Source of the DNA: an uncultured Clostridia bacterium
Lineage (GTDB): Bacteria > Bacillota > Clostridia > Oscillospirales > Ruminococcaceae
NCBI GenBank assembly: GCA_947627465.1
Contig: CANQWD010000028.1
Location: 1-34,926, forward strand
Length of the DNA: 34,926 nucleotides
Direction of reading: 5' to 3'
Positions within the stretch are counted from its first letter, which is position 1; every line of letters starts with the position of its first letter. Below the pieces are notes generated by a model. That model ran no database searches and was not told the DNA's origin. It was given only the letters and a program-made list of their open reading frames with translations. Below are positions 1-34,926 of the stretch, in pieces. Both the position numbers and the translations under genes were made by a program.

Positions 1-20
1 TATCCAACTGCTGGCTTTGT

Positions 21-69
21 GTAAAGGTAAATGCAACATTTTTTACCACTGTGTTGCGTTTACTTTTAC
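21..69 (+). promoter_or_regulatory. Long hairpin upstream of the giant gene
   Basis: Positions 21-38 and 52-69 form an 18-base inverted repeat with two G-U pairs and a 13-base loop. It lies about 25 bases before the -35 box of the giant gene. It could end an upstream transcript or bind a regulator; the T/A-rich stretch after it (73-90) fits a terminator. The function is inferred. Confidence 0.5.
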
Positions 70-94
70 ATTTGACGTTTTTTTAAAAAAGTAC

Positions 95-138
95 TTGACA
101 TTTAGTGCTTTAATGTGGTAAACTATATGTAGAGGAGG
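95..138 (+). promoter_or_regulatory. Promoter and RBS of the giant helicase/methylase gene
   Basis: TTGACA at 95-100 and TAAACT at 119-124 are separated by 18 bases, a good sigma-A promoter. AGAGGAGG at 131-138 is a strong Shine-Dalgarno sequence 8 bases before the ATG at 147. The leader is very short. Confidence 0.75.
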
Positions 139-146
139 AAATTTGA

Positions 147-3100
147 ATGGCACGAATTGACAAAGTGCGTGAAAATTACGAGGAAGTCACGGAAAGGCTG
201 TTTTCCGACAAGGCGGCGTTCGCGGAGTATCTGAAATTCGCGGGAAAGTTTTTTAAACTGCCCTCGGCGCAGAGTATGACGATATTCGGCGCAAATCCCA
301 ACGCCGTTATGGTTGCGGACTACGACACTTGGCAGAAATTCGGCAGACAGGTCAAGAGAGGTACATCAAGTATCGCGGTGCTTGACAACGGCGGCTTGAA
401 ACACTACTTTGACATCTCGCAAACGGCGGGCGGAAAAGTTCCGTATCAATGGTCGCTCGATAAGGGAACCGCCGCCGCATTGATTGAGGAAACATACGAA
501 AATGAGGGCAGACGTTTTCAATCGTTCGCGGGGTGTTTGAATTTTCTCGGCGCGGAGAAGGCGCGAGAAAATCTGACGAGTGCGGCTAATTCGCTCAACA
601 TTTCGGACGAAAAGCGCAAGCAATTTGATAAATCATTCACCTCAATGGCGCAGTATGTTATTGCGGCGCGTTGTGAATTGGGCGGCAATTTCAAGTACAA
701 CAGCACGGTGGATTTGTCCGCGCTCGATATGCTCAACAGCCGCGCCGAAAAGGAAAAATTGTGTGAATTCGTTCAGATAACGGCTAAATCCGTGCTGTTA
801 TCGTTAGAACATTCAATAAACAACATTATAATGCAAGGGAGGACTAACGATTATGGAAGAAATCAAACAGATATGGTGCGAGGAGGACAAGAAGTTCTAT
901 CCAGAAACCATAACGAAGAACGGCAGAACGTACAAACTCGATCCGCAGACGTTCGTGTATCTGGAGTAAATGGAGTTGGGTCTGACGGACGAGGAACAGG
1001 AGCTGATGAACGAGGACATCGGGCAGTACGGCGAGAAGTGGCGCAAGTTTATGACGGAGAATTACCCGGAAGTGATACCGTCGCTGCAAGGGCGGCTGAA
1101 GTGGGAGCTGATACCGCGCCAAATCGACAAGGAAGCGTTGGAGTATCGGGAAACTCTGCGGAAACAGTACGCGAAAGAGAACCCGCGCCCGACAACGTTC
1201 ACGGAAATAATGGAGTGGGAGAACACACTCGGAATGATGATAGACAGGGCGATAATGGAGGACATAGTGCTGAATTACCGCGAGTAAACGGCACGGAAAA
1301 AAGTGCCACATATGGCACAAGTTCACATCAAGTTAAAGCAGAGGAACATTCCCCTGCTTTTTCTTTATCCCCCGAACAGAAATATATTGCTGATAAGACA
1401 GCGGAAATTCTCGGCTACAATGCGGATAAATCGCTCGTTGATACAATATATAATAAGGTGTTTGGGTACGCTTACGACCTTAAAATACCGATTGAGCAAA
1501 TTCCCGAAGATGAATTAAACGACATAATTTCCGAAGTCGCAAATGGAAACGCAAAACGCGAAATTCCCGATGATTTGGATAAAATCTATGTTGACAAGGA
1601 GAGCGAAACCGTCCGAATGGTATACTATAATCTAGACAGCACGGCGGGCGGACAGCTTGTTTACAACGAGTTTGATTTTGACGATATAGCGAACGCGCTA
1701 ACTCACGAAAATCCGCTTGACTATATTCTCTCATCTTGCAAGCAAACTGCGCTTGATGTTGATATGGACGGATTTGACGGCGCGGCACGGGAATTTCTCG
1801 CCGATACCGAGGACTTTAATTCGCGTGACGAACATTATCTTGACAGGCTGTTCGCGCTTGCAGAGCCGACTTACACGATTTTGCAGCTTAAAGACGGCGA
1901 TGAAACGCGCGATTACCGTTTCGCGGATTTGTCGGAATTGGCGCAACGAGGTTTGAAAGTTGAGCGCGAAAATTACAACAAAATTTACAGCGGCAGACTG
2001 CAAAACGGTGAAACGCTCGAAGATATTTACACGAAATTCAACGTAAATATTCCCGAAGATTTTCGAGGACATTCGCTTTCAGTTGGGGACGTTATCGAGC
2101 TGCGGCAGAACGGAAAAACAGCGGCGCATTATGTTGACGGTTATGGTTTTGAGGAAATTCCCGATTTTGAAATTGAGAAAGTTCAGAACGAAAGTGTAGA
2201 TAAATTCAAGGTAAAAACCGCCGAGAGTTTTGTACCGATAAACGGCTTAACCGCGCCAAATATCGAGGATAATGTGCGCGAATATATTCAAGGAATTTTG
2301 GACGATAACAAAATCAACGCGCAGATTGTGGACTTGGCGGTTGTTGGTTCGCGGTCACGAAACCTCAACGGCGAAAATTCCGATTTGGATATTGTCGTTG
2401 AATTTAAGTCGGATTTGAAAGAGGACGCGCTGTTCAACATTCTGCACGAACAGTCTTTTGAAATTGGCGGCGTGACGGTGGATATTAACCCCATTCGCGC
2501 CGAAGAAACGGGGACGCTCGGCGAGTATTTGGAGAGTGCGGAAAAGACAATTTACGAAAATCACGAACGCAAAAAAGCAGAGGAAACGGACGAAATTATA
2601 AATGCTGTTCGCACGGGTAAAACCGCACTAATAAGCGAAAAAACGTCAGCCGAAGAAATTGTTTCCGACGCGAGAAAGAAGAATTTTACAAACGTTACTT
2701 TGCAGTTTAATGACGAACAAGGCTTTTATCTGACAGCCGATACCGATAAAATAAAAGGCGCGGTAATTACGGTTTTCGGAAGAAACGAACAGGCGGTACG
2801 CGATTATCTCGAAAAAAACGCCGAGCGAACTAAATTATCACAAATGTGGCACATAGCAACAAAAAACGGCGTGGGATATTTTGTAATTAACGCGCCGCTT
2901 TCGGTTTCAACAATGCCTGAAATTAGGGAAAAGTGCGATAAATACATTGTTGCCGCGACCGCGTTACATCACAGCGAGGACTATTTGAAAAAAAACAACA
3001 TCACATTTATAAAACTCCAACGGGACATTTCACAAAGCGTTTTTGAGAAAAGTCCCGATGAAATAATTTCCGCAATGGATTTAGCGGAAAAGAATGTGCA

Positions 3101-6100
3101 GAAATCGGCGCAAACAATTCAATTCGGCTTGCTCGGCAACGGCGTAACGGTTTACGACACTTCAAAAACAGACGAGCAAACGCACGACTATCCCATTATC
3201 GCTCACATTTCCGCGGAGGGATTTATCAACTATCACGTTGATAAAAAATCGCTTAACGACGCGGATATTTCCCGTATCGAAAATCAAGCGGAGAGCGTTA
3301 AACAAGAGTTTTCCGAGCATTGGGAAAAGCTGCCGTTTGAGCAGAAATATCAGCAAATTCAAGACAAATCGGCAGGACTTTCAAAGCCGCAATGGGACGT
3401 GTTTTTCGCGGATAAAACCGCGTTGGACGGTGAAGCTCTTGTCAAAAAATACGAACGCGCACTCATTTTCGGTGATGAGAAATTCCCCGAAGCCGAAAAA
3501 ACGCTTACCGTTTACAGAGTCGGTGATTTTTACGAGATGTACAATGCTGATGTGCAAGTCGCGGCAGACCTCTTGAACCTCGCGCAGACCACTCGCCGCG
3601 GCGTTCCTATGGCGGGTTTTCCCGCGCACGTTCTTGACAATTACAAGCGAAATTTAGCTATGAACGGCTATCATTTGAAAATCGGAGATAGTCGTGAAAT
3701 TGAAAAAATATTCGCGAAAAACAAACCCGAAAAATCTCTCGATAAATTAAAAGTCGGCGATTTGGTGCGTAACAATAACGGCTTGTGGCGTATTACAAAA
3801 ATTGACGGAGATTTTTCAATTAACTTTGAAAACACCGACAAAACATCTAATGTAGCCGTACAATCCATTGTCGGGCATTGGAAAGAAGAATTTGAAAAGC
3901 GCGGTTTTGAGTATGTTTCGCCGTCCGAATTATCGGTTGATCAGCTCCGCGAAATAAATAATTCCGCGCCGAAAAAATCTCCGAAACCGCAAGTTGAACA
4001 AGCAAGCGGCGAACAGCTTAATCTTTTCGGAGAACCAATGCACGAAGTAGAAACTCCCGAAAAATCGTATGTCGGCGGTGTGGATATTGAGGAGGCTTTA
4101 AAACAAGACCTTATACAGCACGGAACATTGTTTCAAAGCGGAAAATTCCGTGTGGAAGAATTTTATAAATCTCACAAAGGTGATACAAAGGGATTTGCGA
4201 AATTTCTTGCGAAAGAGTACGGAATTGGCGGTCATTCGGGTGACGGAAACATCCAAAGTGTGGACTATAACGGCAAGGGAATTCAAATCAGAATTAGGCT
4301 CGATAACGGCGAGGACACAAAGGTTAATTGGAGTTGGAAAAAGGTCGCAAACCGCATTGCAACGCTGATTGACAAGGGCGAATACATCACTCCGCGAGAT
4401 ATTGAAAATCGCATTAAATACGCGAAAGCCGACTACAATCATTATGAGCAAGGCACGGAGGAATATGTCCGCGCCGCGAAAATTCTTGATGAATATGGTT
4501 TGCTCCAGACCGAAAATCAGCAATCGGAACTTGAACGCGCCAAAGAACTGATAAACGATTTTTGCGAACGTGAATACGACAGCGTGGCGGATTTTTCGGA
4601 TTTGTCGCGCGTTCCGATTGCGTACACCGAAGATGAGGAAACGGGCTTGCCGATAAATGTTTATGCCGATTTGGAAAAATTTCAAATCGTGTCGGAATTT
4701 AACAACGTTTCCGTAAAAGTTGACGAGTATAATTCCCTTGCGGAAATGAACGATAATGCTCTTTCGGAACTGAATTTTGACGAGCTGATACTCGATACAA
4801 TTACGGCAAATGAGCGGCAAAAAGAAATTGAAAAGCCGTCAAAATCGGAGGATGAGCCGGTAAAATTAAAGTCGATAGTTATTGATTTAACGCCGAAACA
4901 AGAGCCGACTATTGACGTATCTAAAGCTGAACAGTCTAAACAGAAAAAAGCCGAAAAAGATTTCACGATAACCGATGAACATCTCGGCGAGGGTGGGGCA
5001 AAGGCGAAATATGCCGCGAATATCGCCGCTATAAAAACGCTGAAAACAATCGAGAGCGAAAACCGCGCGGCAACTCCCGAAGAACAGGAAACGCTTTCAA
5101 AGTACGTTGGTTGGGGCGGTATTCCGCAAGCGTTTGACAGCGAAAACAGTCAGTGGTCGAAAGAATACGGCGAACTTAAAGAGCTGCTTACGGAGGACGA
5201 ATACCGCGCCGCAAGCGGCTCTGTGTTAAACGCTCATTACACCTCTCCGACCGTCATTCACGCGATTTACAAAGGTTTGGAGAACCTCGGATTTGAAAGC
5301 GGAAATATATTAGAGCCGTCAATGGGCGTTGGAAACTTTTTCGGAGCAATGCCTGAAGAAATGCGGAAAAAGAGCAGCTTAAGCGGTGTTGAACTCGACA
5401 GCATTACGGGACGTATAGCGCAACAGCTATACCCGAACGCGGACGTGCAAATTAAAGGCTTTGAAAAAACAAACTTTTCCGATAACTTTTTTGATGTGGT
5501 TGTCGGTAACGTTCCGTTCGGAAGTTACGGCGTTTCGGACAAGAGATACAACCGCGAGAATTTTTTCATACACGATTATTTTATAGCGAAGTCGCTTGAT
5601 AAAGTTGCTCCCGGTGGCATTGTCGCGGTAGTTACCACAAAAGGAACGCTTGATAAGGAAAATCCGAGAGTGCGTGAGTATTTCGCCAAACGCGCGGATT
5701 TGGTGGGCGCAATTCGTCTGCCAAACAGTGCGTTTAAGGCAAACGCGGGAACGGAAGTCACATCTGATATTCTGTTTTTCCAAAAGCGCGAGGAAATGGC
5801 GGTCGAGCTGCCCGATTGGTGCTATGTTTCAAAAAATCCCGATGGCGTTCCCGTCAACAATTATTTTATTGACCACCCCGAAATGATACTCGGCATAATG
5901 AAACAGGGTATGGAATTTTCTATGTACGGCAACGCCAACGAAACGGCTTGCGTTCCGATTGAGGGCGAAAACCTTGCGGAACAGCTTGAAAAGGCGGTCG
6001 CAAATCTGAAACTCGATAACGCTCTCCGCATACATCGCGAACAGCGCGAACGCGAAGCAGGTGTTATTCCCGCAAAAGCGGACGTGCGGAATTTTACGTT

Positions 6101-8042
6101 TGCCGAAGTTGACGGCAAGATGTACTTCCGCGAAAACAACATTATGAAAGAGGTTGTTGACAAGAAAAACAAGCCGATTAAAGGCAAAAAACTTGAACGT
6201 TTAAAGGCTTTGAACGAGCTGCGGAAAACGTTCCGCACCATTCTTACGGCACAACAAAACGACTGCTCGGACGAGCAATTACAAGGATTGCAAAAAACGC
6301 TTAACCAACAGTATGACGCTTTTGTAAAGAAATTCGGCTACATCAACGACAGTGCGAATTATCAAGCGTTCGGAAAAGACGATGATTACAATTCGCTTTG
6401 CGCTTTGGAGGTCATTGACGAGGAAAATAAAACCGTCACGAAATCCGACTTTTTCAGCAAGCGCACGGTAAAGCATTTCACGGAAATTACGCACGTTGAC
6501 ACGCCGCAAGAGGCTATGTATGTTGCGATTGATACGCTCGGCAAGTTGGATATTGGATATATGTCAAAATTGTGCGGCAAAGAGCCGCTTGAAGTAATTG
6601 ACGTGCTGAAAGCCGATAATTTAATTTATCTGAACCCCTACAAGGCAAAATCTGAAAATGATTTAGAGGGTTGGGAAGAAGCGTCGGAATACCTTTCGGG
6701 CAACGTCAGAATTAAGCTGAAAGACGCGGAAAACGCGGCTAAAGACAATCCCGAATTTTCGCGTAACGTTGCGGCTTTACAGGCTGTTATTCCCAAAAGA
6801 ATTGAAGCAGGCGAAATTACGGCGCGTATCGGTGTGCATTGGGTTGACGTTGAGGACTACCAAAAATTTATTATGGAATACGCGAAGGCGCGTTTAGTAG
6901 AGCCGCTCCGCCGCACAATAAGCGGCGAGTACAAAATCGACCGCAAGGGTTGGGATAGAAGTGCGGCGGCTACTCAAATTTTCGGCACAAAGCGTTTTAC
7001 CGCGCTTGAAATTTTTGAAAATCTGCTGAATTGCCGTGATGTGGTTGTTCGCGACAAGGTTTACGACCAAACCGCGGGCAGAGAAATTTATGTGATAAAC
7101 AAAACCGAAACGGAACTCGCGCAAGATAAGGCAAACAAAATGAAAGCCGAGTTTGCACGGTGGCTGTGGTCTGACCCCGATCGCCGAGAAAAATACGTCA
7201 CGCGATATAACGAATTGTTTAATTCGATAGTCGGTAGAAAATACGACGGCTCTCATCAGACTTTCCCCGATATGTCACCTTATATAAAGCTGAAACCGCA
7301 CCAGCTTGATGCTATTGCCCGCGCGAAATTCGGCGGCAACACGCTATTAGCGCATTGCGTTGGCGCGGGAAAATCGTTTGAAATGGTCGCGGCTACAATG
7401 GAGAAAAAACGGCTCGGTTTGATAAATAAGGCTTGTGTTGTTGTTCCGAAAAATCTTGTCGGACAAATGGCAAACGAGTGGTTAAGGCTTTATCCGCAAG
7501 CGAAAATTTTAACGGCTACTGAAAAAGATTTCGACAAAACGCACCGTCAAAAATTTATCGGTCGGTGCTGCACGGGCGAGTACGACGCGGTTATTATGAG
7601 TTATGAGCAGTTTGAAAAAATTCAAATGTCATTTGAATACCGCCGCGATTTCATTCAGCGCGAGATTGATACTCTCACGGAAGGTATAGACAAGTTGCAA
7701 GCCGATTACCGTTCGGCGCGTGATAATCGCGGCTCTATAAAAGATATGGAGCGCGCAAAAAAGTCGCTTGAGAAAAAACTCGAAAAGCTTATAAACGATA
7801 ACGGAAAGTCAAAGGACACTTCGCTCAATTTTGAGCAATTAGGCTTTGACAGCATAGTCGTTGACGAAGCGCACAACTACAAAAACGGCTTGGTGGTTAC
7901 GAAAATGAACCGAGTTGCGGGAGTGCAGACTACACCCGCGCAAAAGAGCGAGGACATCTTGATGAAAACGCAATATCTCAATGAAAATTACGGCGAAAGA
8001 AATATAATTTTTGCTACGGGAACGCCCAACCACACACTCTAA
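147..8042 (+). CDS. Giant ICE methylase/SNF2 helicase protein, N-terminal fragment
   Basis: This is the 5' piece (2,631 aa) of a host-ICE protein in the LtrC-like/ArdC-methylase-helicase group. Visible domains are: an ArdC-like N-terminus (residues about 1-90); a low-complexity insert (236-381); a YodL-like domain (576-675); a nucleotidyltransferase-like fold with GSRSR at 734 and SDLD at 745-748; a MutS domain-I-like segment (1123-1178); an N6-adenine methyltransferase core with LEPSMGVGNFFG from 1722 and NVPFG at 1788 in place of NPPY; and SNF2 helicase domain 1 with VGAGKS (2405-2410), VDEAH (2572-2576) and FATGTP. The frame then enters element 1 and adds only NHTL before a stop. The second helicase domain is therefore missing and the fragment is probably inactive as a motor. 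A DNA-processing or protective role in conjugation is known for relatives; here it is inferred. Confidence 0.9.
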   Translation: MARIDKVRENYEEVTERLFSDKAAFAEYLKFAGKFFKLPSAQSMTIFGANPNAVMVADYDTWQKFGRQVKRGTSSIAVLDNGGLKHYFDISQTAGGKVPYQWSLDKGTAAALIEETYENEGRRFQSFAGCLNFLGAEKARENLTSAANSLNISDEKRKQFDKSFTSMAQYVIAARCELGGNFKYNSTVDLSALDMLNSRAEKEKLCEFVQITAKSVLLSLEHSINNIIMQGRTNDYGRNQTDMVRGGQEVLSRNHNEERQNVQTRSADVRVSGVNGVGSDGRGTGADERGHRAVRREVAQVYDGELPGSDTVAARAAEVGADTAPNRQGSVGVSGNSAETVREREPAPDNVHGNNGVGEHTRNDDRQGDNGGHSAELPRVNGTEKSATYGTSSHQVKAEEHSPAFSLSPEQKYIADKTAEILGYNADKSLVDTIYNKVFGYAYDLKIPIEQIPEDELNDIISEVANGNAKREIPDDLDKIYVDKESETVRMVYYNLDSTAGGQLVYNEFDFDDIANALTHENPLDYILSSCKQTALDVDMDGFDGAAREFLADTEDFNSRDEHYLDRLFALAEPTYTILQLKDGDETRDYRFADLSELAQRGLKVERENYNKIYSGRLQNGETLEDIYTKFNVNIPEDFRGHSLSVGDVIELRQNGKTAAHYVDGYGFEEIPDFEIEKVQNESVDKFKVKTAESFVPINGLTAPNIEDNVREYIQGILDDNKINAQIVDLAVVGSRSRNLNGENSDLDIVVEFKSDLKEDALFNILHEQSFEIGGVTVDINPIRAEETGTLGEYLESAEKTIYENHERKKAEETDEIINAVRTGKTALISEKTSAEEIVSDARKKNFTNVTLQFNDEQGFYLTADTDKIKGAVITVFGRNEQAVRDYLEKNAERTKLSQMWHIATKNGVGYFVINAPLSVSTMPEIREKCDKYIVAATALHHSEDYLKKNNITFIKLQRDISQSVFEKSPDEIISAMDLAEKNVQKSAQTIQFGLLGNGVTVYDTSKTDEQTHDYPIIAHISAEGFINYHVDKKSLNDADISRIENQAESVKQEFSEHWEKLPFEQKYQQIQDKSAGLSKPQWDVFFADKTALDGEALVKKYERALIFGDEKFPEAEKTLTVYRVGDFYEMYNADVQVAADLLNLAQTTRRGVPMAGFPAHVLDNYKRNLAMNGYHLKIGDSREIEKIFAKNKPEKSLDKLKVGDLVRNNNGLWRITKIDGDFSINFENTDKTSNVAVQSIVGHWKEEFEKRGFEYVSPSELSVDQLREINNSAPKKSPKPQVEQASGEQLNLFGEPMHEVETPEKSYVGGVDIEEALKQDLIQHGTLFQSGKFRVEEFYKSHKGDTKGFAKFLAKEYGIGGHSGDGNIQSVDYNGKGIQIRIRLDNGEDTKVNWSWKKVANRIATLIDKGEYITPRDIENRIKYAKADYNHYEQGTEEYVRAAKILDEYGLLQTENQQSELERAKELINDFCEREYDSVADFSDLSRVPIAYTEDEETGLPINVYADLEKFQIVSEFNNVSVKVDEYNSLAEMNDNALSELNFDELILDTITANERQKEIEKPSKSEDEPVKLKSIVIDLTPKQEPTIDVSKAEQSKQKKAEKDFTITDEHLGEGGAKAKYAANIAAIKTLKTIESENRAATPEEQETLSKYVGWGGIPQAFDSENSQWSKEYGELKELLTEDEYRAASGSVLNAHYTSPTVIHAIYKGLENLGFESGNILEPSMGVGNFFGAMPEEMRKKSSLSGVELDSITGRIAQQLYPNADVQIKGFEKTNFSDNFFDVVVGNVPFGSYGVSDKRYNRENFFIHDYFIAKSLDKVAPGGIVAVVTTKGTLDKENPRVREYFAKRADLVGAIRLPNSAFKANAGTEVTSDILFFQKREEMAVELPDWCYVSKNPDGVPVNNYFIDHPEMILGIMKQGMEFSMYGNANETACVPIEGENLAEQLEKAVANLKLDNALRIHREQREREAGVIPAKADVRNFTFAEVDGKMYFRENNIMKEVVDKKNKPIKGKKLERLKALNELRKTFRTILTAQQNDCSDEQLQGLQKTLNQQYDAFVKKFGYINDSANYQAFGKDDDYNSLCALEVIDEENKTVTKSDFFSKRTVKHFTEITHVDTPQEAMYVAIDTLGKLDIGYMSKLCGKEPLEVIDVLKADNLIYLNPYKAKSENDLEGWEEASEYLSGNVRIKLKDAENAAKDNPEFSRNVAALQAVIPKRIEAGEITARIGVHWVDVEDYQKFIMEYAKARLVEPLRRTISGEYKIDRKGWDRSAAATQIFGTKRFTALEIFENLLNCRDVVVRDKVYDQTAGREIYVINKTETELAQDKANKMKAEFARWLWSDPDRREKYVTRYNELFNSIVGRKYDGSHQTFPDMSPYIKLKPHQLDAIARAKFGGNTLLAHCVGAGKSFEMVAATMEKKRLGLINKACVVVPKNLVGQMANEWLRLYPQAKILTATEKDFDKTHRQKFIGRCCTGEYDAVIMSYEQFEKIQMSFEYRRDFIQREIDTLTEGIDKLQADYRSARDNRGSIKDMERAKKSLEKKLEKLINDNGKSKDTSLNFEQLGFDSIVVDEAHNYKNGLVVTKMNRVAGVQTTPAQKSEDILMKTQYLNENYGERNIIFATGTPNHTL
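853..969 (+). CDS. Small ORF overlapping the giant gene, upstream of tnpV-like ORF
   Basis: This 38-aa ORF begins MEEIKQIWCEEDKKFYPET and lies in the +1 frame wholly inside the giant gene. GGGAGG at 837-842 is a good ribosome binding site 10 bases before the ATG. Its TAA (967-969) directly abuts the ATG of the tnpV-like ORF in the same frame, so the two could be translationally coupled, or could be a single ORF split by one stop codon. I do not recognise a family. Translation is inferred from the RBS and the protein-like composition. Confidence 0.45.
   Translation: MEEIKQIWCEEDKKFYPETITKNGRTYKLDPQTFVYLE
970..1287 (+). CDS. tnpV: TnpV-like transposon-encoded protein, overprinted in the giant gene
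   Basis: This is a 105-aa ORF in the +1 frame inside the giant gene. It resembles the TnpV family of small proteins carried by clostridial transposons: an IGQYGEKW-like segment near residue 17, a charged helical middle, and a C-terminal MEW...M..D.A..DIVLN segment. Over the same bases the giant frame reads as Gly/Arg/Asp/Asn-rich low complexity (residues 275-381). That suggests this frame is the constrained one and the giant protein tolerates whatever results. The start is the ATG directly after the TAA of the upstream small ORF, with GGAG at 963-966 very close to it. The role of TnpV is not established. Confidence 0.6.
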   Translation: MELGLTDEEQELMNEDIGQYGEKWRKFMTENYPEVIPSLQGRLKWELIPRQIDKEALEYRETLRKQYAKENPRPTTFTEIMEWENTLGMMIDRAIMEDIVLNYRE

Positions 8043-8098
8043 CAACTCAATTCAATAACTTCCCCGACCGCCTGATTGGGGATTTTTAATGCAACATT
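8040..8098. other. Left end of element 1 (attL arm)
   Basis: This non-coding stretch lies between the broken giant gene and the recombinase stop codon. It carries the TAACAAC arm (8040-8046) of the inferred attP. A weak CCCC...GGGG hairpin followed by ATTTTT (about 8063-8087) could stop transcripts coming from the giant gene. Confidence 0.55.
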
Positions 8099-9652
8099 TC
8101 AAATGCTGAATTTAATGTCAACGCCCGTTTCATCGGAAACATAAATAGCGTCAATCATCGTAACCGCGACTTCGTGCTTTTCGTCAACCGATAATTCGCC
8201 CCAACGTTGAAGCGGCTCTGAAAGCGGTTGCACGTCAACTGTTTTGTTTTTGCGCTCACGAGTATTCAGTTTGTTTTCAAGCTCGGATTTCTTGCTGTGC
8301 AGCTCCGTAATTCGCTTTTGAATGTAATCGAAAAGCACCTTATCCGCGTCCGCGAGTTTGTCCATAAGCTGCCGAATTTCCGTATCGGCGCGTATGATCT
8401 CCGATTTCAAGTTCTCGGTTTCGGTATCGGATTTTTTGCGTTTGCTTTTCGTAATTGTAAGCAACTTAATGCGTTTTTTCATCGCTTCAAAAACGATATT
8501 TTCCAAATCATCGGGGCGGATTTTCAGCGACTTTGAAACGCATCCTTGCGCGTTGTATGCGCCGACATCTCGATAGTAACGCCATTGCTTTGTGTGACTT
8601 GCGTTCCAACTGTAATAAACGTGAATTGAATATCCGCAGTGCGGACATTTTATAAGCCCGACAAGCCACGAATTATTAGCTTTCCCGTTATTCGGAATAC
8701 GGAAATTGTGTTCCTTTTTGTCTTGCACCGCAAGCCAAGTTTCAGCGTCCACAAGCCCCTCGTGATAGCCTATCTTCGCGAAGTAATTACCGTCATCGTC
8801 CTTGTGCAAAAACACGCCGTGAATTCCGTCATATTCATCAACATCATCAATCAACCTATAACCTTTCGCGGCAAGAAACTTGTAAACCTCCGCGTCCGCG
8901 CGGACATACAGCGGACTTTCCAGAAGCTTTGTCAAATGGCTTCTGTTCATAATGGATTTTTCGTGCCTTTTGGAATACGAAACGCTGTCCGTTTCAATGC
9001 CGTTTTCGCGAAAATAATTGATAACGTCTTGCAATGACGTTGACGGTTCCTTGTATAGCTCATACGCTATTTTAATAACGTTTGCTCTTTCCGACGGAAC
9101 GAGTACAGAACCCGTTTTCCCGTTGATTGTTCGGCGTTCGGATTCGTAGCCGTAATATTTCTTTCCGCCTTGATAAAATCCCGTTTCAACCGCCCTTGTT
9201 GCGTATGCATCGGCAACTCTCGCGGCTATCGTTTCACGCTCGAATTCCGCGAAATTAAGCAGATTATTTCTCATCATTCTGCCCTCTTTTGTTTCCGTGT
9301 TGAACGGCTCGGAGAGCGAGATAACGCCTATTCCCAGCTTGTCAAGCGTGTCCGTGATGTTCAGATATTCGCGCATATTTCTGCTGAAACGGTCGTATTT
9401 TTTGACGATGATTTTATCTATCAAACCCTCGCGCGCGTCGCTCATCATTTGCTGAAACGCGGGTCTGTGTGCCACGTCTTTGCCGCTTTTGCCGTCGTCG
9501 CAATAAATTCTGTAATTGTCCCTCGATACCTCGCCCCCATTCTCTAAATACCGTATGCAATCCGCTTTCTGTGCGTCAATTGACAGCGAATTATTTCCCT
9601 TGTCCTTGTCGCTGACCGAGCGGCGCACATAAATTGCTGTAATTTTTTCCAT
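8099..9652 (-). CDS. Large serine recombinase of element 1
   Basis: The product (517 aa) should cut and rejoin DNA to integrate and excise element 1. The N-terminal resolvase domain (about 1-150) has the catalytic Ser12 in YVRRSVSD, a DDGKSGK segment, and the KYDRFSRN motif. A recombinase domain follows (about 160-290), then a zinc-ribbon segment with CPHCGYS and a downstream GC, and a coiled-coil rich C-terminus (about 400-470). Length and order match the TndX/TnpX/phiC31-type large recombinases. GGAGGTC lies before the ATG at 9652. The gene sits 75 bases from the left junction and points outward, the usual arrangement. It shares little sequence with the element 2 enzyme, in line with a different core (AC rather than GA). 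Confidence 0.93.
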   Translation of the reverse strand: MEKITAIYVRRSVSDKDKGNNSLSIDAQKADCIRYLENGGEVSRDNYRIYCDDGKSGKDVAHRPAFQQMMSDAREGLIDKIIVKKYDRFSRNMREYLNITDTLDKLGIGVISLSEPFNTETKEGRMMRNNLLNFAEFERETIAARVADAYATRAVETGFYQGGKKYYGYESERRTINGKTGSVLVPSERANVIKIAYELYKEPSTSLQDVINYFRENGIETDSVSYSKRHEKSIMNRSHLTKLLESPLYVRADAEVYKFLAAKGYRLIDDVDEYDGIHGVFLHKDDDGNYFAKIGYHEGLVDAETWLAVQDKKEHNFRIPNNGKANNSWLVGLIKCPHCGYSIHVYYSWNASHTKQWRYYRDVGAYNAQGCVSKSLKIRPDDLENIVFEAMKKRIKLLTITKSKRKKSDTETENLKSEIIRADTEIRQLMDKLADADKVLFDYIQKRITELHSKKSELENKLNTRERKNKTVDVQPLSEPLQRWGELSVDEKHEVAVTMIDAIYVSDETGVDIKFSI

Positions 9653-9673
9653 AATTCGACCTCCAAAAAAGTA

Positions 9674-9728
9674 AGCCGATTATGCGTTGTTCCATCATTA
9701 TTATAGCATAATCGGCTCAAAAAGTCAA
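9674..9728 (-). promoter_or_regulatory. Recombinase 1 promoter with 12-bp inverted repeat operator
   Basis: On the minus strand TTGACT (9723-9728) and TATAAT (9700-9705) are spaced by 17 bases. A perfect inverted repeat AGCCGATTATGC (9674-9685) / GCATAATCGGCT (9706-9717) has one arm in the spacer and the other around the transcription start. This is a good position for a repressor or autoregulatory site. Confidence 0.75.
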
Positions 9729-9736
9729 GCGGTTAT

Positions 9737-9889
9737 TTATAATTCTTCATCACAATTATTATCTTTTTGCCTTAAAATCTCATATAGCCTTTCAATTTTC
9801 TGCTGCCTTATCGTTTCCTCTACATCGTTTGTAATTGTGATATTAACCTTAAAATCACCACAATTGTATGTATAGGCGTTTTCCGTCAT
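9737..9889 (-). CDS. Small hypothetical protein, 50 aa
   Basis: This minus-strand ORF encodes 50 residues beginning MTENAYTYNCGDFKVNITIT and ending in an acidic tail. The composition is protein-like: an N-terminal beta-type stretch followed by a charged helix around IRQQKIERLYEILR. GGGGGC lies about 8 bases before the ATG. It sits between the recombinase promoter and the small HTH gene and probably belonged to the HTH transcript before a MITE-like insertion (9908-10082) separated them. Its position between the regulator and the integrase would suit an accessory or directionality factor, but I do not recognise a family with certainty. Confidence 0.6.
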   Translation of the reverse strand: MTENAYTYNCGDFKVNITITNDVEETIRQQKIERLYEILRQKDNNCDEEL

Positions 9890-9898
9890 TAGCAGCCC

Positions 9899-10091
9899 CC
9901 AATCTCTCAGACCAACAGCATTTAAAAATTATTCACTATTTTGCGAAAACATATATCTCTAATTAGATTTGTAAATTTGCAATAGCTAGTCCTTTTGTAG
10001 CATAATTAGCCATCGAAGTTGACAGAAAAGTGGAATACGGGAGTGGTTTTTACACTTTAATTCTCTAAATGCTGTTGGTCTGCCAATCTCT
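9899..10091. mobile_element. MITE-like insertion, 175 bp, with 9-bp target duplication
   Basis: Perfect 17-base terminal inverted repeats CAGACCAACAGCATTTA lie at 9908-9924 and, reversed, at 10066-10082. They are flanked by the identical 9-base direct repeat CCAATCTCT at 9899-9907 and 10083-10091. The 140-base interior has no ORF of note. This is a non-autonomous insertion between the HTH gene and the 50-aa ORF; the right target copy touches the HTH stop codon. The parent transposase is not in the window. Confidence 0.85.
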
Positions 10092-10282
10092 TAATTAGCG
10101 CGATTTTTCTGTTCTGAAATCAGATCGATAGCCGTAATTACCTCGCCCCTTTTCTCTTCTGTAAGTTCTTTCCTTAACCATCGAATAAAGGTCGGCTCAC
10201 TAACTTTGAGCAAGTCCGCGATTTCGTAAAGGTAAACCCCTTTCTCCCGCGCCATAGTACGAATTTCTAAATTTTTCTTCAT
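10091..10282 (-). CDS. Small helix-turn-helix protein of element 1
   Basis: The product is 63 aa and begins MKKNLEIRTMAREKGVYLYE. The helix-turn-helix spans about residues 14-40 (YLYEIADLLKVSEPTFIRWLRKE). The chosen ATG at 10282 has an AGGT-type RBS (top-strand ACCTCC at 10291-10296); a longer N-terminal extension has no support. It is divergent from the XRE gene and has a near-identical counterpart in element 2 at 20381. Small HTH proteins in this position are often excisionase-like or immunity regulators. Which of these applies is not visible in the sequence. Confidence 0.8.
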   Translation of the reverse strand: MKKNLEIRTMAREKGVYLYEIADLLKVSEPTFIRWLRKELTEEKRGEVITAIDLISEQKNRAN

Positions 10283-10314
10283 AATGAAATACCTCCAAAA
10301 ATTTCTCAAGCCAC

Positions 10315-10422
10315 TTGACAAATCATCACTATTATAGTATAATAGTATTGACGCTGATATTTGTGGCTCTGATTGTAATTATACCACAATTATCCGCAAA
10401 TGTCAAGCGATTCCACAAATAT
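10315..10422. promoter_or_regulatory. Overlapping divergent promoters with ATATTTGTGG operators (element 1)
   Basis: A plus-strand promoter (TTGACA 10315-10320, 17 bases, TATAAT 10338-10343) serves the XRE gene. A minus-strand promoter (TTGACA on 10401-10406, 17 bases, TATAAT on 10378-10383) serves the small HTH gene. The perfect inverted repeat ATATTTGTGG (10357-10366) / CCACAAATAT (10413-10422), plus a third CCACAA half-site at 10384-10389, straddles the minus-strand promoter. The layout resembles a phage-type bistable switch and recurs in element 2. Confidence 0.8.
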
Positions 10423-10453
10423 GGTGTAAAAATTTTTGAGGAGGGCAAGAAAA

Positions 10454-11044
10454 ATGTCGAAAAATTACGGTGAAGTGTTTAGCGCAAGGCTGAAAGAATT
10501 GCGTCAAGAGAGCGGTTTAACGATTGAGGAGTTTGCAAGCGAGGTCGGAGTTTCCAAAAGCTCGGTCGGGTACTACGAAAATCAAAACCGACTTCCCGAT
10601 TTAGCTGTCGCGGCGAAGATGGCGGAGATTTTGAACGTGACTACGGATTACCTTGTCGGGCGGAGCAACGCGCGAGTACAGACCCCAAAGCTGAAAAATA
10701 TCTGCGATTACGTTGGACTGTCGGACAAGTCGGTCGAGATGCTTGCACAGCTGAAAAAAGAAAACGCAGTTCGGCTGTCGGTAATAAATCTTCTGTTCGA
10801 ACAGGCAAGCGATGACATCACGGACGATTACGAATTGGACGGCGAATACGAGGGCAGCGTTCTGAACGCCGTGTGCCGTTACCTCTCAAAAAACTTTTCG
10901 ATTGATGAGTACATCGTGGATGTCACGTCAAGTTCGGACGAGGGAATTTCAAGCGCAATAGCGGGTGCGCTATACCAAATGATTTTGAACCAAGCCGTGG
11001 ATGCGATAAAAAAGTTGGCAAATTCTCCAAAAGCCTATTTTTGA
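10454..11044 (+). CDS. XRE-family regulator of element 1
   Basis: This is a 196-aa protein with an N-terminal Cro/CI helix-turn-helix (about residues 8-65: RLKELRQESGLTIEEFASEVGVSKSSVGYYENQNRLPD) and a C-terminal domain of unknown type. ATG 10454 is chosen over the upstream in-frame ATG because GAGGAGGG (10439-10445) is correctly spaced from it. The protein is almost identical along its length to the 20748 gene of element 2, which also ends NSPKAYF. It probably represses the divergent promoter through the TTTGTGG half-sites and so sets whether the element is quiet or mobile. Cross-repression between the two elements is likely. Confidence 0.88.
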   Translation: MSKNYGEVFSARLKELRQESGLTIEEFASEVGVSKSSVGYYENQNRLPDLAVAAKMAEILNVTTDYLVGRSNARVQTPKLKNICDYVGLSDKSVEMLAQLKKENAVRLSVINLLFEQASDDITDDYELDGEYEGSVLNAVCRYLSKNFSIDEYIVDVTSSSDEGISSAIAGALYQMILNQAVDAIKKLANSPKAYF

Positions 11045-11129
11045 CGGCGGCGAAGAGCGCGGCAAAATTATTCTTTCTTTTTCCGCCTTGTTCCTTTTTT
11101 CCTAGGCAAAACCGTTTCGGTTTTGAGTG

Positions 11130-11231
11130 TTTTGCTAACAAGTTCACAGTGAAGTCCATTTCGGAACTTTAGATTTTGCCGCGATTATTTTAATCACGCG
11201 CAAAAAGGCTTTTGAGAATTTGCCTTAACGA
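11130..11231 (+). repeat. Conserved non-coding block, copy A
   Basis: This block of about 100 bases recurs at 21425-21528 and 34777-34870. Shared features, in order, are a GCTAACAAGTTCAC-type start, AGGTC-like then GAACTTT segments, ATTTTGCCGCGATT, and an AATC-CGCG arm able to pair with it. The AAGTTC/GAACTT and GCGATT/AATCGC arms suggest two hairpins. Each copy lies close to an oriT-like hairpin. No ORF is conserved across the copies, so it is a cis-acting site or a structured RNA. Confidence 0.7.
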
Positions 11232-11285
11232 AAAGTGAGATTGGCGTTTACTTTGCGATTCTAACTTTATGCTGTCGTTCATTTT

Positions 11286-11355
11286 GGCTATACTCAATAG
11301 CCATTCTGATTAGCTAAGCTAACAAAATGGCGTTGAGTTAGGGAAAATTCCCTAA
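11286..11355 (-). other. oriT-like hairpin of element 1, inverted orientation
   Basis: Read on the minus strand, this region has a palindrome (TTAGGGAA...TTCCCTAA, 11338-11355), then a long imperfect hairpin (11293-11337), then GGCTATTGAGTATAGCC (11286-11302). The same order appears on the plus strand at 34858-34926 with near-identical bases. The 17-base nic-like motif also occurs beside the relaxase gene of element 2. This is a candidate transfer origin in an element with no relaxase. Relative to copy A of the conserved block it is flipped compared with the other two units. Confidence 0.65.
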
Positions 11356-11365
11356 AACCCCGATT

Positions 11366-11388
11366 GCCCGCTCTTAAAAAGAGCGGGC
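11366..11388. terminator. Hairpin with 10-bp perfect stem
   Basis: GCCCGCTCTT (11366-11375) pairs with AAGAGCGGGC (11379-11388) around a 3-base loop. There is no clear T run on the plus side, so termination is uncertain. It separates the transfer-origin region from the cargo operon. Confidence 0.5.
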
Positions 11389-11471
11389 AAATTTGAAAAT
11401 TCCAAAGCTCACTTCTCTATGAAAATCAAGGCAAATCTCTTCAAAGTCGTAAGGTAATTCCCGTAACCCTC

Positions 11472-11500
11472 TTTACAAAACGGATATAATGTAGTATAAT
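11472..11500 (+). promoter_or_regulatory. Promoter of the ECF sigma/ABC cargo operon
   Basis: TTTACA (11472-11477) and TATAAT (11495-11500) are spaced by 17 bases, 46 bases before the GTG start of the sigma factor. A second TATAAT at 11485-11490 overlaps the spacer. A sigma-factor-specific autoregulatory promoter could also lie here but I cannot define one. Confidence 0.65.
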
Positions 11501-11546
11501 AAAAAAGGAAAATAAATGTGTATAATTTTGAAAGGAAGCTCGGCAA

Positions 11547-12077
11547 GTGTCAAAAGAAACGGATGATAAATTGATTAGCGTGCTTTTCAAACAATATAGG
11601 CATATGCTGTTTAAAATTGCGTTCGGCATTTTGAACAATAAATTTGATGCCGAGGATGCGGTTCAGGACGCTTTTTTGTGGATAATCAACAATATTGAAA
11701 AAATTTGTAAAATACCCTGTGACGAAAGAGAAGTCTATTTCGCTACTATTATAGAACATATTTCCATTGACCAACTTCGAAAGAAAAAACGACACCCGAC
11801 AGAGGATATTGACGACCATTATGACCTCTGCTCCAATTCTTTCGTTGATGAAAAGGTGCTTTCACAATTGACAGCAGATGAAATCAAAAGCGCGCTTGAT
11901 GATTTGTCGGACATAGATTATGATTTGCTTTATCTTTATCTGTTCTGTGGAAAAACTCCGAAAGAAATTTCCGTTATCGTGGGAATATCTGAAAGGAATA
12001 TCCGCACCTATATCAAAAGAGCGAGAGAACGTTTTATAAAAATTTTAAAGAAAAGAGGCGTTATTGATGGAGTTTGA
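11547..12077 (+). CDS. ECF-type RNA polymerase sigma factor
   Basis: This 176-aa protein has region 2 at about residues 12-75 (KQYRHMLFKIAFGILNNKFDAEDAVQDAFLW) and region 4 at about 115-165, with a DNA-binding helix-turn-helix (KTPKEISVIVGISERNIRTYIKRARERF). Length and layout match sigma-70 family ECF factors. The start is GTG at 11547 with GGAAG upstream; no better ATG exists. The gene overlaps the next one by 11 bases, typical of a sigma/anti-sigma pair. It probably directs transcription of its own operon in response to an envelope signal. Confidence 0.88.
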   Translation: MSKETDDKLISVLFKQYRHMLFKIAFGILNNKFDAEDAVQDAFLWIINNIEKICKIPCDEREVYFATIIEHISIDQLRKKKRHPTEDIDDHYDLCSNSFVDEKVLSQLTADEIKSALDDLSDIDYDLLYLYLFCGKTPKEISVIVGISERNIRTYIKRARERFIKILKKRGVIDGV

Positions 12078-12753
12078 TGAGAAATTGGCTCAGGCATTGG
12101 GCGAGACTTTTGACGAGCGTATGGCGCGCCGAATGAAAGTAACAAAGAAGCATAGTTTTTCGCTTTCTTATAGATTGTGGGAATACAAAACGCTGAAAAA
12201 TCTTCGACGAAACCGATTTGATAACCACTGGACTTTGCGTAAAGCCAGATGCGCCGTGGCAGCAATGGTCTGTGCTTTAACGCTTTTAATTGGTATAACG
12301 GCATATGCCGCGATTGTTATAATGGGAAGATATAACTTTGTTGATAAAAGTGACTACTCCAAAATGTTGATTGAAGCCCATCCCACAGACAAAACCACTT
12401 TTGAGGAATATTACGGTCTGCCCGAAGAAGACGGGTGGGAAATGGAAGATTATGATATTTTACACCGCTTTACAGCGGTGAATTATAGGCGTGGGGATAA
12501 AGAAGTCACCTTTTGTCAAAGCTTAATTGAAGAGGGAAATATGGGAAATATCAATACCGAAAAAGCCGATGTTGAGATGTTGTCTCTCTATTCGGAGAAT
12601 GACGGTTTTGTGTTGGAATTTCGAGATGACTGGTCTTCCATATTCTGGATATATAACGGCTATCTGCTTGAAATTACCGGCAATATAAACAAAAAGGAAG
12701 CGGTAAATTTAGCACATTCTACAAAAATCATCGATTTACAAAAAAGTAGATAA
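12067..12753 (+). CDS. Probable anti-sigma membrane protein, DUF4367-like
   Basis: The product (228 aa) has a cytoplasmic N-terminus of about 60 residues, one membrane segment (about 62-82, AAMVCALTLLIGITAYAAIVI), and an extracellular C-terminal domain ending with a W.YNGYLLEI...NKKEAVNLA pattern like DUF4367 domains. Such proteins paired with ECF factors usually hold the sigma factor at the membrane until a signal arrives. The ATG at 12067 follows AGAGG and overlaps the sigma gene's stop. The anti-sigma role is inferred from topology and overlap; no zinc-finger anti-sigma motif is visible. Confidence 0.75.
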   Translation: MEFDEKLAQALGETFDERMARRMKVTKKHSFSLSYRLWEYKTLKNLRRNRFDNHWTLRKARCAVAAMVCALTLLIGITAYAAIVIMGRYNFVDKSDYSKMLIEAHPTDKTTFEEYYGLPEEDGWEMEDYDILHRFTAVNYRRGDKEVTFCQSLIEEGNMGNINTEKADVEMLSLYSENDGFVLEFRDDWSSIFWIYNGYLLEITGNINKKEAVNLAHSTKIIDLQKSR

Positions 12754-12840
12754 AAAACTGTTACGATAAGCTGTTTTGTTTCGCTATCATTATAGAAAAG
12801 GGAAAACTTTTCATTCCTATAAGATTGGGAGGTGGTTGTT

Positions 12841-13266
12841 ATGCGCAAGGTAATTTTACTTCTGATGAGCCTGTTGATGTGTTTTCCACTGTCCGTAACA
12901 GCAAGCGCACAGACAGTTTCGACAAGCATTGTGCAGCCGTTCTATGAAAAAACAAGTAATGCAAAAACAATGCTTTCCATAAGCGGCACAACGGCATATT
13001 GTGAAAGCTATGCCAAGGGCGATTCAGACGTGGTGGAAATCACCGCAAAGCAGTATCTCCAAAAACAGGGTTTCCTGTGGATTTGGGGTACATACGACGG
13101 CTCGAAATGGACAAAGACGGTGTATTCAAATACTCTTACGATGTCCAACACAAAAACAGGTCTGTCAAGCGGAAAGTATCGTCTTAAGACGGTTTTCACG
13201 CTAACGGACAAGCAGGGCAAGACCGAAACCATTACGGTTTACAGTGAAGAGAAGAAGATCGGTTAA
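12841..13266 (+). CDS. Small secreted protein, unknown function
   Basis: This 141-aa protein begins with a clear signal peptide (MRKVILLLMSLLMCFPLSVTASAQ, cleavage near residue 24). The mature part is about 117 residues and rich in Ser/Thr and Lys. Its pattern (TAYCESYAKGDSDVVEITAKQYLQ, then YDGSKWTK and SGKYRLKTVFTLTDKQGKTE) suggests an immunoglobulin-like beta fold. It resembles small secreted clostridial proteins of the DUF6147 type, though I am not certain of that. GGGAGGTGG at 12827-12835 supports ATG 12841 over the upstream GTG. It belongs to the ECF/ABC operon. Confidence 0.7.
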   Translation: MRKVILLLMSLLMCFPLSVTASAQTVSTSIVQPFYEKTSNAKTMLSISGTTAYCESYAKGDSDVVEITAKQYLQKQGFLWIWGTYDGSKWTKTVYSNTLTMSNTKTGLSSGKYRLKTVFTLTDKQGKTETITVYSEEKKIG

Positions 13267-13268
13267 AA

Positions 13269-13291
13269 GTATCGGTAATTATTTCCGATAC
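13269..13291 (+). terminator. Short hairpin between the two secreted-protein genes
   Basis: GTATCGG (13269-13275) and CCGATAC (13285-13291) form a 7-bp stem. A T-rich stretch (CTATCTTTTT) starts about 8 bases later, just before the AGGAGG of the next gene. It is a weak or partial terminator at best. Confidence 0.4.
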
Positions 13292-13321
13292 CGTATTCTA
13301 TCTTTTTAGGAGGACTTTATA

Positions 13322-13762
13322 ATGAGAAAATTCAAAAAGGTTATCGCCGCTTTGGCGGCAACATCAGCGTGTGCGCTGTTGGGAGTTGGCGCTTATGCCG
13401 CCGATACTTCAATGCGGTCAGCCGCTTATTCAGACTATGATTTCTATTTTAGTTTTCGGTCTGATGCCGATGAAGAAGGCTGTTGTAGAACTGATCCGGA
13501 AGTAAAAGAGGATAGTTTGAATTATGCTGGGGTTCACTGCGAAGGAGGAAATATAGCGAGTAATATGCCCGTGTATTTTTCCGTATTAACAGGCGTTGGT
13601 AAAACCGAAGTTACTACCCCGGTAACAGCCACATATTCTAAAGGATACTACCGTACTTATTATAAAACATCCTATGCGGAGGGTTATGAGTATATCCTGC
13701 AAGGTATGGGTGGCGGTTCATTTATTAAAGATATAACTATTCACGGATATTGGAATCCGTAA
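13322..13762 (+). CDS. Small secreted protein, DUF2712-like
   Basis: The product (146 aa) has a signal peptide ending near AYAADT (residue 26). The mature domain of about 120 residues is aromatic-rich, with FYFSF near its start, a YYRTYYKTSYAEGYEYILQ stretch, and a C-terminal IHGYWNP. That pattern (F-rich start, YxxAY block, GYW near the end) matches my recollection of DUF2712, a family of small secreted Firmicutes proteins often near ABC transporters. Three Cys residues (two adjacent) are present. It could be a secreted peptide or toxin, or a sensor for the ECF system; neither is shown. AGGAGG precedes the ATG. Confidence 0.7.
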   Translation: MRKFKKVIAALAATSACALLGVGAYAADTSMRSAAYSDYDFYFSFRSDADEEGCCRTDPEVKEDSLNYAGVHCEGGNIASNMPVYFSVLTGVGKTEVTTPVTATYSKGYYRTYYKTSYAEGYEYILQGMGGGSFIKDITIHGYWNP

Positions 13763-13797
13763 TACGGTGTTTTTTTACTTAACTTCATTTTATAATT

Positions 13798-13843
13798 GCC
13801 TTTGCGGCAGCACAAAACATTTGCTCTCCGCAAAGGCTTTTTT
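13798..13843 (+). terminator. Intrinsic terminator overlapping the lipoprotein leader
   Basis: GCCTTTGCGG (13798-13807) pairs perfectly with CCGCAAAGGC (13828-13837), followed by TTTTTT (13838-13843). The lipoprotein RBS AGGAGG begins at the next base. Partial termination here would give more of the two small secreted proteins than of the downstream lipoprotein and transporter. Confidence 0.8.
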
Positions 13844-13854
13844 AGGAGGAAAAT

Positions 13855-15045
13855 ATGAAGCACAAAAAAATTATTTCCGCGTTGGCATTTACTGCAGCTC
13901 TTTCCGTAACGCTAACGGGCTGCTTTCCCACGGGGCAAAAATCCGCGCCCACGCAAGACAATTCTGTTTCCGTGCAAAACAATTCTGTTCCTGCGCAAAA
14001 TAATTCCGACAGCGATTATTCATCCTCGGGTACAACTGGGGTTGAAAATCTGTCGGTAAATGTTGATTTTGCGGAAAACTATCCCGCTGAAGTGCCTGTT
14101 ATTAGCTTAAAATTGCGCGTCTGGGATAAAGAAAAAATAAAAGCCGCAATGCTGAACGGGAGAACAGTGACGGACGAACAAGACGGCACCGAATTGGATC
14201 CGAACTACCACCTTATAACGCTTGACGACGGGAGCGACATCATATGCGGTTCGAGCATTGACGGAGCGTTTCTGCAATACAAAGCAAACGGAAATATCGC
14301 TAAAAGTCAACAAAATATGATACGTCCGTCGATTGCAATGATCTATCCATCAAATCCGACCGCCGAAAAAGAAATATATGACCTCGACTTGGCTTATGAA
14401 AAAGGCGAGCTTACGAACTTTTCGCGCGCGGACGCAAAGACGAAAGCAGACAAGATATTATCCGATTTGGGGATTGCAAACGCGGGAGAACCGAAGATAT
14501 ATTCCGTACCCTCCGATAAAATCAACGAGTTGAACAAGGACAAAACATATGGGGGAGAAAAAGACGGCGAACATTTATCAATGCCGAAGGTAGCGGAGGA
14601 CGATGGAGTATATGTGATTAAGTACCCAATAAAATACGGCGAGGTATCTTTGCCCATGCACTTAACGCCGGGGCAATTTCTCGGCTCGCGCGGAACATAT
14701 ATTGATATGATAGTATCAAAGAAAGAACTTGTGTATTTCAGATATTATTCTCCTTTCGACGAGGAGTACGAAACAGGCGAAACGGTAAAGTTCAAAGCGG
14801 ACGCGAAAGCCGCGGCTGATATTCTTGTGGACGATTTTTCAAAGCAGCTTATAACTGAAAAGACCGAAATATTCTCCTGCGATTTGATTTATGTTTCGTT
14901 TAAAACCACAAACGAAACGACCGTCGAAATGCACCCGATGTGGTGTTTCGGTATCGCGAGTCGCACTGATGACGGCACTCTTCAAAAGATCGATTACAAA
15001 TATGTTGACCCTGTTCTTTGCACAGTGGTAAGCAGTTTCGGTTAA
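13855..15045 (+). CDS. Lipoprotein of the ECF/ABC operon
   Basis: This 396-aa protein has a lipoprotein signal peptide with lipobox LTGC, so Cys23 is the predicted lipidated residue. It is followed by a Ser/Asn/Gln-rich linker (about 24-65) with the repeat QDNSVSVQNNSVPAQNNS. The remaining 330 residues form a mixed alpha/beta domain with no motif I recognise; two halves with KADAKAAADILVDDF-like helices hint at a repeated fold. It sits at the outer face of the membrane and is followed directly by two membrane proteins and an ATPase. It could be a sensor or an assembly partner of that transporter. Confidence 0.75.
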   Translation: MKHKKIISALAFTAALSVTLTGCFPTGQKSAPTQDNSVSVQNNSVPAQNNSDSDYSSSGTTGVENLSVNVDFAENYPAEVPVISLKLRVWDKEKIKAAMLNGRTVTDEQDGTELDPNYHLITLDDGSDIICGSSIDGAFLQYKANGNIAKSQQNMIRPSIAMIYPSNPTAEKEIYDLDLAYEKGELTNFSRADAKTKADKILSDLGIANAGEPKIYSVPSDKINELNKDKTYGGEKDGEHLSMPKVAEDDGVYVIKYPIKYGEVSLPMHLTPGQFLGSRGTYIDMIVSKKELVYFRYYSPFDEEYETGETVKFKADAKAAADILVDDFSKQLITEKTEIFSCDLIYVSFKTTNETTVEMHPMWCFGIASRTDDGTLQKIDYKYVDPVLCTVVSSFG

Positions 15046-15054
15046 GGAGGGCTT

Positions 15055-15828
15055 ATGTTTCGAGCGTACCTTGTTAAAATTCTGCGTTCTCCGCTGATTT
15101 ATCTCTGCATTGTCGGGATCGCCGCCGTTTTTGCGCTGCAGCCTATAGAACAGTATTGCCAACTCAAACTTTTGCCGTTTTTGGATATAGAAAAGATGTT
15201 TTCGTATGTTCGTGACATCGGTTACAATAAGGATATTGTTACCGTATTGGGCGCTCTGCCCTTTGTCGCGAACTTTGCGTCCGAATGGCAAACGGGCGTT
15301 ACGACGCAATGCGTAACGCGCTGTGGCACAAAAAAATACATAACCGCCAATATTGCTTTTTGCGCGCTTTCAACGCTTGTGACCGTAATGCTTGGACTGT
15401 TGTTGTTTGTTTTCGTGTTTTCGTTTGTTATGCCGCTTTATGTGCCGGATGGTAATCTAATCTCCCCATACTGCCACAATTTGATATTGATTACAGGACA
15501 CCCTTTTTTGTATTTATTGTCGAATATATTTGTATTTGCGTTAAGCATCGCAATGTATTCCGTAATGGGGCTTACGATATCGGCGATTTTTCCAAATAAG
15601 TATGTGGCGATTGCCTCTCCGCTGATCATTAACAGTTTTATAAAATGGATAAACCAGACTCCGAATATATTTAATGTTGATCTTGTTGCTCAATCATATC
15701 GACCGACATGGGAGAGTCCGCTGCTGTCAATATTATACGCCGTTGGGTATTTTGGTGCGATATCGGCGGTTTTTGCAGTTTTGTTCGCGGCGATAGTGAA
15801 AAGGAGGGTGCGAAATGAGATCGTTTAG
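15055..15828 (+). CDS. ABC transporter membrane protein 1
   Basis: This 257-aa hydrophobic protein has about six predicted membrane segments (near residues 12-28, 65-80, 100-125, 150-185, 225-250). It has the length and layout of ABC-2-type exporter permeases. GGAGG lies just before ATG 15055 and the gene overlaps the next by 14 bases. With the following membrane protein it probably forms the heteromeric channel driven by the ATPase at 16688. The substrate is unknown; the neighbouring small secreted proteins are candidates. Confidence 0.75.
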   Translation: MFRAYLVKILRSPLIYLCIVGIAAVFALQPIEQYCQLKLLPFLDIEKMFSYVRDIGYNKDIVTVLGALPFVANFASEWQTGVTTQCVTRCGTKKYITANIAFCALSTLVTVMLGLLLFVFVFSFVMPLYVPDGNLISPYCHNLILITGHPFLYLLSNIFVFALSIAMYSVMGLTISAIFPNKYVAIASPLIINSFIKWINQTPNIFNVDLVAQSYRPTWESPLLSILYAVGYFGAISAVFAVLFAAIVKRRVRNEIV

Positions 15829-16687
15829 ATGCGTATGGGATATTGCTCGGCAAAATATCCGCAAGTGGCAGACGGATTACAGAATATGGATAATCGCGAT
15901 TTTGGCGTTTGTGTTTATGGCGCGAGTATGCAAGGATTTCCGCATATTCGCGCAATCGGCAGATGTTAAAACGCCACTTTGGGTATTTCCGTTTTTGTAC
16001 ACCTCGTCCTCGATTAAACCGCAGTTCATTCTGCCTGTTGCGCTTTTGTTCTGCAATGCTCCGTTTACCGACAGAAACCAAATGTTTGTGATAATGCGTG
16101 CGGGGCGGACAAAATGGTTTTTGGGGCAGCTGCTCTATATTATAATTGCAAGCGCATTGTATTTTTTGTTTTTGTTTTTATCATCATTTGTAATTATGTC
16201 GTTCACTTCGGAATTCAGCGGCGATTGGGGGATATTGTTGTATTCAAAAGCGTCGGGAGCAATTAGCACGCCAGCAGCAAATTCTTTTTATTTTGAATCA
16301 AGTATTTCAAGCTCAATTATACGCTATTTTACTCCGCTCAACGCGTGTTGGTACACTTTTTTGATGTCGTGGCTTATGGGTGTGATGATTGGCATTTTGA
16401 TGTTCTTTTTCAATCTTTTAACAAAAACGAAAGCGTGCGGATTTATTTGCTCGGCTTTTTTGATGGTGATTGATATTGTCGCGCACCGAATTCCGTCGCT
16501 CGGATACAAATTGTACTATATTTCGCCGGTATCGTGGTGCACGATGAATAATATAGATGTCGGCAAACTTACAACCAAGCCGGGTTTTACATACTGCCTA
16601 TGTGGTTACTTGATACTGATTGCAGCTATGACGGCGGGAATACTGATTTTCGGTCGAAAGAAAAGTCTTGATACAAGAGGTGATTAA
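15815..16687 (+). CDS. ABC transporter membrane protein 2
   Basis: The product (290 aa) has about six membrane segments, including IWIIAILAFVFMARV near the N-terminus, LYIIIASALYFLFLFLSSFVI in the middle and YLILIAAMTAGILIFG at the end. It starts within the previous gene (ATG 15815 after AAGGAGGG) and its stop TAA directly abuts the ATG of the ATPase, so all three are co-translated. It is taken as an ABC-2-type permease subunit because of position and topology; no diagnostic motif was seen. Confidence 0.75.
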   Translation: MRSFRCVWDIARQNIRKWQTDYRIWIIAILAFVFMARVCKDFRIFAQSADVKTPLWVFPFLYTSSSIKPQFILPVALLFCNAPFTDRNQMFVIMRAGRTKWFLGQLLYIIIASALYFLFLFLSSFVIMSFTSEFSGDWGILLYSKASGAISTPAANSFYFESSISSSIIRYFTPLNACWYTFLMSWLMGVMIGILMFFFNLLTKTKACGFICSAFLMVIDIVAHRIPSLGYKLYYISPVSWCTMNNIDVGKLTTKPGFTYCLCGYLILIAAMTAGILIFGRKKSLDTRGD

Positions 16688-17329
16688 ATGGAAAACTCTA
16701 TTATAGTGGAAAACGCGGTGAAACGATTTAAAGAAGCAACTGTGCTGAATAACATCAGCGTAAGCTTTGAAAAGGGCAAGGTTCACGGACTTATCGGACG
16801 CAACGGCTCCGGCAAAACAATGCTGATGAAGAGCATTTGCGGCATTGTGCCGCTAACTTCGGGAAAGATTACCGTGGACGGAAAGGTTATCGGAAAGAAC
16901 GTTGATATTCCCGAAAACGTAGGCGTTATCATTGAAACTCCCGGCTTTTTGCCGAATTATTCCGCTTACAACAATCTGAAATTCCTAGCGGCTATAAAAC
17001 ACAAAATCGGCAAGGATGAAATCAGAAACGCGATAAAAAGTGTGGGATTAAATCCCGATGAAAGAAAACACGTCGGAAAATACTCGCTGGGTATGCGTCA
17101 AAGACTAGGCTTGGCGCAGGCGATAATGGAAGATCCCGAACTGCTTATTCTTGACGAGCCTATGAACGGTCTTGACAAGGACGGCGTAAAGGATATGCGG
17201 CAATATCTTCTCGAACTGAAATCACAAGGAAAAACCATTTTAATTGCTTCTCACTCTGCCGAGGATATTGATGTTCTGTGCGACACCGTGTGTGAAATGG
17301 ATAAGGGAGAGTTGACTGTGGTTCGATAA
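16688..17329 (+). CDS. ABC transporter ATP-binding protein
   Basis: This 213-aa ATPase has Walker A GRNGSGKT (37-44), a signature YSLGMRQR segment near 138, Walker B LLILDEP with D156/E157, and the H-loop region ASHSAED near 190. The substitution SLGMRQ for LSGGQ is typical of antibiotic/peptide-exporter and ABC-2-type ATPases such as those of the BcrA/NatA group. It is shorter than many (usually 230-300 aa) and lacks the extra C-terminal domain. It is the last gene of the cargo operon and is followed by a strong terminator. Confidence 0.93.
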   Translation: MENSIIVENAVKRFKEATVLNNISVSFEKGKVHGLIGRNGSGKTMLMKSICGIVPLTSGKITVDGKVIGKNVDIPENVGVIIETPGFLPNYSAYNNLKFLAAIKHKIGKDEIRNAIKSVGLNPDERKHVGKYSLGMRQRLGLAQAIMEDPELLILDEPMNGLDKDGVKDMRQYLLELKSQGKTILIASHSAEDIDVLCDTVCEMDKGELTVVR

Positions 17330-17376
17330 TATAGGACAATCACTTCACATATAATTCTGTTTGCGACATAAAATTT

Positions 17377-17419
17377 AAGGGCATAAACCAAGATTTAATC
17401 AAGGTTTATGCCCTTTGTG
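17377..17419 (+). terminator. Terminator of the element 1 cargo operon
   Basis: AAGGGCATAAACC (17377-17389) pairs perfectly over 13 bases with GGTTTATGCCCTT (17403-17415), followed by TTGTGT-like sequence. It lies between the ATPase gene and the right end of element 1 and would prevent read-through into the interrupted host gene. Confidence 0.8.
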
Positions 17420-17463
17420 TATATAGAACAACGTATAATCAGCGTTTTCACCGTTGTTAAACT

Positions 17464-18480
17464 GTGAGCATAGGCACTCCCGTAAGTAATTCAATGGTAG
17501 AATTATACATTATGCAACGTTATCTCCGCCCATCGCTCTTGGCGCAAGCAGGATTGCAGACGTTTGACGATTGGGCGAACACATTCGGCGAGGTCGTTTC
17601 CAAAGCGGAACTCAAACCTGCCGGCAACGGATATCGAACAAAGAAACGTTTCGCAAAGTTTAACAATCTCCCCGAACTTATGGCGATGTACAAGGAGTTT
17701 GCGGACATACGCACAGCGGATATGCTGCACTTGCCTGTTCCCGAAATTAAAGGCGGCAAGCCCGAAACGATTGTCGCGACTACGAACGATTTTCAAAAGG
17801 CATATATGCAAGTCCTTGCGGAACGTTCGGAGGATGTGCATAACGGCAGCGTGGACGCTAAAGTCGATAATATGTTGAAAATCACGGGCGAAGCACGTTT
17901 GCTCGGCTTGGACGCGCGGTGTTTAAATCCCGAAGCCGACAATTACCCCGACAGCAAAGTTAATCTCTGCATTGACAAGGTAATGGAGATTTACACTCAA
18001 ACCACAGCGCAAAAAGGAGTACAGGCTATCTTCTGCGACATCGCGGTAAACGGCGATAACGAGCAAGAAGAACAGACGGACGATAAAAAGCCGAAAAAAG
18101 TCAAGCCTGATGACGAGGGCAAATTCTCCGTTTACAAATACATTAAAGCAGAACTTATCAGGCGCGGTATACCCGCAGATGAGATTTGTTTTGCAGGGGA
18201 CGCGGACACTTCAAAGAAGCAAAACGAGATGAAAGCGCAGTTACATTCCGGCACAAAACGTATCGTAATCGCGTCCACTTCAAAGCTCGGCACAGGCGCG
18301 AATATTCAGAATAAACTCGTTGCGCTCCACAATTTGGACATTCCGTGGAAACCCTCTGATGTTGAACATACTTCGCGTAACATCAATCAATTTTTCCTAC
18401 GAATTTGTAATAAATATCGACAAGCTGAATTAACTCGCCGTTTACTTCTTCGGGTTCGTGGACTTCTATGCGGTCAATAA
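17464..18480 (+). CDS. Giant ICE helicase protein, middle fragment
   Basis: Host-gene sequence runs from the AC core (17476-17477) to the GA core (18358-18359), about 295 codons. It begins GTPVSNSMVELYIMQRYL, which completes SNF2 motif III. It continues into helicase domain 2 with KGVQAIFCDIAV (motif IV-like) and STSKLGTGANIQNKL (motif V), and is cut after IPWKPSD, just before motif VI. The open frame could start at GTG 17464 inside element 1 but has no RBS, and it runs into element 2 to a chance stop at 18480. It is part of an interrupted gene and probably not translated on its own. Confidence 0.85.
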   Translation: MSIGTPVSNSMVELYIMQRYLRPSLLAQAGLQTFDDWANTFGEVVSKAELKPAGNGYRTKKRFAKFNNLPELMAMYKEFADIRTADMLHLPVPEIKGGKPETIVATTNDFQKAYMQVLAERSEDVHNGSVDAKVDNMLKITGEARLLGLDARCLNPEADNYPDSKVNLCIDKVMEIYTQTTAQKGVQAIFCDIAVNGDNEQEEQTDDKKPKKVKPDDEGKFSVYKYIKAELIRRGIPADEICFAGDADTSKKQNEMKAQLHSGTKRIVIASTSKLGTGANIQNKLVALHNLDIPWKPSDVEHTSRNINQFFLRICNKYRQAELTRRLLLRVRGLLCGQ

Positions 18481-20017
18481 GCGTGTTTAAGAGGGCTTGC
18501 GACAGTTCGTCAATATCGGAATAGCCCTTAATCAAATCAACGAAATTCGCGGCGTTCTCGTCACTTTCGCGGCTGTCCGTAAGCATCTTATTAAGTTCGT
18601 TCAGAGTGTTCTCCAACTCCGCTTGTTCGCGTTCGTAATTCGCGGATAGTTGCTTGTAATTCCGTTCGGTAATGCTGCCGTTCACATTGTCCTCGTATAA
18701 TTTGGCGAACAGCTTGTCAAGTTCCGTCAAGCGTTTTTGCGCCTTTTTGATTTCTTTTTCGGCACGTTTAATATCACTTTTGTCGCTATTTCCCAGAAAT
18801 TCCACAATGCTGATAATCATTTCCTCGTCATCGGCAAGTGCTTCGTTCGCCAAACGCTTAATATCCGCTAAAACAACGCGGTGCAGTTCGCCCGCATTTA
18901 TCCTGTGAGCCGTGCAAACCGCTTTCCCCTCTGAACGGTAAGCGTTGCAATAATAATCATAATTTGAATTTAAATCTTCGTAATTCCAAACCTTGTGCGC
19001 TCTTGCGACCGACATCGCGTAGCCGCAGTCCGCGCATTTAATTAAACCGCTGAAAATGTTGTCATACCGCTTAACGTTCGGGCTTAACGTGTGCTTGCGG
19101 CTCGTCACCAAACGCCGCACAAGCTCCCATTCTTCGGGTTCGACAATCGGCTCGTGCATACCCTCAACAACGAAAGTTTCCGCGTCCGCGCGGGATTTTC
19201 TTTTTTCGGTTCTGAAAGAAATTTTCGGTCTTTTTTGACCGCGAACCGCGCCTTTGTAAACGGGATTTTGGAGTATCTCGCGCACCGAACCCATTGACCA
19301 AGCGTATGCGCTCTCGTCCGTTTCGCAGTATTTTTCATAAAAATCGAACTCCTCGGAAGCCGCGACTGCGGGGCGCGGAATTTTCTCGGCGCGTAAAATA
19401 TTTCGGATTTGCATAATTCCTTTTCCGTCACGCGCAAGCGTGTAAATTCGCCGCACAATCGGCGCAAAACGCTCGTCAACGATAAGGTGGTTGTGGTCGG
19501 CGGGGTCTTTTTTGTAGCCGTAAGGAGCTTTCGTGCCGATAAATTTGCCTTGCTTTTGGCGCGTCAACAATGCGGTTTTAACCTTGCGCGAAGTATCTTG
19601 AACATACATATCATTCAGCAAATTTTTGAACGGCGTAATGTCCATTGCCGCACCGTTAGCCGTGTCAACATTATCGTTCAGAGCGATATATCGCACACCG
19701 TGTTCGGGGAAATAAAGCTCGATATACGCGCTCGTTTCAATGTGATTTCGTCCAAGCCGCGACAAGTCCTTTGTAATCACGCAGTTGATTTTGCCGTCCT
19801 CAATATCGCTTTTCATTCGCTTAAAACTCGGTCGCTCAAAGTTCTTGCCGGAGAAACCGTCGTCTATGTAATAATCGGCAATTATAAAGCCGTTTTCACG
19901 GCAGTAGCGCGTGAGCATTTCCTTCTGCGTTTGAATTGACGAACTGTCGCCCTCTGCGCCGTCGTCTTTCGATAAACGTAAATACAGCGCGGTGTTGTAA
20001 GTCTTTGGTTGTCCCAT
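18383..20017 (-). CDS. Large serine recombinase of element 2 (TndX/TnpX-like)
   Basis: This 544-aa enzyme should integrate and excise element 2. The resolvase domain (about 8-155) has the catalytic Ser16 in LYLRLSKDD, DDGFSGKNFERP and the DLSRLGRNH motif. The recombinase domain (about 165-290) is followed by a zinc ribbon with CADCGYAMS (near 345) and later Cys residues, then a long coiled coil (about 420-500). I start it at MGQPKTYN (ATG complement at 20015-20017) because AAGGAGT lies correctly before it; the longer frame upstream covers the promoter. The stop is 22 bases from the left junction. Confidence 0.94.
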   Translation of the reverse strand: MGQPKTYNTALYLRLSKDDGAEGDSSSIQTQKEMLTRYCRENGFIIADYYIDDGFSGKNFERPSFKRMKSDIEDGKINCVITKDLSRLGRNHIETSAYIELYFPEHGVRYIALNDNVDTANGAAMDITPFKNLLNDMYVQDTSRKVKTALLTRQKQGKFIGTKAPYGYKKDPADHNHLIVDERFAPIVRRIYTLARDGKGIMQIRNILRAEKIPRPAVAASEEFDFYEKYCETDESAYAWSMGSVREILQNPVYKGAVRGQKRPKISFRTEKRKSRADAETFVVEGMHEPIVEPEEWELVRRLVTSRKHTLSPNVKRYDNIFSGLIKCADCGYAMSVARAHKVWNYEDLNSNYDYYCNAYRSEGKAVCTAHRINAGELHRVVLADIKRLANEALADDEEMIISIVEFLGNSDKSDIKRAEKEIKKAQKRLTELDKLFAKLYEDNVNGSITERNYKQLSANYEREQAELENTLNELNKMLTDSRESDENAANFVDLIKGYSDIDELSQALLNTLIDRIEVHEPEEVNGELIQLVDIYYKFVGKID

Positions 20018-20038
20018 AAAATAACTCCTTTCACAAAA

Positions 20039-20097
20039 GGACAACCGAGTATAATTGACATCACTATTATTATACACCGATTGTCCGAATTTGTCAA
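20039..20097 (-). promoter_or_regulatory. Recombinase 2 promoter with inverted repeat
   Basis: On the minus strand TTGACA (20092-20097) and TATAAT (20069-20074) are 17 bases apart. GGACAACCG (20039-20047) and CGATTGTCC (20078-20086) form an inverted repeat with one mismatch, again with one arm in the spacer and one in the leader. Placement matches element 1 although the bases differ. Confidence 0.7.
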
Positions 20098-20240
20098 GTA
20101 TTTTTCGCAGTCTTTATATTATCTTGCGCCTTAAATTTACGTTGAATTTCGGCGGTAAAAACGCGCTTGAATATTTTGCCGCGCTGTTCCGTGCCTATGT
20201 AGTGCGGCTTGACAATGATTTTTGCTTTCGGTTTTTTCAA
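20094..20240 (-). CDS. Small hypothetical protein, 48 aa, TTG start
   Basis: This minus-strand ORF encodes (M)KKPKAKIIVKPHYIGTEQ... followed by a basic helix with KIFKRVFTAEIQRKF. It starts at TTG (complement of 20238-20240), with AAAGGAG about 9 bases before it. Its stop codon overlaps the -35 box of the recombinase promoter. It holds the same slot as the 50-aa ORF of element 1 but is unrelated in sequence. Strongly basic composition suggests nucleic-acid binding. It could be a recombinase accessory factor; this is inferred from position alone. Confidence 0.55.
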   Translation of the reverse strand: MKKPKAKIIVKPHYIGTEQRGKIFKRVFTAEIQRKFKAQDNIKTAKNT

Positions 20241-20267
20241 AGCGAATTTTCTCCTTTCTTAAAAGTT

Positions 20268-20283
20268 GTGCCATATGTGGCAC
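20268..20283. repeat. 16-bp palindrome shared with the giant gene
   Basis: GTGCCATATGTGGCAC is the exact reverse complement of the 16 bases at 1303-1318, just after the tnpV-like stop. The two lie in otherwise unrelated surroundings but read through the same Ala-Thr-Tyr-Gly-Thr codons on their respective strands. Confidence 0.5.
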
Positions 20284-20380
20284 AAGAGTTTGCGTTTTTA
20301 TACTGCCGTTTTTCTCTAATCTCCGCTTATATTTTCAACATTATTGTGTGTTTAATAGGGTGAATAACACCTTTGTGGTT

Positions 20381-20578
20381 TTACTTGTTGATTTCCGATT
20401 TCTTCTGTTCCGAAATAAGGTCAATAGCTGTGAGGGTTTCGGATTTCCTTTTCTCGTTCACATCTTTCCTTAACCACCGAATAAAGGTCTGTTCGCTAAC
20501 GTCCAAAGCATCGGCGATTTCGTAAAGATAAACCCCTTTCTCACGCGCCATAGCACGAATTTCAACATTTTTCTTCAT
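20381..20578 (-). CDS. Small helix-turn-helix protein of element 2
   Basis: The product (65 aa, MKKNVEIRAMAREKGVYLYEI...) is the clear homologue of the 63-aa protein at 10091 in element 1. The helix-turn-helix is LYEIADALDVSEQTFIRWLRKD, and both end with TAIDLISEQK. GGAGGTG lies upstream of the ATG. It is divergently transcribed from the XRE gene across the same operator region. A role in excision control or immunity is plausible but unproven. Confidence 0.8.
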   Translation of the reverse strand: MKKNVEIRAMAREKGVYLYEIADALDVSEQTFIRWLRKDVNEKRKSETLTAIDLISEQKKSEINK

Positions 20579-20609
20579 AAAAACACCTCCAAAAAAATTA
20601 ACAAACCAC

Positions 20610-20717
20610 TTGACAAATCACCACTATTGTAGTATAATTATAACAGTGCTGATATTTGTGGCTGTAATTGTAATTATACCACAATTATCTGCAAATGTCA
20701 AGCAATTCCACAAATAT
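20610..20717. promoter_or_regulatory. Overlapping divergent promoters with ATATTTGTGG operators (element 2)
   Basis: The plus promoter is TTGACA 20610-20615, 17 bases, TATAAT 20633-20638. The minus promoter is TTGACA on 20696-20701, 17 bases, TATAAT on 20673-20678. Operators ATATTTGTGG (20652-20661) and CCACAAATAT (20708-20717) are identical to those of element 1, with the same placement. Confidence 0.8.
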
Positions 20718-20747
20718 GGTGAAAAGATTTTTGAGGAGGGCAAGGAA

Positions 20748-21338
20748 ATGCCAAAAAATTACGGCGAGGTGTTCAGCGCAAGGCTGAAAGAATTAAGGCA
20801 AGAGAGCGGTTTAACAATCGAGGAATTTGCGAGTGAAATTGGAGTTTCCAGAAGTTCGGTCGGGTACTACGAAAACCAAAACAGACTTCCCGACTTGGCG
20901 GTCGCGGCGAAGATGGCGGAGGTTCTGGACGTGACTACGGATTACCTTATCGGTCGAAGCAACGCGCGAGTTCAAACTCCAAAGCTGAAAAATATTTGCG
21001 ATTACGTTGGACTGTCGGACAAATCGGTCGAGATGCTTGCGCGGCTTAAAACCGAAAACCCGAAACGGCTTTCGATAATAAATCTACTGCTCGAACAGGC
21101 GGCAGACGACATCACGGACGATTATGAACTTGACGGAGAATATGAGGGCAGCGTTCTGAATGCCGTATGCCGTTACCTCTCAAAAAACTTTTCGGTTGAT
21201 GAGTATGTCGCGGATATAACGTCAAGTTCGGACGAGGGAATTTCGAGCGTGATAGCGAGTGCGCTATACCAAATGATTTTGAACCAAGCTGTGGACGCGA
21301 TAAAAAAGTTGGCAAATTCTCCGAAAGCCTATTTTTGA
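20748..21338 (+). CDS. XRE-family regulator of element 2
   Basis: This 196-aa protein has a Cro/CI-type helix-turn-helix (about residues 8-65) and an uncharacterised C-terminal domain with ITDDYELDGEYEGSVLNAVCRYLSKNF. It differs from the element 1 protein at only scattered positions (for example SRSSVG for SKSSVG). The recognition region and the operators are both conserved, so each repressor should act on both elements. ATG 20748 follows GAGGAGGGCAAGG. The frame extends upstream over the promoter, so longer starts are not credible. Confidence 0.88.
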   Translation: MPKNYGEVFSARLKELRQESGLTIEEFASEIGVSRSSVGYYENQNRLPDLAVAAKMAEVLDVTTDYLIGRSNARVQTPKLKNICDYVGLSDKSVEMLARLKTENPKRLSIINLLLEQAADDITDDYELDGEYEGSVLNAVCRYLSKNFSVDEYVADITSSSDEGISSVIASALYQMILNQAVDAIKKLANSPKAYF

Positions 21339-21424
21339 CGGCGGTGAAAATCACGTCAAAAAGTATTTTTTTCTTTCAGCTTTGCCGTGATTTTTTCGCG
21401 CCAAAACATTTTGACTTGGTAGCA

Positions 21425-21528
21425 TTTTGCCGACAAGTTCACGGTAAGGTCTGTTTCAGAACTTTCAATTTTGCCACGATTTTTTAAATCACGCGCGAAA
21501 AGGGGTTTGGGGATTTGCACCAACGAAA
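21425..21528 (+). repeat. Conserved non-coding block, copy B
   Basis: This copy reads GCCGACAAGTTCACGGTAAG at its start, then GAACTTTCAATTTTGCC, then a CACGATT...AATCACGCG hairpin and AAAGGGGTTTGGGGATTT. It is closest to copy C (34777-34870) and lies directly upstream of the oriT-like hairpin and relaxase gene. Confidence 0.75.
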
Positions 21529-21529
21529 T

Positions 21530-21576
21530 GCCTAATTGACAATTGATGATTGTCAATTAGGCTATTGTGTATAGCC
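21530..21576 (+). other. oriT-like site upstream of the MobV relaxase
   Basis: A perfect 14-base inverted repeat GCCTAATTGACAAT / ATTGTCAATTAGGC (21530-21543, 21549-21562) is followed by GGCTATTGTGTATAGCC (21560-21576). The latter differs by one base from the motif in element 1 and in the host ICE. The TATTGTGTATA part loosely recalls the TAGTGTG nick region of MobV plasmids such as pMV158. Position about 100 bases before the relaxase start is typical of an origin of transfer. Confidence 0.7.
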
Positions 21577-21673
21577 TAACTGACTAAAGCCCGGAAATTG
21601 GCGTCGAATATTTTTTCAAGTTCGGAGAAAAATTCGGGCAAAATCTGAAAAGCCGAAAAGGGGGTACTATTAA

Positions 21674-23320
21674 ATGAGTGAGCAAAAATCAAAAAGTCTG
21701 TCTATTTCGTTTCGGGTTGATGATGGCGTGCTTGGTCACAACAACCGCGAGTTCATTGCTGAAAACGTTGACGGTGAACGTACACCCGACAATATAATTT
21801 ACGTTCAGCGTGACATTCGGGAGATGTATGATGAACTGTTCGGACAGGCACTCGCCGAGTACAACGCAAGGCAGAGAAGAAAAGACCGCGAGATAGCGGA
21901 CTACTACGAACATATAAAAAATTCTGATAGAGTTAAGCCGCTCTATGAGGTGGTGGTTCAGTTTGGCGATGTTGACACTTGCGGATTGAAGTCGAGCAAA
22001 TGGGAAACGGCAAAGCTAATGTTAGACGATTATATGCGTGGCTTTGAGCGCCGCAATCCAAACCTTAAAGTCTTTAATGCGGTTATGCACCTTGATGAAG
22101 CCACACCGCATTTGCATATCGATTTTATTCCGATAACACATAAGGCTAAACTTGGACTTGCTCTCAAGGTTTCGATGAAAGGCGCGTTAAAAGAACAGGG
22201 TTTCACAGCGAGTAATCGACTTCAAAACGAGTGGGCAGCTTGGGAAGAAAGCGAACGCGCAGAGATGACAGAAATTCTCCACAAGCACGATTTAAGCCGC
22301 GATGTCAAGGGGGTTCACCGCGAACACCTTACGGTTGACGATTATAAACAGTACGCTATACAAAAAGCGGAGATACGCAAAACGAACGAACATATCAACG
22401 CGCTGAAAAAGAAAAATCCCGCCGACTTAACGCCCGACGAGATTGAACTGATAAAAAATCAAAACGATATTATGCGCTCCGAGATACAAAAACGTGACGA
22501 GAAAATATCATCATTATCTCGGAAACTCGGCGCGAAATTCGTGCCTTTTGAGATTTTCGATAATGATAAACTTCAGTACGTTGCCGCGGAACTTGAAAAA
22601 GCTAACGTGCCGTTCGTTGAGGAAAGCAACGCGCTCCACATTCCCGACTACGCGGTAAATACAACAATGATGATTGCAGAAACATATAAACCGCAAAAGT
22701 GTGATAGTATTCGTGAAAGAATTAAACTTGATATAGACAGGCTCGTCCTCTGTTCCGTAAATCTCGATGACTTGTTCGGCAAGCTGAAAGAGCGCGGCTA
22801 TCAAGTCAAGAACGGAAAATATGTCGCTGTTAAGCCGCCTTTCGGGGAGCGTTTTGTCCGCTTAAAATCTTTAGATGCGGCATATCTCACGAAAAATCTT
22901 GAACAGCGAATTTCCGAGCGCGATAAATTTCCGACCGCAGTTCGTGAACAATTAGCAACGGCGAACGCGCTTGAAAAGCCGTTCCACGTTACGATTATTG
23001 AGATGATGACAGCAGTCAAGGAATTTAGAATTACACCGCGAAAAACAAATCCCAAGTTGATTTACGCTTTTAAGAATGACGCTAATATCAATTATTTGTC
23101 GGATCAGCTTTGCACAATAAGCGAGTTTAACTTCTCCACCAAAGAGCAGATGTACGCCAAAGCCGAGGAACTGAAAGCGGCGAACGATACGGTGGGGCTA
23201 AAGCGAGTTACAGAGCTGATTAAGGCTTATGAAAGCATTGTTGAGGGAAATTACATTGATAATCTTATCAAGGCACAGAATGAGTGCGTGCAAAATAAGA
23301 ATATCAAGAAACATACTTAA
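21674..23320 (+). CDS. MobV-family relaxase
   Basis: This 548-aa protein should nick one strand at oriT and pilot it to the recipient. The relaxase domain is N-terminal (about 1-230), with the metal-binding motif HLDEATPHLH starting at His139. The N-terminus (SFRVDDGVLGHNNRE) is the MobV motif I region. A coiled, charged middle (about 230-290) follows. The C-terminal part has the LFGKLKERGYQVKNGKYVAVKPP segment common to clostridial mobilization proteins. GGGGG lies before the ATG. No conjugation pore genes are present in the element, so a helper such as the host ICE is needed. Its end lies only 4 bases from the convergent LacI gene. Confidence 0.93.
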   Translation: MSEQKSKSLSISFRVDDGVLGHNNREFIAENVDGERTPDNIIYVQRDIREMYDELFGQALAEYNARQRRKDREIADYYEHIKNSDRVKPLYEVVVQFGDVDTCGLKSSKWETAKLMLDDYMRGFERRNPNLKVFNAVMHLDEATPHLHIDFIPITHKAKLGLALKVSMKGALKEQGFTASNRLQNEWAAWEESERAEMTEILHKHDLSRDVKGVHREHLTVDDYKQYAIQKAEIRKTNEHINALKKKNPADLTPDEIELIKNQNDIMRSEIQKRDEKISSLSRKLGAKFVPFEIFDNDKLQYVAAELEKANVPFVEESNALHIPDYAVNTTMMIAETYKPQKCDSIRERIKLDIDRLVLCSVNLDDLFGKLKERGYQVKNGKYVAVKPPFGERFVRLKSLDAAYLTKNLEQRISERDKFPTAVREQLATANALEKPFHVTIIEMMTAVKEFRITPRKTNPKLIYAFKNDANINYLSDQLCTISEFNFSTKEQMYAKAEELKAANDTVGLKRVTELIKAYESIVEGNYIDNLIKAQNECVQNKNIKKHT

Positions 23321-23324
23321 AAAC

Positions 23325-24365
23325 TTAACTAACGCTCCTCGGCTTTGCAGTTTCTCTGACTATAAGTATCGGCGTTATGACCTTGTTGACGGGCTTGGAC
23401 AATGGCTTGGGGCGGCGTTTTTTCTGCTCGTCCATCTGACTTATCAGAAGCTTCATCGCTTCATCTGCCATGATGCTTACTTGCTGCCCTATGGTGCTTA
23501 TGGGAATGACCGCCTCACGCGAGATCGGCGAGTCGTCAAAGCCCACGATTTTATATTTTTCGGGCAGCTTTCCGTATTTTTCAAAAATGATATTCAGCAG
23601 GATGTTGGCGTGGGTATCGTTCGGCATAAAAACACCGACCGCCTTTTTGGGATATTCATTTTCCAGTTCTTTGAAAAGCTTCAAAATTCCTGCGTGGTTT
23701 TCCTCAAAATTGTTTCCCATATCTGTGAGTATGATCCTATGATCTATTTTATGTTCCTCGCAAAAATCTTTAAATCCGCTTATTCTGCCGTAAGCGGGCA
23801 TACTTTCGGGAATATCGCTATTGACGTGTATGATAATATCACATCCGCTTTTAACAAGCAAGCTTGCCGCTTGTACTCCGCCCATGTAATTGTCCGTGGT
23901 TATGCCGCAAACGTGCTGCTGCTCACGTTCTATGGCAACGATTGGAATGTTGTATGCGGCAAGCTCCTTAGAGGAAAGCGTGTGACTGAGCGTTATCAGT
24001 CCTTCGATATTATAGGCGAGAAGCTCGGAGATGTATTTACGTTCGACCTCGGGGGCGCGGTTGCCCGCGAATACTATAAATTTATAGCCATATTTTTCAT
24101 ATGTGGAGATAATCTCGCTCAGCATATCTGAGTAGTAGTGCATATAAAGATTAGGAACTATCACGCCTATAAACTCCGTCTTGCCATTCGCCAACACCTT
24201 TGCCAGCTTATTCTCCTTATAGTCAAGAGCCTTTAGTGCTTCGGCTATTTTTTCCTGATTTTCCACGGTGAGCGAATCGGGGTCATTAAAATATCTTGAT
24301 ACGGTCGTCTTAGAAAAGCCCGTATATTCCGCTATATCCGCAAAGGTAATTTTTTTCTTGGTCAT
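23325..24365 (-). CDS. LacI-family repressor of the sucrose operon
   Basis: This 346-aa regulator has an N-terminal LacI helix-turn-helix (residues 6-26, FADIAEYTGFSKTTVSRYFND), a hinge, and a periplasmic-binding-protein-like effector domain (about 62-335). It is divergent from the sugar operon. Both intervening promoters carry paired CCGG-centred palindromes, so it probably represses both and is released by sucrose or a fructose-containing sugar. AGGAGT precedes the ATG. A 254-bp MITE lies between its promoter and start codon. No terminator is visible between it and the convergent relaxase gene. Confidence 0.92.
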   Translation of the reverse strand: MTKKKITFADIAEYTGFSKTTVSRYFNDPDSLTVENQEKIAEALKALDYKENKLAKVLANGKTEFIGVIVPNLYMHYYSDMLSEIISTYEKYGYKFIVFAGNRAPEVERKYISELLAYNIEGLITLSHTLSSKELAAYNIPIVAIEREQQHVCGITTDNYMGGVQAASLLVKSGCDIIIHVNSDIPESMPAYGRISGFKDFCEEHKIDHRIILTDMGNNFEENHAGILKLFKELENEYPKKAVGVFMPNDTHANILLNIIFEKYGKLPEKYKIVGFDDSPISREAVIPISTIGQQVSIMADEAMKLLISQMDEQKKRRPKPLSKPVNKVITPILIVRETAKPRSVS

Positions 24366-24415
24366 AATGTACTCCTCTTTTCTTTAGGGAAAACCGCCCT
24401 CGGTCGGCAGTCTCT

Positions 24416-24669
24416 TTAAGGCAACACCGCACAAAGACCGCGCTGCGCGCTTTGCCGCCCGCTTGCTTGCATATTTTAGCGTGACCTTTGGTCACTCGGT
24501 CATTTTTGCCAAAAACTCCTTGAAATACGACAGTATTCCTGCGTCGTTTTTGGCAATCTGACGAAAAATCTGACTGCGCAATCGGACGTGATCTCCCCCG
24601 GTGGGGGAGGTGTCGCGCAGCGACAGAGGGGCTGACCGACAGACCAATCTTTGTGCGGTGTTGCCTTAA
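24416..24669. mobile_element. MITE-like repeat, 254 bp, in the lacI leader
   Basis: Perfect 22-base inverted repeats starting TTAAGGCAACACCGCACA (24416-24437) end the element and return reversed at 24648-24669. The interior includes further inverted segments (GCCAAAAAC... near 24508 and ...GTTTTTGGC near 24550; CTCCCCC/GGGGGAG at 24593-24609). It has no ORF. I recall similar GGCAACACCGCACAAAG repeats scattered in Ruminococcaceae genomes, which should be checked by search. The outer TTAA may be a target duplication. Confidence 0.85.
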
Positions 24670-24674
24670 CATAA

Positions 24675-24731
24675 AGTATATCACAATACGGTAATTATTT
24701 CAATAGAAAAACCGGTAAAGTAACCGGTTTT
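24675..24731 (-). promoter_or_regulatory. lacI promoter and operator pair
   Basis: On the minus strand TTGAAA (24698-24703) and TATACT (24675-24680) are 17 bases apart. Just upstream, AAAACCGGT (24708-24716) and ACCGGTTTT (24723-24731) form an inverted repeat; the two CCGG cores are 12 bases apart. The predicted start is at the edge of the MITE, so the MITE would be transcribed as leader RNA. Confidence 0.75.
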
Positions 24732-24802
24732 GTTGATTTCCTCCAAATTATGCTCTCGTTTCTTGTTATTTATAACAAAAATAAAAAAATCAGAAAAAAC
24801 TC

Positions 24803-24866
24803 TTGACAAACGTGTTGAAATGGTGTATTATGTAATCACAAAGTAACCGGTTACTTTACCGGTTAC
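24803..24866 (+). promoter_or_regulatory. Sucrose operon promoter and operator pair
   Basis: TTGACA (24803-24808), a 17-base spacer and TATTAT (24826-24831) precede the 16-base palindrome AAGTAACCGGTTACTT (24841-24856). A second TTACCGGTTAC (24856-24866) lies with its CCGG 12 bases further on. The operators cover the transcription start, as expected for LacI-type repression. The pair is 135 bases from the matching pair at the lacI promoter, which would allow looping. Confidence 0.85.
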
Positions 24867-24899
24867 GAGAACGCGAATATTTTTAGTAAGGAGGACGCA

Positions 24900-26219
24900 A
24901 TGAAGAAGGTAATTTGTTTGGCGGCGGCGCTTGCGGTGGCTGCCGCGGCGCTTACCGGATGCTCACGGTCGGTAAAGCCCGGAGAGGTGGCGGGGTTTGA
25001 TGAAGGTGAGCAGTATCTGAGCATCTGGGTACACTCGATCGAGGACACTCCGGAAGGACAGTCCTACAGAAAATCGGTCGAGGCGTTCAACGAGAAGTTC
25101 AACGGAACATATTTCGCGGATATCGAGTTCATTCCGCGAAACGACAGCGGCGGCGGATATTCCGACAAAGTAAACGCATCTGTGCTCTCGGGCGGTTTGC
25201 CCGATGTTCTCACGGTAGACGGTCCGAATATCGCGGCGTATGCGGCAAACGGGATAATTCAGCCGCTTGCCGAGCTTTCGGAGGAAGAACGCGGCATATA
25301 TCTCGATTCGATATTGGAGCAGGGTACATTCAACGATAAGCTTTATGCGCTTGGTGCGATGGAATCCAGCGTTGGACTTTACTACAACAAGGCTATCCTG
25401 CGCGAGGCGGGTATCGAGGTTCCTAAGGCGGGCCAGCCGTGGAGCTTTTCGGAATTCCTTGAAATACTCGAAAAGCTGAAGCCCACTATGGATGGGAAAA
25501 ACGGTTATCCGCTCGATATGACGTTCCCGGTCGGAGAGGCAAGCATTTATTATTTCGCTCCGTTTATCTGGTCTAACGGCGGCGAGCTTGTAAGCGATGA
25601 CGGCTTAACGGTGGACGGCTATTTCAATTCCGATACGAATGTCGAAACGATGAAATATTTCCGGGATCTGGTCGATAAAAAATATATGTCCTCGGTACCT
25701 ATTTCAAATCTTTTTGAGAGTGGGCGCGCGGCATTCAAATTTGACGGAGCGTGGGAGGTCAACACTATCTACACCAGCTATCCCGATATTGAATTGGGAG
25801 TAGCTCCCTACATAGTCGGAGATGACTGGAACGGTGAGCGATACACACCTACAGGCTCGTGGGCGTTCGCGGCTTCGTCCGGCTCAAAGAATATTGAGGG
25901 TGCCACGGAGCTAGTAAAATGGATGAGCGGCGTTGAGAGCGGGCTTGATCTTTACAGACAGACAAAGTCGCTGCCGTCCACATACGAGGCTTATAATTAT
26001 ATCACCGACTTCACGGACGATGAGAATTATAAAGCACTCTACGAACAGTTAAGGGATTTCGGACACCCCCGCCCGAAAACTCCCGCATATCCGCAGCTCA
26101 GCTCGTCCTTCCAGCAGTCGCTAGAAAACATCGCAATAAGCGGCATGGGCGCAGCGGAACAGCTCAAAAAATCTACAGAAAGGATAAACGCCAAGCTGGA
26201 GCGTTACACAAGAACATGA
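24900..26219 (+). CDS. ABC sugar importer, substrate-binding lipoprotein
   Basis: This 439-aa extracellular binding protein has a lipoprotein signal peptide with LTGC, Cys21 being lipidated. The mature part is a family-1 type sugar-binding protein (MalE/MsmE-like) with NASVLSGGLPDVLTVDGPNIAAYAANG near 80, GLYYNKAILREAGIEVPK near 160 and a late GRAAFKFDGAWE segment. GGAGG lies before ATG 24900. It is the first gene of the operon and its TGA overlaps the ATG of the next. With GH32 and fructokinase downstream, the ligand is most likely sucrose or a short fructo-oligosaccharide. Confidence 0.93.
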   Translation: MKKVICLAAALAVAAAALTGCSRSVKPGEVAGFDEGEQYLSIWVHSIEDTPEGQSYRKSVEAFNEKFNGTYFADIEFIPRNDSGGGYSDKVNASVLSGGLPDVLTVDGPNIAAYAANGIIQPLAELSEEERGIYLDSILEQGTFNDKLYALGAMESSVGLYYNKAILREAGIEVPKAGQPWSFSEFLEILEKLKPTMDGKNGYPLDMTFPVGEASIYYFAPFIWSNGGELVSDDGLTVDGYFNSDTNVETMKYFRDLVDKKYMSSVPISNLFESGRAAFKFDGAWEVNTIYTSYPDIELGVAPYIVGDDWNGERYTPTGSWAFAASSGSKNIEGATELVKWMSGVESGLDLYRQTKSLPSTYEAYNYITDFTDDENYKALYEQLRDFGHPRPKTPAYPQLSSSFQQSLENIAISGMGAAEQLKKSTERINAKLERYTRT

Positions 26220-27112
26220 TGAAAAAGAACAGAGCTAATTCTATTATGGGAATGGCGTTTTTCGGACCCGCGCTGGTTCTGCTGACGGTGTTCCTGTTTA
26301 TCCCGATGATCCTCACGGTCATTTACAGCTTTACGGATTATTTCGCGCTCAGTCCCGCAACGACGCATTTCGTAGGACTGGAGAATTTCGGTAAGATATT
26401 TAAGGACGAACTGTTTATGCAGTCGTTCGGGAACACGGTAAAATTCGTGCTGATAATCGTGCCGCTGCAATGTCTTGGCGCGTTGGGATTGGCACTGCTT
26501 ATCAACAAGGTCACATATTGCAAGAAGTATTTCAAGGTCGCGTTTTTCGTACCGGTAGTTATGTCACTGGCGGTCGTATCAACGCTTTGGATGCAGATCT
26601 ACAGCCCCGAGGGTATTTTGAACACCGTACTTACCAATATGGGATTTGACCCGCAGCCGTTTATCCACAGCACTGATCAGGCGCTGCCCTCCATTGCAAT
26701 AATGAGCGCGTGGCAGGGCATGGGATATCAGATGATAATCTTCCTCGGCGGCTTGCAGGCAATAAATCCCGCGCTATATGAAGCGGCGGAAATGGATCAC
26801 GCGAGTGCGTGGAAGAAGTTTAAAGACATCACGCTCCCAGAGCTTAAGCCGCTTTGCGTGTTCGTATTCATTACGGTGACTATAGGCGCGTTCAGAATGA
26901 TCGTTCAGCCGATGGTAATGACGGGCGGCGGACCTTCAAATTCCACATACACTATCGTATATGACATATACGAAACAGGCACAGTAAACTGGGAAATAGG
27001 GCTTGCTTCAGCAATGGCGGTCGTATTCGTGATTTTCGTAGTGATACTTACGATCATTCAGAATGTGCTGACCAAGGATAAGGAGGACAAACATGAAAAC
27101 AAGAAAAAGTAA
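26216..27112 (+). CDS. ABC sugar importer permease (MalF/UgpA-like)
   Basis: The product (298 aa) has about six membrane segments and the cytoplasmic EAA loop EAAEMDHASAWKKFKDITLPELKP that contacts the ATPase. The N-terminal segment FFGPALVLLTVFLFIPMILTVIYSF is typical of the family. It overlaps the binding-protein gene by ATGA and the next permease gene by 20 bases, so translation is coupled. Confidence 0.93.
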   Translation: MMKKNRANSIMGMAFFGPALVLLTVFLFIPMILTVIYSFTDYFALSPATTHFVGLENFGKIFKDELFMQSFGNTVKFVLIIVPLQCLGALGLALLINKVTYCKKYFKVAFFVPVVMSLAVVSTLWMQIYSPEGILNTVLTNMGFDPQPFIHSTDQALPSIAIMSAWQGMGYQMIIFLGGLQAINPALYEAAEMDHASAWKKFKDITLPELKPLCVFVFITVTIGAFRMIVQPMVMTGGGPSNSTYTIVYDIYETGTVNWEIGLASAMAVVFVIFVVILTIIQNVLTKDKEDKHENKKK

Positions 27113-27944
27113 GGTGCTTGGAATAATACTTGTTGTCGTCATGATAATTCTTTCGCTGCTGTTTCTGTTCCCCGTGGTGTGGATGATAGCGAACTCTTTT
27201 AAGGGCGACGCGGCGATAACGGCAGATATGAACACGATACAAGCGTTCGTTCCGCCCGCTCCCGGAAAGGGCTTTTTTAACAACTATGTTTCCATTATCA
27301 CCGATACGAATTTTTTGAGATATATGCTCAACACGCTGTTCTACGCTGCACTGCTGATCGTGCTCGGTGTCGTTGTGAATGGTCTTGCGGGATATGCTCT
27401 GGCGAAGATAAAATTTCCGTTTCGAGATAAATGGCTGATGATCATAATGATGCTGATGATAATCCCGTCCGAAACGATAATTACGATCAATTTTCTTTTT
27501 ATCGCGAAGCTGGGACTGCTCAACACAGTAATCGGATATATTCTTCCTATGATCGTAAATCCGTTCAACATATTCCTTTTCAGACAGGTGTTCGTAAGTC
27601 TGCCCGACGACGTTTACGAGGCGGCGCAGCTCGATCATTGCGGACCGGTAAAATACTTCTTCACAATGGTGCTGCCCATGTCAAAGACCGTAGTAGCCAC
27701 TGTAAGCGTTTTCACATTTCTGAATGTATGGAACGACTATCTTTGGCCTTCGCTAGTCTTCACCTCAAGTGATCTGCTTACCACGCAGATAGGGCTTAAT
27801 TCCATAACATCAAACGAAAACACCACAATGGGGCAGACGCTTGCGGTAATAACGCTTATCACCATACCGGTCATTATAATTTATTCGCTGTTCTCGAAGC
27901 AGATCGTCGAGGGCGTAGTTTCAACGGGTTCAAAGGAGGGCTAA
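27093..27944 (+). CDS. ABC sugar importer permease (MalG/UgpE-like)
   Basis: This 283-aa inner-membrane protein pairs with the preceding one. The N-terminal membrane segment is ILVVVMIILSLLFLFPVVWMI, and the EAA loop is EAAQLDHCGPVKYFFTMVLPMSK. The later LNVWNDYLWPSL motif is characteristic of MalG-type permeases. AAGGAGG lies within the previous gene just ahead of ATG 27093. The ATPase gene follows after 3 bases. Confidence 0.93.
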   Translation: MKTRKSKVLGIILVVVMIILSLLFLFPVVWMIANSFKGDAAITADMNTIQAFVPPAPGKGFFNNYVSIITDTNFLRYMLNTLFYAALLIVLGVVVNGLAGYALAKIKFPFRDKWLMIIMMLMIIPSETIITINFLFIAKLGLLNTVIGYILPMIVNPFNIFLFRQVFVSLPDDVYEAAQLDHCGPVKYFFTMVLPMSKTVVATVSVFTFLNVWNDYLWPSLVFTSSDLLTTQIGLNSITSNENTTMGQTLAVITLITIPVIIIYSLFSKQIVEGVVSTGSKEG

Positions 27945-27947
27945 ATC

Positions 27948-29042
27948 ATGAGTTTTATCGAGCTTAAAAAAATCTGCAAGAAATATCCGAACGCCGCAAA
28001 AAATTCGGTGACGGATTTTAACCTTGAGATCAATGAAAAGGAATTCATCGCGTTTGTAGGACCGTCCGGCTGCGGAAAATCCACAACGCTTAGAATGATC
28101 GCGGGCTTTGAGGATATAACAAGCGGCGAGCTTTACATAGACGGTAAGCTGATGAACGAGGTCAAGCCTTGTGACAGAGGTATAGCCATGGTGTTTCAGA
28201 ACTACGCGCTGTATCCGCATATGACAGTCGAAAAGAACATCTCCTACGGACTTAAGAATATGAAGGTGCCTGCCGATAAAATAAAGGAAAAAGTCGATTG
28301 GGCTATCGACATATTAGGTCTTTCGGAATACCGTTACAGAAAGCCGAAAAACCTCTCGGGCGGTCAGCGCCAGAGGGTCGCGCTCGGACGCGCTATCGTC
28401 AAGGACTCAAAGGTGTTTCTCATGGACGAACCGCTCTCCAACCTCGACGCGAAACTGCGTGTCAGCATGAGAAACGAGATCAGCAAGCTTCACCGTGAGC
28501 TTGGCAGCACTACCATTTATGTTACTCACGATCAGGTCGAGGCAATGACCATGGCGGACAGGATCGTCATCATGAAGGATGGCGTTGTTCAGCAGGTCGG
28601 CAAGCCTATGGAGCTGTATGAACACCCTGTCAATAAGTTTGTCGCGGGATTTATCGGTTCGCCTCAGATGAATTTCTACGATGTGAGCATTGACGGCAAT
28701 ATCGTGAAATTCTCCGACGGCAAAACTATGAAGCTTCCCGAAAGCGTGATCTCGAAGCTTGGCGGGAAAACGTCGGGGCTGATACTTGGCATACGCGGCG
28801 AGGATATCAAGCTGGAAGCCCAGAGCCTTGACGTGTATAAAGACACCAAGCAGAGCGCGGTCATTGAAAACACCGAGGTCATGGGCAATGAAAATAATCT
28901 TTACTTTACATTCGGCGGTACGGTGACTATCGCGCGTGTATCAAAGTACGAAATAAGCCGTGTGGGTGATACGATAGAATTTGTATTCAATCCGTCGAGA
29001 ATACATTTCTTCGATAAGGAAACCGAAAACTGCTTGTTTTAA
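27948..29042 (+). CDS. ABC sugar importer ATPase (MsmK/UgpC-like)
   Basis: The product (364 aa) powers the importer. Walker A is GPSGCGKST (38-46), the signature is LSGGQ (136-140) and Walker B is LMDEP with D160/E161. The switch His lies in YVTHDQVEAMTMADRI. The C-terminal 130 residues form the TOBE-type regulatory domain found in MsmK/MalK. Many Firmicutes share one such ATPase among importers from a distant locus; here a dedicated copy is in the operon, making the cargo self-sufficient after transfer. Confidence 0.94.
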   Translation: MSFIELKKICKKYPNAAKNSVTDFNLEINEKEFIAFVGPSGCGKSTTLRMIAGFEDITSGELYIDGKLMNEVKPCDRGIAMVFQNYALYPHMTVEKNISYGLKNMKVPADKIKEKVDWAIDILGLSEYRYRKPKNLSGGQRQRVALGRAIVKDSKVFLMDEPLSNLDAKLRVSMRNEISKLHRELGSTTIYVTHDQVEAMTMADRIVIMKDGVVQQVGKPMELYEHPVNKFVAGFIGSPQMNFYDVSIDGNIVKFSDGKTMKLPESVISKLGGKTSGLILGIRGEDIKLEAQSLDVYKDTKQSAVIENTEVMGNENNLYFTFGGTVTIARVSKYEISRVGDTIEFVFNPSRIHFFDKETENCLF

Positions 29043-29052
29043 GGAGAATACC

Positions 29053-30333
29053 ATGCGAGAGATTCACTTGAAAGCCCCGCGCGGCTGGATAAATGACCCC
29101 AACGGATTTATATATTTCAATGGGAAATACCACCTGTTCTATCAGCATTTCCCGTATGCTCCCAAATGGGGAAGAATGCACTGGGGACACGCGGTAAGCC
29201 GCGACCTTACAAATTGGGAGCATAAAGATATAGCATTATTTCCGACCAAGCTTGACGACAAGGACGGCTGCTTCTCTGGGAGTGCCGTCGAGTTGGACGG
29301 CAGGCTTCATCTGTTCTATACGGGAGTAAAATACAGCGTTTACGATCCCGAGAATATAAATTGTTGTCTGAATGATCAATTCATTTCGGCGCAGCTCCAT
29401 ATTTCCTCCAAGGACGGATACTGCTTTGACAATTTTGGAGGAAAAGAAACGATAATCCCGCCTCTTGAAGATCCCGAGATCGGCGACAGGTCGCACACCC
29501 GCGATCCTAAGGTCTGGCACGGCGCAAATGGCGAATGGCACATGATCCTCGGTAGCACGGCTCACGGAAAAGGTAAGTTTTTGTTCTATACAAGCCGCGA
29601 CCTTGTTCATTGGGAATACAAAAATTCCTATTCCAAGGACGGGCTTGGCTGGATGTGGGAGTGTCCCGATTACTTCACCGTTGACGGAAAAGGTGTTGTG
29701 ATTTTCTCTCCCATGGGACTTGCGAACGGACAGCAGGCAATGTGCGCGGCGGCGGAATTTGACGAAAGCACCTGCGAAATGTCTCTCTCGGACAGCGTTC
29801 AATATTTCGACTGCGGACTTGATCTTTACGCGCCGCAGAGTACGTTGGATAAAGACGGCAGACGCGTGGTTATAGCATGGCTGAGGATGCCCGAGCCTAT
29901 GAAAAACGGTGCGATCGGAATGTTCTCCATTCCCAGAATTTGCGAGGTCAAAGACGGGCACATCTTCTTCAAGCCCCATCCCGATATTAGCAAAAAATTC
30001 ACGCGAAAGACCGATGTGCCCGAGAAGATATATATGGTTCGTTCAACGCTAGAAAACGGCGGCGTTTTGAATGTCGGAGGGTTTGAGATATATCCGGAAA
30101 ACGGTAAACTCGTTACCGACAGATCGGCGGTAAACCGCGGTGGAGAACAGTTCCCGGATAGAAGTGAAACGCCGCCGATCGGTGAGAAATGTACGCTTGA
30201 GATATACGTTGACGAAAATATTATCGAGGTGTTTGTAAACGGCGGAGAATATGTAATTACAAACGCGGTATACGGTCTGACGGATAAGATTTCGGGCGGC
30301 ATAGATACCGAGATCTTCGCAATGGAGGAATGA
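29053..30333 (+). CDS. GH32 sucrose/fructoside hydrolase
   Basis: This 426-aa glycoside hydrolase family 32 enzyme splits a terminal beta-fructosyl bond. The nucleophile is Asp15 in WINDPNG, the transition-state stabiliser Asp151 in TRDPKVW, and the acid/base Glu203 in WECPD. A five-bladed propeller (about 1-300) is followed by a beta-sandwich (about 330-426, with LEIYVDENIIEVFVNGGEY). It has no signal peptide, so it acts in the cytoplasm on imported sugar. Uptake is by an ABC system, so the substrate is probably free sucrose or a fructo-oligosaccharide instead of sucrose-6-phosphate. I chose ATG 29053, with AAGGAG at 29041-29046, over an upstream start inside the ATPase gene. Confidence 0.93.
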   Translation: MREIHLKAPRGWINDPNGFIYFNGKYHLFYQHFPYAPKWGRMHWGHAVSRDLTNWEHKDIALFPTKLDDKDGCFSGSAVELDGRLHLFYTGVKYSVYDPENINCCLNDQFISAQLHISSKDGYCFDNFGGKETIIPPLEDPEIGDRSHTRDPKVWHGANGEWHMILGSTAHGKGKFLFYTSRDLVHWEYKNSYSKDGLGWMWECPDYFTVDGKGVVIFSPMGLANGQQAMCAAAEFDESTCEMSLSDSVQYFDCGLDLYAPQSTLDKDGRRVVIAWLRMPEPMKNGAIGMFSIPRICEVKDGHIFFKPHPDISKKFTRKTDVPEKIYMVRSTLENGGVLNVGGFEIYPENGKLVTDRSAVNRGGEQFPDRSETPPIGEKCTLEIYVDENIIEVFVNGGEYVITNAVYGLTDKISGGIDTEIFAMEE

Positions 30334-30335
30334 TC

Positions 30336-31304
30336 ATGACTAAGTTTGACGTGTGCGCGCTTGGCGAATTGCTGATAGATTTCACGGAAAACGGTGTAAG
30401 TCCCAAGGGCAATCCGCTTATGGAAGCCAATCCCGGCGGCGCTCCCTGCAATGTTCTCGCCATGCTGAACAAGCAGGGATATAAGACTGCCTTTATCGGG
30501 AAGATCGGTGATGATATTTTCGGGCGGCAGCTTCGCAAAACGGTCGAGAACATCGGCATTAACACCGAGGGGCTGATAACCGATAAGACCGTCAATACAA
30601 CTCTGGCGTTTGTTCATACCCTTGAGGGCGGCGACCGCGAGTTTTCGTTCTATAGAAACCCCGGCGCGGATATGATGCTGAACGAGAACGAGATAAACGA
30701 GAGCATTATCCAAAACAGCAGTATTTTTCATTTCGGTTCCTTGTCGATGACAAGCGAAATATGCGAAGCGGCTACCAAAAAGGCAGTATCGTTAGCGAAG
30801 AACTCGGGAGCTATAATATCGTTCGACCCTAATCTTCGCGAAAGCCTTTGGGATGATCTCGAAAAGGCGCGGGAAAAGATAGAATACGGTCTGGCGCACT
30901 GCGATATTCTGAAAATATCGGATAATGAGATATTGTGGCTGACCGGCAAGAACGATTTTGACGATGCCGTAAAAGCACTTCGCGAAAAGTACGCAAACAT
31001 CTCGCTGCTTCTTCTTTCACTCGGGAAGAACGGCAGCAGAGCATATTCAAAGAGCGGATCTGCCGTTGCGCCATGCGCTCCGGCAAAAACGATAGAAACA
31101 ACGGGCGCGGGGGATACATTCTGCGGGGCAGTACTCGGAAAGGTTCTCGAAAAAGGGCTTGCCGACTACTCCGACGGAGAGCTCCTGGAGATACTTGAAT
31201 TCGCCAACACCGCGGCGGGGATCATCACTGAACGAAAAGGCGCTCTGAAAGTAATGCCTGAGCTTTCGGAGATCTATGAAAGAATGGAGGAGCACAAACA
31301 ATGA
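30336..31304 (+). CDS. scrK: Fructokinase, PfkB family
   Basis: This 322-aa sugar kinase should phosphorylate the fructose released by the GH32 enzyme. It has the PfkB N-terminal signature NPGGAPCNVLAMLNKQGYKTAFIGKIGDD (about 32-60) and the C-terminal signature with the catalytic base Asp260 in TTGAGDTFCG. ATG 30336 is preferred to the in-frame ATG at 30330, because GGAGG at 30324-30328 leaves too little room for the earlier one. It follows the hydrolase by 2 bases and overlaps the HPr-like gene by 4. Confidence 0.9.
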   Translation: MTKFDVCALGELLIDFTENGVSPKGNPLMEANPGGAPCNVLAMLNKQGYKTAFIGKIGDDIFGRQLRKTVENIGINTEGLITDKTVNTTLAFVHTLEGGDREFSFYRNPGADMMLNENEINESIIQNSSIFHFGSLSMTSEICEAATKKAVSLAKNSGAIISFDPNLRESLWDDLEKAREKIEYGLAHCDILKISDNEILWLTGKNDFDDAVKALREKYANISLLLLSLGKNGSRAYSKSGSAVAPCAPAKTIETTGAGDTFCGAVLGKVLEKGLADYSDGELLEILEFANTAAGIITERKGALKVMPELSEIYERMEEHKQ

Positions 31305-31540
31305 CAGAATATCATATAAGCCTGCCTGATGTGGAGAGCGTCAAGTGTTTCGTAAATGCTGTTACACGTTTTGACTGCGATATAGATATCGTATCTGACA
31401 GATATGTAGTAGACGCGAAATCAATCATGGGTATTTTCAGTCTCAATCTCAGCAAACCTCTTTTGCTTAAAATAAATTCTTCCAACACCGATGAGGCGGA
31501 AGCTATAAGAGACGGAATAGCAGGATTTATTGTTGACTGA
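31301..31540 (+). CDS. HPr-like protein lacking His15 (Crh-like)
   Basis: This 79-aa protein has the HPr length and the regulatory-serine region VDAKSIMGIFSL, with Ser41 at the position of HPr Ser46. The segment that should hold GLHARP and the PTS phosphorylation His reads VESVKCFV instead, so it cannot accept phosphate from enzyme I. Bacillus Crh shows the same pattern: His15 replaced, Ser46 kept, used only as a catabolite-repression co-factor. It is the last gene of the operon, overlapping the kinase by ATGA. A role in CcpA-type signalling or in regulating the adjacent enzymes is inferred. Confidence 0.8.
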   Translation: MTEYHISLPDVESVKCFVNAVTRFDCDIDIVSDRYVVDAKSIMGIFSLNLSKPLLLKINSSNTDEAEAIRDGIAGFIVD

Positions 31541-31576
31541 ACATATATAAAAAATGAACAACAAAAGAAAGCTCAT

Positions 31577-31620
31577 AAAACGGATAGGGAGCATTATCGC
31601 CCTCTATCCGTTTTTGTTTT
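31577..31620. terminator. Bidirectional terminator between sucrose operon and SLOG gene
   Basis: AAAACGGATAG (31577-31587) pairs with CTATCCGTTTT (31604-31614), flanked by T runs in both directions. It ends the sugar operon on the plus strand and the SLOG gene on the minus strand. Its central 30 bases nearly match the terminator at 32452-32489. Confidence 0.85.
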
Positions 31621-31626
31621 ATCAAT

Positions 31627-32100
31627 TCATAACCGTATAATCTCCACCCCGCACCGTTCGGCGTAATTGACCGTGTAGAATGTTCCTCCGCTGTTTTGGC
31701 GCAGATAGCATATAAGAAAACCGCTGTGAGCGACCATATGGCGGTTTCGTTCAAGCATACAACTGTTTGTGTATTGCGGTGATAAGATACGAACCTTGTC
31801 GGCTCGTTCAAGAATAGAGTAATATCGCTTTTTCTGTTCGTCATTCCATTTCAGTGACTGCTGTTCGGGAGGGCAAGGCAGAACCATTACCAGCTTGATG
31901 TGTGGGTAGTCTTTCTTTAAGCGCATAACCGTTTCGGCAGCAAGAATATCAAAGCCGAGTGCTCCGCCGTTTCCAAAGAATACAACACCCCATTCTATCA
32001 ACTCTGTAACAGCCCTCTCTAAATCGGCTTGCAATTCGGTACTGTCGGGCGGCAAATTGCGATGCCCCGAAAAGCACGCCACTTTTGTTTTATTTATCAT
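31627..32100 (-). CDS. SLOG-family protein (DUF1273/YpsA-like)
   Basis: The product (157 aa) has a Rossmann-like SLOG fold: an N-terminal ACFSGHRNLP strand-turn, a GNGGALGFDILAAETVMRLKKDYPHIKLVMVLPC core, and a C-terminal part with ERNRHMVAHSGFLICYLRQNSGGT. SLOG proteins of this type bind nucleotides or nucleotide-derived ligands and are often found in phage and mobile elements, some in defence contexts. It is divergent from a small XRE gene with operator-like repeats between them, so the pair is probably one regulatory or defence module. The actual function is unknown. Confidence 0.82.
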   Translation of the reverse strand: MINKTKVACFSGHRNLPPDSTELQADLERAVTELIEWGVVFFGNGGALGFDILAAETVMRLKKDYPHIKLVMVLPCPPEQQSLKWNDEQKKRYYSILERADKVRILSPQYTNSCMLERNRHMVAHSGFLICYLRQNSGGTFYTVNYAERCGVEIIRL

Positions 32101-32131
32101 AGACTTCTCCTTTTTGATTATACTACTTTAT

Positions 32132-32186
32132 ATTATAGGACTATCTGTCCTAATTGTCAATAGGACATATTGTACTGTATTATAAT
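32132..32186. promoter_or_regulatory. Divergent SLOG/XRE promoter with TAGGAC operators
   Basis: The minus-strand promoter is TTGACA (on 32155-32160), 17 bases, TATAAT (on 32132-32137). The plus-strand promoter is probably TTGTCA (32154-32159), 18 bases, TATTAT (32178-32183). TAGGAC half-sites form an inverted repeat at 32136-32152 (TAGGACTATCTGTCCTA), with a third copy at 32161-32166. These are likely binding sites for the XRE protein. Confidence 0.75.
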
Positions 32187-32206
32187 TAACAAGAGGTGAG
32201 AAATTT

Positions 32207-32419
32207 ATGATATTAAGGATAAAAGACTTACGAGAAGATAACGACTTAACGCAGTCACGAGTCGCCGAAATATTGATGTGCGACCAATCACTTTACTCTA
32301 AATATGAACGGGGCGAAAGAGAGATACCGCTTAAACTTTTGGTCAGACTTGCCGAACATTACAATGTGAGCCTTGATTACTTGGTTGGAAGAACCAACAA
32401 AAAAGAAATCAATGAATAA
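32207..32419 (+). CDS. Small XRE-family regulator
   Basis: This 70-aa protein is almost entirely a Cro/CI helix-turn-helix (LRIKDLREDNDLTQSRVAEILMCDQSLYSKYERGEREIPLKLLVRLAEHYNVSLDYLVGRTNK). GAGGTGAG lies before ATG 32207. It is divergent from the SLOG gene and is expected to bind the TAGGAC repeats between them. It is not related to the XRE proteins at 10454 and 20748 beyond the shared fold. Confidence 0.88.
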   Translation: MILRIKDLREDNDLTQSRVAEILMCDQSLYSKYERGEREIPLKLLVRLAEHYNVSLDYLVGRTNKKEINE

Positions 32420-32451
32420 ATTACATTGAAATTATCATATGTCTTAAAAAG

Positions 32452-32489
32452 AAAAAGGATAGGGAGCATTACCACTCTCTATCCTTTTT
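32452..32489 (+). terminator. Terminator after the small XRE gene
   Basis: AAAAAGGATAGGGAG (32452-32466) pairs with CTCTCTATCCTTTTT (32475-32489), 14 of 15 bases. It is a near-copy of the terminator at 31577-31620 and is the last feature before the right end of element 2. Confidence 0.85.
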
Positions 32490-32539
32490 ATTATGTCAAC
32501 ATACTCGATTGCCCCGCGTTCCGTAAAACACGTTCAACT

Positions 32540-33580
32540 GATTTGGAGCAGCGCATTGGCAGAATTGTTCGTCAAGGCAACGAAAACAGCGAGGTCGGAA
32601 TTTTCAATTACGTCACCAAAGACACTTTCGATGCGTATATGATGAACATAATCGTCACAAAGCAGAAGTTCATCTCGCAGTTGATGAGCGGAGATACTTC
32701 GGCGCGTTCTTGTGAGGACGTTGACGAAATGGTTTTGAATTACACCGAAATGCAAGCGTTGGCAACGGGCGATCCGCGCATTAAGGAGAAGATAGAACTC
32801 GATACGGACGTTGCACGTCTGAAAATGCTTGAAAGCGAACATTACAACGAGCAGTACCGCCTTGACGATACAATCAAGAACGCGGAAATCGGCATAAAAA
32901 ATACCGAGCATAACATCACGGCGGCAAGGGAAGATGTTGAATTTGCGAAAGCGCACACATTACCCGAAGATGAATTCCGAATTGAAATTAAAGGCAAGCT
33001 CTACACGGAGCGCAAGGCGGCGGGCGAAGCTCTGCGGAAAGAAGCAACGGCTTTCCTCGCAAACAGCAACGGAACAATTCATTTGCCGATTGGAACTTTC
33101 CGCGGCTTTGAGTTGGCGATTGAAAGAGGTCACGCTACCTTTGGCGGTCAAACCGTTGAGGTCGCTGTGCGGCACGGAATAACTTACAGCGCAACTCTCG
33201 ACATCACGGGCGATATAGGAAACGTAACGCGGCTTGAAAACCTCGTTAATGACGGTATCGGTAAAAAACTCACAAAAATGGAAGAAAGCCTTAAAACTTT
33301 GCAAGGAGATTTAAAAGCGGCATTGGAGAGCAGGGGTAAACCTTTTGAACACGCGGAGGAACTTGAAACGAAAACCAAACGTCTTAATCAGCTTAACCTT
33401 GAACTTGAGGTCGGCAAAACGGACGAAGTAATTATGAACGACAGCGAGGATGAAAACGAAAACAGGGATAATCCCGAACAGGACGCTCCCGAACACAACA
33501 ATCCCGAACACGATAATTCGGAACACGATGGTTCAAGCCCGGATCGCGACAAGCCCAAACCGCCGCACGGCAGACGTTAA
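32540..33580 (+). CDS. Giant ICE helicase protein, C-terminal fragment
   Basis: Host sequence resumes at the GA core. It encodes the last 346 residues, starting DLEQRIGRIVRQGNENSEV (helicase motif VI with its arginine fingers). Next come an alpha-helical region with coiled-coil character (about 95-145 and 240-285), a GTFRGFELAIERGHATFGG segment, and an acidic Pro/Glu/His/Asp tail with short repeats (NPEQDAPEHNNPEHDNSEHDG). The upstream open frame back to 32426 runs through a terminator and the element end and is not a real N-terminus. Once rejoined with the other two fragments the protein is 3,265 aa. Confidence 0.87.
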   Translation, partial: DLEQRIGRIVRQGNENSEVGIFNYVTKDTFDAYMMNIIVTKQKFISQLMSGDTSARSCEDVDEMVLNYTEMQALATGDPRIKEKIELDTDVARLKMLESEHYNEQYRLDDTIKNAEIGIKNTEHNITAAREDVEFAKAHTLPEDEFRIEIKGKLYTERKAAGEALRKEATAFLANSNGTIHLPIGTFRGFELAIERGHATFGGQTVEVAVRHGITYSATLDITGDIGNVTRLENLVNDGIGKKLTKMEESLKTLQGDLKAALESRGKPFEHAEELETKTKRLNQLNLELEVGKTDEVIMNDSEDENENRDNPEQDAPEHNNPEHDNSEHDGSSPDRDKPKPPHGRR

Positions 33581-33681
33581 TTTGATATTTTTTGCCCTCG
33601 CCGTAGGGTGTGCTACCTTTTAAATTATGCAATAATCGTGCGACAAGCTTTAAAAATTGTCAGCGTTTGAGGCGTAATGAC

Positions 33682-33698
33682 AAAGGCGGTACGCCTTT
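33682..33698 (+). other. Small hairpin in the gap before the primase-like gene
   Basis: AAAGGCG (33682-33688) and CGCCTTT (33692-33698) form a 7-bp stem with a 3-base loop. TTTTTTTAT follows about 12 bases later, just before the next RBS. It may act as a weak terminator or attenuator between the giant gene and the primase-like gene. Confidence 0.4.
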
Positions 33699-33731
33699 CG
33701 GCGGGGGCATTTTTTTATAGGAGGTTTTGAT

Positions 33732-34703
33732 ATGTACTATGGATATACCGATGAACAGATACAGAACGCGAGGGACGCAAACCTCGCCGATTATTTTCGG
33801 ATGAGCGGCTACGATTGCGAGCTGCGGCGCGATGAGCTGCACGTCAAAGGCTTTGGCGGCTTTTACATAAATACCAACACCAACGAATGGTATTGCTTTT
33901 CAAAAAGCGGCAAAAACGGCGGCAGAAACGCCGTCAATTGCCTTATGGAAATGCTCGGTATGGATTTGAAAACCGCGCTTTCGGAACTCGTCGGAAGTCC
34001 AAATTTACGTCCGACCGATTACAAGCGCAACCCCGCGCCGCTCCCTAAAAAGCGCGAGTTGGAATTGCCCGAACGCGCCGACACAATGAAAAATGTGTTT
34101 GCCTACCTCTGCCAAACGCGGAAAATCGACAGCAAAATCGTCAGCGACTTGGTGCGTGACGGTCTGCTTTATCAAGATAAACGCGGCAATGCCGTTTTTC
34201 TCCACAAGAACGAAAGCGGTGAAATTATCGGCGCGGAGCTGCAAGGCACAAACAGTTTCAAGCGGTTTAAGGGCGTGGCGGCGGGAACGTCCGACAGCCT
34301 TTTCGCCGTCAAAATCGGTGAACCGAACCGCGCTTACGTCTTTGAGAGCGCAATAGATTTGTTGAGTTTCAAACAGCTTGCAAACCCCGAAAAGATACAA
34401 AACTGCGTTCTCGTTTCAATGGCGGGACTAAAGCCGAACAGCCTAAAACCCCTCGTGGAGCGCGGTCTTAAGCTTTACGCTTGCGTGGATAACGATGAAG
34501 CGGGAATAAAATTTACCGCCGACAACTGCTTGATACCTTGCAATAGGATTTTGGTGGAGAACGGAGTTAAGGACTACAACGAGCTGCTACAACTGATAAC
34601 CCACAATCGAGAGATAACGGCGCAAAATCTCGCGCCGCAAAATCAAGCCGCCGTTCAAAACGCAAGCAAAACGCCGCAGACCGTAAAACACACTCGCCGC
34701 TAA
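33732..34703 (+). CDS. TOPRIM primase-like ICE protein (DUF3991/TOPRIM)
   Basis: This 323-aa protein has a DnaG-like N-terminus (about 1-95) that keeps the fold signature GFYINTNTNEWYCFSKSGKNGGRNAVNCLMEM but lacks the zinc-binding Cys/His set of CHC2 domains. A DUF3991-like segment follows (about 115-200), then a TOPRIM domain with Glu in FESAIDLLSF (near 204) and the acidic pair in CVDNDEAG (near 255). Such proteins occur next to the giant methylase/helicase in clostridial ICEs and probably make primers or process the transferred strand. TAGGAGGT precedes ATG 33732. The C-terminal 40 residues are Gln/Asn/Ala-rich and probably disordered. Confidence 0.87.
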   Translation: MYYGYTDEQIQNARDANLADYFRMSGYDCELRRDELHVKGFGGFYINTNTNEWYCFSKSGKNGGRNAVNCLMEMLGMDLKTALSELVGSPNLRPTDYKRNPAPLPKKRELELPERADTMKNVFAYLCQTRKIDSKIVSDLVRDGLLYQDKRGNAVFLHKNESGEIIGAELQGTNSFKRFKGVAAGTSDSLFAVKIGEPNRAYVFESAIDLLSFKQLANPEKIQNCVLVSMAGLKPNSLKPLVERGLKLYACVDNDEAGIKFTADNCLIPCNRILVENGVKDYNELLQLITHNREITAQNLAPQNQAAVQNASKTPQTVKHTRR

Positions 34704-34776
34704 TCGGCGGCAAATTCTTCAAAAGCCGTTTCGGGTTTGCTGTGATTTTCGCGGCAAAAATTTTCTCTTTGAGAAG

Positions 34777-34870
34777 ATTTTGCCGACAAGTTCACGGTAA
34801 GGTCTATTTTAGAACTTTCGATTTTGCCGCGATTTTTCAAATCGGGCAGAAGGGGTTTTAGGGGATTTTT
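34777..34870 (+). repeat. Conserved non-coding block, copy C (host ICE)
   Basis: GCCGACAAGTTCACGGTAAG begins the copy, followed by GAACTTTCGATTTTGCCGCG and an ATTTTTCAAAT hairpin. It is nearly identical to copy B of element 2 and lies in the host ICE itself, just upstream of the oriT-like hairpin at the right edge. Confidence 0.75.
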
Positions 34871-34926
34871 CCCCTAACTCAATGCCATTTTGTTAGCTCC
34901 ACTAATCAAAATGGCTATTGAGTATA
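34858..34926 (+). other. oriT-like hairpin of the host ICE (truncated by window edge)
   Basis: TTAGGGGA...CCCCTAA (34858-34877) is followed by a long inverted repeat from CTCAATGCCATTTTG (34878-34892) to CAAAATGGCTATTGAG (34907-34922) and then TATA at the window edge. It matches the reverse complement of 11286-11355 in element 1 almost base for base. A relaxase gene would be expected just beyond the window. Confidence 0.65.

Follow-up and report, generated by a model that had tools for sequence, protein, structure and literature searches.

In an uncultured Clostridia bacterium, the giant snf2-type helicase gene of an ICE of the T4SS type has very probably been entered by two serine-recombinase elements, of which element 2 would be a relative of the published snf2 IMEs and element 1 a smaller passenger mobilised in trans. 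The window, that is, the whole stretch of 34,926 nucleotides that was analysed, is a complete contig, and within it the snf2-type ICE gene extends over 147-33580 and is interrupted at two sites:

147..8023, + strand: piece 1 of the gene, with YodL, MutS_I, a weak methylase signal and the first SNF2-like helicase half
8022-8023 and 17476-17477: left and right copies of AC, the core of element 1, in SNF2 motif III
8024..17477: element 1, an integrative element of 9,454 bp including one core copy
17478..18359, + strand: piece 2, from motif III to motif VI, closed by the GA core
18358-18359 and 32540-32541: left and right copies of GA, the core of element 2, in motif VI
18360..32541: element 2, an IME at the snf2 site, 14,182 bp including one core copy
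32542..33580, + strand: piece 3, the remainder of motif VI through the stop

Piece 1 belongs to the ORF 147-8042, whose homology is left after 8023, where the AC core of motif III closes the piece; pieces 2 and 3 are read in the frames of the ORFs 17479-18360 and 32540-33580. None of the three pieces contains an internal stop, and by arithmetic on the coordinates of the first-pass annotation they sum to 9,798 bases, or 3,265 codons plus the stop. The joints were judged not on this virtual protein but on natural uninterrupted homologues (P0001 = L011:2645-5170; 24/34 loci), with the three pieces aligned separately to 34 homologous loci. In 29 of the 34, piece 1 ended and piece 2 started exactly one codon apart; pieces 2 and 3 were contiguous in 28, and both joints were uninterrupted in 24. 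Among the other ten loci, L010 carries an insertion at site 1, L013 and L016 have a junction at site 2, L018 is broken near residue 450, L027 and L029 contain group II introns, and in L012, L033, L042 and L043 one outer piece had no match or the gene was cut short. Alignment to solved remodellers placed site 1 in what we take to be motif III of SNF2 proteins and site 2 in what we take to be motif VI; the latter stretch scored weakly against the remodellers, but in the uninterrupted homologue Pfam Helicase_C spans residues 649-711. The claims of the first-pass annotation, that one ICE-type gene is interrupted twice within conserved helicase motifs III and VI and that its pieces join in frame, were upheld, uninterrupted homologues aligning across both joints.

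Both elements end as large-serine-recombinase elements do, with a 2-bp core and dyad arms. When the two ends of each element were compared as separate strings against shuffles, those of element 1 were inverted copies about the AC core at 17 of 24 positions (0/20,000 shuffles as good), and those of element 2 about the GA core at 15 of 24 (1/20,000). The 2-bp cores previously proposed at both joints are thus supported by arms centred on AC and GA. The integrases of the two elements are unlike, at 27% identity. An assembly error joining different replicons at 8023, 17477, 18359 or 32541 might be suspected in a draft genome of 52 contigs, with a window that ends inside an oriT-like hairpin. However, every junction lies at the centre of a dyad formed by element ends, and the junctions recur elsewhere (site 1 in L010 and G299; site 2 in G299, G371 and an E. 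faecalis plasmid), so that such an error is hardly credible.

The use of the two sites was followed in a sample of 394 genomes, of which 92 matched the gene. A junction was found at site 1 in 4 genomes and at site 2 in 6, numbers that would be too low if some of the further truncated pieces (such as those in G008, G045, G091, G119, G139, G204, G279, G293, G317 and G347) are insertions. Scoring was limited to two candidates in each genome, so that copies may be missed, and the junction list was drawn from 144 match rows. G299, of the same genus, has a junction at each of the two sites, the middle piece being missing from its assembly; site 2 is cut in G371, G340, G178, G124 and on contig C20 of G394, where a broken gene copy carries a site-2 element. 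Several candidates were dropped as junctions: G048 (a short local duplication), G219 (likeness begins at residue 684, ahead of the core), G213, G272 and G288 (pieces starting or ending at or near a contig end) and G318 (a group II intron). Insertions at both positions thus recur in homologous genes. Presence of a site in most relatives of the ICE, the earlier argument for hitchhiking, does not imply that it is usually filled.

To the right of the gene lie two features of the host element:

33732..34703, + strand: DUF3991/Toprim_2 gene of the ICE backbone
34844..34926, + strand: oriT-like hairpin of the ICE; the contig stops within it

The label ICE is a probable one that comes from relatives. 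One contig of G394 carries VirD4, a VirB4-type ATPase, a topoisomerase, the snf2 gene, a DUF3991 homologue, an oriT-like hairpin and a relaxase, and VirD4 and VirB4 are linked to the snf2 gene in G394, G299 and G371. In the assembly to which the window belongs, VirB4 had no match and VirD4 was represented by a 240-aa fragment only, so that the name first given to the host element holds through its kin and not through its own genes. An ICE relaxase was not found in this genome either, the best candidate outside element 2 being a partial 51% match on C11. The three hairpins of the window (ICE, element 1 and element 2) fold with z values of -5.8 to -10.1 and, from hairpin, place and likeness, are putative oriTs. 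The missing VirB4 match, the VirD4 fragment and the broken gene copy of G394 would suit a decayed composite, in which the ICE is dead, both elements are fossils and nothing is restored in life. Contigs of mobile elements are often missing from draft assemblies, which we count against this explanation; moreover, the gene pieces are free of stops, the hairpins are intact, and each integrase fits its family across the domains expected. We consider such decay possible, though rather doubtful.

Element 2 contains the following features:

18383..20077, - strand: large serine recombinase with DUF4368
20396..21528: module common to element 1, with an XRE regulator (20610-21338) and a leader
21530..21580, + strand: oriT-like hairpin with a stem of its own, upstream of the relaxase
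21674..23320, + strand: Mob_Pre (PF01076) relaxase
23325..24365, - strand: LacI-family regulator, cargo
24900..31304, + strand: sugar operon with binding protein, two permeases, MalK-like ATPase, GH32 hydrolase and PfkB kinase

The available excerpts on snf2 of Tn5252-family ICEs in streptococci describe IMEs with a Ser_3 integrase, a MobV/PF01076 relaxase and often tet(O) (PMC5357655, PMC7168690, PMC9815147, PMC12479173). Element 2 resembles them in its serine integrase near one end, which stops 23 bp from the left junction, in its PF01076 (MobV) relaxase (E 8.1e-17) and in its place in an ICE snf2 gene. Over 524 aa the relaxase shares 74% identity with its counterpart in the ICE of L010, and no T4SS families were detected among the scanned ORFs of the element; with integrase and relaxase recognised by Pfam and an oriT predicted from hairpin and place, element 2 is an IME in the wide sense. 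The insertion falls at residue 699/700 (numbering of the reference homologue) in the window, in G371 and in the E. faecalis plasmid LR962153.1, where a tet(O) element cuts the gene; by sequence position, the site of element 2 is the known hitchhiker site used by that element. The 11-bp repeat TTTTGCGGACA, published for S. suis snf2 cargoes, is found at both ends of the G371 element and of the E. faecalis element, which in this resembles the snf2 IMEs as far as they are described, and at the left end in G340, G178 and G124, but occurs on neither strand of the window. Because it is absent, we file element 2 as a relative and not as a member of the snf2 IME class; its integrase shares 47% identity with that of the repeat-bearing G371 element. 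Element 2 further differs from the published class, as excerpted, by its sugar operon and by an integrase at the end opposite to that in G299, G371 and the E. faecalis element. An inverted insertion via a palindromic core was considered as the reason for the latter and rejected, because the GA dyad centre is not palindromic. In the 19 loci retrieved for the element 2 integrase (L074-L092), the fetched stretch included an snf2 match in 2.

Element 1 is organised differently:

8099..9652, - strand: large serine recombinase with Resolvase, Recombinase and Zn ribbon
10101..11233: module common to element 2, with an XRE regulator (10436-11044) and a leader
11288..11380, - strand: oriT-like hairpin sharing its stem with the ICE hairpin at the right end of the contig
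11547..12753, + strand: ECF sigma factor and DUF4367 genes, cargo
12832..17329, + strand: cargo, namely an ABC ATPase (16688-17329) and five proteins that matched no Pfam family at E 0.001

The DUF4367 protein is perhaps an anti-sigma factor, and the best NCBIfam match of the ABC ATPase, below the cut-off, was to lantibiotic-protection ATPases. No relaxase family was recognised in the ten ORFs scanned, and tblastn with three related relaxases gave nothing better than E 0.7 inside the element. Like the iOriT elements or MGIs, which according to the excerpts are integrated and have an oriT but lack a relaxase (PMC11389934, PMC7563491), element 1 has its own integrase and an oriT-like hairpin with no relaxase found; unlike those described, it sits within the ICE whose stem it bears. 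Given the ICE-like stem and the outcome of the relaxase searches, element 1 would be mobilised in trans by the relaxase of the ICE or by a related enzyme; otherwise it may encode a relaxase of an unknown family, or could be immobile.

The integrase of element 1 might instead be a generalist for which the codons of T-P-V merely spell a short target, with no tie to conjugative elements. Of the five examined members at or above 60% identity, window included, three are in an snf2-type gene and two elsewhere; one of the three, L010, was located via its snf2-type gene and hence is no independent count. An integrase in G280, which over 460 compared aa is 98.5% identical to the site-1 integrase of G299, lies in an ABC-permease-like gene at GGGAACGCCCGT, no snf2 match was seen within 5 kb of a 67% relative on the R. 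albus plasmid pRUMAL01, and a 54% relative in the window's own genome occupies a lipoprotein-like gene at GGAAACGCCTGT. Site-1 integrases thus also sit outside snf2 genes and the family is not confined to ICE genes, so that a link between element 1 and ICEs is open to doubt. Nevertheless, the hairpin stem of element 1 matches its own ICE but neither the L010 nor the L017 ICE, and we give a generalist integrase a substantial chance, somewhat short of even. Site 1 of L010 is filled by an element with a relaxase and an integrase 64% identical in amino acids to that of element 1, DNA similarity between the two elements being confined to the integrase region; its site 2 is empty.

The two elements share the module at 10101-11233 and 20396-21528 (1.13 kb, 83% identity), whose XRE proteins are 87.6% identical in amino acids and whose leader, as seen in element 1, resembles the stretch preceding the ICE oriT-like hairpin. 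Together with cores that preserve the frame at both sites, this module might indicate a switch with two locks, coordinated by XRE, in which the helicase gene opens once both elements leave, like developmentally excised elements. We regard this as improbable, since the module is perhaps a mere exchange between neighbours and L010 has only one of its two sites filled. Slightly less improbable, though still unlikely, would be a nested hitchhiking on three levels, with two passengers locking the helicase gene, an element 1 that copied the ICE oriT stem and uses a relaxase in trans, and both passengers coupled by their related XRE regulators to activation of the ICE, so that they, the lock and the vehicle come free at once.

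Two sites within one ICE gene are already described for IME_Sco1050_traG_site1 and _site2 (PMC5704250), which the window resembles in having two serine-integrase elements at two sites; those excerpts place them in traG, the VirD4 coupling protein gene, whereas here the gene is snf2 and motif III is an extra site. Tn1806-like ICEs likewise are serine-integrase elements nested in snf2 of ICEs, of the ICESa2603 family, and both the composite and the inner element alone are reported to transfer (PMC12942858). As excerpted, they are whole ICEs with triple serine integrases and GG borders, in contrast to the AC and GA cores of the window. No description of site 1 as an insertion site was found in the open-licence literature searched; it may be known under another description, as the excerpts do not give the snf2 positions of streptococcal IMEs and Tn1806. 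The first-pass interpretation as parasitism of ICEs by hitchhiking cargo elements is partly right: the relaxase related to that of an ICE and the shared stem are in its favour, while nested snf2 IMEs and a two-site ICE gene had been published and site-1 integrases occur outside snf2 genes as well.

In the reading that we prefer, a T4SS-type ICE has its giant snf2-type gene close to oriT, and two integrative elements would each have entered this gene through the action of a serine recombinase, using different 2-bp cores. Element 2, as an snf2-IME relative with its own integrase, oriT-like hairpin and PF01076 relaxase, would use the motif VI codons and carry an operon for sugar use; the smaller element 1, with an integrase of another family, would use motif III and be supplied with a relaxase in trans by the ICE or a relative. 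Precise excision of both elements would restore the gene. The elements would leave at or before conjugation, pass through the transfer channel of the ICE and insert into the gene again once in the recipient; their closely similar XRE regulators may contribute to the timing.

These results extend the range of IMEs nested in the snf2 genes of ICEs to Clostridia of the gut type, add a further snf2 site, motif III, used by another integrase family, and provide a natural case of two passengers in one gene. Whether passengers disable or merely borrow their vehicle becomes testable here, by asking if the ICE transfers only once both are gone. The findings also suggest that serine elements and group II introns alike find durable DNA targets in protein motifs that catalysis holds fixed.

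The window is one entire contig (C28, 34,926 bases) of a 2.52-Mb genome in 52 contigs, and contains a giant snf2-type gene split into three pieces, with a DUF3991/Toprim gene downstream of it, and two inserted elements:

147-8023: piece 1 of the gene
8024-17477: element 1, at site 1; integrase, XRE regulator, ECF sigma factor with DUF4367, five unassigned proteins, ABC ATPase
17478-18359: piece 2 of the gene
18360-32541: element 2, at site 2; serine recombinase, XRE regulator, hairpin, Mob_Pre relaxase, LacI regulator, sugar ABC importer, GH32, PfkB
32542-33580: piece 3 of the gene

Piece 1 had Pfam matches above the cut-offs to YodL, MutS_I, ResIII and a nucleotidyltransferase model, whereas its matches to the Eco57I and SNF2 models stayed below the cut-offs. 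The first-pass annotation had claimed that one giant gene was interrupted twice, and this was borne out. Internal stops are absent from the three pieces, and when each piece was aligned apart (window pieces never joined) to 34 homologous loci, 29 were contiguous across joint 1, 28 across joint 2 and 24 across both. The ten loci failing at one joint or both comprise L010, with a 9.3-kb insertion precisely at site 1; L013 and L016, with a junction at site 2; L027 and L029, with group II introns within the helicase gene (Rfam), which were also found in L099 (G318); L018, with a break near residue 450; and L012, L033, L042 and L043, in which one outer piece is unmatched or the locus is cut short. 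In the uninterrupted reference homologue P0001 (842 aa; L011:2645-5170), the joints fall near residues 401 and 699. When the protein was aligned with SNF2 remodellers of solved structure, joint 1 came to lie in the TGTP stretch and joint 2 in a stretch that is weak alone, which we take to be motifs III and VI, respectively.

The proposed joining at 2-bp cores agreed with the end arms, separate 24-mers next to the core that were compared as inverted copies against 20,000 shuffles. Attachment sites of serine recombinases are expected to have this build, with inverted arms around a core.

Inverted end arms of elements in snf2-type genes (inverted positions; shuffles as good)
Element 1, site 1, AC core: 17/24; 0/20,000
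Element 2, site 2, GA core: 15/24; 1/20,000
L010 element, site 1: 20/24; 0
G394 contig C20 element, site 2: 16/24; 1
G371 element, site 2: 17/24; 0

A survey of relatives for insertions at both sites covered 394 genomes of the order, with junctions counted by sequence. The gene was matched at E 1e-30 in 92 genomes. It was present as 119 pieces, of which 99 extend across site 1, 97 across site 2 and 88 across both. Site 1 was cut in 4 of the 394 genomes (G000, which is the window's own, G299, G181 and G108) and site 2 in 6 (own genome, G299, G371, G340, G178 and G124), counts that leave out several truncated gene pieces. In G181 the contig continues for about 47 bp past the site, and in G108, whose gene is a 35% homologue, the 19 kb fetched contained no relative of either integrase. 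Near residue 453, a junction with an integrase relative alongside was seen in 2 genomes (G151, G282). Together with L018, their loci L104 and L106 mark a further insertion place near residues 450-453, with a serine recombinase following it in G151 and G282.

Site 2 was also cut in contig C20 of G394, the genome of L010, and in the E. faecalis plasmid LR962153.1, where a tet(O) element encodes the same integrase as G371, without a difference. The sequence TTTTGCGGACA stands at both ends of the G371 and LR962153.1 elements and at the left ends visible in G340, G178 and G124. It is the repeat given for S. suis snf2 cargoes in excerpts of PMC9815147, which makes it very probable that site 2 is the snf2 IME site already known. 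Element 2 differs from these cargoes and from the G371 and LR962153.1 elements, since TTTTGCGGACA was absent from it when the window was searched. Its integrase shares 47% identity with the G371 enzyme; relatives at 67% and 69% (G394 C20, G299) both lie at site 2, and across 19 fetched loci snf2 was beside the integrase in only 2. Integrase relatives in G299, G371 and the E. faecalis plasmid (L094 829-2503 versus window 18383-20077) occupy the opposite element end, with the GA core kept. The G394 C20 copy (L131, 664-9500) is a second, broken snf2 gene with a site-2 element, whose relaxase orientation is opposite to the window's.

The site-1 integrases are, by the placement of their relatives, not confined to the snf2 gene. 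Of 5 members with at least 60% identity, counting the window, 3 are in snf2; the G280 and pRUMAL01 copies lie outside. In G280, an integrase sharing 98.5% identity with the site-1 enzyme of G299 sits in an ABC-permease-like gene at GGGAACGCCCGT (one junction seen), and on R. albus plasmid pRUMAL01 a 67% relative is split over two ORFs, and snf2 gave no match in the 5 kb around it. The own genome has a 54% relative in a lipoprotein-like gene at GGAAACGCCTGT (one junction seen). The G280 copy (L187, around 10240) belongs to another genus, and its likeness to the G299 enzyme suggests recent transfer across genera. The suggestion that cargo elements parasitise conjugative elements held in part.

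Site 1 was most likely filled separately in L010 and in the window, because the genes are alike (93% protein identity in piece 2; DNA to the left of site 1 about 85% identical), DNA similarity between the site-1 elements was found only in the integrase region (69%), and L010 has nothing inserted at site 2. G299, of the same genus, shows the left junction at site 1, where its contig stops, beside a 68% relative of the integrase, and the right junction at site 2 beside a 69% relative. Since the middle piece of its snf2 gene was not found in its assembly, double occupancy is likely there rather than closed.

A single contig of G394 holds VirD4, a VirB4-type ATPase, a topoisomerase, SpoVG/DUF3849, the snf2 gene, a DUF3991-gene homologue, an oriT-like hairpin and a Mob_Pre relaxase; in G299 and G371, VirD4 and VirB4 are upstream of snf2 on the same contig. 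We infer an ICE in the own genome, which may be incomplete, because VirB4 had no match in its assembly and VirD4 only a 240-aa fragment. This genome also has three consecutive serine recombinase genes (G000:C30:27820-32437), one with an in-frame stop.

Excerpts of PMC5357655 and PMC5704250 describe serine-integrase IMEs in snf2, traG and maff2 of Tn5252-type ICEs, hypothesise that they leave upon conjugation induction and mention transfer of ICESp2905 with two IMEs; those of PMC5704250 give two IME sites in one traG gene. Excerpts of other sources count 147 S. suis IMEs inserted in SNF2 (PMC12479173) and report a Tn1806-like ICE that conjugates into snf2 of another ICE, the inner element moving with and without its vehicle (PMC12942858). 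Neither the motif III site nor an snf2 gene with two such elements was met in the open-licence literature searched.

The integrases of elements 1 and 2 are 27% identical, and outside a shared 1.13-kb XRE and leader module (10101-11233 versus 20396-21528; 83% identical, regulator proteins 87.6%) DNA comparison gave just one 29-base match. The module points to exchange between passengers and would allow common control of both elements. Five element 1 proteins had no family at E 0.001, the best NCBIfam match of its ABC ATPase was to lantibiotic-protection ATPases, below the cut-off, and a search of the element found no relaxase. Its hairpin (11288-11380, reverse strand) and the ICE hairpin (34844-34926) have matching stems and are followed by identical letters; element 2 and the ICEs of L010 and L017 have different stems. 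Element 1 would thus represent oriT mimicry or capture and be mobilised by the relaxase of the ICE; iOriT elements, with an oriT but no relaxase of their own, are defined in excerpts of PMC11389934. Specialists would look at the second site, used by another integrase family, and at a relaxase-less passenger that has the same stem as the oriT-like hairpin of its vehicle.
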